The translations under genes and the position numbers were made by a program. This document shows positions 1 through 64,000 of a stretch of 64,000 bases of DNA, one piece after another (within the stretch, counting starts at the first letter, position 1; each line of letters begins with the position of its first letter). The notes below the pieces were generated by a model. The model made no database searches. It was not told the origin of the DNA and saw only the letters and a list, made by a program, of their open reading frames with translations. Source of the stretch: Falsiroseomonas tokyonensis (GTDB taxonomy: Bacteria; Pseudomonadota; Alphaproteobacteria; Acetobacterales; Acetobacteraceae); contig NZ_JAFNJS010000001.1 in assembly GCF_019024325.1 (NCBI RefSeq), positions 620,001-684,000 on the forward strand, given 5' to 3'.

Positions 1-606
1 CGCTTCGGCCGCCGCGTCGGGCTGATGGATGCCGCGGCGCTGGAACGGGAGACAGGGCTGGCACTGCTGCCGGTCTCCGACCTGCCGGATGGCCATGGCT
101 GGCACGGCAATGCCATTCTCGTGCGCCCAGGCACGCCCGCGCGCTTCCGCCGGCTGGCCCTGCCGGGGGCCGAGCCCCGTGGGGCGCTGGTGGCGGAACT
201 CGACCTGCCCTGCGGCAGGCTGCGCGTGGTGGCCGCGCATCTGGGCCTGCTGCGCCGCTGCCGCGCCCGCCAGGCCGCCGCCATCCTGGAGGCCCTGGCC
301 GACCAGCCGGAGGGCCAGGAGCCCATCCCCACCCTGCTGATGGGCGACCTGAACGAATGGCGCCCTGGCGCCAGATCCTCTCTGCGCGCCTTCGAACCCT
401 TCTTCGGCCCGGTGGCACCGGGCCCCGCCAGCTTCCCCACCCGCCTGCCGGTGCTGGCGCTGGACCGCATCCTGGGCTGGCCGCGCGGGATCGTGACGGA
501 GGTGGCGGCGCATGACAGCGCGCTGGCCCGCGTCGCCTCGGACCACCTGCCGCTCACCGCCTCCATCCGCCTGGGCGTGGACCAGGCGTTGCACCAGGCG
601 GCCTGA
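1..606 (+). CDS. Endonuclease/exonuclease/phosphatase family protein, 3' part
   Basis: The reading frame is open from the first base of the window, so this is the C-terminal part (about 201 residues) of a longer protein. The family is recognised from its conserved metal-binding and catalytic blocks: a GDLNEW block near residue 117 and a terminal SDHLPL block near residue 181, which carries the catalytic Asp-His pair typical of DNase I-like phosphohydrolases. The substrate cannot be told. Members act on nucleic acids, phospholipids or phosphoinositides. A ClsC-like phospholipase D gene follows 97 bp downstream on the same strand. In E. coli an EEP protein (YbhP) sits beside cardiolipin synthase ClsB, so a lipid-related role is possible but inferred. 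It shows no link to the polyketide operon. Confidence 0.85.
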   Translation, partial: RFGRRVGLMDAAALERETGLALLPVSDLPDGHGWHGNAILVRPGTPARFRRLALPGAEPRGALVAELDLPCGRLRVVAAHLGLLRRCRARQAAAILEALADQPEGQEPIPTLLMGDLNEWRPGARSSLRAFEPFFGPVAPGPASFPTRLPVLALDRILGWPRGIVTEVAAHDSALARVASDHLPLTASIRLGVDQALHQAA

Positions 607-703
607 ACCGGCCAAGGGTTGCAACCGTCAGGCTGCTGCGCGCTTTTCTTGTGGCGCGCGTTCCGGATCGCCAGATCTCGCGCGCTGACGGGAAGGGAGC
701 GGC

Positions 704-2224
704 ATGCGTGAGAGCCCAGCCATGACGCTGGCGGCGCCGGAAGCGAAGGGCGAGGAAGCCCCGCTTGTCTCGGCGCTCGACCAGGCGTTGGCAGAGGTCC
801 TGGCCCGGATCGGCGGGGCGGAGGCCGGCGCGGCGCTGGTGCCGGAGGGGCTGGATGCCTTCGCCGTGCGCGTGGCCACCGCTCGCACGGCCAGCCGGAG
901 CCTCGATCTGATCTACTACATGTGGCACGGCGACGTGACCGGCCGCCTGCTGGCGGCGGAGGTGCTGGCCGCGGCGGATCGCGGCGTGCGGGTCCGGCTG
1001 CTGCTGGACGATGCCTATGCGCTGGGGCGGGAACGCGTGCTCTCCGCCCTGGATTCGCACCCGATGATCACGGTGCGGCTGTTCAACGGCACGCGCTGGC
1101 GCATGTTCGGCCGGGCCGGCTTCCTACTGGAAATGCTCTTCGGCGGCTGGCACCTGAACCGGCGCATGCACAACAAGGCCTGGATCGCCGATGGCAAGGT
1201 GGCCATCGCGGGCGGCCGCAACATCGGTGACGAGTATTTCGGCGCCAAGTCGGACGAGTTCAATTTCCGCGACCTCGACCTGGTGCTGGCCGGCGCGGCC
1301 GTCGCCGGCACCAGGCGGGTCTTCGAGCGCTATTGGCACAACCGCCTGGCCCGCCCCGCCGCCGTGGTCTGCCCGCCGGCCGACAATCATCGCGGCCTGC
1401 CCAAGCTGCGCCGCGCCCTGGCCGAGGCGGCGGCGGAGCCGGAGGCGGTGCGCTACCTGGCGCATCTCGGCGATTTCAACGGCGCCGCAGCCCCGCTGGC
1501 GCGCGGCATGGTCGCCATCGCCCCCGCTGCGGTGCAGGTGGTGGCGGACCCGCCGGAGAAGGCGAAGCGCGGCCTGGCTGCCCGCCGCCAGGCGCGCGCC
1601 GCCGGCGGCATTGCGCCCGAGATCGCCGATGCCCTGCGCAAGGCGCAGCGGGAGGCGCTGCTGATCTCGCCCTATTTCGTACCGGGCAAGGCCGGGCTGG
1701 CGCTGCTGCTGGACCTGGTGGCGCGAGGTGTGAAGGTCTCGGTGGTGACCAATTCCCTGGCGGCGACGGATGTGGTGGCCGTGCATGGCGGCTACGCCCA
1801 TTACCGGGAACCGCTGCTGCGCGCCGGCGTGTCCCTGTTCGAGCTGAAGCCGAGCGGCGAGGATGAAAGCACCAGCGCCTTCGGGTCGCGCGGCGCCAGC
1901 CTGCATACCAAGGCCTTCGTGGTGGATGACGGTCCGATCTTCGTCGGCTCCTTCAACCTCGACCCGCGCTCCGCCGCGCTGAACACGGAAATGGGCGCCT
2001 TCGTGCACCACCCCGTGCTGGCGCGCGAATTGCGGGCGGAGCATGACCGGCTCGCCGATCCGGCGCGCAGCTGGCGGCTGGGGCTGGAGGAGGGGCGGCT
2101 GACCTGGACCGGCGCCGGGCCCCAGGGCGTGCTGCGCAAGCTGCATGGCGAGCCCGATGCCTCGTTGCGCCGCCGCGTGCTGGCGCGGGTGCTACGCTGG
2201 CTGCCGATCGAATCGCAGCTGTAG
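704..2224 (+). CDS. Phospholipase D-like cardiolipin synthase (ClsC type)
   Basis: The 506-residue protein has two HKD catalytic motifs: H156-x-K158-x4-D163 (in RRMHNKAWIADG) and H401-x-K403-x4-D408 (in LHTKAFVVDDG), each followed by a G(G/S)xN-type segment (GGRNIGD, GSFNLDPR). Length, the LLDD-containing N-terminal block, the ISPYFVP block and the VLRWLPIE-like C-terminus all resemble E. coli ClsC (YmdC). ClsC joins phosphatidylethanolamine with phosphatidylglycerol to make cardiolipin at the inner membrane. The ATG at 704 is preceded by a good Shine-Dalgarno (GGAAGGGAG, 4 bases before it). The in-frame ATG at 722 lacks one, so 704 is preferred. It converges on the polyketide operon across a bidirectional terminator and probably marks the cluster boundary. 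Confidence 0.9.
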   Translation: MRESPAMTLAAPEAKGEEAPLVSALDQALAEVLARIGGAEAGAALVPEGLDAFAVRVATARTASRSLDLIYYMWHGDVTGRLLAAEVLAAADRGVRVRLLLDDAYALGRERVLSALDSHPMITVRLFNGTRWRMFGRAGFLLEMLFGGWHLNRRMHNKAWIADGKVAIAGGRNIGDEYFGAKSDEFNFRDLDLVLAGAAVAGTRRVFERYWHNRLARPAAVVCPPADNHRGLPKLRRALAEAAAEPEAVRYLAHLGDFNGAAAPLARGMVAIAPAAVQVVADPPEKAKRGLAARRQARAAGGIAPEIADALRKAQREALLISPYFVPGKAGLALLLDLVARGVKVSVVTNSLAATDVVAVHGGYAHYREPLLRAGVSLFELKPSGEDESTSAFGSRGASLHTKAFVVDDGPIFVGSFNLDPRSAALNTEMGAFVHHPVLARELRAEHDRLADPARSWRLGLEEGRLTWTGAGPQGVLRKLHGEPDASLRRRVLARVLRWLPIESQL

Positions 2225-2241
2225 GGGGCTTGTTGCTGGTC

Positions 2242-2285
2242 GCATTTTCCGAGTCGCCCGGCTCTCACGCCGGGCTTGAAAATGC
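2242..2285. terminator. Bidirectional rho-independent-like terminator between convergent operons
   Basis: A nested inverted repeat fills the 61-bp gap between the converging PLD and ECH2 genes. The GC-rich inner stem is GCCCGG (2256-2261) pairing with CCGGGC (2270-2275) around an 8-base loop. The outer arms are GCATTTTC (2242-2249) and GAAAATGC (2278-2285), which give a T-rich flank in both directions. It ends one base before the ECH2 stop codon complement (2286). It should end the PLD transcript and the 57-kb biosynthetic transcript. Confidence 0.7.
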
Positions 2286-3029
2286 TCACGCGCCGAAGCG
2301 GCTGCGGATCTGCTGGTGGATGCCGGGTTGAGCGAAGGTGACCTCATGCATCGCCTGTTCGCGCGCCACGGCGGCGGGCAGGGCGTCGCGGATCGGCGTG
2401 GCCAGGGCTGCTTTCAGCAGGCGCAGCGCAACTGCCGGTTTCGCGGCCAGATCGCGCGCCAGGCGCAGCGCGGTGGGCAGCACCTCCGCCCGCTTCACCA
2501 CGGGCAGGCCCAGGCCACGCTCCCGCAGCGCGCCGCCGTGATAGCCATTGGCGGTGAAGAGCATCTCGTTCGCCAGGGCATTGCCGAGCCGGTGCGGCAC
2601 GATGAGCGTCGCGCCCATGCCCGGCGTGAATCCGTATTTCATGAAGTTGGTGGCGTAGAGCGATTCCACCGCGAGTACGGACAGATCCGCATAAAGGCCG
2701 AAGACCAGCCCGCCACCCAGCGCATGCCCATCCATCGCCGAGATCACCGGCAGCGGACAGTCGAGCAGCATGCGGTAGAAGCCGGCCTCGTCGAATTTCT
2801 GGCGGCCGTCGGCGATGCCGATCAGTTCCTCGAGCGTGCCGCCGGCGCAGAAGATGCCCTCCGCGCCATGCAGCACGACGACCTTTGCAGCGGGGTTCGC
2901 CTCGATCGCGGCAAAGGCGGCGGCGAGGCCGGAGACGAGGGCAACCGAAAACGTGTTGCGGCCAGCGCGGTCCTGCAGCGTGACGATGGCGATCTCGCCT
3001 TGCCAGTGCAGGGCTACGGCGTCCTCCAC
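2286..3029 (-). CDS. Enoyl-CoA hydratase-like decarboxylase, beta-branching ECH2 (PksI type)
   Basis: The 247-residue crotonase-fold protein is the last gene of the operon. It shows the two oxyanion-hole segments (FCAGGTLEEL near residue 60 and HALGGGLVFG near residue 102) and the KYGFTPGMGAT block typical of the ECH2 subgroup. In HMG-synthase cassettes ECH2 decarboxylates the 3-methylglutaconyl-ACP made by ECH1, leaving a beta-methyl (or exomethylene) branch on the chain. The start is GTG at 3029 with GGGAGG six bases upstream, and it overlaps ECH1 by 16 bp. The order ACP, KS, HMGS, ECH1, ECH2 is the canonical cassette, which supports this role over a catabolic hydratase. Confidence 0.9.
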   Translation of the reverse strand: MEDAVALHWQGEIAIVTLQDRAGRNTFSVALVSGLAAAFAAIEANPAAKVVVLHGAEGIFCAGGTLEELIGIADGRQKFDEAGFYRMLLDCPLPVISAMDGHALGGGLVFGLYADLSVLAVESLYATNFMKYGFTPGMGATLIVPHRLGNALANEMLFTANGYHGGALRERGLGLPVVKRAEVLPTALRLARDLAAKPAVALRLLKAALATPIRDALPAAVAREQAMHEVTFAQPGIHQQIRSRFGA

Positions 3030-3781
3030 GGCGCGCCTCCCGATTCCAGAAAGGCGCGGATTGCGGTCATGCTGCGCGGGTCCGCGATTCGGGTCGCGAT
3101 AGTCTCGACGGCGTGGCCGCGCGTGGCGTCGTTCATGATCCAGAGCTGGCGGAAGTACGCCTTGGTGGCCGCGACATCGCGGCGCGCCACGCGGTCCATG
3201 CGGATCAGAAGGCGGCGCAGCGAATCCGCGGGCGTCTCCGTCACCTCATCGACCAGGCGTCGGGCGAGGGCAGTGGCGGCATCCATGCGTTCCGCCGTCA
3301 ACGTCATCCGAAAGGGGTCCTGCGCGCCCATACGGCGCACCAGGAAGGGCGCGACGGTGGCGGGCAGCAGGCCGAACAGGATTTCGGACAGCTGGAAGCT
3401 GGCGCGCGGCGTGGCGATGGCGATGTCACTGGCCGCGACCAAGCCGAGCCCGCCCGCCGTCGCCGGCCCATCCACCAGCGCCACGGTGACGATCTCGCTG
3501 GCGCCGAGCCGCTCGAACAGGTCGTAGAGGCTGCCGACCAGGGCGCGGATGCCGGCCTCGTCCATGTCGCTGGTGGCGGTGGCCTCGGAAAAATCCATGC
3601 CGGCGCAGAAGACGCCGCCGGCGCCCTGGATGGTCAGGATGCGCAGGTCTGGATCCGCCTCCGCCTCATCGAGTGCCGCGTGCAGCCCGGCGATGCTGGC
3701 GCGGTTCAGCGGATTGCCGCGCGCCGGTGCGTCCAGCGTTGCGGCCAAAACCTTGCCGCGGCGCGTGAGCGTCAGGCCCAT
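3014..3781 (-). CDS. Enoyl-CoA hydratase-like dehydratase, beta-branching ECH1 (PksH type)
   Basis: The 255-residue crotonase-superfamily protein starts at the ATG at 3781, which overlaps the HMGS stop by 10 bp. The frame is open further upstream to 4045, but that stretch lies inside HMGS and is an Arg/Ala-rich shadow. Oxyanion-hole motifs are FCAGMDFSE (near residue 62) and GPATAGGLGLVAASD (near residue 106). In this pathway ECH1 dehydrates HMG-ACP to 3-methylglutaconyl-ACP, the substrate of ECH2. The assignment to ECH1 rather than ECH2 rests on its position after HMGS, the MDFSE motif and the absence of the KYGFTPGMGAT block seen in its downstream neighbour. Confidence 0.88.
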   Translation of the reverse strand: MGLTLTRRGKVLAATLDAPARGNPLNRASIAGLHAALDEAEADPDLRILTIQGAGGVFCAGMDFSEATATSDMDEAGIRALVGSLYDLFERLGASEIVTVALVDGPATAGGLGLVAASDIAIATPRASFQLSEILFGLLPATVAPFLVRRMGAQDPFRMTLTAERMDAATALARRLVDEVTETPADSLRRLLIRMDRVARRDVAATKAYFRQLWIMNDATRGHAVETIATRIADPRSMTAIRAFLESGGAPWRTP

Positions 3782-5013
3782 CGGTAGCGCCGCTGGTAGT
3801 TCTCGATGCGGTCGAGCACCAGCAGGCCGGTGCCGGAAAAACCTTCCTCCCAGAGTTGTTCGAGGCCGTCGCGGGCCACCGTGATCTGCTTCGTGCCCAC
3901 CAGCCCGTCCCGCGTGCGCGCGATCAGCGCCTCGTAGCGCGGCATGTCCATCGGCCGGCGCGCCTGCAGCGCTGCGCCGATGCCGCGCGCCCGCACGGCG
4001 GCGGCGGAGCGCGCATCGGCGAGCCCGGAATAGAATTCGGAGCAACAGCCGGAGCCATAGGAGAACAGCCCGATCCGCTCCGGCCCTTGCGGCGCGAAAT
4101 CCGACGATGCCAGCGCCCCCGCGAGCGCGAGAAAAACCGTGCCGGAATAGATATTGCCCACCTCCTGGCAGAACAGCAGGGAGCCGCGCAGCCTTGCCTC
4201 GAAATCCGCCTCCGCCGCGCTGGGCGGCGCCTGACGGAATTTCCGCATCATGTTGCGATGCGCGCCTTTCACCATGCCGCCGAAGGGCGTGTGCCAGGCC
4301 AATCGAGAAAAGTGCGAGACGAAATCCACGCCCGGCTGCTGAGCGACATAGGCACGAAAGCTGTGCTCCAGACAGTCGAGGTAGCTGAGCACGGAAAGGT
4401 CCGCATCGCCCGTCTCGATCTCCGGCGTCGGCCGGCAGGCATCCATCACCTCATAGCCATGCACGCCGCTCGCGCCGCTCTCCAGCGCCAGCACCACGGG
4501 ATTGCGGGAGACAAGCAGCGCCACGGCGGCGGAGCCCTGCGAGGGTTCGGCATAGGAATGCGGCACCGGCCGGCCGAGATCGGTGGCGATGACCAGCGCG
4601 CGGGCCTCGGGGTTCGGCGAGGCCGCAACCATGGCCGCCGCCATCTGCAGGGCCGCGGTGCCGCCGTAGCAGGCCTGCTTCACCTCGAACAACCGGCAGT
4701 GTTTTGGGAGCTCAAGATGGTGGTGCACATAGGTCGCCGCGGACTTGCCCCAATCGAGGCCGGATTCGGTGGCGACGATCACCAGCTCGATCGCCTGGCG
4801 CTGCGCCGGCGCCAGCGCCGCGACGACCGGGCGCGCGGCATTGACGGCGAAGGAGACCGCATCCTCCCAGGGCGCACAGAGGCTTTTGCGCCGCATCAGC
4901 AGATTGGCGAAGCGCGCCTGGTTCAGCCCGCGCGCCTCCGCCAGCATGGCCACATCGAGGCTGGCGCGGCCGGCATAGACGCCGAGATCCTCGATGCCGA
5001 TGGCGTCGCTCAT
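3772..5013 (-). CDS. Hydroxymethylglutaryl-ACP synthase (PksG-type HMGS)
   Basis: The 413-residue HMG-CoA synthase-family protein adds acetyl-ACP-derived carbons to a beta-keto polyketide thioester on the assembly line, the first step of beta-branching. Visible catalytic features are the acyl-accepting Cys115 in KQACYGG, an upstream TESGLDWGKS block holding the general-base Glu, His241 in WHTPFGG, and the SYGSGCCSEF block. The start at 5013 overlaps the upstream KS by ATGA. The frame extends open to 5628, but that part is shadow inside the KS gene. It sits between the decarboxylating KS and ECH1 as in pks/bae-type, mupirocin and curacin clusters. Assembly-line function is strongly supported by context; which module it visits is not decided by sequence alone. 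Confidence 0.93.
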   Translation of the reverse strand: MSDAIGIEDLGVYAGRASLDVAMLAEARGLNQARFANLLMRRKSLCAPWEDAVSFAVNAARPVVAALAPAQRQAIELVIVATESGLDWGKSAATYVHHHLELPKHCRLFEVKQACYGGTAALQMAAAMVAASPNPEARALVIATDLGRPVPHSYAEPSQGSAAVALLVSRNPVVLALESGASGVHGYEVMDACRPTPEIETGDADLSVLSYLDCLEHSFRAYVAQQPGVDFVSHFSRLAWHTPFGGMVKGAHRNMMRKFRQAPPSAAEADFEARLRGSLLFCQEVGNIYSGTVFLALAGALASSDFAPQGPERIGLFSYGSGCCSEFYSGLADARSAAAVRARGIGAALQARRPMDMPRYEALIARTRDGLVGTKQITVARDGLEQLWEEGFSGTGLLVLDRIENYQRRYRWA

Positions 5014-6200
5014 GCGGGGTCCCTTGCGTGTCGCAGCAGCACGGCCGTGGCAAGCCCGCCAAAGCCGTAGGCGGGGCTGAGCGCGTAAAGCGACTCCCGC
5101 TCCAGCGCCGTGGTCGGAAGGTACAGCCGGTCCGTGATCGGCTGCGCCAAGCCCGGCGTGCCATGCACGAAGCCGCCCTGCAATTGCAGTACGCAGGCCA
5201 CCAGCTCCAGCAGCGCGGCGCCCTGAATGGCGTGGCCGATCATGGCCTTGGTAGCATTCACCGGCACCGGCGCACTGCCTAGCAGTGTGGCGAGCGCCTC
5301 GGCCTCCGCCGCATCGCCGGCGGGCGTGCCGGTGGCATGCGCGCTGATGAAGCCGAGCGCATCGGCCGGAAGCGCGCCGAGCGCCGCACGCATCACGCGC
5401 AGCGCCGTCGCCGCATCCGGCGCCACGCCGGCGCGGCCCTGCTGCGCCTGCGCGTGGCCCGCGATTTCGGCCAGCGGCGTGGCGCCACGCGCCTGCGCGG
5501 CTTCCAGCGATTCCAGCACCAGCGCGCCACAGCCTTCGCCGGCGACGAAGCCGGCGGCGGCGCGGTCGAAGGGCCGGCAGGGTGCGCCGGGCGGCGCCAG
5601 CGCGCCGAGCGAGGCCAGCGCCTGCCACTCCACCGGCCCGAAATCCAGCGGCGGCGCCACCACCAGGCAGCCCGGCATGCGCCCCATGGCGATCAGGTCA
5701 GCGGCCACCGCGACCGCCGCATTGCCGCTGGCCGAGGCGCCGCCAATGGAAAGCCCCGGCCCCTGCGCGCCGGTGGCTTCGGCCACCACGGCAGCGAGAT
5801 GCGTATCGAATACCTCCGCCGCATGGCGCGGCGGCGTCCAGGCGGGCTCCTGATGGAACTTGCGCGTGGTGTCGAAGCTGCGCGCCTGCGCGATATTGCT
5901 GCCGGCAACCACCACGCCAAAAGATTCGGCCTGCGTCACGCGCGCATCCGCCAGCGCCGCCAGCGCGACCAGTAGCGCGGCGACCAGCGCGCGGGACCCG
6001 CCCCGCACCGCGCGCTGCGCCGGCTTCGGCAGCGCCGCTGCATCGACTGTGCCCAAGGTCATCGCCGACCCCGGCCATTCGCCCTGCAGCGGCGCCACCC
6101 GCCCTGCGCGCAGCAACTCGGAAAAGCCCGCGGCATCCTGCACGCCGCCAGGCGCCCGCACGCCGAGGCCGGTAATGACGACGCGCCGTGGCTCAGCCAT
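5010..6200 (-). CDS. Free-standing decarboxylating ketosynthase with Cys-to-Ser active site (PksF type)
   Basis: This 396-residue thiolase-fold protein is a single-domain KS. The nucleophile position reads GGASASGNAA, so Ser156 replaces Cys, while both catalytic histidines remain (H288 in AHATGTP, H323 in IGHAIQG). This is the signature of the KS in HMGS cassettes, which cannot condense but decarboxylates malonyl-ACP to acetyl-ACP on the donor ACP. It overlaps the ACP gene by 8 bp upstream and HMGS by 4 bp (ATGA) downstream. It therefore most likely feeds the HMGS reaction and is not a chain-extending KS or a chain-length factor. Confidence 0.92.
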   Translation of the reverse strand: MAEPRRVVITGLGVRAPGGVQDAAGFSELLRAGRVAPLQGEWPGSAMTLGTVDAAALPKPAQRAVRGGSRALVAALLVALAALADARVTQAESFGVVVAGSNIAQARSFDTTRKFHQEPAWTPPRHAAEVFDTHLAAVVAEATGAQGPGLSIGGASASGNAAVAVAADLIAMGRMPGCLVVAPPLDFGPVEWQALASLGALAPPGAPCRPFDRAAAGFVAGEGCGALVLESLEAAQARGATPLAEIAGHAQAQQGRAGVAPDAATALRVMRAALGALPADALGFISAHATGTPAGDAAEAEALATLLGSAPVPVNATKAMIGHAIQGAALLELVACVLQLQGGFVHGTPGLAQPITDRLYLPTTALERESLYALSPAYGFGGLATAVLLRHARDPA

Positions 6201-6447
6201 GCGCCGCCTGGTGCCGCGACCACAGCAGGTCCACCAGCCCGCCGATGCTGGTCACGCCGAGGAAGCTCGTCATGGGCAGCGCCAGCCCCGCCTCCTCCAT
6301 CGAACCCACCAGCACATCGACCCGGTCCATGGAATTGGCGCCGAGCTCCGTCATCGAGCGATCCTCGCGAATCTCGCTGTCCGGCAGATCAGGCAGCACC
6401 GCCTGGATCTGGCGCGCAACGATGCCGAAAATCTCCGAGCGTTCCAT
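6193..6447 (-). CDS. Discrete donor acyl carrier protein (AcpK type)
   Basis: The 84-residue carrier protein carries the phosphopantetheine-attachment Ser39 in LGANSMDRV, a divergent version of the usual GxDS motif that is common among donor ACPs of beta-branching cassettes. It starts at 6447, nine bases after the SDR stop, and overlaps the KS by 8 bp. It would carry malonyl, then acetyl (made by the adjacent KS) and present it to HMGS. The Sfp-type transferase at the right edge of the window is a candidate for its activation. Confidence 0.9.
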   Translation of the reverse strand: MERSEIFGIVARQIQAVLPDLPDSEIREDRSMTELGANSMDRVDVLVGSMEEAGLALPMTSFLGVTSIGGLVDLLWSRHQAAHG

Positions 6448-6456
6448 CCGGGCCTC

Positions 6457-7269
6457 TCAGGGATTCATCATCAGTTCCGCCAGCATGGCAGAACCCGAGA
6501 AACTCTGGCCGCCATCTGCCACCAATGCCACGCCGGTCAGCAGCCCGCCCATGGGCGAGGCGAGGAAGCAGCAGACATTGGCGATATCCTCCACCGTGCC
6601 GAAGCGGCCGAGCGGCACATAGCCCTTCAGCGTGTCGATATCCTCCGCCGTCAGCAGGCGGGACAGGCCCTCGGTGCGCTCGATCGGGCCGGGCAGCACG
6701 CTGTTGCAGCGGATGCCGTGCTTGCCCCATTCCAGCGCCAGGCCACGCATCAGGCTGTCGATCCCCGCCTTGGCGGCGCCGACATGCACCTGGAAGGCGA
6801 AGGGCATCAGCGCATTGGTGGCGGAGACGAAGATGATATTGCCGCGCTGCGCCTTCAGCTGTGTGAAGGCCGCGCGCGCCGCGTTGAAGGACCCCATCAG
6901 GTCCACCGCGATGACCTTTCGGAATCCCTCCGCCGTCATCTGCTCGGCGGGTGCGGGAAAGTTCGCCGCGGCGCCGCAGACCAGCACGTCCATCGCGCCG
7001 ATCGTTTGGCGCGAGGCCGCCATCGCCGCCTCCAGGCTCGCATAATCCGTCACATCGGCCACCAGCGGCAGGGCGGTGGCGCCGAGGCCGCGCAGTTCCG
7101 CCGCCGCCGTTTCCAGCGTCTCCCGGTTGCGGCCGCATAGCGCGAGGTCGGCGCCCAGTGCGGCAAAGCCACGCGCGATGCCGAGGTTGATGGTGCCGGC
7201 GCCGCCGGTGACGAAGACGCGCCGCCCGCGGAACAGATTCGGTGCGAAGCCGGAGACGGGGTCAGGCAT
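6457..7269 (-). CDS. SDR oxidoreductase of the 2,4-dienoyl-CoA reductase-like group
   Basis: The 270-residue Rossmann-fold protein opens with the nucleotide-binding segment TGGAGTINLG (near residue 20). The usual YxxxK catalytic pair is not intact: the segment reads QVHVGAAKAG, with Val163 where Tyr is expected and Lys167 kept. Loss of that Tyr together with downstream LALEWGKHGIRCN and PGPIERTEGL blocks is typical of peroxisomal-type 2,4-dienoyl-CoA reductases and related bacterial SDRs, not of ordinary ketoreductases. It overlaps gene E by 8 bp and is therefore part of the operon. The assembly line has no enoyl-reductase domain, so a trans-acting reduction of a dienoyl-ACP is a reasonable inference. 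A plain keto or hydroxy oxidoreductase role is not excluded. Confidence 0.82.
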   Translation of the reverse strand: MPDPVSGFAPNLFRGRRVFVTGGAGTINLGIARGFAALGADLALCGRNRETLETAAAELRGLGATALPLVADVTDYASLEAAMAASRQTIGAMDVLVCGAAANFPAPAEQMTAEGFRKVIAVDLMGSFNAARAAFTQLKAQRGNIIFVSATNALMPFAFQVHVGAAKAGIDSLMRGLALEWGKHGIRCNSVLPGPIERTEGLSRLLTAEDIDTLKGYVPLGRFGTVEDIANVCCFLASPMGGLLTGVALVADGGQSFSGSAMLAELMMNP

Positions 7270-10200
7270 CGGTCACGCGCATCTCCATCGCATCCTCATA
7301 GCCGATCTCGCCGGCCTCCAGCCGCCGCAGCAGGCTGGCCAGGTCGCTGGCGCCGGGGTCGGGCGGCGGTGGCTCGGCACTGGCTTCCATGCGCCGGCGG
7401 ATCAGGCTGCGCAACCGGTCCGTGCGCTCGCGCGACCCGGCGATGCGATCCGCGACGTCGGATTGCTCCGCCTCAGCGGGTCCCGCCGCGCCATGTTCCA
7501 GCCGGATATAGGCGGCGAGCTCACGCACCGTGGCATAGGTGAAAAGCGCGGTGGTCTTCAGGTCGATGCCAAACACCTCGTTCACCCGGCGCACCAGTTC
7601 CACGCTGATGATGGAATCCGCGCCGTATTCGGAGAAACTGGCCTCCGGCTCCACCTCCTCCAGCGCCAGGCGCAGCGCCTCGGCGACGGTGATGCGGAGT
7701 CTTTCCTCGATGCCGTCATCCATGCGCTGCGGCTGCGTGACGACGCGCGGTGTTTCCACCGCGGGTGCAGTCCGACCAAAACCGTCGGCCTCGGCCAGCA
7801 GGATGCATTGCAGCGCCGGATCGCCCAGCGCGGTGACACCGCAAAAACCCGCGGCGGCCAGGCTGTTCCGCCAGCGCGGCAGGTCCAGCAGCGGCGCATG
7901 CGGCAGGCGCGCTTCGGGATCGCCAAAAAGCCACCAGCCGCGGGTCAGGCCGAAGGTCAGCGTGTTGAAGTCCTGGGCCGCCGTCGCCTCGTTGATCGCC
8001 ACCAGCCCGCCCGGCCGCAGCAGCGCGTGCAAATTGGCCAGTGTCACCGCGATCCGCGGCGTGGCGTGCAGCACATTGGCCGCGATCACGATATCGAAGC
8101 TGCGCGGGACCATTCCCTGCGCCGCGGGGGCCGCGGAGATATCCAGCCGCGCCGTGCGCAGGAAGGGTGCTTCCGCCCGCCATTCGCGTTCCGCCTGTTC
8201 CAGGAAGGCCGGGCCGATATCGGTGAAGAGGTAGTCAACGTGATCGGCGAAGGGCGCCAAAGCGCGCAGCACGAAGCGCGTTGTGCCGCCGGTGCCGGCG
8301 CCGACTTCCAGGATACGCACCGGCCCCGGCCGCGCCGCGACGGCCGCTGCCACCGCCTGCGCGAGCATGTGCTGCAGATGGTCCACCACGGGATTGCCCG
8401 CATAGATTGGCGCGACGAGGTCGAAGCTGCCGCCGGGGAAGAGCACGGCATTGGCATCCACCTCCCCGGTCAGCACCGCCGGCAGGCTTTTGGTGCAGGC
8501 CTGCAACAGGCGGAGATAGGGCGCCGCAGCGGGATCGCGGGCCAGCAAATCCTCCGCCTGGGCGGCGAGCGCCACCGCATCCAGCGGCTCCGCCTTCGCC
8601 AGCATCGCCTGAACCGCCGCCTCGAGGCGCTTCTGGGGCGCGATGGCCTTCGGGAAGCCAGCAGCCGAGAGCGTGGCCCGCGCCAGCGCCGTGGCGTGCC
8701 GGTTGATGGCACCAAAACCCTCGGCCGCGCCGCGCAGCACCGCGCCGCCCTCGGCCTGCACCGCCTCGGCTGCCGCGCGCGCGGCGGGCAGCAGGCGCAG
8801 CGGCGGCTCGGCCGGCACTGCCAAGCGCCGCGTGGCATCGGCGCGCAGCTCCGCCGCCACGCGGTCCGAGATGCGCAGCGGCATCACGCGATCCAGCCCC
8901 GGCGCGGCCAAGGCACGGAAGAGCAGCGAAAGCCCCTCGGCCGTGCCGATCGGGTGCACGCCGATGCGCGCCAGGCTCGTGCGATGCGCCGCCGTCGCCA
9001 CCGCGCCGACCTCCCCCCAGAAACCCCAGTCGAGCACCAGCACCGGGCGGTCCTGCCGCAGGGCGAAGGCATCGGCGAAGGCGCTGGCGGCGGCATAGGC
9101 GGCCTGGCCAGGATTGGCGGTTTCCGCATTGGCGGAGGAGAAGACCACCAATCGCGCTGGCGCACCCCCCGCCTCCTGCCGCGCCAGGGCGGCGAGCAGA
9201 TTGGCGAGGCCCGTGGTCTTGGGCGCCAGCACGGCCGCAATATCCGCATCCGCCTGGGCCAGCACGCGACCCTCGCGCAGGTCCATCGCCGCATGCACCA
9301 CGGTGGTGATGGGGCCGCAGCGCGCCACCGCCTCGGCCAGCGCGGCCTCCAGCGCCGCGGGCTGCGCCAGGTCGGCGCGCAGATGCAGGATGCGCCCGGC
9401 GCCGCGCGCCAGGGTTTCGGCCACGGCCGCGCTGGGCACCCTGCGGCCGAGCAGCACCACGCGCGCGCCGCGTTCCGCCAGATGTTCCGCCAGCGCCCGG
9501 CCGAGGCCGCCGGCGCCGCCCGCGATCAGCACCACGCCCTCCGCCGGCGCCGGGCTCGCCGGCAGGTCCAGCGCGCCAAAACCGCGGCGCAGGGCCACGC
9601 CATCGCGCAGCGCCAAGTCCGCGCCCGGGGCGGCGAGCGCGGGCAGCAGGGCGGGCGCCTCCACATCCGCGGGGTCGACATCCAGCAGGGCCAGGCGCAG
9701 CTCCGGCTGTTCGCGCGCGGCCGCCCGGCTGAAGGCGGCAAGCGCCGCCGCCAGCGGGCAGGGCTTTTCGCCCGGCCGGGCGCGCTGCGCACCGGATGTC
9801 ACCACCACCAGCCGCGGCGGCGCCGGGCGGGCGGCGAGGTCGCGGACCAGCGCGGCCAGATGCAGCACGGCGGCTTCCAGCTGCGCCGCCGAGTCCTCGA
9901 CGCCGCCAACCAGTAGCCAGACGGCATCCGTGCCGAGGTCCGGCAGGGCAGTGTCGGGCGCCACGCCCAGCACAGCGCCCAGCCGCGCCGCCAGCGCCGC
10001 ATTGGCAAAGGGCGCCAGCAGCACGGGGGCGCGCAGCGGCGCCGTGGCCTCCGGCATCGGCACCGGATCCCAGACCGCGTGCCAGGCCTCCAGCGCCGGC
10101 AGGGCGGCGGCGCGACGGGCGACGAAGCCGTGCAGGATGGCCTGCGGCGCGCCGGCCGCATCCTCCAGCACCAGGTCGAGCACGATCTCCCCCGCCTCCG

Positions 10201-13200
10201 CGCTGCGGCGCCGGCCGAGAATGCGCGTCACCGCCTGGGGCTCCCCCAGGATGTCGAGCCGCCCCAGGGCTGCGGGCAGGTAGCCGCCGGCCTGGGCCTC
10301 CTCCGGCAACAGGGCGAAGGTGATCTGGAAGGCGGCGTCCAGCGCCTCCGCCCAATCCGCCGCGCCCGGCGCCAGGGTGGCGATCGCGGCTTCGGCGCCG
10401 CGCTGGATTGAGAGAAGACGGCGGAAGCCCCCGGCGTAATCGGCGCCCGCCCCGGCCAGCAGCGCATAGGCCGCGGCGCCATCGATCCGCTGCGGACAGT
10501 CCTCAGCGGCCACCAGGACGGTGGCTGCGGGTGCGCCGGTGGCGACGCGCCCCTCCGCCAACCGCGCGCCCGCCTCGATGGCGATGCGCCCCTCCTCCAG
10601 CTGCAGCGACAGGCCCGCCGCCATCGCCGCCGCATCCGCAGGCCGCAGGAAGCGCCACTCCGCCAGGGCCCGCGCCCCGCCGGCGCGCAGGCCGAGCGCC
10701 AGCAGCAGCGCGCCCGGCAGGATGCTGGCCCCGCCGACGCGATGCTCGGCCAGCACCGGCGCATCCGCCGCAATGCCGATGACGTGCTTGCGCTGCGCAT
10801 CCGCCACGCCGAGTTCGATGCCCGGCGGCAGTGCCAGCGCGGGCTTGGCCGGCGCGCCGCGCGGCGTCACCTTCACCCAGCAGCGCCGCTTTTCGAAGCT
10901 GATGCCGGGCAGGGAGATCGGCGGGCGTCGGCCCGGCGCAAGCGCATCCCAGTCCGGCTTCGCAGAACCTTTGGCCCAGGCGCGGGCCAGCGCGGCCAGG
11001 TCGCCATCCGGCGCCGGCCCGCCGGCATCGCGCTTCACCTCACCCTCGGCAAAGCCCTGGCCGGCCGCGATGGCCTCGAACCCTGACCGCAGTTCGGCGA
11101 CCGTGCCGGCGAGGAAGGCGGCCCGAAACCGCATCGCCTCGCGCCCCGTCTGCAGCGTGCGCGCCACATCCGCCGGCCCCGCATCGGGATGCGCCTGCAG
11201 CCAGGCGGCGAGCGAAGCGGCGACACGGCGCAGCGCCGGCTCCGTGGCGGCGGAAAGCGGCACCAGGAAGGGGCCCGCCACCATCGGCGCGGGCACTACC
11301 GGCGGCGCCTCCTCCACCACCAGATGCGCATTGGCGCCGCCCGCGCCAAAACTGCTGATGCCGGCGCGGCGCGGCCCGTTTGTGGCCAGCCACGGCGCCG
11401 CCTGGTGCTGCACATGCAGCGGCGTGCGGGACAGGCCGAGATCGGGGTTCAGCACCTCGGCATGCAGGCTGGGCGCCAGCATCCCGTGCCGCAATTGCAG
11501 CACCACCTTGGTGAGGCCGGCGATGCCCGCCGCCGCCTCCAGATGGCCGATATTCGACTTCACCGATCCGATCGGCAGCGATCCCTCCGGCAACCCCGCA
11601 AAGGCGCGGCCGAGGCCCGCCACCTCCACCGGGTCGCCCAGCGCCGTGCCGGTGCCATGCGCCTCAATGTAGGAAATGCTGGCGGGCGGTGTGCCGGCGC
11701 GCTCCAACGCCTCCGCCACCAGCGCGCCCTGCGCCGCGGGGTCCGGCACGGTGAAGCCACCGCTGCGGCCGCCATGGTTCAACGCGCTGCCCTTGATGAC
11801 GGCATGGATGCGATCCCCATCCGCCAGCGCCCGCTCCAGCGGTTTCAGCAGCACCGCACCCACACCTTCGCCCGGCACATAGCCATCGCCGCCCACGCCA
11901 AAACTGCGGCAGCGGCCATCCGAGGCGGCGAAGCCGGATTTCGACAAAATCCAGTGCCGGCTGGGGTGCAGGATGAGGTTCACGCCACCCGCCAGTGCCA
12001 CGCTGCACTCCCCCGCGCGCAAGGCCTGGCAGGCGGCGTGGATGGCGCTGAGCGAGGCGGAGCAGGCGGTGTCCAGCGCCAGGCTCGGCCCGTGCAGGTC
12101 GAGAATCCAGGAGACGCGATTGGCGATGTTCCAGTAGGAGGCGTTGGGCCCGATGAGATTGCCGCGCGCCGCTTCCTCCGGTCCCAGCAGCGCATAGTCG
12201 CCATTCATCACGCCGACGAAGACGCCGCCGCGCCGCCTTTCGGGCGCCGGGTCCCCGTCGAACAGCGTGGCGCGGGTGCGGCCCGCATCCTCCAGCGCCG
12301 CCCAGCAGGTTTCCAAAAATTTGCGCGCCTGCGGGTCCAGGCTGTCGGCCTCCACCGGCGAGATGCCGAAGAAGCGCGCGTCAAAACAGTCGGCATCCGC
12401 GAGGAAGCCGCCCCATTTGGTGTAGCTGGTCTCCGGCCGCGCGCGATCCGCGTCCCAGAAACCCTCGATCGGCCAACGCTCCGGCGGGATTTCGGTGATG
12501 GCATCCCGGCCCTCGCGCAGGTTCTCCCAGAAAATGTCGAGATCGGGTGCCATGGGATAGCTGCCGGCGATGCCGATGATGGCGATGTCGCCGCTTCCCC
12601 GCGCCGCCACGGCGCGTGGCGCGGGCAGCGCCTCCGCGACCGGCGGCGGCGCAGCCGCAACACCCGGCGCCAGCAGCGCGCCCAGCGCCGCGCCATGGTC
12701 GCGCAGCAATCGCGCGGCGAGGTCGCGCACCGTGCGATGCTCGAAGAACAGCGTCTTCGAGACATCACCGAGATCGACCTCCAGCCGCGCGTTCAGGCGC
12801 ATGATGCCGATGGAGTCGAGGCCGTATTCCTCCAGCCGCTCATCCGCGTCGAGCCGGTCTGGCGGCAGATGGATCACCTCCTCCAGCAGCCGCGCGAGAT
12901 AGGCGATGACCTCCGATGCCTCGACAGGACCAGCCGCCGCGGCGGGCGGGCGTTGCACGGGTCGCAGCGCGGCGCCCAGCCGGTCCGTCCGGCCATGCAG
13001 CACCAGCAGATGCGGCACGCCCAGCGCCAGCGCGGCGCCGAGCACCCGAAACCCCTCCGCCTGGGGCATGGGCAGAAGGCCGAGCTGCCGGTCGAGTTCC
13101 GCCGCCACCTCCGCCGGCGGCGCCATGCCGCCGCCCTGCCAGAGCGGCCAGTCCACCGCCAGCGTCGCGCCCTGCCGCAGGCCGGCGGCGACCCGCGCCT

Positions 13201-16200
13201 GGCGCTGCGCCGCGAAGCCGCCCAGGAAGCCGTTGGCCGCCGCATAGGCCCCCTGCCCCGGCACGCCGAGCGCCGCGGCGGTGGAAGAGAACAGCAGGAA
13301 GGCGTCGAGCGGCTCGTTAGCCGTGAGCTGGTCCAGCGCGACCACGCCCGCCGCCTTCGGCGCCAGCACCGCGTCGAAGTCCTGGGGCGCCTGCCGCGCC
13401 AGCAGATCGTCGTGCAACACGCCGGCGACATGCGCCACGCCGTGCAGCGGCCCGAATTGCCGCCGAAGTCTTGCCAGTGCGGCGCGCAGCGCGACGGGGT
13501 CCGCCACATCGGCCTGCAGATGCAGCGCCACCGCGCCCGCCTGCTCCACCAAAGCCAGCGCGGCCGCATCCGGAGCGCCGCGGGACAGCAGCGCGATGCG
13601 CGCGGCGCCCTGCGCCGCCAGGTGCCGCGCCAGCGCCAGGCCCAGCCCGCCCTGCCCGCCGGTCACCAGCCAGGTGCTGCCCGCGCGCACCCAGCCTGGC
13701 GGCGATTCGGCCAGGGTCGCGGGGACGCGGCCCAGCACGGTGCGGCCTGCCCCGTCGCGACGGATCTCCGCCACCTCCGGCCAGGGCTCGGCCAGTTCCT
13801 CCAGGAGGGCCGCAGCCGTCGGCTGCGCCATGCGCAGCACGCGCGCGCGCAACCCGCCGTTCTCCGCCACCGCGCTGCGCAGCAAGGCGACGGCGGCGCT
13901 GCCCGCGGCGCCGTCTGCGGCGGGTTCCAGATGCAGCAGGGCCATCGGCCGCACCGTGCGAGCGAGCAGGAAGAGCAGCCGCGCCCCCTCCTCCACCCCC
14001 ATGGTGGCCAGCGCCTGGCCCAGCCCCTCGGCCGGGCTGGCGCCGAGGCGCAGCGCATTCACCACCATGGCGGGCGCCACGCGATCCAGCAGCGCGGCAC
14101 AGCTTTCGGCATCGGACGGATCGAAATCGTGCTCAGGCCGCGCCAGTGTCAGGCGGCGTCCCGCAGGCAGCGCGGCGCGCAGCGCATCGGCAAGCGCCGC
14201 ATCGCGGGCCAGCAGCAGCAGCGCGCCATCCGGCAGCGTGCCGGCGCTCAGCGGCGACTCCTGCCAGTCCGGCACGAAGGCCAGCGTGCCGATGCTGGAC
14301 GAGACCTCCGCCGGCAGGCGCCGCGCGCGCAGACCGCGCAGCACCGCCAGCAGGCGGCCTGTCTCCTCGGCCAGGGTGATGTCGAAGCCCGGCGCTGCTG
14401 CCGTGGCATCGGCGCGCAGGATCGCATGCGCCCGCAGCGGGGTGCCGGCGGCGGGTATGGCGTGGATCTCCAGCGCTTCCAGCCCGGCGGGCACGAAGCG
14501 GTCGCCCTGCGCGGCGCCCGCGGCCTCTAGCCCGATCAGCGCTGCCGCCTGCAGGGCGCCATCCAGCGTGGCGGCATCCAGCCCGGCGCCCGGCCGCAGG
14601 TGGGCCAGCGTCTCGCCCTCGCCCAGCCGAAGCTCCGCCAGCACCTGCAAGGCAGGGCCATAGGCGAAGCCGAGCCGCGTGAAGGCGGCGTAGCAATCCT
14701 CGCCTGTCATCGCCTGGCCGCAGCGCGCCGCCAGCGCCGCCAGGTCGAGCGGCGGCGAGGCGGCGGGCGGCGCGCGATCCACCGCCGCCCGCGCCAGCAC
14801 CCGCCCGGCCGAAGAAACGCTGCAGCCCTCGCCCTCCGCCGCCGCGCGCAGCGTCATGCCCGGCAGGGCGGGCGCCAGCCAGGCGATCTCGCGCAGCGTG
14901 CCGGTGGAGGCACCGAGCGCGACCTGGCGCAGCATGTCCAGCGTCGCCGTGCCCGGCAGCAGGCGGCGCCCCTGCACCACATGGTCGCGCAGCAGTGGCA
15001 GGCTGTCGTCCAGGACGAGGTCCCCCGCCGCCGGCACGGCAAAGCCCGCCATGGCATCGAAAGCCCAGTAGCGCTGGCGGAAGAAGGGATGGCCCGGCAG
15101 GTCCAGCACCGGCCGGCGCCCATCCGCCAGCGGCGCCCAGTCAATCCGGGCGCCGGCCTCATGCAGCGCCGCCAGCGCCGCCAGATCCTCCGCCGTCGCC
15201 GCGCTGCCGGCGTCCCAGGCGGCGGCGATGGCCGGGATGGGGTTCACACCGGGCTCTGCCTCCCGCGCCGCCCGCGCCGCCGCTTCGCGCAGCAGGGTCG
15301 GCAGTTCGGATTCATGCTGCGCCACCACCGCGCGGCGGTGGCGAAAATGGCCGCGGCGCAGCGCCAGCATCGCCGCCACATCGGCCAGCGGCTGCGGCGC
15401 GGCCTCCAGCCCATCCGCCAGGTCGCGCAGCAGCTGTTCCAGCGCCGCGGCGCTGCGGGCGGAGACCGGCACCACGCGCCCACCGGGCGCCGCCGGCGTC
15501 GCCGCCTCGGCGGCGGGCGCCTCCTCGATCACCACATGCGCATTGCTACCGCTGAACCCGAAGGAGGAAATGGCCGCGCGGCGCGGCACGCCCGGCGACG
15601 GCGCATCCCAGTCGCGCAGCGTCGTGTTCACGAAGAAGGGCGTTGCCGCAAATTCGATATGCCGGTTGGGCCGGCCAAAATTCAGGCTCGGCGGAATCGC
15701 GCGATGCCGCAGCGCGAGCACCGCCTTGGCGACCCCCGCCATGCCGGCGGCGGCCATGCAATGCCCGATATTCGTCTTCACCGAGCCCAGCGCACAGAAC
15801 TGCTTTTGCGCCGTGAACTGCCCGAAGGCGTCGGTCAGCGCCGCTACCTCGATCGGGTCGCCGAGCTTCGTGCCGGTGCCATGCGCCTCCACCATGCCGA
15901 TCGTCGCGGGATCGATGCCGGCCTGGCGGTAGACCTGCAGCTCCAGCGCGGTCTGCGAGGTCGCGCTCGGCGCCGTCAGGCCGCTGGTGCGGCCATCCTG
16001 GTTGGTGCCGCTGCCGCGCAGTACCGCGTGGATTCGATCGCCATCGCGCCGCGCGTCCGAAAGCCGCTTCAGCACCAGGCATCCGACTCCCTCGCCCGGC
16101 ACGAAGCCATCCGCGGCATCGTCAAAACTGTGGCAGCGGCCGGTGGGGGAGGCCATGCCGGAATCCGAGAGGTACAGGAACAGATGCGGCGAGATGATGT

Positions 16201-19200
16201 TGCAGGAGACGCCCGCGGCGAGTGCGACCTCGCTCTCGCCGCGCCGCAGGCTCTCGGCCGCCAGGTGCAGCGCGACGAGGGAGGAGGAGCAGCCGGTATC
16301 CACCGGGAAGCACGGCCCCTGCAGATCCAGCAGATAGGACAGCCGCGCGGAAAGGATCGCGACCGACCCGCCCAGCGTCTGCAAGGCCGCCGGCGCGGGA
16401 GCCGCCACGTAGTTGCTGGCGGAGACGCCGACGAAGACGCCGCAGCTTCGGCCGGCGAGGCGTTCCGGCGGCAGGCCCGCATCCTCCAGCGCGCGCCAGC
16501 CCTCTTCCAGCAGCAGCCGCTGCTGCGGCTCCATCGCCTCCGCTTCGGCCGGGGAGATGCCGAAGAAGAGCGGGTCGAACCGGTCGTGATCCTCCAGCAG
16601 CGCGGCCCAGCGCGCATTGCTGCGGTTGCGGATCGGCGTCAGGTCGAAGCGGTCCACCTCCCGCACCGCATGGCGGCCGGTACGCAGCATCTCCCAGAAG
16701 GCGGGGAGATCCGGCGCGCCGGGGAAGCGGCCCGAGATGCCGATGATGGCGATGGCATCGTCGCTTGCAGCGACCGGCTCTGCCGCGATGGGTGCCGGCG
16801 CGGCCAGGCGCCCCGCCACCTCCGGAAAGCGCGTCTCAATATGCCGCACCAGGGCTTCGAGGGAGCCGAAATTGTAGAGATCGGTGGAACGCAGCGCGAT
16901 GCCGAGGCGGTCGTTCACCGCCTCCGCGATCTGCGGCGCGACGATGGAGTCCACGCCGATCTCGCCGAAGGGCGCATCCGCCTCGATGCGGGCGGCCGGC
17001 AGGTCCAGCGCGGCGCCAACGCATTCCGCCAGCAGCGCCTGCAGGCCCTGGGGCGCCATGGCGGCCGCCGGCACGCGCGCGACGGTAGGGCGCGCGAGGG
17101 CCGCTGCTGCCGCATGCGGCCCACGGCGCGCCAGCAGCACGGCATGCGGCGGGTCTGCCTCGCCAAAGCCCGGCGCCGGCACCGCCTCCACCGCGCCGAA
17201 GCCGGCCTCGCGCAGCGCCTTCGCCCAGCAGGGGATGGACAGCAGCGGCGCATGCGGCAGACGGCGGTCGGCGTCCTGGGCGAGCCACCAGCCCTCCAGC
17301 AGGCCGAAGGTCAGCGTCGCGACATCCTCGGCCCGCGTGGTCTCGTTCAGCAGCAGCACGCCGCCGGGCCGCAGCAGCGCGGCGACATGGCGCAGCGACT
17401 GCGCCACATCCGGCGTCGCATGCAGCACGTCGGAGGCCAGCACGAGGTCCGCCGTGCCTTCCGCAAAGCCCTGCGCGGCCGGGTCGCGCGAAATATCGAG
17501 CGGCGTGTAGTGCAGGCCCGGCGCCGTGCCGAAGCGCGCCTTGGCGCCGCGCAGCAGCGCCGGCGAGAGATCCGTCACGTGGTAGTCGAAGGTGACACAG
17601 GCGGCCTGCAGCGCGGCCAGCACCGGCGCCGTCGTCGCGCCCGTGCCGGCACCGACCTCCACGATGCGCAGCGGGGCGCCTTGGGCCCGCGCGAAGGCCA
17701 GGCTGGCCGCGGCCATCATCGCATTGCAGGCGACTAGCGCCGGCTGCCCGTCATAGAGCGGCGCGACGAGCTCCGTGCTGCCGCCCGGGAACAGCACCTC
17801 CGTCGCCGCGCGCCGCCCCGCCAGGATGTCCGGCACCGCCGCGACACAGAGCCGCAGCAGGGCCAGCGCCGCCTGCATGCCGGGCGAGGCGTCTCGCGCC
17901 AGCAGCGCGGCTTCGCGTGCCGCCGCGGGCTGGGGATCCGGGACGGCGAGGCCGAGCAGATCCTCACCCTCCGCGCGCAGCACACCATGGCGCGCCAGTA
18001 TCTCCACCAGCGCCAGGGCCAGCCGCGCCTGGTCCGACGCGACGCTCCAGCGGCTGCGCGGCAGGCGCTCTCCTACTGCGGGCAGCAGGCCCGCTTCGGC
18101 CAGCCGCTCTGCGAGCAGCGCGCGCGCATGCGCATCCATCGCGGCATGCAGGTTAGGCTGCGCCGCCACCGGCGCGACGATGGCGCGCGCCGCCTCGGCC
18201 AACGCGGCGGGCGCCGCAGCATCCGGTCCGCCCATCGCCGCCCAGACGGCATCGGACAGCGCGGCATGCACGGATTGCGGCGCGGCCAGCAGCCCGTCCA
18301 AGGCCCGCGCGCTCGCCGCCGCATCCTGCACGTCAACGCCTTGCGCGGCGAGGCGCGAGACCATCGCGGGGTTGAGATCCGCGTGCTGCCACAGGCCCCA
18401 ATGCACGACCTGCGAATCCAGCCCCAACGCCTCGCGCAGATGCAGCGCATAGCTCGCCTCGAAGCAGCAGGCGGCGCAATAGGCGGACTGGCCGGCGGTG
18501 CCCGGGAAGCCGGCGAAGGCGCCGATCGAGGAGAAGACGATCAGCTTCGGCCTTTCGGGACGCGCGGCCACCCAATCCGCGAGCGCCACCAGCCCATGCA
18601 CCTTCGGGTGCAGCGCGGCCCGAAATTCCGCCTCGCTCATCCGGTCGCAGCGGCCGAAGACGGGATCCACCACCGCCTGCACCACGCCATCCAGCGGGCC
18701 GATGCCCTCCAGCGCGCCCGGCGCCGCGATATCCGCCGCGATATAACGCGCCTCCGGCCCCAGCTTCGCCAGGAAGGCCGCGCGGTCCGCATCCAGCGGG
18801 CTGCGGCTCAGCAGCACCAGCTTCGCTCCGAAATCACGCGCGAGTATGCGGCACAGCACGCGGCCAACGCGGCCCATGCCGCCGACGACCAGGTAGCGGC
18901 CACCCTGTCGCAGCGCGCCGCCTTCGGTGCGCGTCGCCGGGCGCAGCACGCGCCGGAAGCGCCGCTCGCCGCGCAGGACAATCGACTCGCCATTGCTGTC
19001 GCCCGCCTCGGTGGCGATCTGCAGCGGCGCGGGGGGCGCGGCCATGTCGATGTCGCAGATCGCCACGCGCCAGGCGGGGAATTCCACGCCGATGGCCTTG
19101 GCCAGGCCCTCCGTCACCGCCGCCATCGGCTGACGCGGGGCATCCTGCGGCGTCACGCAATGCGCATGGGCGGTGACGATGCGCAGCTGCACCGCCGCCG

Positions 19201-22177
19201 TCTCCAGCCCCGCGCGCACCAGTCCGCGCACCAGGCGGTGCAGCGTAAAGGCGGCCTGCGGCGTCTCCGCCGACTGGGTGTCCAGCAGCCAGATGACGGG
19301 CGGGCGCGCGACATCCAGCGCCGCCACCGCCGCCTCCAGCGCCACCGCATCCTCCAGCGCGATGGCGGGCGCGGGCAGCGCCAAGCCGGGCGCCTCGCCC
19401 AACACCAGGTCCGGCCAGGCGGGCTCCGCGGGCAGCGTCGTCACCGTCACCCAATCCGGCACCATGCTGCGCGGCACCAGCCGAGGCGCCGCCGCCGCCG
19501 CCGCGCGCAGCTCCAGCCCGGACCAGCGCTGGCGGACCGTGCCCTTTGAATCCAGCAGCAGCACATCGACACGATCCGCCTCGCAAGGGCGCGCGTAGAT
19601 CCAGGCTTCGCCGGCCGGCGCCGCGCCAAACATCTCCAGCGCCGACAGCGCCGCCGGATAGCGCAGTGCCGCAGCGCCATCCCGCGCAGCCAGCGCCGCG
19701 ACAGCCACCTGGATCGCGGCGTCCGAAAGGCGTGGCGGCAGGCCGCAGGCATCGGGCGGCGCGGGCAGGCAGCCCAGCGCGCCATCGGGCAGCAGCCACA
19801 GCGTCTCGAAGCCGGGATAGCTCGGCCCGAGTTGCACCACGTCGCCGCCCGGCAGGTCACTGCGCGCGATGCGCTGCGTGGCGGCCCCGCGCAGCGCCGC
19901 GAGATCGACCGGCGCCGGCGCCCGCGCCACCGCGCCGAGTTTCGCGCGCGCGAAGGGGCGCGCTTCGTCTGCGGCGGAGAGGGTGCAGGCGCCGTCCTCG
20001 ATGGCCAGGTTCAGCGCCAGCGTGCCGCCTTCGGGCACGGTGGCCGTGCGCAGCCAGGCGATGTCATGCATCGCGCCACGAAAGGCGCCGGCGCGCGCCG
20101 CTTCCTGCCGCGCGAATTCAAGAAACAGCCCGGCATGCAGCACCGCCGCGCCACCCAGCAGATGGTCCCGCACCAGCGGATGGTCATGGGCCAGGCGCAG
20201 GGGCAGGCCCTGCGGCGCCGCGGCCCAATGCACTTCCGGCGCAAAGGGATAGCCGGGCAGGGCCAGGCTGCGGCGTGCGTTCGGGTACAGCGCGGCGCCA
20301 TCCAGCCGGGCGCCCGCGCACCACTGCGCCGCCTGCGTGGCAGGCGCGCCCATGGCGGGACGGCTGGCCGCATCGCGCGGCACCCGGGCCGCGTCGGCGG
20401 GTGTCACGGCATCCAGCGCAGCGAGGATCGCCGCGAGGTCCGGCGCCACGAAGGCGTGCCGGAAGGCCATGGCGCTGCGGCCGTCGATCAAGGTTCGGCA
20501 CACGTCGTCCAGCCGCGGCGCCGCCTGCGCGCGCAGCCAGACCGCCAGCCGCGCGGCGAGGCGTGGCAGGCCCTCCGCCGTGGCGGCGGAGAGCGCGACC
20601 AGCCAGGGCCCCCCCGCCACCGCGCGCGGCGCTACCGCCGGAGGTGACTCCAGCACGACATGCGCATTGGTGCCCGAGAGGCCGAAGGCGCTGACGGCGG
20701 CGCGCCGCAGCGGTTCCGTCCAGGGCAAGGCTTCGGCCGCCACGCGCAACGCGCTTCCAAAGCCGGCGCGTGGGTTTGGCGTGTCGTAGCCGATGCTCGG
20801 CAGCACCAGGCCGTCCCGCAGGCAGAGCACCGCCTTGATGAGGCCCGCAATGCCCGCGGCCTCCGACGTATGGCCGATATTCGACTTGATCGAGCCCAGC
20901 CAGGCCGGCGTGCCACGTTCCCCCAAAACCTCAGCGAGCGCCGCGACCTCGATCGGGTCGCCGAGCGGCGTGCCGGTGCCATGCGCCTCCACCAGCCCGA
21001 TGCTTTCGGGATCGATGCCCGCACGGTCCCAGACCTCGCGGATCAGCTCCGCCTGGGCGCGGCCATTGGGTGCGGTGATGCCGTTGCTGCGGCCATCCTG
21101 GTTGGTGCCGCTGGCGCGGATCACCGCCTCGATCCGGTCGCCATCCGCCAGCGCGCGGTCCAGCGGCTTCAGCACCACGGCCGCCGCCGCCTCCCCCACC
21201 GCGATGCCATCCGCTGTGGCATCGAAGCTGCGGCAACGACCGCCAGGGGAGAGCATGCCGATGCGGCCCATGGTGGCGAAGGACCGGTCGTCGAGGAACA
21301 GGCGCACGCCGCCGGCCAGGGCCATCTCCACCTCCCCGGCGCGGATCGCCTGGCAGGCGAGATGGACCGCAACGAGGGAGGCGGAGCAGGCGGTATCCAC
21401 CACCATCGCCGGGCCGCGCAGATCCAGCGCATAGGCGATGCGCGCGGCGAGCAGCGAGACCAGGTTGCCGGTCAGCCCGTGGCTCGATTCCTCCGCCACC
21501 AGCGACTCATGCCCTGCGCTCGCCGCGCCGGCAAAGACGCCGATGCGGCGGCCGCGCAGGCTTTCGGCCGGCAGCCCCGCATTCTCGAGCGCCAGCCAAC
21601 ATTCCTCCAGGAAAAGGCGCTGCTGCGGGTCCATCGCCGCAGCCTCGCGCGGCGAGATGCCGAAGAAGCCGGCGTCGAAGCGGTCGATGCCGGAGAGAAA
21701 ACCGGCTGCGGCATTGGGCGGGGCGGCGACGGGATGCGCCAGCCGGTCCGCCGGCATGGCGCCGACCAGCAGCGCACCCTCCGCCAACCGTTCCCGCAGC
21801 GTGACGATGTCGGGTGCCCCGGGGAAGCGGCCGGACATGCCGATGATGGCGATATCCGCCGAGCGCGCAGCGCGCTGCGCCACGGGTGCCACGATGGGCG
21901 GCGGCCGGATCTGCGTCGCCAGCGCCGCGAGCGAGGCATGCGCGAACAGCGTCTCCACGCCGAGGCTGAGCCCAAAATGGCGGTTCACGCGGTCGAGGAA
22001 GCGCACGGCGAGCAGCGAGGTGAGGCCCATCTCCGCAAAGGGCCGCGTCGCCTCGATGGTGTCGGGCGCCACGCCGAGGCTCTGCGCGAACAATCCGCGC
22101 AGCGTCTCCAGCACATCGCCGCCTTGCGGCGCGGATTGTTTCAGGGCGGCGAGGCGCCGGGCGTAGGCCGTGGTCAT
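7262..22177 (-). CDS. Polyketide synthase E: ACP | KS-DH-KR-MT-ACP | KS-DH-KR-ACP | KS-DH-KR-MT-ACP
   Basis: The 4971-residue modular PKS starts at ATG 22177, overlapping gene D by ATGA. The open frame up to 22930 is shadow inside D. Domains (approximate residues): ACP 20-90 (Ser54, GLTSLL) that completes D's module; KS 105-525 (Cys264); DH 665-890; KR 1090-1315; C-methyltransferase 1470-1690 (VEVGAGTG); ACP about 1745; KS 1805-2225 (Cys1963); DH with H2399 in HVVQGRRLLPG; KR about 2840 (YAAAN); ACP about 3120; KS from 3195 (Cys3372); DH about 3815; KR about 4215; C-MT about 4625; ACP about 4855. All three KS keep the Cys-His-His set. The first DH has His in place of the Pro of HxxxGxxxxP. 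No AT, ER or thioesterase is present. The predicted chemistry is a conjugated triene with two alpha-methyl groups. The C-terminal tail (DLASLLRRLEAGEIGYEDAM) could be a docking motif, so this may not be the last protein of the line. Confidence 0.95.
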   Translation of the reverse strand: MTTAYARRLAALKQSAPQGGDVLETLRGLFAQSLGVAPDTIEATRPFAEMGLTSLLAVRFLDRVNRHFGLSLGVETLFAHASLAALATQIRPPPIVAPVAQRAARSADIAIIGMSGRFPGAPDIVTLRERLAEGALLVGAMPADRLAHPVAAPPNAAAGFLSGIDRFDAGFFGISPREAAAMDPQQRLFLEECWLALENAGLPAESLRGRRIGVFAGAASAGHESLVAEESSHGLTGNLVSLLAARIAYALDLRGPAMVVDTACSASLVAVHLACQAIRAGEVEMALAGGVRLFLDDRSFATMGRIGMLSPGGRCRSFDATADGIAVGEAAAAVVLKPLDRALADGDRIEAVIRASGTNQDGRSNGITAPNGRAQAELIREVWDRAGIDPESIGLVEAHGTGTPLGDPIEVAALAEVLGERGTPAWLGSIKSNIGHTSEAAGIAGLIKAVLCLRDGLVLPSIGYDTPNPRAGFGSALRVAAEALPWTEPLRRAAVSAFGLSGTNAHVVLESPPAVAPRAVAGGPWLVALSAATAEGLPRLAARLAVWLRAQAAPRLDDVCRTLIDGRSAMAFRHAFVAPDLAAILAALDAVTPADAARVPRDAASRPAMGAPATQAAQWCAGARLDGAALYPNARRSLALPGYPFAPEVHWAAAPQGLPLRLAHDHPLVRDHLLGGAAVLHAGLFLEFARQEAARAGAFRGAMHDIAWLRTATVPEGGTLALNLAIEDGACTLSAADEARPFARAKLGAVARAPAPVDLAALRGAATQRIARSDLPGGDVVQLGPSYPGFETLWLLPDGALGCLPAPPDACGLPPRLSDAAIQVAVAALAARDGAAALRYPAALSALEMFGAAPAGEAWIYARPCEADRVDVLLLDSKGTVRQRWSGLELRAAAAAAPRLVPRSMVPDWVTVTTLPAEPAWPDLVLGEAPGLALPAPAIALEDAVALEAAVAALDVARPPVIWLLDTQSAETPQAAFTLHRLVRGLVRAGLETAAVQLRIVTAHAHCVTPQDAPRQPMAAVTEGLAKAIGVEFPAWRVAICDIDMAAPPAPLQIATEAGDSNGESIVLRGERRFRRVLRPATRTEGGALRQGGRYLVVGGMGRVGRVLCRILARDFGAKLVLLSRSPLDADRAAFLAKLGPEARYIAADIAAPGALEGIGPLDGVVQAVVDPVFGRCDRMSEAEFRAALHPKVHGLVALADWVAARPERPKLIVFSSIGAFAGFPGTAGQSAYCAACCFEASYALHLREALGLDSQVVHWGLWQHADLNPAMVSRLAAQGVDVQDAAASARALDGLLAAPQSVHAALSDAVWAAMGGPDAAAPAALAEAARAIVAPVAAQPNLHAAMDAHARALLAERLAEAGLLPAVGERLPRSRWSVASDQARLALALVEILARHGVLRAEGEDLLGLAVPDPQPAAAREAALLARDASPGMQAALALLRLCVAAVPDILAGRRAATEVLFPGGSTELVAPLYDGQPALVACNAMMAAASLAFARAQGAPLRIVEVGAGTGATTAPVLAALQAACVTFDYHVTDLSPALLRGAKARFGTAPGLHYTPLDISRDPAAQGFAEGTADLVLASDVLHATPDVAQSLRHVAALLRPGGVLLLNETTRAEDVATLTFGLLEGWWLAQDADRRLPHAPLLSIPCWAKALREAGFGAVEAVPAPGFGEADPPHAVLLARRGPHAAAAALARPTVARVPAAAMAPQGLQALLAECVGAALDLPAARIEADAPFGEIGVDSIVAPQIAEAVNDRLGIALRSTDLYNFGSLEALVRHIETRFPEVAGRLAAPAPIAAEPVAASDDAIAIIGISGRFPGAPDLPAFWEMLRTGRHAVREVDRFDLTPIRNRSNARWAALLEDHDRFDPLFFGISPAEAEAMEPQQRLLLEEGWRALEDAGLPPERLAGRSCGVFVGVSASNYVAAPAPAALQTLGGSVAILSARLSYLLDLQGPCFPVDTGCSSSLVALHLAAESLRRGESEVALAAGVSCNIISPHLFLYLSDSGMASPTGRCHSFDDAADGFVPGEGVGCLVLKRLSDARRDGDRIHAVLRGSGTNQDGRTSGLTAPSATSQTALELQVYRQAGIDPATIGMVEAHGTGTKLGDPIEVAALTDAFGQFTAQKQFCALGSVKTNIGHCMAAAGMAGVAKAVLALRHRAIPPSLNFGRPNRHIEFAATPFFVNTTLRDWDAPSPGVPRRAAISSFGFSGSNAHVVIEEAPAAEAATPAAPGGRVVPVSARSAAALEQLLRDLADGLEAAPQPLADVAAMLALRRGHFRHRRAVVAQHESELPTLLREAAARAAREAEPGVNPIPAIAAAWDAGSAATAEDLAALAALHEAGARIDWAPLADGRRPVLDLPGHPFFRQRYWAFDAMAGFAVPAAGDLVLDDSLPLLRDHVVQGRRLLPGTATLDMLRQVALGASTGTLREIAWLAPALPGMTLRAAAEGEGCSVSSAGRVLARAAVDRAPPAASPPLDLAALAARCGQAMTGEDCYAAFTRLGFAYGPALQVLAELRLGEGETLAHLRPGAGLDAATLDGALQAAALIGLEAAGAAQGDRFVPAGLEALEIHAIPAAGTPLRAHAILRADATAAAPGFDITLAEETGRLLAVLRGLRARRLPAEVSSSIGTLAFVPDWQESPLSAGTLPDGALLLLARDAALADALRAALPAGRRLTLARPEHDFDPSDAESCAALLDRVAPAMVVNALRLGASPAEGLGQALATMGVEEGARLLFLLARTVRPMALLHLEPAADGAAGSAAVALLRSAVAENGGLRARVLRMAQPTAAALLEELAEPWPEVAEIRRDGAGRTVLGRVPATLAESPPGWVRAGSTWLVTGGQGGLGLALARHLAAQGAARIALLSRGAPDAAALALVEQAGAVALHLQADVADPVALRAALARLRRQFGPLHGVAHVAGVLHDDLLARQAPQDFDAVLAPKAAGVVALDQLTANEPLDAFLLFSSTAAALGVPGQGAYAAANGFLGGFAAQRQARVAAGLRQGATLAVDWPLWQGGGMAPPAEVAAELDRQLGLLPMPQAEGFRVLGAALALGVPHLLVLHGRTDRLGAALRPVQRPPAAAAGPVEASEVIAYLARLLEEVIHLPPDRLDADERLEEYGLDSIGIMRLNARLEVDLGDVSKTLFFEHRTVRDLAARLLRDHGAALGALLAPGVAAAPPPVAEALPAPRAVAARGSGDIAIIGIAGSYPMAPDLDIFWENLREGRDAITEIPPERWPIEGFWDADRARPETSYTKWGGFLADADCFDARFFGISPVEADSLDPQARKFLETCWAALEDAGRTRATLFDGDPAPERRRGGVFVGVMNGDYALLGPEEAARGNLIGPNASYWNIANRVSWILDLHGPSLALDTACSASLSAIHAACQALRAGECSVALAGGVNLILHPSRHWILSKSGFAASDGRCRSFGVGGDGYVPGEGVGAVLLKPLERALADGDRIHAVIKGSALNHGGRSGGFTVPDPAAQGALVAEALERAGTPPASISYIEAHGTGTALGDPVEVAGLGRAFAGLPEGSLPIGSVKSNIGHLEAAAGIAGLTKVVLQLRHGMLAPSLHAEVLNPDLGLSRTPLHVQHQAAPWLATNGPRRAGISSFGAGGANAHLVVEEAPPVVPAPMVAGPFLVPLSAATEPALRRVAASLAAWLQAHPDAGPADVARTLQTGREAMRFRAAFLAGTVAELRSGFEAIAAGQGFAEGEVKRDAGGPAPDGDLAALARAWAKGSAKPDWDALAPGRRPPISLPGISFEKRRCWVKVTPRGAPAKPALALPPGIELGVADAQRKHVIGIAADAPVLAEHRVGGASILPGALLLALGLRAGGARALAEWRFLRPADAAAMAAGLSLQLEEGRIAIEAGARLAEGRVATGAPAATVLVAAEDCPQRIDGAAAYALLAGAGADYAGGFRRLLSIQRGAEAAIATLAPGAADWAEALDAAFQITFALLPEEAQAGGYLPAALGRLDILGEPQAVTRILGRRRSAEAGEIVLDLVLEDAAGAPQAILHGFVARRAAALPALEAWHAVWDPVPMPEATAPLRAPVLLAPFANAALAARLGAVLGVAPDTALPDLGTDAVWLLVGGVEDSAAQLEAAVLHLAALVRDLAARPAPPRLVVVTSGAQRARPGEKPCPLAAALAAFSRAAAREQPELRLALLDVDPADVEAPALLPALAAPGADLALRDGVALRRGFGALDLPASPAPAEGVVLIAGGAGGLGRALAEHLAERGARVVLLGRRVPSAAVAETLARGAGRILHLRADLAQPAALEAALAEAVARCGPITTVVHAAMDLREGRVLAQADADIAAVLAPKTTGLANLLAALARQEAGGAPARLVVFSSANAETANPGQAAYAAASAFADAFALRQDRPVLVLDWGFWGEVGAVATAAHRTSLARIGVHPIGTAEGLSLLFRALAAPGLDRVMPLRISDRVAAELRADATRRLAVPAEPPLRLLPAARAAAEAVQAEGGAVLRGAAEGFGAINRHATALARATLSAAGFPKAIAPQKRLEAAVQAMLAKAEPLDAVALAAQAEDLLARDPAAAPYLRLLQACTKSLPAVLTGEVDANAVLFPGGSFDLVAPIYAGNPVVDHLQHMLAQAVAAAVAARPGPVRILEVGAGTGGTTRFVLRALAPFADHVDYLFTDIGPAFLEQAEREWRAEAPFLRTARLDISAAPAAQGMVPRSFDIVIAANVLHATPRIAVTLANLHALLRPGGLVAINEATAAQDFNTLTFGLTRGWWLFGDPEARLPHAPLLDLPRWRNSLAAAGFCGVTALGDPALQCILLAEADGFGRTAPAVETPRVVTQPQRMDDGIEERLRITVAEALRLALEEVEPEASFSEYGADSIISVELVRRVNEVFGIDLKTTALFTYATVRELAAYIRLEHGAAGPAEAEQSDVADRIAGSRERTDRLRSLIRRRMEASAEPPPPDPGASDLASLLRRLEAGEIGYEDAMEMRVTDA

Positions 22178-25100
22178 GAAGCCTCCATGGCGGCACGGTT
22201 TTGCGCGGCGGATGCGGCCGGGTCGGGGGCGGCGGTGACCAGGACGTAGGAGACCAGCCCCTCGCGCAGCGCCACGCCGAACCCGTCCCAGGAGCGTTGC
22301 ACGGCGGCGGCCAGCGGCATGGAAGCGGCGCGCGCGGTGCCGCGGGCCGCCACCGCCTCCTGCCCCAGCATCGCATCCAGTTCGGGATCGGTGAGGAAAT
22401 TCGCGATCTCGATCGAGATGTCGATCCAGTCGCGGATGGCGATGCCGTGCCGCGCCAGCAGCGCCGCATAGCTGTCGCGGTCCGGGGTGAAGGCGCCGAG
22501 CTCCGGCAGGTCGATCGGCGCCACGGTATTGGCAACGCAATCGGCCAGCAGCAGCAGCCCCGCCGGCTTCGACAAATGCGTCGCGATATTGCGGAACAGC
22601 GCATCTTTGTCGCGGATGTGGTGCGCCACCTCGAAGCCGAGGATGAGGTCGTAGGGCCCGCCCGGAAAGCCATCGCCGGCGCTGTCGCGGTGATGGATGG
22701 CGACACGCTCGGCAAGTCCCCGCGCCGCGACGCGCGCCTGCCCGGCGGCGGCCTGGGCGGCGGAGATGGTGCAGCCATCGGCCCGCAGATGCGGATGCGC
22801 GGCGGCCAGCGCCATCAGGTCCGTGGCCAGGCCGCAGCCGAAATCCAGCACGCGCCGGACGCGGGTGAAATCGACGGGGGCGAAGAGCACGGCGCGCATC
22901 TCGCGCTGCGCCTGTTGCAGAAGGCGCCAATGCGCCGGGTTCGCCGCCGGGTCCTGGAAACAGCGTGTCCAGGAGAATCCCGGCACGATTTTTTCAAACG
23001 GCGCAAGCGTCAGGAAGACCTCGTCATCGCCCACCGCCTCCGCCCGCGTGACGAAATCGTAGAAGGTCGCGACGGCGCCGGCTGGCTTTTCGAAGAGCGG
23101 GAAGTGCATGCGCCGCGGCGGCGCCACAGGCATGGGCACGCGGCGTCCCTCCACGGGCGGGGCGGGCGGCGGGCCGGCGGGCGTCGGTTCGGGCTGCGCC
23201 TCACGCAACACCTCATGCAGCGCCGCGACATCGGCGAGCGGCGGGCTGCGCCAGCGCCAGGCGCCGCGCGGGCGGGTGGCGAGGGTGGCGGCGATATCGG
23301 CCAGGGTCGCCGTGGTCTCCGCGCACCAATCGCGCAGTCGCGCCAGCAGCGCGCGCAGCGTCTCGGCATCCGGCGCCGTGACCTCGATCGTCACCGGCGC
23401 GGGCGGCACGGCACGCTGGGCTGCAGCGGGCGCGGCTTCCAGCACCAGATCCGCATTCACGCCGCCGAGCCCATAGCCATGCACCAGCACCGCGCCGCCT
23501 TGCCAGGGCGCCGTCGCATCGGCGAAGCGCAGCGGGCTCGCTTCGCCATCGAAGGTCTCGGGCGGCGTTGGCGGATGCGGCAGCGGCGGCAGCGTGCCAT
23601 GGCGCAGCATCAGCGCCGCCTTGATCGCTGCCGCGATTCCCCCCGCTGCATCCAGCGACCCGATCAGCGGCTTTGCGCTGCCCACCGCCACGCTGCCGGG
23701 CGCGCGGCCCGCCAGCGCCTGTTCCAGCGCGCGCACCTCCGCCAGATCACCCGCCGGCGTGCCCGCGCCATGCGCCTCGACATAGGCGATGTCGCTAGCG
23801 GCAAGGCCGGCCGCGCGGATCGCCTGGCCGATGCAGGCCGCCTGGCTTCGCACGCCCGGCAGGGTCAGCGACCCGCTGCGCGCGCCGCCGTGGTTCACCG
23901 CGGAACCACGCAGCACCGCCTGCACCGGGTCACCATCGCGCAGCGCATCGGCCAGCGGCTTCAGCACCAGCGCGCCGACGCCCTCTCCGCGCACCTGCCC
24001 ATCCGCGGTGGCATCGAAGGCGCGGCAGGCGCCGCTCGGCGAGAGGATGCCGAGCTTGGCCAGCGCCGCCGATTCCGCATCCGACAGCAGCAGGCTCACC
24101 CCCGCCGCCACCGCCACGCCGCATTCCCCCGCCCGCAGCGCCGCCGCAGCACGATGGATGGCCACAAGGCCGGAGGAGCAGGCGGTGTCCACGCGCTCGC
24201 TCGGCCCCGACCAGTCGAAGAGGTAGGAGATGCGGTTCGCGGCCATGGAGGGCACACGGCCCGTGATCGCCACGCCATCCGCCTCGCCCGCCGCATGTTC
24301 CGCAAAACTGGTGGAGTAGAAGGCGGCAAAGATTCCCGTTTCGCTGCCGCGCAGTTTCGTGACGTCCAGCGCCGCATCCTGCAAGGCGGCGTCGGTCGTC
24401 TCCAGCAGCAGGCGCTGATGCGGGTCCATCGCCGCGGCCTCGGCAGGGGCGATGCCGAAGCGCGCGGCATCGAAGCCCTCGACGTCGTCCAGAAATCCCC
24501 CGCGTGGCAAGGCCGTGCCGCGGCCATGTGGCGGCGGTGCCAACGCGCTGCGCCCTTCCGCGATCTGCGCCCAATAGGCCTCCACATCCGGCGCGCCGGG
24601 AAAGCGGCAGGCCATGCCGATGATGGCGATCGGCGCATCCGCGGCGACCGCAGCCGCCGCGGGCTGGTGCATCGCCCCCATCGGCGCGGCCAGTCGCGCG
24701 AGATGCGGCAGCCCCTCCAGCAGCAGGGATTCGGGCACGCCGAAATCCACAAGGCAGGCGACCTCGTCGACGCCGGCGCGCACCACGCGGGCCAGCAGCG
24801 GCGCGCAATCCTCCGGCGTGCCGAACAGCGCGGCGCCGCGCGCATAACGTTCCGCGGCAAAACCCGTCATCTGCTCGCGCTGTTCCGGCGTCAGCAGCCG
24901 GCCGGCCGCATGCGCCATGCGCTGGCTTTCCAGCGCGCCGCGCACATAGTTTCGGAACGGCGCGCGGGCGGCGTCGCGCACCATCGCGCCATCCTCATGC
25001 ACCAGCGTGTGCAGCATCAGCGTCACCAGCCCGGCATCATGCCCCGCCGCCGCCCGCGCCGCGCGGTAGCGTGCGATCTTCGGCGGCAGGTCGTCCAGCT

Positions 25101-25827
25101 CCGTGCCGATCAGCATGGTCAGCAGGTTCGCACCCATGGCGCCGGCGCGGGCAAAACTCTCGGGATTGCCGGTGGAGGAAATCCACACGGGCAGTTCCGC
25201 CTGCACCGGCCGCGGCAGCAGGCGCACCGGTGTCGGCTGGCCCTCGGGCCCGGCGAATTCCACCGCCTCCCCACGCCACAGCCGGCGCACCTCCTCCACC
25301 CGCCGCTGCAGCAGTGCCGTGCGATCCGCGAAATTCTGGGGTGCCAGCACGAAGTCGCGCGGATTCCAGCCGCTGCCGAAGGCGATGTCGACGCGGCCGT
25401 TCGAGAGGTTGTCCACCATGGCCCAGCGTTCGGCCACCGCGACGGGATGGTGCAGCGGCAGCACCACGCTGCCGGCGCGCAGCCGGATGCGCCGCGTCTG
25501 GGTGGCCAGCGCCGCCGCCAGAACCGAAGGCTCCGGATAGGGCCCGCCAAAGGGCGAAAAGTGCCGCTCCGGCAGCCACAGCGCCGGGAAGCCGAGCTCA
25601 TCCGCGCGCCGTGCCGCCGCCAGCAGCGTGGCGTAGAGGTCCGGGCGCGGCGCCTCCGACGCCTCGGCCGAGAAGAACATCAGGGTGAAGTCGAGCTGCC
25701 CCGGGGCGCGCCGCGTCGCCACCGACGCCTCCCGCGCCCGGAAGGCGCCGGGCCGCAGCGCAGGTGCCTGGCGCGCCTGCCAGAGCCGCGTCGCCTCCTC
25801 CGCCAGTCGCTGGCGCTCCGCGCTCAT
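22174..25827 (-). CDS. Polyketide synthase D: luciferase-like monooxygenase - non-elongating KS - O-methyltransferase
   Basis: This 1217-residue protein lacks a carrier domain, which is supplied by the N-terminal ACP of E. Residues 40-375 are an FMN-dependent luciferase-like monooxygenase of the secondary-metabolite (MupA/Atu3671) group, with LPERHFSPFGG, SVVLPLHHPVAVAE and FGSGWNPRDFVLAPQNFADR blocks. Residues 395-840 are a KS with Cys550 (VDTACSS) and His686 (EAHGAGT), but the third catalytic position reads LIGSLDAAGG, Ser724 in place of His, marking a KS0 that passes chains on without extending them. Residues 960-1200 are a SAM methyltransferase (DFGCGLATDL, FEVAHHI, SIEIANFL) of the O-methylating PKS type, unlike the C-methyltransferases elsewhere. 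The preceding module ends in KR, so a beta-hydroxyl is available for methylation. The position oxidised by the LLM is unknown. Confidence 0.93.
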   Translation of the reverse strand: MSAERQRLAEEATRLWQARQAPALRPGAFRAREASVATRRAPGQLDFTLMFFSAEASEAPRPDLYATLLAAARRADELGFPALWLPERHFSPFGGPYPEPSVLAAALATQTRRIRLRAGSVVLPLHHPVAVAERWAMVDNLSNGRVDIAFGSGWNPRDFVLAPQNFADRTALLQRRVEEVRRLWRGEAVEFAGPEGQPTPVRLLPRPVQAELPVWISSTGNPESFARAGAMGANLLTMLIGTELDDLPPKIARYRAARAAAGHDAGLVTLMLHTLVHEDGAMVRDAARAPFRNYVRGALESQRMAHAAGRLLTPEQREQMTGFAAERYARGAALFGTPEDCAPLLARVVRAGVDEVACLVDFGVPESLLLEGLPHLARLAAPMGAMHQPAAAAVAADAPIAIIGMACRFPGAPDVEAYWAQIAEGRSALAPPPHGRGTALPRGGFLDDVEGFDAARFGIAPAEAAAMDPHQRLLLETTDAALQDAALDVTKLRGSETGIFAAFYSTSFAEHAAGEADGVAITGRVPSMAANRISYLFDWSGPSERVDTACSSGLVAIHRAAAALRAGECGVAVAAGVSLLLSDAESAALAKLGILSPSGACRAFDATADGQVRGEGVGALVLKPLADALRDGDPVQAVLRGSAVNHGGARSGSLTLPGVRSQAACIGQAIRAAGLAASDIAYVEAHGAGTPAGDLAEVRALEQALAGRAPGSVAVGSAKPLIGSLDAAGGIAAAIKAALMLRHGTLPPLPHPPTPPETFDGEASPLRFADATAPWQGGAVLVHGYGLGGVNADLVLEAAPAAAQRAVPPAPVTIEVTAPDAETLRALLARLRDWCAETTATLADIAATLATRPRGAWRWRSPPLADVAALHEVLREAQPEPTPAGPPPAPPVEGRRVPMPVAPPRRMHFPLFEKPAGAVATFYDFVTRAEAVGDDEVFLTLAPFEKIVPGFSWTRCFQDPAANPAHWRLLQQAQREMRAVLFAPVDFTRVRRVLDFGCGLATDLMALAAAHPHLRADGCTISAAQAAAGQARVAARGLAERVAIHHRDSAGDGFPGGPYDLILGFEVAHHIRDKDALFRNIATHLSKPAGLLLLADCVANTVAPIDLPELGAFTPDRDSYAALLARHGIAIRDWIDISIEIANFLTDPELDAMLGQEAVAARGTARAASMPLAAAVQRSWDGFGVALREGLVSYVLVTAAPDPAASAAQNRAAMEAS

Positions 25828-28800
25828 TCCCCCGCCTCCAGCCGCGCTGGCGCCAGGCGCGCGGCCAAGGCGCGGGCCAGGTCGCCGATGGTGGGATGTT
25901 CGAAGAACACGGTCGGGTCCAGCGCCAGGCCGAAGCGCCGCCCGAGCCGTTCCGCCGCCTGCAGGGCGCGGATGGAATCGAGGCCGATGGTCGCAAAAGC
26001 CACCTCCGCCCCCAGCCGCTCCGCCGGGATCTTCAGGTAGGCCGAAAGCACGGCACGCAGCGCGGCTTCGGTGTCATCCATGGGCGGGGCGGGCGCCGGC
26101 ACGGGTAGGGGCACCACCACGGCAGGCTCCGGCCGCGCGGGGGCGGCGCCGCGCAGATGGGCGATGTAGCTGGCCAGCTCGGCCTCGCTCAGCGCAGCGA
26201 GTTCGGCAGCGATGGCCTCACCCGGCGGCAGGGCGGCCGCATCGGCGGCGGCGCGATAGGCTTCGACGATGCGCGCCAGGCCGGCCGCCTCCGCCTTCAC
26301 CGCCGCCAGCTGCGCCGGGCCATCCGCCGCCAGCGCGCGGCCCAGCAGCGCGATCCCGTCGCGCGCGGTGAGCGGCGCCATGGCCTGCCGCGCCAGCGCC
26401 GCCAGCCGGGCGGGGGTCGCATGGCGGTCATAGGCCCATTGTGGCCAGGCAACTGCCACCGTGCGGCCCTGCCGCTCGCCGCGCAGCACCTGCGCCTGCC
26501 GCGCCTCCGCGAAGGCGCCCTGCCAGGCGCAGGCGGCGGCGTAATCCGCGCCGCCGGCCAGGCCGAACCAGCCGGCAAGGGACCCGCAGAGGATGAACCA
26601 GTCCAGCGGCTCCTCGGCCATTGCCGCATCCAGCGCCAGCGTGCCTTCCAGCTTGGGCGCCAGCACGCGCTGCAGCCCGGCCGCGTCCTTCTCCGCCAGC
26701 GGCCCATCCTCCACCGCGCGGGCCAGTTGCAGCACGCCCTGGAAGGCACCCAGCCGCGCGCGCAGCGCCGCCAGTGCCTGTTCCAGCGCCGCCGCATCCG
26801 TCAGGTCACAGCCGGCATAGGCCAGCTCCACACCCTCCACCCGTAGCTCGGCCAGCAGCGGCGCCACCTCCGCCTCTGGCCGTCGGCCGAGCAGGCCGAT
26901 GCGCGCGCCGGCCCGCGCCGCCTGCACCGCCAGCGCGCGGCCGACCTCGCCCAGCCCGCCGACCAGCAGATAGGCGCCGCCGGCGCGGAAGGGCGAGGGC
27001 GCATCGGCCATCGGGCGCGGCGCCAGCACCGGCAGGAAGCGCCGTCCGCTGCGCCAAAACACCTCCGGCGCCGTGGTCTCCGCCGTGCCCTCGATGCGGC
27101 AGATGGCGCCGAGCTGCGCGGCATCCGCCTCACCCTCCACGGCGATGCTGGCCACCGCGCCATCCGGTGCTTCCAGCAGGGCGGATCGCAGCAGCGCGGC
27201 GCAGGCGGCTTCCATCGCCGGCGCCTCCTGCCGATGCAGGCGTAGCAGGCGCAGCCGGTGCGCGAGGCCGCCGCGCTGCGCCGCGCGCAGCAGCGCCAGG
27301 CAGCGCGGCAGCAGCGCCTCGGCCGGCAGCGCATCCACCACCACCAGCGGCGGCAGGGCGCCCTGCGGGTCCAGCCGCGCGATCTGACGCAGCGCCGCCT
27401 CCTCGCTCTCCGCCACCAGGTTCGGTCCGGGCCATGCGGCACCCAATGCTGCGGCCAGCGCGGCATCGGCGGTCAGCACCAGCAGCAGGCCGGCGCTGCT
27501 TCTGGCCTCGGGCAGCTTCACCTCCTGCCAGCCGCGCGCCAGCAGATGCAGGGCAGTGCTGTTCTGCGGCGCCGCGGCCTCCGGCAGCCAGATGCGCTGC
27601 CGGGCGAAGGCGGTACCCGGAAGGTCGAGCGGTGTGGGCGGCGGGTCCGGCGTCAGCCCCTGCCAGTCGATCTCCGCCCCTTCCACCCAGAGGCCGGCCA
27701 GCGCCGGCAGGTCGCGCGCCTTCAGCAGGCCGCGCAGCAGCGCCTGGCCTTCCGTGGTTTCGGCCAGCATGCGCGCCGTGGCGCTGGCCGTGCCGCCGCG
27801 CGTCAGGCCCTGCGCCGCGGCGCCGGCGGCCACCGCCCGCAGCCCGCCCCGCAGCCCTTCCAGGTCCCGCACCAGCAGCACTGCCCGCACGGCCTGGGCC
27901 ATGCGGCCGACCCGCAGGGTATGCGCGACCGCGGCCAGGTCCGGCACGCGGTCCAGCGCCGCCAGCAGCCGCTGCGCCAGGTCGCGCAGCGCCGGCTCGT
28001 CCACCGCGGAGAGCGGCACCAGCTCGGCCAGCGGCGCCGCCTGCAGCTGCGGCGCAGCGGGCGCCTCCTCCAGGATCAGATGCGCATTGGCGCCGCCGGC
28101 GCCGAAGGAGCTGAGCCCGGCCCGGCGCGGCGCCCCCGGCACGCGCGGCCAATCCTGCGCCGTGGCCGGCAGCCGGAAGGGCGTCGCGGCGAAATCGATC
28201 AGCGGGTTCGGCGTGGCGGCCTGCGGATGCGGCGCGATACGGCCGTGGCGCAGTTGCAGAAGCAGTTTTGTCAGGCCCGCGATGCCGGCGGCGGATTCGA
28301 GATGGCCGATATTGGCTTTCAGCGCGCCCAGCGCGACCTGGCGCCGGGCGCGCCCATAGCCTTCCAGAAGTCCCGCCACCTCGATCGGATCGCCGAGCGC
28401 GGTGCCGGTGCCATGCGCCTCCACCACCGCGATGCTCTCGGCCGGCACGCCGGCCTGCGCCAGCGCCGCACGGATGGCGCGCGCCTGGGCCTGTGGATTG
28501 GGCACGGTGAAGCCCGCGGTGCGGCCGCCGGAATTGATGGCGCTGCCCAGAATCACGCCCTCGATCCGGTCGCCATCGCGCCGCGCCGCCGCCAGCGGCT
28601 TGAGCAGCACCGCGCCCACCCCCTCGCCATCCACGAAGCCGTCGGCGCCCGCGCCGAAAGCCCGGCAGGCGCCGCCCGAGGCCAGCATCCCCGCCGCCGC
28701 CAGATTCGCCATCTGCCGCGGATGCAGGATGAGGTTCACGCCGCCCGCGATCGCCGCGCCGCATTCGCCGCGCCGGAGGCTTTCGCAGGCCAGGTGTATG

Positions 28801-31800
28801 GCGGTGAGGGAGGAGGAACAGGCGGTATCCACCGCCATCGACGGCCCGCCGAGATCCAGCAGATGCGAAACGCGGTTGGCGATCGACCAGAAATGCGACG
28901 CCCCGGCCTGCGCCTGCCCCGCCGCCCAGGCCTGGGCCGCATGCCACTGGTAGCCGGTATTCATCACGCCCACGAAGACGCCGACCGCGCCGCCGGCCTG
29001 GCGCGCCAGCCGTGCCGGCGTGGTGCCCGCCGCCTCCAGCGTGGCCCAGGCGGTTTCGAGGAACAGCCGTTCCTGCGGATCCATCGCCTCCGCCTCCAGC
29101 GGCGACAGGCCGAAGAAGAGCGGGTCAAACAGGTCCACGCCCTCGATCAACCCGGCCCAGCGCGGCGCGCCCTCCGCCCCGCCCCGCGCGGCCGGCACCG
29201 GCGCGATGGCGCTGCCGCCGGATTCGATCAGCTGCCAGAATTCTTGCGGATCTTCGCCGCCAGGGAAGCGGCCGGAGAAGCCGATGATGGCGATGGCGTC
29301 GCTGGTACCTTGCACACGCGGCGCGGGCGCGGGCAAGGGCGCGGCTGGTGCCTCATCCAGGAAGGCGGCGGCCTGGGCGGGATGCGCTTCCAGCAGATGG
29401 GTGGCGAGGCGGGCCAAAGTGTTCTGCTCGAACAGCAGCGTCGCCGGCACATCCGGAAAATCCGCTGCGATGCGGTTGCGGATATCGAGTGCCGTCAGCG
29501 ATTCCAGGCCCCAGCCATCGAAGGGCTGGTGCAGCCGCATCTCCTCCGCCGGCAGTCTCAGCACCGCTGCGAAATGCCCGCGCAGCAGTGCCACGAGGCG
29601 TGGCGGCAGGATGGTGGGCGCGGCCTCCGTCACCGGGGCCGCGGTCGCCGGTGCGGGCACCGCAATGGGCACGGCTGCTTGCGCCAGGCGGCCCAGGATC
29701 AGCGATTGCCCGCCTTCCTCCGGCGTCAGCGCCGTGACATCCGAGAAGCCGGCATCCCGGAACAGCGCCTGCCAGCGGGCGGCATCGGCCAGCGGCGTGC
29801 CTGGCAACCGGCCAGGCTCCGCGGCGCCACGCCACCAGCCCTCGGTCAGGCCGAAGACGATGGTGGCGAAATCCTGCGGTCGGGTCACCTCGTTCACCGC
29901 CAACAGCCCGCCCTGGCGCAGCAGTGGCGCCAGGCGCTTCAGCGTGGCGGGCAGGTTTTGGGTCGCATGCAGCACATTGGTGGCAATCACGGCATCGAAG
30001 CCGCCCTGCGGAACACCGTTCTCCGCTGGGCTGCGCTCGGCGTCATAGAGCGCGGTGCGGATGCCGGGAAAGCGCGCCTCTGCCCGCGTCAGGAAGTGGC
30101 GCGAGACATCGGTGAACCAGTATTCCGCACCGGCCTCGCGCAGCAGCGGCCAGAGCGCGGCGGTGGTGGCGCCGCTGCCGGCGCCGATCTCCAACACCCG
30201 CAGCGGCCGCGCCGTGGCCACGGCCTGGGCCAGCAGCGTATTCAGCCGATCCGCCACGGGATTGCCGGCATAGGCGCCTTCCACCAGCGCGGTCTCGGCG
30301 CCGGGGAAGAGCACCTCCACCGGATCGACCTCGCCGCGCAGCAACGCGGGGTAGCGATCCAGCACCGCCTGCAGCAGCGCCAGCGGACCCGCGAGGCCGG
30401 GGCCTTCGGGCGTCGCGCCCGCTTCCGGGGCAGGCGGGAAGCGCCAGAGCCCGTCGTCGTTGCGCGCCAGCCCGTCCCGCGCCAGCAGCTCCAGCAGCGC
30501 GGCGAAGAGCGTCGCATGGCGCGGCGCGATGCCAAGGCGCCGCGCGAGCCCCGCTGGCGTCGCCGCCCCCGGCAGGCCCATCCCATCCAGCACCGCGCGC
30601 AGCCGCAGCCGGCCCCAACGTTCCAGCGCGGCGAAGGCGGCGACGGAGGGTGCCAGATCGGCGTCTCCCGCCTCGGCCGGCACGACGCCCAGCTGCGCCA
30701 GCGCCGAGGCCTCGGCCTTCACCGCCACCACCGCATCGGCCTCGCCGCCCAGGATGGCGCCGAGCTGGGCCATGCCGTCGGCGGGCAGGATGGGGTGCAC
30801 GCCCAGCCGCGCCAGCCGCGCCTGCGTCGCCGCATCCGCCACCGCGCCGACCTGCCCCCAGAGGCCCCAATGGATCACCAGCCGCCGCCAGGGCGCTTCG
30901 CCCTGCCGCAAGGCCGCAGCGGCGAAGCTGGAGCCGGCGACGTAATTCGCCTGGCCCGCCGCACCCGGCAGGGCATTGGCCGAGGAGAAGAGAATCACCG
31001 CCCGCGGCGGCACCGGCTCCGCCGCCAGCGCCGCTTCCAGCGCCAGCGTGGCTTCCGCGCGCGGGGCGAAGGCGGCGCGGAAATCGGCCTCCGTCATCCG
31101 GGCGAGCGCGCCATCGCGCAGCACCAGCGCGGCCTGCACGGCGTAGTCCACCGGGCGGCCCCAGGCGGCGCGGAGTTCTGGCAGCAGGCGGCGCAGCGCC
31201 GCTTCATCCGTCGCATCCGCGGCGAAGTGGCGGATCTGCGGGCCCAGCGGCTGCGACGGCGCGCTGCGGCCGACCAACGCGATGCGCGCCTCCGGATGCT
31301 GCGCCAGCCTTTCGGCCAGCGCCAGCCCGATGCCGCCGGTGCCGCCCACCACCAGCCAGACCGCGCCCGGTGGCAGCGGCGCCTCCGCCAGCGGGACTTC
31401 CTCCAGCACCAGCTGGCGCCGCGCCGTGCCCTGCCAGGCCACTTCGCGCGCCGGGGCCTGGCCCGGCTCCGCCGCCAGCCGCGCCGCCAGATCGGGCGCC
31501 GCCAGCGCCGCGGCATCGGCGCGCAACAGTGCGACGGAAAGCATGGGCCATTCCAGCGCCGCGCATTTCGCCAGGCCGAAGAGCGAGGCGGCGACGGGCG
31601 TATCGGCCGCGGCCAGCACCGTCAGGCCGAGCGGTTGGCGCAGCCGCCCGGCGCGGTCCAGCGCCTGCAGGGTGGCGAGCAGCGCCAGCGCCGGCGCGGC
31701 GGGGTCCTGCGCCGTGGCGGGCGCCAGCCAGACCAGCCGCGCGCCCTGCGGCACGCCATCCGCGCCGAGCCGCGGCAGATGCGCGAGCGCGGCCGGCACC

Positions 31801-34800
31801 GCGTCGCAGCCCGCCAGCAGCAAGGGAATCTCCACAGGCCCCGGTGCCGCGACCGCGCGCCAGACGGGCCGGAAGGTGCTGGCTGCGAGGTCGGGCGTCA
31901 CCACGGGCAGCGCGGGGCTTGTCGCCGTGGCCGGCGCGGGGCTTGTCGCCGTAACCGGCGCGGGCCGGGTTGCCAGCCCGCACAGCCGCAGCAGCGGCGC
32001 CCCCGCCGCATCCAGCGCGGCGATGTCGAAAAGCCCCTCCGCCAGGTCGCCACGGCGGCGCCCAACCACCTGCCGCGCCTGCGTCACATCGCCCAGCCGC
32101 TGCAACCCCGCCAGGGCGAAGGGAATCCGCAGGGCCGGCGCCTCGCCCGCCGGCGCCAGGCCGATCAGCGCCTGGAAGGCGGTGTCCACCAGCGCCGCCA
32201 GATTGTCAGGGGCACGAATGCGCGCGCGGATGGCGGTGCCGTCCGTCTCGACGGAGTCGAGCAGCGAGAGGCTCGGCCCATACTCCAGTCCCAGCGCCCG
32301 CAGCCGCGCGGAGATCGCCGCCGCATCCAGACGCTGCGCCACCGAGTCCGGCCCCGCAACCTCGACGGCCACGGTACCTCCGATTCGACCCCGAACGAGC
32401 GGGCCCGCCTCATCCGCAACGACGAAGCCCTCGCCCTCCCGCCGCAGGCGCAGCGCCAGCCCGGCCTCCGGCACATCGGCGCGGCGCAGCCAGGTGATAT
32501 CGGTGAGCGTCGCGGCCTCGGGCGCCGCCTCCAGCGCCATTTGCAGAAGCGCGGCGCCGGGCAGCAGGTGGCGGCCGGCCACGACATGGTCGCGCACCAG
32601 CGCATCTTCCCGCCGCCAGAGCCGCGATGCGCCGGCTTTCTCGATCCAGTGCCGCTCGCCGAGGAAGGCGCGCGGCGGCAAGGGCACGCGGCGGAGCAGC
32701 GGCGCGGGCCAGGTGATCTCCGCCCCCGCGACGAAGCCGCGCGCCAGGGTTTCGAGCGTGGCGCCCGGCGGCACCGGCGGCGGCGGCGGCGCATCCTCCT
32801 CCGCCACGCCGTGGTGCAGGCCTGACGCATCGCCCGCCGCAAAAGCGGCAAAGCGCGCGGCGGCCTCGGCGACCTCCGCGGCCACGAAGGCGAGCCGCAC
32901 CGGCAGCGCCTCCCGCCCCCATTGCAGCGTTGCCGCGATATCGGCCAGCGCATGACCGCAGCCCGGCAGGGCCGAAGCCAGCCGCGCCGCCGTGGCGCGC
33001 AGCTGCGGCAGGGTGCGGGCCGAGAGCACCAGCAGCGCGGGGCCCTCGCGCATCGGCAAGGCTGCGCGGATCGGCGCTTCCTCCACCACCAGATGCGCAT
33101 TGGATCCGCCGGCACCGAAACCGCTCAGCCCCGCGCGCAAGGGCGCCGTGCCCGTCCATGGCGCGCCGTCATGCTGCAGCCGGAAGGGAGACCGCGCAAA
33201 ATCGATCTTGCGGTTCGGGCCACCAAAACGCGGCATCGGCGGCAGCCAGCGATGCCGCATTTGCAGCACAAGTTTCAAAAGCCCGGCGACGCCCGCCGCT
33301 GCCTCCATATGCCCCATGGTGGCCTTGATGGAGCCGAGCGCAACGGACCCGCGCACCACCCCCTCGCCATAGGCCGCGCTGAGCCCCGCCACCTCCACCG
33401 GATCGCCCAACGCCGTGCCGGTGCCGTGCGCCTCGACCAAGGAAATCTCCGCCGGCTGCACACCGGCGCGCCCCATCGCCGTGCCGATCACCTCCGCCTG
33501 CCGCGCCGGGCTCGGCACGGTATAGCCATTGGTGCGGCCGCCATGCGCCACGGCGCTGCCGCGGATCACCGCGTGGATCGCATCGCCATCTGCCAGCGCC
33601 TGGGCCAGCGGCTTCAGGATGACGGCGCCCACCCCCTCGCTCGGCACATAGCCGTCGCCGCCCTCCGCAAAACTGCGGCAGCGGCCGTCACTGGAGGCGA
33701 AGCGCCCTTCCTGGAGACCCACGAATTTCAGCGGATGCAGCGCCAGGTTGACGCCGCCCGCGATCGCCACCGCGCAGTCTCCGTCGATCAGCGCGCGGCA
33801 GGCCAGGTGGATGGCGGTGAGCGAGGCGGAGCAGGCGGTATCCAGCGCCAGGGATGGCCCGCGCAGATCCAGCGCATAGGAGACGCGATTTGCGATGGAC
33901 CAATAGGGTGCGGCACCGGAGACAGGATTGCCCTGCGCATGCTGGTCCGCGACGCGCAGCGCATAATCGCCATACATGACGCCGACAAAGACGCCACCCT
34001 GCCGCGCGGGCCCGGCGAGGCTCGCGCGGGTATGGCCCGCATCCTCCATCGCCTCCCAGCAGGTTTCGAGGAACAGCCGCTCCTGCGGATCCATCCGCGC
34101 GGCCTCGGCGGGGGAGATGCCGAAGGAGAGCGGATCGAAGCGATCCACCTGTCGCAGGAAGCCGCCCCGCGTGGCGCCACCGCTGCGCACCGCGTCCCAG
34201 CGTTCCGGCGGAATATCGCGGATCACCTCCCGCCCCGCGCGCAGATTTTGCCAAAATTCTTCGAGCGTGTCGGAGTCCGGAAAACGCCCGGCCATGCCGA
34301 TGATGGCGATGTCCTGCGGGCGCGTGGCAGGTTCCGGCGCCGACTGCAGCGTGGGCTGCACGACCTCGCGCGACGGCAGCGCCGCCGCCAGGCTGCGCAG
34401 CGTGCGATGGTCGAACAGAAGCGTCGCCGGCAGCTTCGTGCCGAGCGCCTGTTCCAGCTTCGCCGTCAGCTTGGTGACCAGGATAGAATCGATGCCGTAA
34501 TCCTCGAAGGCGCGATCGGGGCGCAGCCGATCGGGCGGCATGCCCGCGGCCTCCGCGAAGATCGCGGTGACGAGGTCGAGCGTGGAGGCGGTGGCATCCA
34601 CCACCCGCGCCGGCACGGCGGCTTCCTGCGGCTCCGCCTGGATAAAACGCGCGATGGCCGCACGATCCCCCGGCAGAACCAGCAGATGCGGGTGATCCAT
34701 CCCGAGCGCCGTCTCGAAGGCCGCGAGGCCGGCCGCGCTGCCAAGCGGCGCAATGCCGGTGGCGCTGGCGCGCGCCTCGGCCTCGCCCTCCGCGACGGAC

Positions 34801-37800
34801 ATGCCGCCCGCCGCCCAATAGGGCCAGGCGATCGAGAGGCTCACCCCCGGCCCCTGCCGTTGCGCCGCAAAAGCATCGAGGAAGGCATTCGCCGCCGCAT
34901 AGCCCGCCTGCCCCGCCGCGCCGAAGGACCCGGCGAGGGAGGAAAACAGCGCGAAGAAATGGAGCGGATCCTGCCGCGTCGCCGCATCCAGCGCACGCGT
35001 GCCGGCGAGCTTCGGCGCCAGCACCGCGCGCAGATCGGCCTCCGCGAGATTTCGAAAAAGCCCGTCCCGCTGCACGCCCGCCGCCTGGACCACACCCTGG
35101 ATCGGCCCGAATCTTTGGCGCGCCAGCTCCAGCGCCGAGGCCACCGCATCCGCATCGGTCAGGTCGACCTGGAGGTGCAGCAGCGCGTCATCCGGCACCG
35201 CGTCACGCCGTGAGCGGCCGAGCACGATCACCTTGGCCTGCCATCGCTGCACCAGGTGCCGCGCCAGCAGCTGGCCGATGCCGCCGGCGCCACCCGCCAG
35301 CACATAGACGCCACCGCGTCGCAGCCGCGTGGCGCCCTCGCCCGGCACGAAGGCCCAGCCACGCGCGGTGCCGTCCAGCGCCAGCCCGGGCGCGAGCGGC
35401 AACGCCAGCGCGCGCGGCACCCAGTCCGCCGGCGTGCCGTCGGGCGGCACCGCCAGGCTGCCGAGACGCAGCCGGCCGCTCTCCTTCGCGAGGGCCTGCG
35501 CCAGCCCGCCGGCCATGGCGCCCTCGGGCGAGCCGTCATGCAAGTGCAGCAAGGCGCAGGGCGTGTCGCCCGGAGTCGCCAGAAGCGCACGCGCCAGCGC
35601 GGCGAGGGAGAAAAACCCCGCCTCGCCATCGGCGTGGTGCCAGATGCACGCGGGCGGCGCCGGGAGCCCCGCCAGCAGCGCCGGCCAGCCGCCTGATACC
35701 TCGGCTTGGGTCACCAGCCGCGGACGCCTTCCCAGCGCCTCCCACAGCGCCACATCGCCCAGCACCAGATCCGGCTCCGGTTGCGGCGCGGACGCGACGG
35801 GGCAGCGCACCGGCACCGCGAAATTGGGCGCCGGCTCCGCTTGGCGCAGGCGCAGCGCCAAATCCTCAAGCTGCGCCAGCACCGCGCCCTGCTCGTCCAG
35901 CAGCGCGATGTCGAGGCGCTGCACGCCTGCCTCGCTCGCCGGGCGGCGGCGGATATGCGCCCAGCAGGCGGCCGGCAGGCGGCGCGTGAGGGTCAGCCGC
36001 CCGAGGCCCATGGGCACCACGCCCTCCGGCAGGGCGCCGTCCCCCGCCAGCCCGATCGCCGCCTGCATCGCGCCATCCAGCAGGGCGGGATGCGCGAGGT
36101 ATTCGCCCGCCGGCGCCGCCTGCGGCACCGCGAGCCACGCCAGAACCTCCTCACCCGCCGACTGCAGGCTTTGAATGGCACGCAGCCCTGGGCCATAGAC
36201 AAACCCCGTCTCGGCGAAGCGGGTGTAGAGCGCCGCGCCCTGCTGCACCGGCCCGAGTCGGGACGCGATGCCGCCCGGCGTCTCACCCGCCGGCAGCGGC
36301 AACGCCGGCACCGCGCGGAACTGCGCATGCAGCACGCCATCCGGCCCGATCAGCGCAAAACCCTCGCCACGCGTCTCCAGCCGCGCAGCCTGCCCCGCAG
36401 CGGCGAAGGCGGGGGCGAGGAGGCGCAGATCGCCCACGGACTGGCCCGGTGCCGCGCGCAGCGCGAGATCCAGGATGGAAGCCGCCGGCAGCAGCGGACG
36501 GCCGTGCAGCAGATGGTCCGCCATCGGCCAGCCGGCGGGATCCAGGCTGAGCAGCAAGGGCGCCTGCACCACGCCCTGCGCATCGAAGCGCAGCCGCACA
36601 AAAGGGTAGCCCGGCAGGCCGAGACGTCGCGGCAGCGGCCCCGGAAACAGCCGCGCCCAGTCCCCATCCGCGCCCTGCCGATACAGCGCCGCAACCTGCT
36701 GCGCGGCGGTCGAGGCCGGCAGCGCCGCCAGCGCCGCCTCCGCCGCCGCCGAGGTCTCCGCCTCCACCGGCTCGGGCCTCGCCAGCGCCGCCTCCAGCCC
36801 AGCCAGGTCCCGCGCCACCACGGCCAGGCGATGCGCGAAATGGCTGCGGCCGGCAGCGAGGGTGAAGGCCAGGTCGCGCGGCGCGGCATCCGGATTCGAC
36901 GCGATCCAGCGCCGCAGGTCTGCCACCCGCGCGGCCAGCGCCTCCGCAGTTCTGGCGGAAAGCAGGAAGGCGAGGTCGCCCCCGCTGGCCTGGGTTGCGG
37001 GCAGGGCCGGCGCTTCCTCCAGCACCAGATGCGCATTGGTGCCGCTGAAGCCGAAGGAGGAGACGGTGGCACGGCGCGGCTGGCCCGCGCGGCACGGCCA
37101 GGGCTCGGCGGCCACTGGCACGCGGAAGGGCGCGCCCGCCAGCGGCAGCTGCGGATTCGGCGTGCCGAAATGCAGGCTGGGTGGAATGGTCTCGTGGCGC
37201 AGGGCGAGCAACGCCTTGATGAAGCCGGCGACGCCGGCCGCCGTCAGCGCATGGCCGATATTGGTCTTCACCGAGCCGATCGCCGTGCCGCCCGCCGGCG
37301 CCCCCGTCCCGAAGGCCGCGGCCAGCGCGCGCCATTCGATCGGATCGCCCAGCGGCGTGCCGGTGCCATGCGCCTCCACCAGCCCGATGCTCTGGGGCGC
37401 GATCCCCGCCCTCTCCCACACCGCGCGCTGCAACGCCGTCTGCGCAGGGCCGGAGGGCGCGGTGATGCCGCTGGTGCGGCCATCCTGGTTGATGCCGGAG
37501 CCGCGGATCACGCCCAGCACGCGATCCCCCGCCGCCAGCGCCTTGGCCAGCGGCTTCAGAACCACCACGCCCACACCCTCGCCGGGGACGAAACCGTCGG
37601 CGCCGGCATCGAAGGCGCGGCAGGCGCCGGTGGGGGAGGCCATGCCCGCATCGCGCAGGAACAGGTGCAGCCGGTCATCCGTCAGCAGCACGGAGACGCC
37701 ACCGGCCAGCGCCATCTCCGCATCGCCCGAGAGCAGGCTCTGGCAGGCGAGATGAATGGCGACGAGGGAGGAGGAGCAGGCGGTATCCACTGGCAGCGAG

Positions 37801-39476
37801 GGACCGCGCAGGTTCAGCAGGTAGGAGATCCTCGCGGTGAGGATCGCGACCGAATTGCCGAGCGCCGGCAGGCTCTCACCGCCCTCCGTGCTGCCATGTT
37901 CGCGATGCGCCACGCCGCAGAAGACGCCGCAGGACAGGCCATCCAGCGCGCGCGCGCCATAGCCCGCATCCTCCAGCGCATGCCAGGCGGCTTCGAGGAA
38001 GACGCGCTGCTGAGGGCTCATCGCCGCCGCCTCGCGCCAGGTCATGTTGAAGATTTCGGGGTCGAAGGCGTCGTGCTCGTCGAGAAACCCACCCCAGGCC
38101 GCCGGCAGTTTTGCCGAAAGTGCGAAACGCTCTGGCGGCACGGGGCGGATGGCGCTGCGGCCCTCGCGCAGCAGGTCCCAGAAGGCGTCCGCGTTAGGCG
38201 CGCCGGGGAAGCGGCAGGACAGGCCGATCACGGCAATATCGCGCGGATTGGCAGCGGGCTCGGCATGCGGCGCGGACACCGGCGCCCGCGTGCTGGCCAC
38301 AACGTGCCGCGCCAGCGCCGCCAGCGTCGCATGCCCAAAGATGTCGGTGGGGGCGAGGTCGCAGCCCAGCGCCGCATTCGCCGCCGCAGCGAGCTGTGGC
38401 GCGACGATGGAATCGACGCCGTATTCGCCGAAGGGCCGGTCGCGCGCGATTTCCTGCGGCGCCAGGCCCAGCGCCGTGGCGAGCAGCGCGGTGAGTTTTG
38501 TCTCCACATCGGTCGCGGCTGGCGCGGCCGCCTGGCCCACCGCCTCTGCCACCAGCACGCATTGAAACGAATTTTCCGGGTCCGCGCCGAGTCCGACCGC
38601 GCCCGGCGCACCAAAACCCGCCTGCGCCAGCGCCGCGCGCCATTGTTGCAGGGACAGCAGCGGCGCATCTGGCAGGCGCGCCTCCGCATCCTCAAAGGCC
38701 CACCAGCCGTCGAGCAGCCCAAACGTCATGCTGGCGAAAGCGCCCGCGCGGGTCAGCTCGTTCAGCAGCAGCAGCCCACCCGGCCGCAGCAGGCGCCGCA
38801 GCCGGGCCAGGCTGTCGGCGATGCGGCGCGTGGCATGCACGACATTGGAGGCGATCAGCACATCGCAGTCGCCAGGCGCGAATCCCTGCGCCTCCGGCTC
38901 CGCCTCCAGATCGAAACGGCGGAAATCGAGCCAGGGGCGGCCGGCACCGAAATGCGCGCGGCTATGCGCCAGGAAGCCAGGCGAGACATCGGTGTAGAGG
39001 TAGCGCGCCACCTGCCCCGGCACGCCATCCAGCGCCGCCAGCACGGCCGCCGAGGCCCCGCCGGTGCCCGCGCCCACCTCCATCACCCGCAGCCCGCCAG
39101 CGGCCGCGGCGCGCGCGGTGGCACGGGCGAGCACGTTGTTGAAGCGATCCGCCCAGGGGTTCTGGCGATACAGCCCCTCCACCAGATGCGTGGCGCCACC
39201 GGGGAAGAGCACGTCGGTCGCGACCACACGGCCCGCCAGCACATCCGGCAGCGCCGCCGCACAGGCCTCGAGTAGCGCGAGATGTGGCGCGAGGCCGGGC
39301 GCCGTCTGCAGCAGCGCCGCGCGCTCGGCCTGCGGCGTGCCGGCCGCATCCTGCGCATGGCGCCCCAGCGCCGCGGCCAGGCGTGCGTGGCGTGGCGCCG
39401 GCGCGGGCAGTGCCATGGCGCGCAGCAGCGCGGTGGCGTAGCGGTCGAGCAGTGGGGCGGGATCAACCAGGCTCAT
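25824..39476 (-). CDS. Polyketide synthase C: MT-ACP | KS-DH-KR-ACP | KS-DH-KR-MT-ACP | KS-KR-ACP
   Basis: The 4550-residue PKS starts at ATG 39476 in an ATGA overlap with B; the frame to 39779 is shadow. It begins mid-module with a C-methyltransferase (residues 60-300, MEVGAGTG) and ACP (about 355) that serve the KS at the end of B. Then come KS (Cys567), DH (H988, HLLHGRPLLPA), KR (about 1395, YAAAN) and ACP (about 1664); KS (Cys1882), DH (H2297), KR (about 2710), C-MT (about 3095) and ACP (about 3325, active site GLESL in place of DSL); and KS (Cys3553), KR (about 4170) with no DH, and ACP (about 4497). The second KR has Arg2806 where the catalytic Lys is normally found (FAPRAEAT), so its activity is doubtful. 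All KS carry the Cys-His-His triad. The last module should leave a beta-hydroxyl for the O-methyltransferase in D. Confidence 0.95.
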   Translation of the reverse strand: MSLVDPAPLLDRYATALLRAMALPAPAPRHARLAAALGRHAQDAAGTPQAERAALLQTAPGLAPHLALLEACAAALPDVLAGRVVATDVLFPGGATHLVEGLYRQNPWADRFNNVLARATARAAAAGGLRVMEVGAGTGGASAAVLAALDGVPGQVARYLYTDVSPGFLAHSRAHFGAGRPWLDFRRFDLEAEPEAQGFAPGDCDVLIASNVVHATRRIADSLARLRRLLRPGGLLLLNELTRAGAFASMTFGLLDGWWAFEDAEARLPDAPLLSLQQWRAALAQAGFGAPGAVGLGADPENSFQCVLVAEAVGQAAAPAATDVETKLTALLATALGLAPQEIARDRPFGEYGVDSIVAPQLAAAANAALGCDLAPTDIFGHATLAALARHVVASTRAPVSAPHAEPAANPRDIAVIGLSCRFPGAPNADAFWDLLREGRSAIRPVPPERFALSAKLPAAWGGFLDEHDAFDPEIFNMTWREAAAMSPQQRVFLEAAWHALEDAGYGARALDGLSCGVFCGVAHREHGSTEGGESLPALGNSVAILTARISYLLNLRGPSLPVDTACSSSLVAIHLACQSLLSGDAEMALAGGVSVLLTDDRLHLFLRDAGMASPTGACRAFDAGADGFVPGEGVGVVVLKPLAKALAAGDRVLGVIRGSGINQDGRTSGITAPSGPAQTALQRAVWERAGIAPQSIGLVEAHGTGTPLGDPIEWRALAAAFGTGAPAGGTAIGSVKTNIGHALTAAGVAGFIKALLALRHETIPPSLHFGTPNPQLPLAGAPFRVPVAAEPWPCRAGQPRRATVSSFGFSGTNAHLVLEEAPALPATQASGGDLAFLLSARTAEALAARVADLRRWIASNPDAAPRDLAFTLAAGRSHFAHRLAVVARDLAGLEAALARPEPVEAETSAAAEAALAALPASTAAQQVAALYRQGADGDWARLFPGPLPRRLGLPGYPFVRLRFDAQGVVQAPLLLSLDPAGWPMADHLLHGRPLLPAASILDLALRAAPGQSVGDLRLLAPAFAAAGQAARLETRGEGFALIGPDGVLHAQFRAVPALPLPAGETPGGIASRLGPVQQGAALYTRFAETGFVYGPGLRAIQSLQSAGEEVLAWLAVPQAAPAGEYLAHPALLDGAMQAAIGLAGDGALPEGVVPMGLGRLTLTRRLPAACWAHIRRRPASEAGVQRLDIALLDEQGAVLAQLEDLALRLRQAEPAPNFAVPVRCPVASAPQPEPDLVLGDVALWEALGRRPRLVTQAEVSGGWPALLAGLPAPPACIWHHADGEAGFFSLAALARALLATPGDTPCALLHLHDGSPEGAMAGGLAQALAKESGRLRLGSLAVPPDGTPADWVPRALALPLAPGLALDGTARGWAFVPGEGATRLRRGGVYVLAGGAGGIGQLLARHLVQRWQAKVIVLGRSRRDAVPDDALLHLQVDLTDADAVASALELARQRFGPIQGVVQAAGVQRDGLFRNLAEADLRAVLAPKLAGTRALDAATRQDPLHFFALFSSLAGSFGAAGQAGYAAANAFLDAFAAQRQGPGVSLSIAWPYWAAGGMSVAEGEAEARASATGIAPLGSAAGLAAFETALGMDHPHLLVLPGDRAAIARFIQAEPQEAAVPARVVDATASTLDLVTAIFAEAAGMPPDRLRPDRAFEDYGIDSILVTKLTAKLEQALGTKLPATLLFDHRTLRSLAAALPSREVVQPTLQSAPEPATRPQDIAIIGMAGRFPDSDTLEEFWQNLRAGREVIRDIPPERWDAVRSGGATRGGFLRQVDRFDPLSFGISPAEAARMDPQERLFLETCWEAMEDAGHTRASLAGPARQGGVFVGVMYGDYALRVADQHAQGNPVSGAAPYWSIANRVSYALDLRGPSLALDTACSASLTAIHLACRALIDGDCAVAIAGGVNLALHPLKFVGLQEGRFASSDGRCRSFAEGGDGYVPSEGVGAVILKPLAQALADGDAIHAVIRGSAVAHGGRTNGYTVPSPARQAEVIGTAMGRAGVQPAEISLVEAHGTGTALGDPVEVAGLSAAYGEGVVRGSVALGSIKATMGHMEAAAGVAGLLKLVLQMRHRWLPPMPRFGGPNRKIDFARSPFRLQHDGAPWTGTAPLRAGLSGFGAGGSNAHLVVEEAPIRAALPMREGPALLVLSARTLPQLRATAARLASALPGCGHALADIAATLQWGREALPVRLAFVAAEVAEAAARFAAFAAGDASGLHHGVAEEDAPPPPPVPPGATLETLARGFVAGAEITWPAPLLRRVPLPPRAFLGERHWIEKAGASRLWRREDALVRDHVVAGRHLLPGAALLQMALEAAPEAATLTDITWLRRADVPEAGLALRLRREGEGFVVADEAGPLVRGRIGGTVAVEVAGPDSVAQRLDAAAISARLRALGLEYGPSLSLLDSVETDGTAIRARIRAPDNLAALVDTAFQALIGLAPAGEAPALRIPFALAGLQRLGDVTQARQVVGRRRGDLAEGLFDIAALDAAGAPLLRLCGLATRPAPVTATSPAPATATSPALPVVTPDLAASTFRPVWRAVAAPGPVEIPLLLAGCDAVPAALAHLPRLGADGVPQGARLVWLAPATAQDPAAPALALLATLQALDRAGRLRQPLGLTVLAAADTPVAASLFGLAKCAALEWPMLSVALLRADAAALAAPDLAARLAAEPGQAPAREVAWQGTARRQLVLEEVPLAEAPLPPGAVWLVVGGTGGIGLALAERLAQHPEARIALVGRSAPSQPLGPQIRHFAADATDEAALRRLLPELRAAWGRPVDYAVQAALVLRDGALARMTEADFRAAFAPRAEATLALEAALAAEPVPPRAVILFSSANALPGAAGQANYVAGSSFAAAALRQGEAPWRRLVIHWGLWGQVGAVADAATQARLARLGVHPILPADGMAQLGAILGGEADAVVAVKAEASALAQLGVVPAEAGDADLAPSVAAFAALERWGRLRLRAVLDGMGLPGAATPAGLARRLGIAPRHATLFAALLELLARDGLARNDDGLWRFPPAPEAGATPEGPGLAGPLALLQAVLDRYPALLRGEVDPVEVLFPGAETALVEGAYAGNPVADRLNTLLAQAVATARPLRVLEIGAGSGATTAALWPLLREAGAEYWFTDVSRHFLTRAEARFPGIRTALYDAERSPAENGVPQGGFDAVIATNVLHATQNLPATLKRLAPLLRQGGLLAVNEVTRPQDFATIVFGLTEGWWRGAAEPGRLPGTPLADAARWQALFRDAGFSDVTALTPEEGGQSLILGRLAQAAVPIAVPAPATAAPVTEAAPTILPPRLVALLRGHFAAVLRLPAEEMRLHQPFDGWGLESLTALDIRNRIAADFPDVPATLLFEQNTLARLATHLLEAHPAQAAAFLDEAPAAPLPAPAPRVQGTSDAIAIIGFSGRFPGGEDPQEFWQLIESGGSAIAPVPAARGGAEGAPRWAGLIEGVDLFDPLFFGLSPLEAEAMDPQERLFLETAWATLEAAGTTPARLARQAGGAVGVFVGVMNTGYQWHAAQAWAAGQAQAGASHFWSIANRVSHLLDLGGPSMAVDTACSSSLTAIHLACESLRRGECGAAIAGGVNLILHPRQMANLAAAGMLASGGACRAFGAGADGFVDGEGVGAVLLKPLAAARRDGDRIEGVILGSAINSGGRTAGFTVPNPQAQARAIRAALAQAGVPAESIAVVEAHGTGTALGDPIEVAGLLEGYGRARRQVALGALKANIGHLESAAGIAGLTKLLLQLRHGRIAPHPQAATPNPLIDFAATPFRLPATAQDWPRVPGAPRRAGLSSFGAGGANAHLILEEAPAAPQLQAAPLAELVPLSAVDEPALRDLAQRLLAALDRVPDLAAVAHTLRVGRMAQAVRAVLLVRDLEGLRGGLRAVAAGAAAQGLTRGGTASATARMLAETTEGQALLRGLLKARDLPALAGLWVEGAEIDWQGLTPDPPPTPLDLPGTAFARQRIWLPEAAAPQNSTALHLLARGWQEVKLPEARSSAGLLLVLTADAALAAALGAAWPGPNLVAESEEAALRQIARLDPQGALPPLVVVDALPAEALLPRCLALLRAAQRGGLAHRLRLLRLHRQEAPAMEAACAALLRSALLEAPDGAVASIAVEGEADAAQLGAICRIEGTAETTAPEVFWRSGRRFLPVLAPRPMADAPSPFRAGGAYLLVGGLGEVGRALAVQAARAGARIGLLGRRPEAEVAPLLAELRVEGVELAYAGCDLTDAAALEQALAALRARLGAFQGVLQLARAVEDGPLAEKDAAGLQRVLAPKLEGTLALDAAMAEEPLDWFILCGSLAGWFGLAGGADYAAACAWQGAFAEARQAQVLRGERQGRTVAVAWPQWAYDRHATPARLAALARQAMAPLTARDGIALLGRALAADGPAQLAAVKAEAAGLARIVEAYRAAADAAALPPGEAIAAELAALSEAELASYIAHLRGAAPARPEPAVVVPLPVPAPAPPMDDTEAALRAVLSAYLKIPAERLGAEVAFATIGLDSIRALQAAERLGRRFGLALDPTVFFEHPTIGDLARALAARLAPARLEAGE
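31910..31964. repeat. 24-bp tandem repeat in a PKS interdomain linker
   Basis: Two 24-bp units (31910-31933 and 31934-31957) that differ at two adjacent bases are followed by seven bases of a third copy. They lie in gene C between a DH and the following KR and encode an Ala/Pro/Thr/Ser linker with the repeated peptide ATSPAP. The period is a multiple of three, so copy-number change would keep the frame. Confidence 0.8.
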
Positions 39477-42400
39477 GTGCCGCCCTCCGCGGCGAGATCC
39501 GCCATCACGGATTCGAACAGCGTCGCAGCCACCGCGGCCTCCGGCCAGCAGCGACGGCGCGCAAAGGGATAGGGCGGCAAGGTGAGCCGCCCAAAACTGC
39601 CTTGCGGGTGCAGCGCGCGCCAGTCCGGCGCATCGCCGGCGAGATAGGCGCGCGCCTCCGGCGTGGTGGCCAGGCTCGCCTCCTCGGCCAGCGCGTCCCG
39701 CAGGGCCGCCGCATCGGCCACGACATAGGCGGCGCGATACGGGCGGTGATGCATGCGGCCGAGCGCGAGGGTGGCGCAAATATCGGCGATCTCCGCCTCG
39801 GGATGCGCCGCGATCCAGGCGGCGAGATCCGCCCGCCGCTGCGCAAGCGCCTCCGCTGTCTCCGCCGAGAGCACCGCCAGATGGTCATTCCGCTGCGCAC
39901 GCGCCGGGGTCGCGCGCGGTGGCGCCGGCGCCAGCACGGCATGCGCATTGGTGCCGCTGAAGCCGAAGGCGGAGACGGCCGCCAGGCGACCACCTAGCGG
40001 CTGTGCCGCGCACGGCACGACGAAGGGCGACTCCGCCCCCAGCGGCAGCAGCGGATTGGCGTTGGAGAAGTTTACCGCCGGTGGCACCGTGCCATGCCGC
40101 AGCACCAGCAGCGCGCGGATCAGCCCGACCACGCCCGCCGCCGCCAGCGTATGGCCGAGATTCGCCTTGGCCGAGCCCACTGCGCAGCGCCCGAGCGCGA
40201 CATCGCCAAAAGCCTCGCGCAGCGCGCCGAGCTCCACCGGGTCGCCCAGCCGCGTGCCGGTGCCGTGCAGCTCGACATAGCCGAGATCGGCCGGCGCGAT
40301 GCCGGCGCGGCTCCACACCTCGCGCAGCAGAGCCGTCTGCGCGGCACCGTTCGGCGCCGTGATGCCGTTGCTGGCGCCGTCCTGGTTCACGCCGGTGGCG
40401 AGGATCACGCCCCGCACCTCGTCGCCATCGCGCATCGCATCGGGCAGGCGCTTCAGCACCAGGCAGGCCACCGCCTCCGCCGGCACAAAACCATCCGCCG
40501 CCGCATCCAACGTGCGGCAGCGCCCGGTGGGAGAGAGCATGCCCGCCTGAGTGGCGGCGAGATAGAAATCCGGCGTCGTCATCACCGCCACGCCACCGGC
40601 CAGGGCAAGATCGCATTCGCCCCGTCGCAGACTCTCCGCCGCCAGGTGTAGCGCGACGAGGGAGGAGGAGCAGGCGGTATCCACGGACAGACAGGGCCCG
40701 TGCAGGTCCAACCGATAGGCGATGCGCGCCGCGAGCATGGAGGCGGCATTGCCCGTGAAACTGCGCGCATCCGGCACGCGCCCGGCCTGCGCCAGCCGCG
40801 CCTCGTAATCGCCCGCCACGGTGCCGGCAAAGACGCCGCAGGTGAGGCCGGCCAGCGCCGCGGGGCCGTGGCCCGCATCCTCCAGCGCATGCCAGGCCGC
40901 CTGTAGGAACAGCCGCTGCTGCGGGTCGATGGCGGTGGCCTCGGCCGGGGACAGGCCGAAGAAGAGCGGGTCGAAGGATTCGATATCCTCGAGGAAGCCG
41001 CCATCTGGGCAGAGCGGCGATTGCGCGCGCAGCGCCGCGTGGTTCCAGCGACTGGCCGGCACGGGCCCGACGCTGTCGATGCCCGCGCGCATATTTTGCC
41101 AGAGGGTGTCGATATCACCCGCCCCCGGAAAGCGGCCGGACCAGCCGATGACCGCGACCGGCACCGGCGCCGTGCTTTCGGCCACTGGCGCCGCCTGCGG
41201 CAGCCGCAATGTCTCGCCGTGCCGCGCCGACAGATGCCGCGCCAGCTTTTCGACCGTCTCGTGGTTGAACAGCACGGTCGGGTTCAGCGGCAAGCCGAGC
41301 TTCTCGGCCAGCGCCGCGACGAGCGAGACGCCGAGGATGGAATCCGCGCCGTAATCGGCAAAGCTGCGATCCGGGCGGACATCCTCCACCCGCATCTCCA
41401 GCACCTCCGCCACGGTGGCGCGGATCAGCGCGACGAGATCGGCGGGTGCGGCGGTTTCCGGCTCCGCGCGCCGGCGCAGCCTTTCGCGCATGCCGCGCGG
41501 CGCGGGTACGGGCTGCGGCGCCGTGACGTTGCGCGCAACGATCACGGCATGGCGGAACTGCGCTTCTTCCGTCAGCCCCGGTTCGCTGAATACTGCCACC
41601 TCGCCAAAGCCGGCTTCCGCCAGCCGGGCGCGCCAGCCCGCCACATCCAGCAGCGGCGCATGCGGCAGCCGCGCATCCTCGGCCATCCACCAACCGTCCA
41701 GCAGGCCGAAGGTCAGCGTGCCGAAATCGTGGATCGCGGTCATCTCATACAGCACCAGCACGCCGCCCGGCTTCAGCAGCCAGCGGATGTGCGACAGCGA
41801 CCGCACGAGATCCGGCGTCGCATGCACCACATTGGCGCCCAGCACCACGTCGCAGCTTTCCGCCTGCTGACCCTGGGTCGCCGGGTCGCGCGTCACATCC
41901 AGCATGCGGCCCGAAAGCCAGGGCCGCGTCGCGCCGAATTCGCGCCGGCCGAATTGCGCGAAGGCGAGCGAGATGTCGGTATAGACATACTCGACCTCAC
42001 CGCGCGCATCGAGCCGGGCCAGCACGCTGCGGCTGGTACCGCCGGTGCCGGCGCCCACTTCCAGCACGCGCACCGGCCCCGGCTTCTGCACCGCCTCGGC
42101 CACCGCGGCCGCCACCAGCCGGTTGCAGAAATCGCCGAGGCGATTTCCGCGATAGATGCCCTGCACCAGCGCCAGCGAGCTTTCGGGGAACATGACCTCC
42201 GTCGCCAGCCGCTCCCCGCGCAGCACATCGGTCAGGGCCCCTAGGCAGGTCTCCAGCAGCGTGACATGCGCAGCGAAAGGCGGATGCGCCGCGACGAAAC
42301 GCTGCATGTCAGCCAGAACATCGCCGGCCTCGCGCGCCTGACCAACCAGCGTCGCACCGTCACGCCGGATGGCGCACTCGCGTTCCAGGATTTCCAGCAG

Positions 42401-45400
42401 TGCCGCGAACAGTTTTGCATGGCGCGACACCACGCCGAGCTGCGCGGCCAGCGCCGCGGCCGTCGCACGCGCCCCTTCCGGCAGCAGCGCCGCCGAGTTC
42501 CACCAGGCCAGCAGGCGGCGCCGCGCGAAGGCTTCGATGGCAGCGTATTCGTCCCAGGCGCCCTGCATCGCCGGCGCCTCCGCCATCACATGCGCCTGCA
42601 TCGCGGCGGTCAGCGTCGGCGCCGCGATCACCACCCCGAGCGCCTCACGCAACTTCGCCTCACCCTTCAGCACGGCGACCTGCGGCGCATCGCGCAGAGC
42701 CAGCAGCGCATCCAGCGCCGCAAGCCCCTCCGCCGTGCCGATCGGCTGCACGCCGCGCCGCGCCAGGCGCTCGCGATGCGCCGCATCGGCGACGCGGCCG
42801 ACCTCCCCCCAGTAACCCCAGTTCACCACGCGCACCGGCAGGCCGCGCGCCGCGAGCTCCAGCCCCAGCGCATCCTTGTAGGCGCAGCCCGCGACGTAAT
42901 TCGCCTGGCCCGCATTGGCCGCAAAGCTGTTCACCGAGGAGAACAGCACCAGGACGTCCAGTGGCTCCGCCGCCACAGCATCCGCCAGCGCGCGCGTGCC
43001 CGCCGCCTTCACCGCCAGCGCCACGGTGAAATCCGCCTCCGACATGCGGTCCAGGCTGGCATCCTGCATGACGATGGCCGAGTGGATGGCGGCGTGGATC
43101 GGCCCGTGCTGGGCCCGTGCGGCGGCCACGGCGCGCGCCATCTCGCCCGGCCCTGTCGCATCGGCCTGCAGGTACAGGATCTCAGAACCCATGGCCCGCA
43201 GCGGCGCCAGCGCCTCGACCGGCTCTGCGCGCCGTCCCACCAGTGTCAGCCGCATGCCGTGGCGCTGCGCGAGCCGCGCCGCCAAGGCCAGGCCGATGCC
43301 GCCGGCGCCGCCAAGGATCAGCGCATGCCCGCCCTGCCGCCAGGCCGGCGCAGCGGGCGGCACGGCCAGCGGATGCAGGACCCGCACGAAGCGCGTGCCG
43401 CCGCGCCAGGCTACCTCACGAGCCTGCGAATCGCCGGGCTCACCCAAGGCCGGCTCATCCCAGCTCGCGAGCCAGGCCCAGGCCATGCGCCAGTCCGGCC
43501 ATTCGCGGTGCGCCACGCGCAGCAGCGCCATGGCCGCCGCGCAGGCCGGCGTGGCGCGGCCGGACTGCTCCGCCGCCAGCAGCAGCACCCGCGCCGGCCG
43601 CGCCCCGCGCGCCTGGCGCAGCGCCTGCAGCGTGCGGAAGACGGCCAGCGGCAGCGCTTCGGCCTCCGCGCAGGCCAGCACCAGATTCTCGGGCGCCATC
43701 CGCGTGACGTAGGCCGGCCAGTCCTCCGGCGGCAGCACCGTGGCGCCGTCGAGCGCCGCCCCTGGTGCGGCAAGCCGCAGCGGCGCCGTCAGCGCCTGGG
43801 CCGCGGCCGCCGGCGCCGCCTGCCAGCCCGGCGTCAGGAACCAATCACCCAGCGCTGGGGCGGCGGCCGCACGATCCACGCGCCCAGCGAGACCGCGAAA
43901 GACAACAACGGCGCGGCCAGCACTGTCACGCAGCACGGCATCGAAGGCGGCCACATCCAGCCGATCCGCCGCCGTCAGCAGCCGCGCCTCAACGCGGCCC
44001 TGGCGCGGCAACGGGCCCAGCACCTGCACGGAATCCAGCGCCATCGGCAGCAGCCGCACCGCGCCGGGTTGGCGGAAGACCAGCATCGCCGCGGTCTGCA
44101 GCACCGCATCCAGCAGCCCCGGATGCAGCGCGCAGCCGGTGAGCGCGGCGTCCTCGGGGCAGGTCACTTCGGACACCGCCTCGGCCTCGCCCATCGCCAG
44201 GCGGGTGATGGCGCGGAAACCGGGACCGTAATGCAGGCCGAGCGAATCGAGCCGCGCATAGACGGCCCCGCCCTCCAGCACCTCATGGCATCGCGCCGCA
44301 TCGGCCAGCGCCGCATCCGAAGCCGGCGCGAAGGGCGCCACCTGGCCGCGCAGCAGCGCGACGCCCGCCTGCTCCAGCCGAAAGTCCAGCGCCTCCGCCG
44401 CGCCCGGCGAAAGCACCAGCTCCGCCCGCAGACCACCCTCGCCCGCCTCCGCAGGGGCGAGCCAGGCGAGGTCGCGCAGCTGCAGGGGCAGGGTCGAGCG
44501 CCCGACCGCGGACAGCGCCGCCTGCATCATGTCCAGCACGGCCACACCCGGCAGCAGCGCGCGATCGCCGACCCGATGATGGGCCAGCACCGGGTGCGTC
44601 GCGGGCAGCGCCACGCGCCAGCGCGCCTCCGCCCCCAGGCAGGGAATGGCGGGGCCGAGCAGCCCCTTTGCCGTGGACGCGACGTCCGGCAGCCGCAGCC
44701 GTTCCTGCGCGAAGACGGTGCCCGGCAGATGCACCCGCCGCCCTAAGATGGGCGACGGCACATCGCGCCGCGGCGGCAGCGTGCCATCGGCCAGCCAGCG
44801 CCGCAGCGCCGCGCGCAGCGCCGGCACATCCTGCACCGGCAGCGCGATGGCATGGTCCTGCGCCTCACGCTGCGCCAAGGTCCAGGCGATATCGGCCAGC
44901 GGCTCGGTCGTTACCGCAAGCCAGCCGTCGAGGACCTGCGCATAGGCGCGCAGCTGGTCCGGCGTGCGCGCAGACAGCCGGACCAGATGCGGGCCTTCCG
45001 CCATCGCGCGGGGCACGACGGGGGGCGCGGATTCCGCCACCAGATGCGCATTGGCGCCGCCCGCGCCGAAGGAACTCACGCCGCCGCGCCGGGTCGCGCC
45101 GGGCCATGGCAGTACGGATTGCGGCATCAAGAAGGGCCCCAGGCTGAAATCGATGCGCGGATTCGGCGGCTGCGCATGGATTGCCGGTGCGATCTCCCCG
45201 TGCCGCAGCTGCAGCAGCAGTTTTGCCAATCCCGCGATGCCCGCGGCGGACTCCAGATGACCGATATTCGCCTTGGCGGAGCCGATCGGCAGCGCCCCCG
45301 CCTCCACACTGCGGCCCGCCGCGCGCAGCCCGTCGCCGAGGCCCGCGATCTCCACCGGGTCCCCCAGCGCCGTCGCCGTGCCGTGGCATTCGACATAGCC

Positions 45401-48199
45401 GATGCTGTCCGCCGCCACACCCGAAGCGGCGATCGCCGCCTGCACCACCGCGGCCTGGGCGCGCGGGCTCGGCACGGTATAGCCCGCAGTGCGGCCGCCG
45501 GCATTCACGGCGGAGCCCAGGATCACGCCATGGATCGCATCGCCATCGGCGAGTGCACGCGACAGCGGCTTGAGCACCGCCACGCCCACCCCCTCGCCCT
45601 GCACAAAGCCGTCCGCCGCGGCGCCGAAGACATGGCATTCCGCGCCTTGCGCCAGCACGCCGGTGCGCCGCAGCTCCGCCTGCTGCACCGGATGCAGGAT
45701 GAGGTTCACGCCGCCCGCCAGCGCCACGCCGCATTCGCAGCGCCGCAGGCTTTCGCAGGCCAGGTGCAGCGCCGTCAGGCTGGCGGAACAGCCGCTGTCC
45801 ACCGCCAGGCTCGGCCCACCGAAATCGAAGTGATGCGAGACGCGATTGGCAACGGACCAGTGGTTGCCCTGCACCACATGCCCCGCCTCCGCCGCCGCCA
45901 GGCCAAGCAGCCGCCAGGGCATGTTCATCACGCCCATGAAGACGCCGACATCGCGGCCCTGGGCGCTGTCCCGCAGCCCGGCACGGCTGTAGCCGGCATC
46001 CTCTATGGCGTGCCAGGCGGATTGCAGCGCGAGCCGCGCCTGCGGATCGATCAGCCGCGCCTCGCGCGGGCTGATGCCGAACAGCAGAGGATCGAATTCC
46101 TCGACACCCGTGATGAAGCCGCCGTGCCCCGCGCCCTGCCAGCGCTCCGCCGGCACTGCGGAGATACCGGACCGCCCCTCGCGCAGCAGATCCCAGAAGG
46201 CGTCAAGATCCGGCGCGCCCGGCAGCCGCACGGCAAGGCCAATCACGGCGATCGGCTCGCGCTGCGTCGTGGCGGCGGGCGCCGCGACCACCGGCTCCAT
46301 ATCCGCCAGATGCGCGGCCAGGCGGTTCAGCGTGTCGTGCTCGAAGAGCACGGTGGAGCGCAGCGCCGGATAGGTCTTTTTCAGCTCCGCCGTCAGCGTG
46401 CCGACCAGCAGGGAGTCGATGCCGAAGCGGTCCCAGGTGGCGTCTGGATCCAGCTTTTCGGGCGGCTCCTGCAGCGTCTCGGCGAAGAGACGGCGCAGCC
46501 GTTCCAGCAGTGAGCCCCCCGCGGCCACGGCGGGGGCGGGCTGCGGCGCGCGGTGCCAGTGACGTTCCGCGGCGAAGGGATAGCCGGGCAGGGGCACGCG
46601 ACGCCCGGAGGCCACGCCACTTAGTGCGGCCGGCGCCATCGCGTCGCCCGCGCACCAGCGCAGGGCCGCCTCCGGCAGCGGCGCCTGCGCCCCGCCGCGC
46701 AGCGCAGCCACGGCCTGCGCGCGATCCTGCACCAGAACGGCGCGGCGGTGGGAGAAGGCTTGGCGGCCGGCGGCGAGGGTCCAGGCCACATCGGCCAGCG
46801 CCGGCGCGTCTTCCGCCTCCAGCGCCGCGGCCAGGGCCTGCGTGGCACGGTCCAGCGCCGCCGCATCCTTGGCGCTCAGCGCCAGCACCACCGGCCCCGC
46901 ATGCGGCGGCAGCGCAGGCAGCGCCGGCGCCTGTTCCAGCACGACATGCACATTGGTGCCGCCGAAGCCGAAGGAGCTGACGCCTGCGCGGCGCGGCCCC
47001 GACTTTGCGGGCCAGCCGCAAGCCTCCGCCGCCACGGCGAAGGGCGTCTCCGCCAGGGGAATCGCGGGATTGATGCTGCGGAAATGCAGGCTTGGCGGCA
47101 CCTGCCCATGCCGCAGCGCCAGCACTGCCTTGATCAGCCCGGCAATCCCGCCAGCCGCATTGAGATGCCCGATATTGCCCTTCACGGAGCCGATCAGGCA
47201 GCGCGCCTCGTCCTGCGTCTTGCCAAAAGCCTGCGCCAGGGCGCGTAATTCCACCGGATCGCCGATCGCCGTGCCGGTGCCGTGGCATTCCACCAGCCCG
47301 ATGCTTTCGGCCGGCACCTCCGCCATCGCCAGTGCCTCGGCAATCGCGCGGCGCTGCCCGGTGACGGAGGGCGCGAGGAAATCCGCCTTGCGCGCGCCGT
47401 CATTGTTCATCGCGCTGCCGCGAATCACCGCCAGCACCGTATCCCCGTCTGCGACCGCGCGCGAAAACGGCTTCAGCACCACGATGCCGAGGCCATTGCC
47501 CGGCACCGCGCCATCCGCCGCCGCATCGAAGGCGCGCAGCTGGCCGGTGGCCGAGAGCATCAGCCCCTCCGCCTGCCGATAGCCGCCCTGCGGCAGCGTC
47601 ACGGAGCAGCCGCCCGCGATCGCCATGTCGCATTGGCCCGAGAGCACCGCCTCCGCCGCCAGATGCACGGCGGCGAGAGAGCCGGAGCAGGCAGTCTGCA
47701 CCATCAGCGCCGGCCCGGTCAGGTCCAGCCGCCAGGCGATGCGCGTCGCCGCATAATCCTTGTCGCGGCTGGTCAGCGCGAAGAAGCCGTCGCCGAGGTC
47801 GTCCTTCGCCGCACCAGTGTCGTAGGTGCTGGCGGTCATCGACAGATAGGTGCCGATCACCGCGTCCTGCGCGCCGGGGCCGTAGCCGGCCTGTTCCAGC
47901 GCGTGCCAGGCGCATTCCAGCAGCAGGCGCTGCTGCGGGTCGAGCAGCGCGGCGCGGCTGGCGGGGAAGCCGAAGAAGCCGGCATCGAAGCGGTCCACAT
48001 CCGCCAGCGCGCCGAAGGCCGGCACCAGCCGCGGATCGGCCAGCGCGGCATCGCCGAAGCCGGCTTCGCGCAATTCCGCGGGCGTGAATCGCCGGATGGA
48101 TTCGCGGCCCTGCATCAGGTTCTGCCAGAAGGCGTCGAGGTCCGGCGCGCCGGGGAAGCGGCCGGCCATGCCGATGATGGCGACGTGTTCCGTGCTCAT
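39473..48199 (-). CDS. Polyketide synthase B: KS-ACP | KS-DH-KR-MT-ACP | KS
   Basis: The 2908-residue PKS starts at ATG 48199 (ATGA overlap with A); the frame to 48532 is shadow. The first KS (residues 5-430, Cys171 in QTACSGS, with HGTGT and NIGH) receives the Cys-derived unit from the NRPS module at the end of A. It is followed directly by an ACP (about 597, GIDSLL) with no reductive domain, so the beta-keto group is kept. Module 5 is KS (Cys804), DH (about 1210, where the G of HxxxGxxxxP is Asp), KR (about 1628), C-MT (about 2050) and ACP (about 2284, GADSIL). The protein ends with a third active KS (from 2350, Cys2510) and a short tail. The matching MT-ACP opens gene C. The KS-ACP module is the simplest candidate for HMGS-type beta-branching. 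Confidence 0.95.
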   Translation of the reverse strand: MSTEHVAIIGMAGRFPGAPDLDAFWQNLMQGRESIRRFTPAELREAGFGDAALADPRLVPAFGALADVDRFDAGFFGFPASRAALLDPQQRLLLECAWHALEQAGYGPGAQDAVIGTYLSMTASTYDTGAAKDDLGDGFFALTSRDKDYAATRIAWRLDLTGPALMVQTACSGSLAAVHLAAEAVLSGQCDMAIAGGCSVTLPQGGYRQAEGLMLSATGQLRAFDAAADGAVPGNGLGIVVLKPFSRAVADGDTVLAVIRGSAMNNDGARKADFLAPSVTGQRRAIAEALAMAEVPAESIGLVECHGTGTAIGDPVELRALAQAFGKTQDEARCLIGSVKGNIGHLNAAGGIAGLIKAVLALRHGQVPPSLHFRSINPAIPLAETPFAVAAEACGWPAKSGPRRAGVSSFGFGGTNVHVVLEQAPALPALPPHAGPVVLALSAKDAAALDRATQALAAALEAEDAPALADVAWTLAAGRQAFSHRRAVLVQDRAQAVAALRGGAQAPLPEAALRWCAGDAMAPAALSGVASGRRVPLPGYPFAAERHWHRAPQPAPAVAAGGSLLERLRRLFAETLQEPPEKLDPDATWDRFGIDSLLVGTLTAELKKTYPALRSTVLFEHDTLNRLAAHLADMEPVVAAPAATTQREPIAVIGLAVRLPGAPDLDAFWDLLREGRSGISAVPAERWQGAGHGGFITGVEEFDPLLFGISPREARLIDPQARLALQSAWHAIEDAGYSRAGLRDSAQGRDVGVFMGVMNMPWRLLGLAAAEAGHVVQGNHWSVANRVSHHFDFGGPSLAVDSGCSASLTALHLACESLRRCECGVALAGGVNLILHPVQQAELRRTGVLAQGAECHVFGAAADGFVQGEGVGVAVLKPLSRALADGDAIHGVILGSAVNAGGRTAGYTVPSPRAQAAVVQAAIAASGVAADSIGYVECHGTATALGDPVEIAGLGDGLRAAGRSVEAGALPIGSAKANIGHLESAAGIAGLAKLLLQLRHGEIAPAIHAQPPNPRIDFSLGPFLMPQSVLPWPGATRRGGVSSFGAGGANAHLVAESAPPVVPRAMAEGPHLVRLSARTPDQLRAYAQVLDGWLAVTTEPLADIAWTLAQREAQDHAIALPVQDVPALRAALRRWLADGTLPPRRDVPSPILGRRVHLPGTVFAQERLRLPDVASTAKGLLGPAIPCLGAEARWRVALPATHPVLAHHRVGDRALLPGVAVLDMMQAALSAVGRSTLPLQLRDLAWLAPAEAGEGGLRAELVLSPGAAEALDFRLEQAGVALLRGQVAPFAPASDAALADAARCHEVLEGGAVYARLDSLGLHYGPGFRAITRLAMGEAEAVSEVTCPEDAALTGCALHPGLLDAVLQTAAMLVFRQPGAVRLLPMALDSVQVLGPLPRQGRVEARLLTAADRLDVAAFDAVLRDSAGRAVVVFRGLAGRVDRAAAAPALGDWFLTPGWQAAPAAAAQALTAPLRLAAPGAALDGATVLPPEDWPAYVTRMAPENLVLACAEAEALPLAVFRTLQALRQARGARPARVLLLAAEQSGRATPACAAAMALLRVAHREWPDWRMAWAWLASWDEPALGEPGDSQAREVAWRGGTRFVRVLHPLAVPPAAPAWRQGGHALILGGAGGIGLALAARLAQRHGMRLTLVGRRAEPVEALAPLRAMGSEILYLQADATGPGEMARAVAAARAQHGPIHAAIHSAIVMQDASLDRMSEADFTVALAVKAAGTRALADAVAAEPLDVLVLFSSVNSFAANAGQANYVAGCAYKDALGLELAARGLPVRVVNWGYWGEVGRVADAAHRERLARRGVQPIGTAEGLAALDALLALRDAPQVAVLKGEAKLREALGVVIAAPTLTAAMQAHVMAEAPAMQGAWDEYAAIEAFARRRLLAWWNSAALLPEGARATAAALAAQLGVVSRHAKLFAALLEILERECAIRRDGATLVGQAREAGDVLADMQRFVAAHPPFAAHVTLLETCLGALTDVLRGERLATEVMFPESSLALVQGIYRGNRLGDFCNRLVAAAVAEAVQKPGPVRVLEVGAGTGGTSRSVLARLDARGEVEYVYTDISLAFAQFGRREFGATRPWLSGRMLDVTRDPATQGQQAESCDVVLGANVVHATPDLVRSLSHIRWLLKPGGVLVLYEMTAIHDFGTLTFGLLDGWWMAEDARLPHAPLLDVAGWRARLAEAGFGEVAVFSEPGLTEEAQFRHAVIVARNVTAPQPVPAPRGMRERLRRRAEPETAAPADLVALIRATVAEVLEMRVEDVRPDRSFADYGADSILGVSLVAALAEKLGLPLNPTVLFNHETVEKLARHLSARHGETLRLPQAAPVAESTAPVPVAVIGWSGRFPGAGDIDTLWQNMRAGIDSVGPVPASRWNHAALRAQSPLCPDGGFLEDIESFDPLFFGLSPAEATAIDPQQRLFLQAAWHALEDAGHGPAALAGLTCGVFAGTVAGDYEARLAQAGRVPDARSFTGNAASMLAARIAYRLDLHGPCLSVDTACSSSLVALHLAAESLRRGECDLALAGGVAVMTTPDFYLAATQAGMLSPTGRCRTLDAAADGFVPAEAVACLVLKRLPDAMRDGDEVRGVILATGVNQDGASNGITAPNGAAQTALLREVWSRAGIAPADLGYVELHGTGTRLGDPVELGALREAFGDVALGRCAVGSAKANLGHTLAAAGVVGLIRALLVLRHGTVPPAVNFSNANPLLPLGAESPFVVPCAAQPLGGRLAAVSAFGFSGTNAHAVLAPAPPRATPARAQRNDHLAVLSAETAEALAQRRADLAAWIAAHPEAEIADICATLALGRMHHRPYRAAYVVADAAALRDALAEEASLATTPEARAYLAGDAPDWRALHPQGSFGRLTLPPYPFARRRCWPEAAVAATLFESVMADLAAEGGT

Positions 48200-51100
48200 G
48201 CGGGCTCCCTCGCCAAGGCACGCGCGGCGCGGCGGCGTTCGGCTCGCTGCGCAGCAGGATCCGGTTCGGCCTGCGCGCTTCCCGCCAGATGCGCGGCCAT
48301 AGCCGCGACGGAGGGAAACTCGAACAGGTCGGTGACGGAACAGGCCGCGATCTCGCGCGTGATCCGCGCCGCCGCCTCGACCGCGGTGAAGGAGGTGGCG
48401 CCCGCCTCGAACAGATTTGCGTCCGATTCCAGCGCCGCATTGCCGAGCACCGCACGCCAGATCGCGAGCAGCCGGGCTGCCGGTGTCGCCACCGCCGCGA
48501 CGGGCACCGCGACCGGCGCATCCGGCCCGCACAGCTGCTCCAATGCGCGGCGATCCACCTTGTCATTCGCATTGCGCGGCAGTGCCGGCAGCAGGCGGAT
48601 TTCGGTCGGCAGCATGTAGCTCGGCAGGCGCTGCGCCAGCCCGTTGCGCAGCGTCGTGGCCCCCGCCGTGCCGACGCAGAACGCAAAAAGCCGGCGCCGC
48701 CCACCTGCATCCGCCGGCGCCACCGCCACCGCCTGCGTCACGCCAGGCAGCGCGGCCAGCGCCGCCTCCACCTCGCCGAGTTCCACGCGATGCCCGCCGA
48801 GCTTCACCTGCCCGTCGCGCCGTCCCAGAAACTCGATCAGCCCCTCCGCGCGCCAGCGGCCCATGTCGCCGGTGCGGTAGAGGCGTTCGCCGGTCACGGG
48901 ATGCGTCACGAAGCGCTCCGCGCTGCGCAGCGGATCGCGCCAGTAGCCCTGCGCCAGGCCGATGCCGCCGATATGGATTTCGCCGGGCACGAAGTCCGCG
49001 CAGTCCGCCATTGCCTCGTCCAGCACGAGCATGCGTTGGTTGCGCATGGCGGCCCCATAGGGCACCGAGGGCCAGCCCGGCTGCGACTGCGCCGCGATCG
49101 GATGCAGGATCGACCAGATCGAGGCCTCGGTCGCACCACCCAGGCTAATCATCTGCGCACGCGAGTTCAACGCGGCAAAGCGCGGCGGCAGCGCCAGCGG
49201 AATCCAATCGCCGCTCAGCATCACGAGCCGAAGCGAAGCCAGCTGCTCGGCCTGCGGCGCGCCCTCCAGCAACAGCTGCAAAAACATGGGCACGGAGTTC
49301 CAGACCGTGACGCCATGCCGCGCCACCAGCCCCGCGAGATGTGCCGGATCGGCGAGAGATCCCGCCGCCGGAATCACCACCGCGCCGCCCGCGCCGAGCA
49401 CCCCAAAGATGTCCCAGACGGAGAGGTCGAAGTTCAACGCGGAGAGCGCCAGGGTGCGGTCCTGCGGCCCGATGCCAAAACGGTCGTTCACATCGGCAAC
49501 AGTGTTCAGCGCGCCGCGATGGTCGATCATCACGCCCTTGGGCTCGCCGGTGGAGCCGGAGGTGAAGATGACATAGGCGAGGTCGGTCGGCTTGGCGCGC
49601 GGGGCGGGCATGCTGGTGGGCAAGGGGGCTGGCCCCAGCCGGTCCAGCGCGACGATCGCCAGCCCCTCCGGCCAGGCCGCGCCCAGCGAAGCCTCGGTCG
49701 TGGCATCGGTCAGAATGGCGCGACACTCGCCGCGCGTGATCAGCCCCCGCAGCCGTGCCGGCGGCAAGGCGGGGTCGAGCGGCAGATAGGCGCCGCCGGC
49801 CAGCAGCACGCCGATCACCGCCGCGATCTGCGCCGCGCCCTTCGGCAGCACCACCGCCACCAATTCGTTCGGCCGCGCCTGCGGCAGCGCCGCCGCCACG
49901 GCCAGCGCCTCCGCCAGCAGCGCGCCATGCGTCAGGCGGCGATCCCCGGCCACCACCGCCAGCCGATCCGGTGCGGCCAGCGCCTGGCGCAGGAAGGGCT
50001 CGTGCAGCAGGCCGGCCGGCACCGGCGCCGCCGTGGCATTGCGCGCCTCCCGCCGTGCCCGCTCCGCAGCGGCAATGGCCGCGCGCGCATCCACCTGCCA
50101 GGCCGCCGCGGTCGCCAGGCGCTGCAACAGCGCAGCAAACTCCGAAAACATCGCGGCGATCAGGCCGTCCGGGAACAGCGCCTCGATCGCATCCCAGCAG
50201 GCCAGCAACCCGCCTTCCGCATCCTCATGCACATGCGCGTCCAGCCAGGTCTGTGGCGTGCGCGTCAGCCCGCCGACCAGCGGGCCCAGCGCATCAACCC
50301 CCTCGCCATGGCCGAGGCCGGAGGTGAAGACCACCGGCATCAGCGGCCGCGTCCCCTGCGCCTTTGCCAGGTCGCGCAGCACCCGCACGCCGCCCGGTGC
50401 CGCATGGGCCAGCATCACGCCCAGCCGGTCCCGCACCGCCGCCGCGCGGGCGCGGAAGGGCAGCGGCGCGGAAAGGTCGAGGCCGAGCAGCAGGGTGGAG
50501 GTGAAGCAGCCCGGCACGGCGCCGATGGCCGGATGCGCGGCGCCGCGGTCCATCATCGTCAGGTTCAGCGTGAAGCGCGGCGCCACCGCCCAATGCGCCA
50601 GGACCTCCGCAAAGGCGGTCAGCAGCGCATGAACCGGCGTGACGCCGGCTGCTGCCGCCTGGACACGCAGCGCGGCCCAGGCTTCAGGTGCCAGGCGCGT
50701 GACATGCCGCCGTGCCGGCCACACCGCCCCCGGCTCCAGCGCCTTGGCGCCGGGCAGTTCGGGGGCCGGCGGCAGGCGCGGCGCCTCCGCCGCCCAGAAG
50801 TCGAGCGCCGCGGCCGGCGCGGGGCGCGCGGCCAGCACGCAGTCCCGGAAGGTGATCGGCGGCACCGCCAGCGGCGCGGCCGGATCGCGCAGCAGCGCCG
50901 CCCACTGGCCGAGCAGCCCGAAGAGGCTCGGCAGGTCGAGGATCAGCAGATCCACCGCCAAATGCAGTCGCGTGCCGGCTGGCGTGCGACTGATTTCGGC
51001 GCGGAACAGCGGCCAGCGCGCGGCGTCGAAGCGCAAGTTTTCGAATTCGGTCTGCAAGGCTGCCAGGCGCTGCGGCGCATCCGGCAGGCCGCGCCAGTCC

Positions 51101-54100
51101 TGCACCGCGATGCGGTAGACCGGCACCTGCGGCAGCACGCGCTGGCGGCCATCCGGATCGATGACGGCGCGCAGCATGTCATGCGCCGCCACCAGCCGGT
51201 TGAGCGCCGCCTCCAGCGCCGGCGCCTCGGCGGTTACGGCGAATTCCCAATAGCTGTGGCAGGGCCCGCCGAGCGGCAGGGCGGCACCGCGGCCCGCCAG
51301 ATAGGCCATCTGCAGGTCGGTCAGCGGGAAGGGTTCATGGCGTGCCCCCGCATCCGGCACAATCACGGCCTGTGGCGCAGAGGCGGGCGCAGTCGCCACC
51401 GCCGCGTGCAACGAAGCCAGATCCGGCGCCGCCAGCAGCGCGGCCACCGTCACGTCGCGGCCGAGTTCGGCGGCAATCCGCTGCCGCAGCTCCAGCGCCA
51501 GCAGACTGTCCAGCCCCAGCGCCACCGGCGCGACATCCGCCGCGATGCGCTCGGGCGGCATGCGCAGCACCGCGCCCAGAAGCGCCCGCAGCGGATCGGG
51601 CGTGGCCACCGCCACCGACTCGGCCACCGCGGCCCCCGGCCAGAAGCTGTCCTGGGCAAAGGGATAGCCCGGCAGCAGGGTCAGCCGCCGCGCGCCCGCA
51701 TCCCAAGGCAGCGCCACCGCGACGCCGGCCACGAAGAGCTCCGCCACCGCCTGCAGCGGCGCCGCATCGCCCGGCCGCGCCTCGGCCAGCAGGCTCTGGG
51801 CCGCCTTGGCCAGCAGCGCCGCCGCGCCGGGATCCCGTTTCGGCGCGCGGCCGGTGCGCGCGCCCTTCAGCCGGGCCAGCGCCTCCGCCGCATCCGCCGC
51901 CACCAGCGCGGCGCGCCAGGGCAGCGGCGCCGCGGCCTCCGCCAGGCTGCGCGCCAGGTCGGCCATGCGGGTTGCGGGATGCCGCCGCAGCCATTCGGCC
52001 AGCGCGGCGAGGCGCGCGTCCAAGGCTGCCTCGGTCTGCGCCGTCAGCACCAGCAGCTGCGGCCCCTCGGCCACCGGCGGCACCGGCAGGGCGGGCGCTT
52101 CTTCCACCACCAGCATGCCGTTGGCGCCATTCAGCGCGAAGACGCTGACCAGCGCGCGCCGTGCCCCCGCCCAGGGCGCGGCGGTGGCGGAGGCCACAAA
52201 ACCCGCCGCCGCCAGCTCCGGCGCCGCGGCGCCCAGCCCTGCGGTCGGCGCCAGCACCCCGTGGCGCAGCTGCAGCACCACCTTGCACAGCGCCGCCAGC
52301 CCCGCCGCCGCCAGCCCATGCCCCAGCGCCGGCTTCACGGAGCCCACCGGCACCGTCCGGCCGCCCAATGCCGCGCCGGCGCCCGCCAGCTCCGTCGCAT
52401 CGCCCGCCGCGGTGCCGACGCCATGCGCCTCCAGCCAGCCGATCTCGCCGGGCGCCGTTCCCGCCGCAGCCAGGACCGTCCGGGCCAGCCGCGCCTGGCC
52501 CTCCGCGCTCGGCGTGGCAATGCCGAGGCCGCCGCCGCCGTCATGCCCCATGCGGGCGGCGCGCAGCACGGCGTGGATCGGCTCGCCCGCCGCCACCGCA
52601 TCCTCCAGCCGCCGCAGCACCAGTGCGCCCACACCCTCGCCCAAAACCATGCCATCGGCCTCGGCCGAAAGCGCGGCGCAGCGGCCGCTGGCGGAGAGCA
52701 GGCCGGCGGCCCCGGCCAGCGCCGGCATCTGTGGCGTCGCCATCACCGCGACGGCGCCGACCAGCGCCGCATCCACCTCCCCGGCCCGCAGCGCCGCGCT
52801 GGCGGCGGCCAGCGCCGCGACGGCGGAGGCGCAGGCGGCATCCAGCGTCACCGCCGGCCCCTGCATCCCAAAGTGATGCGCCAGCCGCGCGGCCAGGCTG
52901 CCGCCGAGCTGCCCGACGAGCGAGACGCGATCCGGCCCGCCGCCGGCCAGCGCCAGCTTCAGCGCCCAGTCGCCCGGGCTGGCGCCGACCCAGACGCCCA
53001 TGCGCTGCCGCAGTGCCGGCGGGGCGGTGAACAGCCCGGCCTCGGCCAGGGCATTGTGGGCTTCCTGCAGCAGCAGGCGCTGCTGCGGGTCCATCGCCAT
53101 GGCCTCGCGCGGCGACAGGCCGAAGAAACCCGCATCGAAGTTCTGGGCATCCTCCAGGAAGCCACCGCGGGTGAGGCGGGCGGGGTCCAGGCCGGGCGCC
53201 AGGGCGGCCATTTCCGCCGCGGTCCAGCGCCCCGGCGGCGCGGCGCCCAGCGCGCTGCCGCCGGATTGCAGCAGGTCCCAGAGGGCGGGCAGGTCGGCGG
53301 CGCCGGGGAAGCGCGCCGAGAGGCCGGTGATGGCGATGGCATCGCCGCCGGCGCTTGCGGGCGGCGCCAGGACGCGCGGTGCCGCAAGGGCCGGCTCCGG
53401 CCTCGGCGTGGGCGGGGCCGCCGACGTCTCCAACTGCTGCGCCAGCGCCAAGGGGCTCGGAAAATCGCCGAAGAGATGCAGCGGCAGGCGCCGGCCGAGG
53501 CGCGGCGCCCAAAGCTCTGCCACGCGCAGCGCCACCACGGAATCGATGCCGAGCGCGGCAAAGGGCGCCTCCGGCTCGATCTCCGCCGCCGGCACGCCGA
53601 TCACCTCCGCCAGCACCTCGATGAGTTGCGCCAGCCGGCCCCCGGCCTGCGGCGGTGGCGGAGGCGGAGCAGCCGGGGCCGTCGGCTGCAGCCGGGCGAT
53701 GTAGTCCGCCAGCGCCTGCGGCGTCGGATGGTCGCCAAAGACATGCACCGGCAGGCGCAGGCCGAGCGACTGGCGCAGGCGATCCGCCACCGAGGCCGCG
53801 ACGATGGAATCGACGCCCATCTCGATGAAGCGCGCGCCGGGCTCCACCTCTGCCACCGGCACCTCGATCACCGCCGCGACGGCTTCCGTCACGGCCGCCA
53901 GCAGGTCTGGGCTCGTGGCCATCGGATCCTCCCGGGATTGCGGCGGCGCATCGCCCCGGCGCGCCATGGCGAAAATACCCTGCGGCGTCTCGGCCAGGGC
54001 GATGCGGTCGAAGCCGGCGGCGGCCAGCTCCGCCTGCCAAGCAGTGGCCTCCGGTGGAGCGTCCCAGGCCGCCGCATGCAGGCCGAGGGTCGCGATCTCC

Positions 54101-57100
54101 CGGTCCGCGACAGCGCCGCGCAGCGCCAGCAGCAGCAGGCCGCCGGGCGCGAGCCGCGCGGCAGCCTCGGCCGGCGGGGTGGGGCCGAGGCTCAGCATCA
54201 GGTCGAAGGGTGCTTCCCCCGCTGCATCCGGCAGCAGCCGCAAGCCGCGGCCCGCCAGCCGTGCCTCGGCGGCGGCGCGCGCCGCGGCGCTACGATCCAC
54301 CGCCACCAGCGCCGCGCCCGGCGGCAGGGAGGCGGCGATGGCCTGCGTCACCAGCCCGTCGCCGCAACCCAGGTGCAGCAGCCGCGCCGGCCGCGCCTGC
54401 CCCACCAGCGCGGCCAGGGCCGCCAGCCAGGCGCGATCCGCCGGCAGGTCGTGGCGCAGCGCGTTCAGCCGCGCGGGATCCCCCTCCGGCACCAGCAGCG
54501 CGGCACCCTCGGCCGCGCCGCGCAGCAGGGCCGGCCAGGCGGCGAGGCAGGGTGCGGCCGCCGCCGCCCAGCTTCGCGCCTCCTCCGGCATCGGCGAGGC
54601 TTCCACCGGCATCGGCCAAAGCCGCCCGTCCGCATCCTGCCGCAGCGCGCCCTGGCGCAGCAGCAGGCCCGGCAAAGCGGCGGCCGGCGTGGCGAGGCGC
54701 GGCAGCGGCACGGCGAGCCGCGCGCGCCAAGCCTCTGCCGTCTCCCCTTCCGGCAGCAGACCCGCATCCGCCAGGCCAGCCGCGAGCTGCGCGGCCGCGT
54801 GCCGATCCGCCCAAACCTCCACGGCGCCAGGCGGAAAGGCGGGCAGCGCGCCGGCCAACGCGGCCCAGCCATCCGGCGCCTCGGCCAGCGCCGCATCCCA
54901 GCCGGAGTCAAAATGCGCCGCGACCAGCCGCGCCTCCGGCCGCGCCATCGCCGCCTCCAGCGCATCGAGCCCGGCCTCGGCGGCGATCGGCCGCAGCCCG
55001 GTGGCGGCGGCGATGCCGGCGGCGCGGCCGGCGACGCGCCCGGCATCGCCCCAAAGGCCCCAATCCAGCACCTGCACGCGCCCGCCGGCGGCCTCGGCCA
55101 GCCCATCCTGCGCCGCGCAGCCGGCGAGATAGTTCGCCTGGCCCGCATTGCCGCGCAGGACCAGCGCGGAGCCGAAGAGCGCCAGCCGCGCGGCATCCTG
55201 CCCGGTCGCCGCCAGCAGGTTCAGCGTGCCGGCGAGTTTCGGCGCCAGCGCGGCCGCGAAATCGGCCTCCGAAAGGCTGGCCAGGCGCCGGTCGGCCAGC
55301 ACCATGGCCGCCTGCACCACGCGGCCGATCCGCCCCCAGCGCGCGCGCAGCCCGGCCAGGCAGGCATCCAGCGCGGCGGCGTCGGCGATATCCACGGGCA
55401 GGTAGCAGGCCTCGGCGCCGGCGCTGTGCAATTCCTGCAACAGCGCTTCCAGCCCGGGTGGCGCGACGCTGCGGCCGAGCAGGGCGATGCGGCCGCCCGG
55501 CCGTGCCAGTCGCCGCGCCACCAGCCGGCCGAGGCCGCCGGCACCGCCCACCACCAGCTGCACGCCCTGCATCGGCACAGGCGTCGTGGCGCAGGCGGGG
55601 GCCGGCAGCAGCCGCGGGGCGAAGGCGCCGCCATGGCGGATCGCCACCTCCTCCAGCACCGGATCCTCCGCTTGCGCCAGGGCCAGCCAATCGGCGGGGC
55701 CGGGCCGCGCGGGCAGGTCGAGCGTGGTGACGCGCAGCGCCGGCCCGCCCTCCCGCGCCGCGCATTTGCCGAGCGCCGCGACCATGGCGGCCAGCGGCGC
55801 CTGCACCTGATCGCCCGGCAGCACAGCATGGCGCGCCTGCGTCACCAAGCGGATATGGCGCGGCACCGCCGCCGCGACGGCTTCCGCCAGCAGCCGGCGC
55901 AGAGGCGCCAGCATCCCGGTCGCCTCTGCCGCCTCCAGCGGCCAGAGCACGAAGACGTCCCGCGCATCCGGCGGCAGCGCCGCCAAAGGCGCGTCCTGCC
56001 ACGCAGCGCCGGGCAGCAGTGCCGCGAGCCCGGCGCCCTCCGCCCCGCCGCCCAGCACCAGCGCGCCCCGGGGCAGCGCCGCGGCCAGCGGCGCGCCCTG
56101 CCAGGCGAGCACCCGCAGCGGCAGCGCCTCGGCCGGCGCGAGGCTGACGAAGCGGACGCCGCGCAATTCGGCGCAGACCGTGCCCGCCGCATCGCGCAGC
56201 AGCACATCCGCACCGAAGCCGCGCGGATGGGGCCGCAGGCTGGCGCGCGGCACTTCCGCGCACGCCGCATTGGCGCCGCCGAACCAGACGGAGGCAATGG
56301 CGGCCGGCAGCAGCGGCGGGCCTTCGGCCGCCACCAACCCGGCCTGCAGCGCCGCCAGCAGGCAGGCTTGCAGGGCGCCGTCCAGCAGCGCGAGTGGCGC
56401 CGCCGGCGCGAGGGCCGCCGCCAGCCTTGCCGGCCCCGCCTGCGCCGCGCCCAGCACCTGCAGGCCAGGACCATAGGCATGGCCGCGCGCGGCGAAACGC
56501 GCATAGGGATCGTCCAGCGCCATGCCGGCCGCGGCCTGCGGCGGTGCGGCCGCGGGCACGTGGCCTGCGGTCTCAACGGCCACGGCGACGGTCGTGCCAT
56601 CCGGCAGGCGCAAAGCGAGCTCGCCCTGCGACTCGCGACGCAGCCCATCGGCCTGCGCGGCGGGCACCGGGCGCCGAAACTCCACCTGCTCCAGCCGCCA
56701 GGGCGCGGGCCGCGCCGCCAGCCGCAGCAGCATGGCCGCCGCGGGCAGCAGCGGCGCACCGCCGATGACATGCTGCGCCGCCAGCGCGGCCTCCGGATCC
56801 GGTTCGGCACCCGGCCGCGGCGGCATGGGCAGGGCGTGGCGATGCGGGGTGAAGGGATAGGCCGGCAGCGGCGCATCCGCGATGCGACCGGGCAGGCCGT
56901 CCCAGTTCACCGCCGCCCCCGCCACCCAGAGCCGCGCCAGCACCGCATGGCGCGATCCGGCATCCAGCGGCAGCACCCTCTCCGACGCCTCGCCGGGCGA
57001 TCCGCCGATCAGCAGGGTTACGTCCGCTTCGCCGCCGGCCGCGCCCTCCTCCGCCAGGCGGCGCAGCAGCGGAAAGTCGGGGCAGGGGATATCGAGTGGC

Positions 57101-59247
57101 GGCGAGCCGCCCGCCAGCCAGGCCACCGCGGCCTGCTCCGTCAGATGGCCTTCCGCCACCAGCGCGGCAGCGGCGAACCAGGCTTCCCCAATTGCCTGGT
57201 GGCGCGGCGGCAGCTGCCATTTCTCATGCAGCCGCGCCAGGGCGGTGACGCAGGCCAGCAGCGCCAGGCGGCGCGGCGCGCCACCCAGCAGCGCGCCGTA
57301 TTCCGGCGGCAGCGCGCGCTGCCAATCGGCGAGATAGCCGGCGAAGGTCGCATTGCCGCGCGCCAGGGTCGCGGCCCGCGCCAGCAGCCGGTCCGCCTCC
57401 CCGGCATCCGCTTCCACCAGCGCATCCCGCAAGGGGCCGAGCGCGGCCGTGGTCAGCCGCGGCGCGCCTTCCATCCGCCCCGAATCGAGATCACGCAGCG
57501 GCGCGGCGAGGCTGCGCGCCAGCGGCAGCAGCGCGGCCGGCGCCTCGATCCAGCAGGGGCGCAGCGCGCGCAGGATATCCTGCACCAGGGCGCGCTGCGC
57601 CGCGGCCTGCGCGCCCAGCCGCAGCGCCACGCGCGGCGTGCCGGCCGCGACCGGCGCGGGCTCCGCCGCCAGCGCCTGGCGCAGCCCCGCCGAATCCCGC
57701 GCCAGCACCGCCGCCCGGAACCGCTGCGCGGGGCGGCCGCAGGCCAGGGTACGGGCGAGATCCGCCAGCGGCGGCAGCGGCCCGGCCGCGAAGGCGCGCC
57801 AGCGCTGCCAGAGCGCGTCGAAAGCATTGGCATCATGCGCGGAAAACAGCAGCGGCCAGCCCTCCTCCGGCACCGCCAGCGCGGCCTGCGGGACAGGCTC
57901 CGGCGCCTCCTCCAGGATGGCATGCGCCAGCGCGCCACCGAAACCGAAGGCGCTGACGCCGGCCCGCAGCGGCAGGCCGGGCGCGGCGGGCTGCCAATCC
58001 TCCGCCACCAGCGCCGGGCGGAAGGGTCCTTCGGCAAAATCGATCAGCGGGTTCGGCTCGGCCAGGTGCAGCGTCGGCGCGATGCGGCGGGCGCGCAGCA
58101 TGACCAGCAGCTTGGCGACGCCCACCAGCCCCGCCACCGGCTCCAGATGCCCGATATTGGTCTTGGCGGAACCGACCAGGCAGCCGCCCCGCTGCGCGCC
58201 CGCTTCGGCGAAGGCTTCGGCCAGCGCCGCCATTTCGATCGGATCGCCGAGCGGCGTGCCGGTGCCATGCGCCTCGACATAGCCGAGGCTGTCGAGACCA
58301 ACGCCCGCGCTGCGCGCCGCGCGCTGGATCACCTCCCGCTGCGCGGCCAGCGAGGGCGCGGTGACGGTGCGCGTCGCGCCGACATGGCCGGTGGCGCTGC
58401 CCAGCACCAGCCCATGCACCCGCAGCCCGTCACGCCGCGCATCCTCCGGCCGGCGCAGCAGCAGCACCACCACGCCTTCGCCCGGCACATAGCCATCGGC
58501 GGCCGCATCGAAGGTGGCGCAGCGGCCACGCGCGCTCAGCATCCGCGCCTGGGAGAAGGCGATATGCCGCCAGGGCGACAGCAGCAGGCTGACGCCGGCG
58601 ACGATCGCCGTATCGCATTCCTCCGCCGCCAGCGCCCGCCGCGCCTGGTGCAACGCGACGAGGCCGGAGGCGCAGGCGGCATCCACCGCGACGCTTTCCC
58701 CGCTCAGCCCGAAGGCATGCGAGACGCGATTGGCCAGCAGCGCCGCGGTGCCACCGAGGCTCGCCTGGCCATCCGGCGGCACCTCGGCCGCAGTCAGCGC
58801 CTGCAGATGGTCCTGCGCCATGAAGCCGACATGGACCGAGGTGCGATGGCCCGGCCCGCGCAGGCCCTCCGGCGCCAGGCCGGCATCGGCCATGGCCTGC
58901 ACGACCTCCTCCAGCAGCAGGCGCTGCTGCGGATCCATCAGCCGCGCCTCCTTCGGCGAGAGGCCGAAATAGGCATGGTCGAAGCTCTCGGCGGGCCGCT
59001 CGAGAAAGCCGCCCCAGCGGCAGGCGGTGGTACCGGGCGGCAGCGTGCCCGCGCCATCCGCGCCGCGATCGCCATGATGGCGGCGCCAGTCCCAGCGTGT
59101 GGGCGGCACCTCGGTGATGGCGCAGCGGCCCTGCATCAGCAATTCGGCGAAGGCCGTGTAATCGGCCGCACCCGGCAGGCGGCAGGCGAGCCCGACCACG
59201 GCGGCAGCACCCATCGCCACAGGTCCGGCGAGGGCGCCATCCATCAT
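48196..59247 (-). CDS. Hybrid PKS-NRPS A: KS-[AT relic]-DH-KR-MT-ACP-ACP | KS-ACP | Cy-A(Cys)-PCP
   Basis: The 3683-residue first enzyme of the line starts at the ATG at 59247. An in-frame TAA at 59343-59341 and the absence of ATG, GTG or TTG codons between rule out a longer start. Domains (approximate residues): KS 13-430 (Cys192, H327, H367); a degenerate AT-like stretch 560-740; DH from 826 (HVIGGAPLLPA) to about 1085; KR about 1232; a short methyltransferase-like fold about 1627 (HLGCGDG) lacking the NVLHAT block of the other MTs; tandem ACPs (Ser1814, Ser1903); KS from 1970 (Cys2139); ACP (Ser2581); heterocyclization domain 2640-3060 with FPLTDLQMAYLAGR and DLLILD (DxxxxD); adenylation domain 3085-3570; PCP (Ser3619). 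The A-domain specificity residues read by eye are D-L-W-N-M-S-L-I-W-K, close to the cysteine code DLYNLSLIWK. A thiazoline is predicted, or a thiazole if an oxidase acts in trans. Confidence 0.94.
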   Translation of the reverse strand: MMDGALAGPVAMGAAAVVGLACRLPGAADYTAFAELLMQGRCAITEVPPTRWDWRRHHGDRGADGAGTLPPGTTACRWGGFLERPAESFDHAYFGLSPKEARLMDPQQRLLLEEVVQAMADAGLAPEGLRGPGHRTSVHVGFMAQDHLQALTAAEVPPDGQASLGGTAALLANRVSHAFGLSGESVAVDAACASGLVALHQARRALAAEECDTAIVAGVSLLLSPWRHIAFSQARMLSARGRCATFDAAADGYVPGEGVVVLLLRRPEDARRDGLRVHGLVLGSATGHVGATRTVTAPSLAAQREVIQRAARSAGVGLDSLGYVEAHGTGTPLGDPIEMAALAEAFAEAGAQRGGCLVGSAKTNIGHLEPVAGLVGVAKLLVMLRARRIAPTLHLAEPNPLIDFAEGPFRPALVAEDWQPAAPGLPLRAGVSAFGFGGALAHAILEEAPEPVPQAALAVPEEGWPLLFSAHDANAFDALWQRWRAFAAGPLPPLADLARTLACGRPAQRFRAAVLARDSAGLRQALAAEPAPVAAGTPRVALRLGAQAAAQRALVQDILRALRPCWIEAPAALLPLARSLAAPLRDLDSGRMEGAPRLTTAALGPLRDALVEADAGEADRLLARAATLARGNATFAGYLADWQRALPPEYGALLGGAPRRLALLACVTALARLHEKWQLPPRHQAIGEAWFAAAALVAEGHLTEQAAVAWLAGGSPPLDIPCPDFPLLRRLAEEGAAGGEADVTLLIGGSPGEASERVLPLDAGSRHAVLARLWVAGAAVNWDGLPGRIADAPLPAYPFTPHRHALPMPPRPGAEPDPEAALAAQHVIGGAPLLPAAAMLLRLAARPAPWRLEQVEFRRPVPAAQADGLRRESQGELALRLPDGTTVAVAVETAGHVPAAAPPQAAAGMALDDPYARFAARGHAYGPGLQVLGAAQAGPARLAAALAPAAPLALLDGALQACLLAALQAGLVAAEGPPLLPAAIASVWFGGANAACAEVPRASLRPHPRGFGADVLLRDAAGTVCAELRGVRFVSLAPAEALPLRVLAWQGAPLAAALPRGALVLGGGAEGAGLAALLPGAAWQDAPLAALPPDARDVFVLWPLEAAEATGMLAPLRRLLAEAVAAAVPRHIRLVTQARHAVLPGDQVQAPLAAMVAALGKCAAREGGPALRVTTLDLPARPGPADWLALAQAEDPVLEEVAIRHGGAFAPRLLPAPACATTPVPMQGVQLVVGGAGGLGRLVARRLARPGGRIALLGRSVAPPGLEALLQELHSAGAEACYLPVDIADAAALDACLAGLRARWGRIGRVVQAAMVLADRRLASLSEADFAAALAPKLAGTLNLLAATGQDAARLALFGSALVLRGNAGQANYLAGCAAQDGLAEAAGGRVQVLDWGLWGDAGRVAGRAAGIAAATGLRPIAAEAGLDALEAAMARPEARLVAAHFDSGWDAALAEAPDGWAALAGALPAFPPGAVEVWADRHAAAQLAAGLADAGLLPEGETAEAWRARLAVPLPRLATPAAALPGLLLRQGALRQDADGRLWPMPVEASPMPEEARSWAAAAAPCLAAWPALLRGAAEGAALLVPEGDPARLNALRHDLPADRAWLAALAALVGQARPARLLHLGCGDGLVTQAIAASLPPGAALVAVDRSAAARAAAEARLAGRGLRLLPDAAGEAPFDLMLSLGPTPPAEAAARLAPGGLLLLALRGAVADREIATLGLHAAAWDAPPEATAWQAELAAAGFDRIALAETPQGIFAMARRGDAPPQSREDPMATSPDLLAAVTEAVAAVIEVPVAEVEPGARFIEMGVDSIVAASVADRLRQSLGLRLPVHVFGDHPTPQALADYIARLQPTAPAAPPPPPPQAGGRLAQLIEVLAEVIGVPAAEIEPEAPFAALGIDSVVALRVAELWAPRLGRRLPLHLFGDFPSPLALAQQLETSAAPPTPRPEPALAAPRVLAPPASAGGDAIAITGLSARFPGAADLPALWDLLQSGGSALGAAPPGRWTAAEMAALAPGLDPARLTRGGFLEDAQNFDAGFFGLSPREAMAMDPQQRLLLQEAHNALAEAGLFTAPPALRQRMGVWVGASPGDWALKLALAGGGPDRVSLVGQLGGSLAARLAHHFGMQGPAVTLDAACASAVAALAAASAALRAGEVDAALVGAVAVMATPQMPALAGAAGLLSASGRCAALSAEADGMVLGEGVGALVLRRLEDAVAAGEPIHAVLRAARMGHDGGGGLGIATPSAEGQARLARTVLAAAGTAPGEIGWLEAHGVGTAAGDATELAGAGAALGGRTVPVGSVKPALGHGLAAAGLAALCKVVLQLRHGVLAPTAGLGAAAPELAAAGFVASATAAPWAGARRALVSVFALNGANGMLVVEEAPALPVPPVAEGPQLLVLTAQTEAALDARLAALAEWLRRHPATRMADLARSLAEAAAPLPWRAALVAADAAEALARLKGARTGRAPKRDPGAAALLAKAAQSLLAEARPGDAAPLQAVAELFVAGVAVALPWDAGARRLTLLPGYPFAQDSFWPGAAVAESVAVATPDPLRALLGAVLRMPPERIAADVAPVALGLDSLLALELRQRIAAELGRDVTVAALLAAPDLASLHAAVATAPASAPQAVIVPDAGARHEPFPLTDLQMAYLAGRGAALPLGGPCHSYWEFAVTAEAPALEAALNRLVAAHDMLRAVIDPDGRQRVLPQVPVYRIAVQDWRGLPDAPQRLAALQTEFENLRFDAARWPLFRAEISRTPAGTRLHLAVDLLILDLPSLFGLLGQWAALLRDPAAPLAVPPITFRDCVLAARPAPAAALDFWAAEAPRLPPAPELPGAKALEPGAVWPARRHVTRLAPEAWAALRVQAAAAGVTPVHALLTAFAEVLAHWAVAPRFTLNLTMMDRGAAHPAIGAVPGCFTSTLLLGLDLSAPLPFRARAAAVRDRLGVMLAHAAPGGVRVLRDLAKAQGTRPLMPVVFTSGLGHGEGVDALGPLVGGLTRTPQTWLDAHVHEDAEGGLLACWDAIEALFPDGLIAAMFSEFAALLQRLATAAAWQVDARAAIAAAERARREARNATAAPVPAGLLHEPFLRQALAAPDRLAVVAGDRRLTHGALLAEALAVAAALPQARPNELVAVVLPKGAAQIAAVIGVLLAGGAYLPLDPALPPARLRGLITRGECRAILTDATTEASLGAAWPEGLAIVALDRLGPAPLPTSMPAPRAKPTDLAYVIFTSGSTGEPKGVMIDHRGALNTVADVNDRFGIGPQDRTLALSALNFDLSVWDIFGVLGAGGAVVIPAAGSLADPAHLAGLVARHGVTVWNSVPMFLQLLLEGAPQAEQLASLRLVMLSGDWIPLALPPRFAALNSRAQMISLGGATEASIWSILHPIAAQSQPGWPSVPYGAAMRNQRMLVLDEAMADCADFVPGEIHIGGIGLAQGYWRDPLRSAERFVTHPVTGERLYRTGDMGRWRAEGLIEFLGRRDGQVKLGGHRVELGEVEAALAALPGVTQAVAVAPADAGGRRRLFAFCVGTAGATTLRNGLAQRLPSYMLPTEIRLLPALPRNANDKVDRRALEQLCGPDAPVAVPVAAVATPAARLLAIWRAVLGNAALESDANLFEAGATSFTAVEAAARITREIAACSVTDLFEFPSVAAMAAHLAGSAQAEPDPAAQRAERRRAARALAREPA

Positions 59248-59327
59248 CGGCAGGCGTCGCCGCGCGAAGGGGGGCCGATGGGCCGGGCCGGGGGGGCGAC
59301 GACGGCGATGGCGGCCCCGTTTCGCAA
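59244..59327 (-). CDS. Possible 27-residue leader peptide coupled to PKS gene A
   Basis: PKS gene A has no Shine-Dalgarno before its ATG. Upstream, a strong purine-rich site (AAGGGGGAGAGG, 59331-59342 complement) stands three bases before a TTG. The frame from this TTG runs 27 codons and stops in the TGA that overlaps gene A's ATG as ATGA, the same overlap used between genes A-E. The peptide (Ala/Pro/Arg-rich, one Cys) resembles nothing known to me. The simplest reading is a translated leader that delivers ribosomes to gene A. It could also be chance, since start-codon choice is TTG and GC-rich frames are often open. Confidence 0.35.
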   Translation of the reverse strand: MRNGAAIAVVAPPARPIGPPSRGDACR

Positions 59328-59571
59328 GCGCCTCTCCCCCTTAACCTCCGCGTGTGCGGCATGAAAACCGCTCGCGGGTGAGTATGGCGAAGCGCCGGGG
59401 CGGGCGCCAGTCAAACCGCTGTTTCAATAATGTCTCGCGGTAGACGTGCCTCACCTGTCTCGGCGCGCGCTTCGCGGGCAGTGCTTGAACAGACCGCAAG
59501 CCCCTGCCTAGGATGCGGAACGATCCCCGAGGAAACGCTCCTGCCCCTCCGGCCGGGGCCTGGAAGGCTGC
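59248..59571. other. Divergent intergenic control region
   Basis: These 324 bases between PKS gene A (minus) and the RND adaptor (plus) are the only sizeable gene-free stretch in the window, and are where the operon promoter should lie. The middle (about 59340-59450) is less GC-rich than its surroundings. The word AAACCGCT occurs twice (59365-59372 and 59413-59420), each time followed by a roughly complementary CGCGG(G)T. The second copy forms ACCGC-17-GCGGT (59415-59441). Isolated TTGACT (59414-59409) and CATACT-like words exist on the minus strand, but their spacing (22) is wrong, so I call no sigma-70 promoter for the PKS operon. An activator-dependent promoter is possible. Confidence 0.6.
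59485..59514 (+). promoter_or_regulatory. Candidate sigma-70 promoter of the RND efflux operon
   Basis: TTGAAC (59485-59490) and TAGGAT (59509-59514) are separated by 18 bp, each matching four of six consensus positions, and lie 58 bp upstream of the adaptor start codon. A Shine-Dalgarno (GGAAGG) precedes the ATG at 59572. This is a consensus match by eye only. Confidence 0.4.
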
Positions 59572-60693
59572 ATGGCGTCACGTTCCCTCCTCGCGGCCGC
59601 ATTTCTGGCCCTTGGCAGCGCGCTGGGTGCGGGTGCCATGTACGGGCTGCGGCCAGGCGCCGAGGCACCGGGCGCTGCAACGCCCGCCGCAGCCGCGCCG
59701 GCGACGCCGCGGGAACAGCCGCCGGCGGCAGTGCAGGTGATGACCCTGGGCCGTGGGGAGGTGCAGAGCGTGCTGACCTCCATCGGCACGCTGCGCGCGG
59801 TGCAGAGCGTGCCGATCGCCTCGCTCACCGGCGGCGTCGTGCTCGCGGCCAATTTTACCGAGGGCGGCGCCGTGGCGCAGGGCACGCCGCTGGTGGAATT
59901 CGACCGCCGCATCGCCGATGCGCAGCTTACCGCCGCCCAGGGCCAGCTGCAGGTGGCGCAGCTACGCTTCGAGCGGGGCCAGTCCCTGGTCGGCGTGCGG
60001 TCCCGCCAGCAGATGGATGACGACCGCGCGTCGCTGCAGCAGGCGCAATCGGAACTCGCCGTGCGCCGCACCACGCTGGACCAGCTGACGCTGCGCGCGC
60101 CCTTCGCCGGATTCGCCGGGCAGCGGCTGTTCGGCGTCGGCGAATATGTGCCCGCCGGCAAGACGCTGCTGTGGCTGGAGGATCGCACCACGCTGCGCAT
60201 CCAGTTCCGCATCCCGGAGCGTTTCCTGCCGGTGCTGCGGGTGGGCCAGGAATTCGCGCTGGAGGTGGATGCCGTGCCCGGCCGCCGCTTCACCGGCCGC
60301 GTCTCGCTGATCGACACGCGCCCGGACCTGGACGAGCGCACGCTGCATCTGCGCGGCGAGGTGCCGAATCCGGGCCATGTGCTGCCCTCGGGCGTCTTCG
60401 GCCGCGTGCGGCTGGTGATCGAGCAGGTGCCGGATGCGCTGCTGCTGCCGCCGGGCGCGGTGCAATATACGCTGACCGGCGCCTCCGTCTTCCGGGTGAA
60501 GGAAGGCCGGGCGGAACGCGTGCCGGTGCGGATCGGCCTGCAGATGGCGGACCGGGTGCAGGTGCTGGAAGGCCTGGCCGCGGGCGATACCGTGGTGACG
60601 GAAGGGCAGTTCAACCTGGATGACGGGCGCCGCGTGAACGTGGTGGCCCAGTCGCCGCCTGTGCCGGCGGCGCTCGGGGCGCCGGGGCGATGA
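59572..60693 (+). CDS. RND efflux periplasmic adaptor (membrane fusion protein)
   Basis: The 373-residue HlyD/AcrA-family protein links an inner-membrane RND pump to an outer-membrane channel. It has an N-terminal hydrophobic anchor or signal (residues 4-24) and an Ala/Pro-rich spacer. A split lipoyl domain follows around residues 65-105 and 165-195 (LRAPFAGFAGQRLF). Between the halves is a short alpha-hairpin containing RQQMDDDRASLQQAQ, then a beta-barrel and membrane-proximal part (VLEGLAAGDTVVTEGQ). The stop overlaps the pump start by ATGA. It is divergent from the polyketide operon, so export of or resistance to the product is a reasonable guess, not shown. No outer-membrane factor gene lies in the window. 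Confidence 0.93.
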   Translation: MASRSLLAAAFLALGSALGAGAMYGLRPGAEAPGAATPAAAAPATPREQPPAAVQVMTLGRGEVQSVLTSIGTLRAVQSVPIASLTGGVVLAANFTEGGAVAQGTPLVEFDRRIADAQLTAAQGQLQVAQLRFERGQSLVGVRSRQQMDDDRASLQQAQSELAVRRTTLDQLTLRAPFAGFAGQRLFGVGEYVPAGKTLLWLEDRTTLRIQFRIPERFLPVLRVGQEFALEVDAVPGRRFTGRVSLIDTRPDLDERTLHLRGEVPNPGHVLPSGVFGRVRLVIEQVPDALLLPPGAVQYTLTGASVFRVKEGRAERVPVRIGLQMADRVQVLEGLAAGDTVVTEGQFNLDDGRRVNVVAQSPPVPAALGAPGR

Positions 60694-63600
60694 CCTCGGT
60701 CTCCGACCTTTTCATTCGGCGGCCGGTCTTCACCATCGTGGTGAACCTGATGATCGCGGTGATCGGCCTGCTCGGCCTGTCCCGCCTTTCGATCCGGGAG
60801 TTGCCGCGCTTCGACCTGCCCTATGTCTCGATCAGCACCGTCTATGCCGGCGCCACGCCCGACCTGATCGAGCGCACCATCACTGCGCCGATCGAACAGG
60901 CGGTGGCGGCGATCGGCGGCATCGACACCATCGTCTCCACCAGCAGCGAGGGGCTGAGCCAGATCCAGATCGGCTTCAAGGTGGGCACCAACCCGCTGGA
61001 TGCCGTGACCCAGGTGCGCGACAAGGTCGGCACGCTGCGCGCCGTGCTGCCCAGCGCGGCGCTGCCGCCCACGGTGGCGCAGATCAGCCTGGACGCCACG
61101 CCGGTGATCTACCTCTCGCTCACCGACCCCGAGCGCAATGCCATGGAGATCACGGAGCTGGTGGGCCGCGTGGTGCGGCCGGCGCTGGCTTCCGTCGATG
61201 GCGTCGCCGCCGTGCAGGTGCTGGGCGAGCGGCGCTATGCCGTACGCATCTGGCTCGACGCCTATCTGCTGGCCGCGCATGGCGTCACCGCATCGGATGT
61301 GAATGCGGCGGTGCTGGCCCAGAACCTGGCCGTGCCGTCCGGCGCGCTGGAACGCGATGGACGGCGCGCGCTGGTCTATGCCGATACCGCGCTGATCCGG
61401 CCGGAGCAGTTCACCCAGATCGTGGTGCGGCGCATCGGCGACGAAACCCTGGTGCTGCTGGGCGATGTGGCGCGGGTGGAGGTGGGGCCGGAGAGTGAGG
61501 CGAATTCCATCCGCATCGATGGCCGGGCCGGCCTCGCCGTCGGCGTCGTGCCGCAATCCGGCGCCAATCCGCTGGAGGTGGCGCGCGCGGTGCGGGCGCT
61601 GCAGCCCATGCTGCGTGGGCTGGTGCCGAGCGAGATGCAGGTCGCCGTCATCTTCGATGCCTCCGAGACCATCGAGGCCGCGGTGGCGGAGGTGGCGGAG
61701 ACCATCCTGGTGGCGGTGGTGCTGGTGACGCTGGTGATCCTGCTGTTCCTGGGGTCCTTCCGATCCTCGCTGATCGTGCTGGTGACCATCCCGCTGTCGC
61801 TGATCGGCATGCTCGGCTTCATGTATGTGGCGGGCTACAGCATCAATACCTTCACCCTGCTGGCCATGGTGCTGTCCATCGGGCTGGTGGTGGATGATGC
61901 GATCGTCGATGTGGAGAATGTGCAGCGCCATATCGATGAGGGGCGGGACCCGGTGGCGGCGGCCTTCATCGGCAGCCGCGAGATCGGCTTCGCCATCGTC
62001 GCCACCACGCTGACGCTGGCCTCCGTCTACCTGCCGCTGGGCCTGGTCCCCGGGCTGCTGGGCAGCCTGTTCCGCGAATTCGCCTTCACGCTGGCCGCCG
62101 GCGTGTTGCTCTCGGGCTTCGTCTCCCGCACCCTGTCGCCGATGATGTGCTCGCGGCTGCTGCGCGCGAAGCGGCCGGGTGGCGTGGCGATGCGGCTGGA
62201 TGCGCTGTTTGCGCGGCTTTCGGCCGGCTATGCGCGGCTGCTGCGGCGGCTGCTGCGGCATCGGCGGCTCTTGGCGCTGGCGGGCGTTCTGCTGTTCCTC
62301 GCCGGCATCACGGCGATGTCGAAGCTGCCGGCGGAATTCGCGCCGGGCGACGACGCCGGCTACCTGATGGTGAAATTTACCGCGCCGCAGGACTCCACCA
62401 ATACCTACATGGATTCCATCGCCGCCCGCGTGCAGACGGTGTTCGAGGACGTCTCCGAACGCCGCGGCAGCATGATCATGAATGGGCTGACCGCGCCGAA
62501 CGAAGGCCTGGCCTTCCTCATGCTGCGCCCCTGGGCGGATCGCGCGGCAACCGCCGCCGAGATCGGCGCCCGCATCCTGCCGGCGCTCACCAACATCCCC
62601 GGCGCCCGCTTCAACCTGCTGGACCCCAACCCGCTGGCCGGTGGCAGCGTGCCGCCGGTGCAGCTGGTGGTGAAATCCACCGGCAGCTACGAGGACCTGG
62701 CCCGGCTGATGGCCCCGCTCGCCAGCTATGCCCGCGCCCATCCCGGCATCACCGCGCCGGCGGTCGATCTCGACCTGAACACGCGGCGCATCGACGTGCT
62801 GATGGACCGCGCCATGGCGGCGGTGCTGGGCATCGAGATCGACCGCATCGGCCAGACCATCAACGTGTTCCTCGGCGGCCAGCAGGTGGGCTTCCTCGGC
62901 TTCGGGGGGGAGCAGTACAAGGTGATGGTGCAGGTGGACGAGGCCGACCGGCGCGACACCAGCATCCTGTCCAATATCAACCTGCGCACCGCAGCCGGCG
63001 ACCTGGTACCGCTGGCGCAGATTGTGACGCTGCGGGAGACGGTCGGCGCCTCCTCCCTGCCGCGCTTCCAGCAACTGCGCTCCGCCCGCATCGGCGCCTC
63101 CGTCGCGCCGGGCTGGACCCTGGGGCAGGTGATTGCCGATCTGGAGGCCGAAGCCGCGCGGGTGCTGCCGCCGGGAACGCAGCTGGATTTCGATGGGCCG
63201 ACGCGGGCGCTGAAGCAGGCGGATGCCGCGGTGCTGATCGTCTTCGTCCTGGCGCTGGTTTTTATCTACCTCGTGCTTTCGGCGCAGTTCGAAAGCTTCC
63301 GCGATCCCTTCATCGTGCTGTCCGTCGTGCCGCTGGCCATGGTGGGGGCAGGGCTCGGGCTGCTCGCGGTGGGGGGCACGCTGAACGCCTACAGCTTCAT
63401 CGGGCTGGTCACGCTGATCGGGCTGGTGGCGAAGAACGGCATCCTGATCACCGAATTCGCCAACCAGCTGCGCGACCAGGGCCGCGCCATGGAGGAGGCG
63501 GTGGTGGAAGCCGCCGCCACGCGGCTACGGCCGATCCTCATGACGACGGTGGCCACCAGCCTCGGCGCGGTGCCACTGCTGCTGACCGTCGGGCCCGGCG

Positions 63601-63767
63601 CGCGGTCGCGCGAGGATCTCGGCGCCGTCGTGGTCGGCGGCATGACGCTGGGGCTGCTGGTCTCCCTGGTGCTGGTGCCGGCCTGCTACCTGATGCTGTC
63701 GCGCCGGGAGCGGCCGGAACTGGTCTCGCCGCCGCTGGACCAGGGCCTGCCGCATGGGGCGGATTGA
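60690..63767 (+). CDS. RND-family multidrug efflux inner-membrane pump (AcrB/MdtB-like)
   Basis: The 1025-residue proton-driven pump has the usual length and internal duplication. Each half starts with a transmembrane helix (VFTIVVNLMIAVIGLLG near residue 13) followed by a large periplasmic loop. Proton-relay residues are present: Asp402-Asp403 in LVVDDAIVDVEN and Lys915 in VAKNGILITEF. Translation is coupled to the adaptor by a 4-bp overlap. The substrate cannot be predicted; neighbourhood suggests the polyketide. The gene ends four bases before the convergent phosphopantetheinyl transferase stop, leaving no room for a separate terminator. Confidence 0.95.
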   Translation: MTSVSDLFIRRPVFTIVVNLMIAVIGLLGLSRLSIRELPRFDLPYVSISTVYAGATPDLIERTITAPIEQAVAAIGGIDTIVSTSSEGLSQIQIGFKVGTNPLDAVTQVRDKVGTLRAVLPSAALPPTVAQISLDATPVIYLSLTDPERNAMEITELVGRVVRPALASVDGVAAVQVLGERRYAVRIWLDAYLLAAHGVTASDVNAAVLAQNLAVPSGALERDGRRALVYADTALIRPEQFTQIVVRRIGDETLVLLGDVARVEVGPESEANSIRIDGRAGLAVGVVPQSGANPLEVARAVRALQPMLRGLVPSEMQVAVIFDASETIEAAVAEVAETILVAVVLVTLVILLFLGSFRSSLIVLVTIPLSLIGMLGFMYVAGYSINTFTLLAMVLSIGLVVDDAIVDVENVQRHIDEGRDPVAAAFIGSREIGFAIVATTLTLASVYLPLGLVPGLLGSLFREFAFTLAAGVLLSGFVSRTLSPMMCSRLLRAKRPGGVAMRLDALFARLSAGYARLLRRLLRHRRLLALAGVLLFLAGITAMSKLPAEFAPGDDAGYLMVKFTAPQDSTNTYMDSIAARVQTVFEDVSERRGSMIMNGLTAPNEGLAFLMLRPWADRAATAAEIGARILPALTNIPGARFNLLDPNPLAGGSVPPVQLVVKSTGSYEDLARLMAPLASYARAHPGITAPAVDLDLNTRRIDVLMDRAMAAVLGIEIDRIGQTINVFLGGQQVGFLGFGGEQYKVMVQVDEADRRDTSILSNINLRTAAGDLVPLAQIVTLRETVGASSLPRFQQLRSARIGASVAPGWTLGQVIADLEAEAARVLPPGTQLDFDGPTRALKQADAAVLIVFVLALVFIYLVLSAQFESFRDPFIVLSVVPLAMVGAGLGLLAVGGTLNAYSFIGLVTLIGLVAKNGILITEFANQLRDQGRAMEEAVVEAAATRLRPILMTTVATSLGAVPLLLTVGPGARSREDLGAVVVGGMTLGLLVSLVLVPACYLMLSRRERPELVSPPLDQGLPHGAD

Positions 63768-63771
63768 GTCC

Positions 63772-64000
63772 TCAGCGGCGGCGCAGCGCCAGCGCCAGGA
63801 TATGGCGCGGCGTCGGCTGCCATTGCAGGAAGCGCCAGCCCGCCACGCCGCCCGGCGCGAAGGCCAGGCGCGGCGGGTCCAGCGTGAAGCCGAAACTGTC
63901 GAGGCCGGCGCCGATGCCCTCCCCGGTCGCCTTCACATAGGCCTCCTTCAGCGTCCAGATCCGCAGGAAGCCGGCATGGCGGTCGGCCGGCGGCATGGCG
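63772..64000 (-). CDS. Sfp-type 4'-phosphopantetheinyl transferase, C-terminal part
   Basis: Only the last 76 codons lie in the window; the gene continues beyond base 64000, and the Met codon at 63996 is internal. The segment WTLKEAYVKATGEGIG carries the (W/F)xxKEA signature with the Mg-coordinating Glu of the Sfp/AcpS superfamily, followed by the variable C-terminal beta-strand region. Such enzymes transfer phosphopantetheine from CoA to the Ser of ACP and PCP domains. With 14 carrier domains in genes A-E and one free ACP next door, it is the obvious candidate activator of this pathway. Confidence 0.9.
   Translation of the reverse strand, partial: AMPPADRHAGFLRIWTLKEAYVKATGEGIGAGLDSFGFTLDPPRLAFAPGGVAGWRFLQWQPTPRHILALALRRR

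Follow-up and report, generated by a model that had tools for sequence, protein, structure and literature searches.

The window analyzed here is a stretch of 64,000 nucleotides (C1:620001-684000, where C1 is contig NZ_JAFNJS010000001.1) in a genome of 6.16 Mb; positions without a contig prefix are counted from its first letter. An assembly line occupies 59247 to 7262 on the minus strand, and scans with Pfam and local HMMs found 12 modular KS, 13 ACP, and 1 PCP in it. The same scans of the window gave 8 KR, 7 DH-type regions, 5 clear C-methyltransferase (cMT) domains, one Cy-A-PCP, one luciferase-like monooxygenase (LLM; Bac_luciferase), and one additional O-methyltransferase-type domain (OMT). 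These numbers reproduce the 12 KS, 13 ACP, one PCP, and one Cy-A counted in the initial annotation, and the strain is, as was supposed there, an alphaproteobacterium, with Siccirubricoccus deserti listed in its family.

Five megasynthase genes and six small genes share the minus strand. The former are counterparts of genes of the patellazole (ptz) line, as judged for four of them by Pfam content, domain order, and the clades in which their KS fall. ORF A (48196..59247, minus strand, 3683 aa), the counterpart of ptzF, reads KS1-DH-KR-(weak MT)-ACP-ACP-KS2-ACP-Cy-A-PCP, with KS1 and KS2 in clades with those of ptzF. The MT region of module 1 scores 27.2 bits in Pfam against a cut-off of 30 and does not match the local cMT HMM, and the Cy-A-PCP is the cysteine heterocycle module annotated earlier, as in ptzF. 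ORF B (39473..48199, minus strand, 2908 aa; ptzA) reads KS3-ACP-KS4-DH-KR-cMT-ACP-KS5, and ORF C (25824..39476, minus strand, 4550 aa; ptzE) reads cMT-ACP-KS6-DH-KR-ACP-KS7-DH-KR-cMT-ACP-KS8-KR-ACP. ORF D (22174..25827, minus strand, 1217 aa; ptzB), identified by Pfam and TIGR04020, consists of a MupA-type LLM monooxygenase, KS9 (probably a KS0), and the OMT, and it is the oxygenation/O-methylation module that had been described. ORF E (7262..22177, minus strand, 4971 aa; ptzC) reads ACP-KS10-DH-KR-cMT-ACP-KS11-DH-KR-ACP-KS12-DH-KR-cMT-ACP and ends in a docking-like helix.

The small genes are likewise on the minus strand. An SDR (6457..7269) is 2,4-dienoyl-CoA-reductase-like and of the same kind and size as the ptzO DCR, according to Pfam and to an NCBIfam 2,4-dienoyl-CoA reductase model that was second best and well under its cut-off; it is 83, 78, and 73% identical to its counterparts in Roseomonas sp. 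18066, Methylosinus trichosporium OB3b, and a genome called G232, three relatives described below. The other five form the beta-branching cassette of the initial annotation, as borne out by Pfam, NCBIfam, and the sequence: the donor ACP (6193..6447; PF00550, with NF005502 under cut-off); a KS whose active-site Cys is replaced by Ser in the motif GGASASG (5010..6200; PF00109, best model NF005490, under cut-off), which we take for the cassette's decarboxylating KS; HMGS, the HMG-ACP synthase (3772..5013; PF08540/PF01154; 54% identical to ptz HMGS); ECH1, the dehydratase (3014..3781; best model NF005498, under cut-off; 44% to a ptz ECH); and ECH2, the decarboxylase (2286..3029; NF005496, over cut-off; 58% to a ptz ECH). 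On the plus strand, beyond the start of ORF A, lie an efflux pump adaptor of the HlyD family (59572..60693) and an RND efflux pump (60690..63767), 63.7 and 82% identical to genes beside the 18066 cluster; the adaptor has a probable function in self-protection.

Parts of the line outside the window

A whole-genome search with PF00698 gave four AT hits (C1:68256, C2:140146, C1:684495, and C1:685436), none of them inside the window or within the line, in agreement with the annotation as a trans-AT PKS/NRPS line; AT would thus be supplied to the modules in trans. Two of the hits belong to adjoining AT-family genes (~C1:684450-686290) that follow the RND pump and start <500 bp to the right of the window edge. 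The first reads GYSLGE and is AH-like; the second reads GHSLGE and scores over the FabD cut-off. Elsewhere in the genome, one hit falls in a stand-alone frame of 337 aa, presumably FabD. A separate PKS frame on another contig (G000:C2:138571-141111, G000 being the window genome; 2458 aa) carries its own AT.

A KS search of the genome returned 22 hits: 12 in the window, its Ser-type KS, 4 in one frame at C1:540202-552744, and 5 elsewhere. The four belong to a remote PKS, PKS2 (C1:540646-552744, with its start at C1:540646), a 4032-aa protein with the order KS-cMT-ACP-KS-KR-ACP-KS-ACP-ACP-KS-ACP-TE, corresponding to KS13-KS16. On one side its neighbor is a PfaD-type ER; on the other lie a P450, a methyltransferase (MT2), and a UbiB-like kinase. 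Its end is ~70 kb from ECH2 on the same contig, and the two loci are convergent, with their large reading frames open throughout. The full line then comprises 16 KS, a TE, and the AT/AH genes, of which the last four KS, the TE, AT, and AH are outside the window; the 13-module line annotated earlier has its modules in place but is only part of a line that continues at C1:540646-552744. The UbiB/ABC1-type kinase gene (L039:14992-16917) stands next to the tailoring genes in the window genome and in their vicinity in the OB3b plasmid (L098:28591-30465; 42%), and a 74% relative occurs in the examined 18066 stretches.

Match with the patellazole line and proposed working

The published ptz set comprises six PKS genes, given with their lengths, together with ECH, KS, HMGS, ECH, two AT, two P450, DCR, Ox, ER, and C, dispersed over the genome (PMC3851785), and its assignment to the patellazoles follows from the fit of the predicted model to the structure (PMC4552006). 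An HMGS search of 36 genomes of the Thalassobaculum order gave three positives: G225 and G226, at 1.5 Mb each, and the 5.6-Mb G232. The modular-KS frames of G225 (3101, 1252, 5024, 6552, 4810, and 3570 aa) fit the lengths given for ptzA-F (9357, 3753, 15105, 19659, 14400, and 10710 bp; PMC3851785), and G225, the genome in which the ptz line was read, is treated here as that of “Ca. Endolissoclinum faulkneri.”

Up to KS15, the module order ptzF-A-E-B-C-D is that of A-B-C-D-E-PKS2 here, with ptzC and ptzD adjoining, and the modules of KS2 to KS14 have identical domain content. Both lines have the Cy-A-PCP as third module, the HMGS cassette, and an LLM alpha-hydroxylation domain fused to KS0, with the OMT in the same protein. 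Stand-alone DCR, ER, P450, AT, and AH genes here are of the kinds of ptzO, Q, M/N, L, and K, matched by label. With the Pfam condensation model, the Cy domain is the sole hit, as it also is in the ptz genome, where ptzR is a stand-alone condensation protein.

Orthology was read from a tree of 166 KS: 82 from five lines (the window genome, Roseomonas sp. 18066, M. trichosporium OB3b, ptz in G225, and G232), 1 extra KS of G232, 12 of S. deserti, and 71 from other loci. Hits with E >1e-60 or <280 aligned residues were excluded before counting, and L046 was omitted as a duplicate of G186. All 17 positional KS groups are monophyletic (SH-aLRT, 93 to 100) wherever a line has the position; KS16 and KS17 are absent from OB3b, and KS17 is absent from the window genome, whose KS are all (16/16) inside the right positional clade. 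The 12 window KS, for which a phylogenetic placement had been proposed, thus each group with their ptz counterpart. At 16/16 positions, the KS of the window genome is sister to that of 18066; these positions include KS13-16 of the remote locus, which argues that the window and remote loci share one history. ptz and G232 are sisters at all 17 positions. The window genome, 18066, and OB3b group together at 10 of 15 positions, in many cases with low support. The KS of the window genome are 68 to 81% identical to those of 18066, 50 to 73% to those of OB3b, and 41 to 61% to those of ptz. By raw identity, a ptz KS of another position is equally close or closer at 2 of 16 positions (KS2 and KS6), so that it is the tree and not identity that carries the orthology claim.

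The initial annotation knew of no pathway with this order and would have withdrawn the idea of a new family in the case of high domain-by-domain synteny with a characterised cluster. Such synteny is found with ptz, as read in G225, and by sequence comparison the line therefore belongs to a patellazole-type family, a known kind rather than a new one. The hint given there at the patellazoles holds as a link; the qualification “distant relative” does not, given the same module order to KS15 and the shared KS clades.

The window line might be complete alone, with ORF E releasing the product without a TE and the remote PKS being a separate small pathway. The ~70 kb between the convergent loci would fit such an arrangement, and assembly lines without a cis TE exist. 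However, KS13-16 have their positional orthologues in the downstream part of the lines of 18066, OB3b (up to KS15), G232, and ptz. The remote-PKS counterpart comes after the ORF E counterpart in 4/4 relatives, with nothing, an SDR, or the cassette and the PfaD ER in between; the remote PKS ends in a TE and has no AT hit beside it; and Pfam found no thioesterase in the window pieces. We regard this separation as very improbable. Helical segments, judged by eye, are alike at the C end of ORF E in the window genome, 18066, and ptzC, and at the N end of PKS2 in the window genome, 18066, OB3b, and ptz, which fits a putative docking pair.

Our preferred reading, with a probability of roughly 0.88, is that the window contains genes A to E and the beta-branching cassette of a patellazole-type trans-AT PKS/NRPS line that continues at a PKS ~70 kb away. 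Gene content, order, orthology, catalytic residues, and the location of the split are observed; the substrates, handover, branch site, product class, and tailoring in the following scheme are predictions. Malonyl units would be loaded in trans by AT and policed by AH, the genes for both lying immediately beyond the right edge of the window. KS1-KS2 would build a short chain, to which Cy-A-PCP would add a cysteine and cyclise it, and KS3-KS8 would lengthen the chain by methyl-branched alkene units plus a beta-hydroxyl. Where ORF C meets ORF D, the fused monooxygenase would alpha-hydroxylate the beta-ketoacyl-ACP before the KR reduces it, and a non-elongating KS9 would hand the chain to the O-methyltransferase. 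ORF E would add three DH-KR units, two of them with cMT, and its C terminus would pass the chain to the remote PKS for KS13-cMT-ACP, KS14-KR-ACP, KS15 with tandem ACPs, and KS16-ACP-TE. The TE would release the product, and the P450, MT2, and PfaD-type ER would tailor it.

The likeliest target of the HMGS cassette is the unreduced KS15 module, with its two ACPs, in the remote PKS. ACPs of branch modules in other lines carry a Trp flag. None was seen in the ACP motifs inspected, those of the proposed KS15 branch module included, so the branch module is not singled out by this mark.

The catalytic triad is CHH in 15 of the 16 KS of the window genome; KS9 has CHS, with Ser for the second catalytic His, and this exception is common to 5/5 lines. 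Loss of this His is taken to abolish chain extension; KS9 is therefore probably a KS0, and ORF D probably a non-elongating alpha-hydroxylation/O-methylation module. Its LLM domain scores 430.8 bits with TIGR04020 (MupA family) against a cut-off of 244.45. MupA acts on a beta-ketoacyl-ACP and hydroxylates its alpha carbon ahead of reduction by the KR, and the patellazole line carries an alpha-hydroxylation domain in cis to KS0 (PMC10952193). From the missing His together with the MupA-family LLM, ORF D most likely adds a hydroxyl and a methyl ether and no carbon. Among the solved structures listed, KS9 (window 22177-25827) scores best with PDB 7zma (433.7 bits; next, 269.1 bits).

Release end and tailoring

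The lines differ at their release ends. Those of ptz and 18066 read KS16-(DH)-KR-cMT-ACP-KS17-ACP-TE; here, the 17th KS and the DH-KR-cMT module before it are absent, and ACP-TE comes immediately after KS16, itself a member of the KS16 clade, a layout that would fit a loss of everything from DH to KS17 in the window genome. KS17 has the triad CQH, with Gln for the first catalytic His, in ptz (ptzD, L107) and 18066 (L093-L094), and CHH in G232; judging by this residue, KS17 of ptz and 18066 probably does not extend. The number of extending KS is likely equal in ptz and here, and OB3b would have one fewer, or two if its Ser-type KS3 is inactive.

Although the KS of the window genome are nearest to those of 18066, its TE, P450, and MT2 are nearer those of OB3b (59, 59, and 71% identical); the TE and P450 are 47 and 37% identical to those of 18066, and no MT2 was found in the examined 18066 stretches. 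The release and tailoring end thus seems to have been exchanged. Against the patellazole-type reading itself stand the TE, nearer OB3b than 18066 or ptz, the P450, nearer OB3b than 18066, module 1, which varies among the lines, the failure to find a ptzP-type oxidase, and the proposed branch module, whose ACPs show no Trp flag.

A line of ptz descent whose product is no longer patellazole-like would result if both ends had changed enough, and the weak MT and tandem ACP of module 1, the missing DH-KR-cMT-ACP-KS17, the other TE and P450, and the extra methyltransferase all point that way. Nevertheless, the modules of KS2 to KS14 are identical in domains to those of ptz, and the chain core should therefore be kept; we consider such a departure unlikely. 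On the reading that we prefer, the product would be of the patellazole class.

None of the six nitroreductase-family loci of the genome and none of the examined cluster flanks match a thiazoline oxidase of the ptzP type, the ptzP candidate in G225 having been identified by family and size, so the ring may stay a thiazoline here or be oxidised by another enzyme. G232 has a ptzP relative (39%). The signature of the ORF A A-domain, which we take to be of the cysteine type, is nearly identical among the relatives, with one position W here and Y in ptz, OB3b, and G232.

Distribution and comparison with known systems

In an HMGS search of 200 genomes sampled from the family, two were positive, the window genome and S. 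deserti, and none of the three others listed in the genus was. This rarity, like the split of the line, could mean that the pathway is a passenger, decayed or silent in this strain; yet the large frames of both loci are open throughout, and catalytic residues are kept in all KS except the one whose exception is common to the five lines. Decay or silence seems quite unlikely to us. On balance we lean, with some reserve, toward a broader picture, in which free-living alphaproteobacteria, probably including the window strain and the methanotroph M. trichosporium OB3b, make patellazole-class compounds. The symbiont pathway would then be part of a wider free-living family, the carboxyl end would be an evolutionary exchange point (15, 16, or 17 KS; swapped TE, P450, and MT), and the line could operate from two loci separated by 70 kb.

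Patellazoles, which are cytotoxic at picomolar levels (PMC3851785), come from a tunicate whose symbiont has not been brought into culture and is considered incapable of independent life (PMC4552006). With near relatives of the entire pathway present in other bacteria, among them a model laboratory strain, its workings, its origin, and the roles of its parts become open to test; across the five lines, a natural series, the core stays constant and the release end changes. The scattering of the ptz genes has been suggested to arise from genome rearrangement early in host restriction (PMC3851785); a split line in a genome of 6 Mb bears on this suggestion, since it indicates that such a line can be split without genome reduction.

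Among the matches listed from the open literature, patellazole is joined with Thalassobaculum in PMC3851785, and no paper joins it with Roseomonas, Acetobacteraceae, or Methylosinus. The open literature searched gave none joining patellazole with Methylosinus (the founding ptz paper, outside that scope, may mention relatives such as OB3b), none on Methylosinus with trans-AT, and nothing related on Roseomonas with trans-AT. PMC8776678 reports hybrid NRPS-PKS clusters in several Acetobacteraceae including S. deserti, its available part being without “patellazole” or “trans-AT”; PMC7930024 has patellazole in its network, and its available part names neither Methylosinus nor Roseomonas. The available parts of PMC11964084, PMC8414978, PMC9600693, PMC12560086, and PMC5983293 hold nothing on a patellazole relation.

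The orphan trans-AT line of S. deserti (L046; G186:C157), from the same bacterial family, shares an early Cy-A, an OMT module, tandem ACPs, an HMGS cassette (HMGS, 55%), and a PfaD ER (62%) with the line here, and it has triple ACPs as well. It differs in having 12 KS in a different order, and it is a cousin, not the same line.

Nearest by KS is the orphan cluster of Roseomonas sp. 18066. In a scan of genome contigs with ORF D, which gave 46 loci, its locus is the one that covers LLM, KS, and OMT (70%). Its contig C69 carries the last ACP of ORF E, the SDR, the donor ACP, Ser-KS, HMGS, ECH1, ECH2, the PfaD ER (opposite strand), and a 5-KS protein with TE. The cassette order is the same as here, and RND/HlyD and AT/AH genes are likewise near the line start, AT and AH being ~4 kb from its RND pump; in contrast to the line here, PKS2 comes directly after the cassette and there are 17 KS.

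A plasmid search with HMGS gave 47 records, 2 of them at >60% identity and both from M. trichosporium OB3b. The orphan cluster on its plasmid pOB3b1 has the same line from KS1 to KS15. Unlike that of the window genome, it has 15 KS in a single plasmid stretch of ~80 kb ending KS15-ACP-ACP-TE; the SDR and then the PKS2 counterpart lie behind the ORF E counterpart, the cassette comes after PKS2, and the donor ACP is fused behind the TE. The active-site Cys of KS3 (L099) is Ser in OB3b only. Pfam found neither KR nor DH in OB3b module 1 and confirmed the DH of the KS4, KS6, and KS10 modules; the local DH model missed all three, and absent DH calls in 18066, G232, and S. deserti, made with the local model only, accordingly mean little. 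The fifth line, that of G232 (C9:67710-163744), in the 5.6-Mb genome of the Thalassobaculum order, has the same order with its PKS frames broken in several places, through either decay or sequencing error.

The mupirocin alpha-hydroxylation bimodule (MupA, KS0) resembles the junction of ORF C and ORF D in placing a MupA-family LLM and a KS0 behind KR-ACP; unlike in mupirocin, the oxygenase here is fused to KS0 and followed by the OMT. Compared with ptz itself, the window line ends KS16-ACP-TE rather than with 17 KS and has two ACPs rather than three at KS15. In module 1, the cMT is clear and the ACP single in ptz, compared with a weak MT and two ACPs here. The TE is 36% identical to that of ptz, MT2 by the remote PKS is absent from the published ptz list, and the line resides in a genome of 6.16 Mb, compared to 1.48 Mb for the ptz host.
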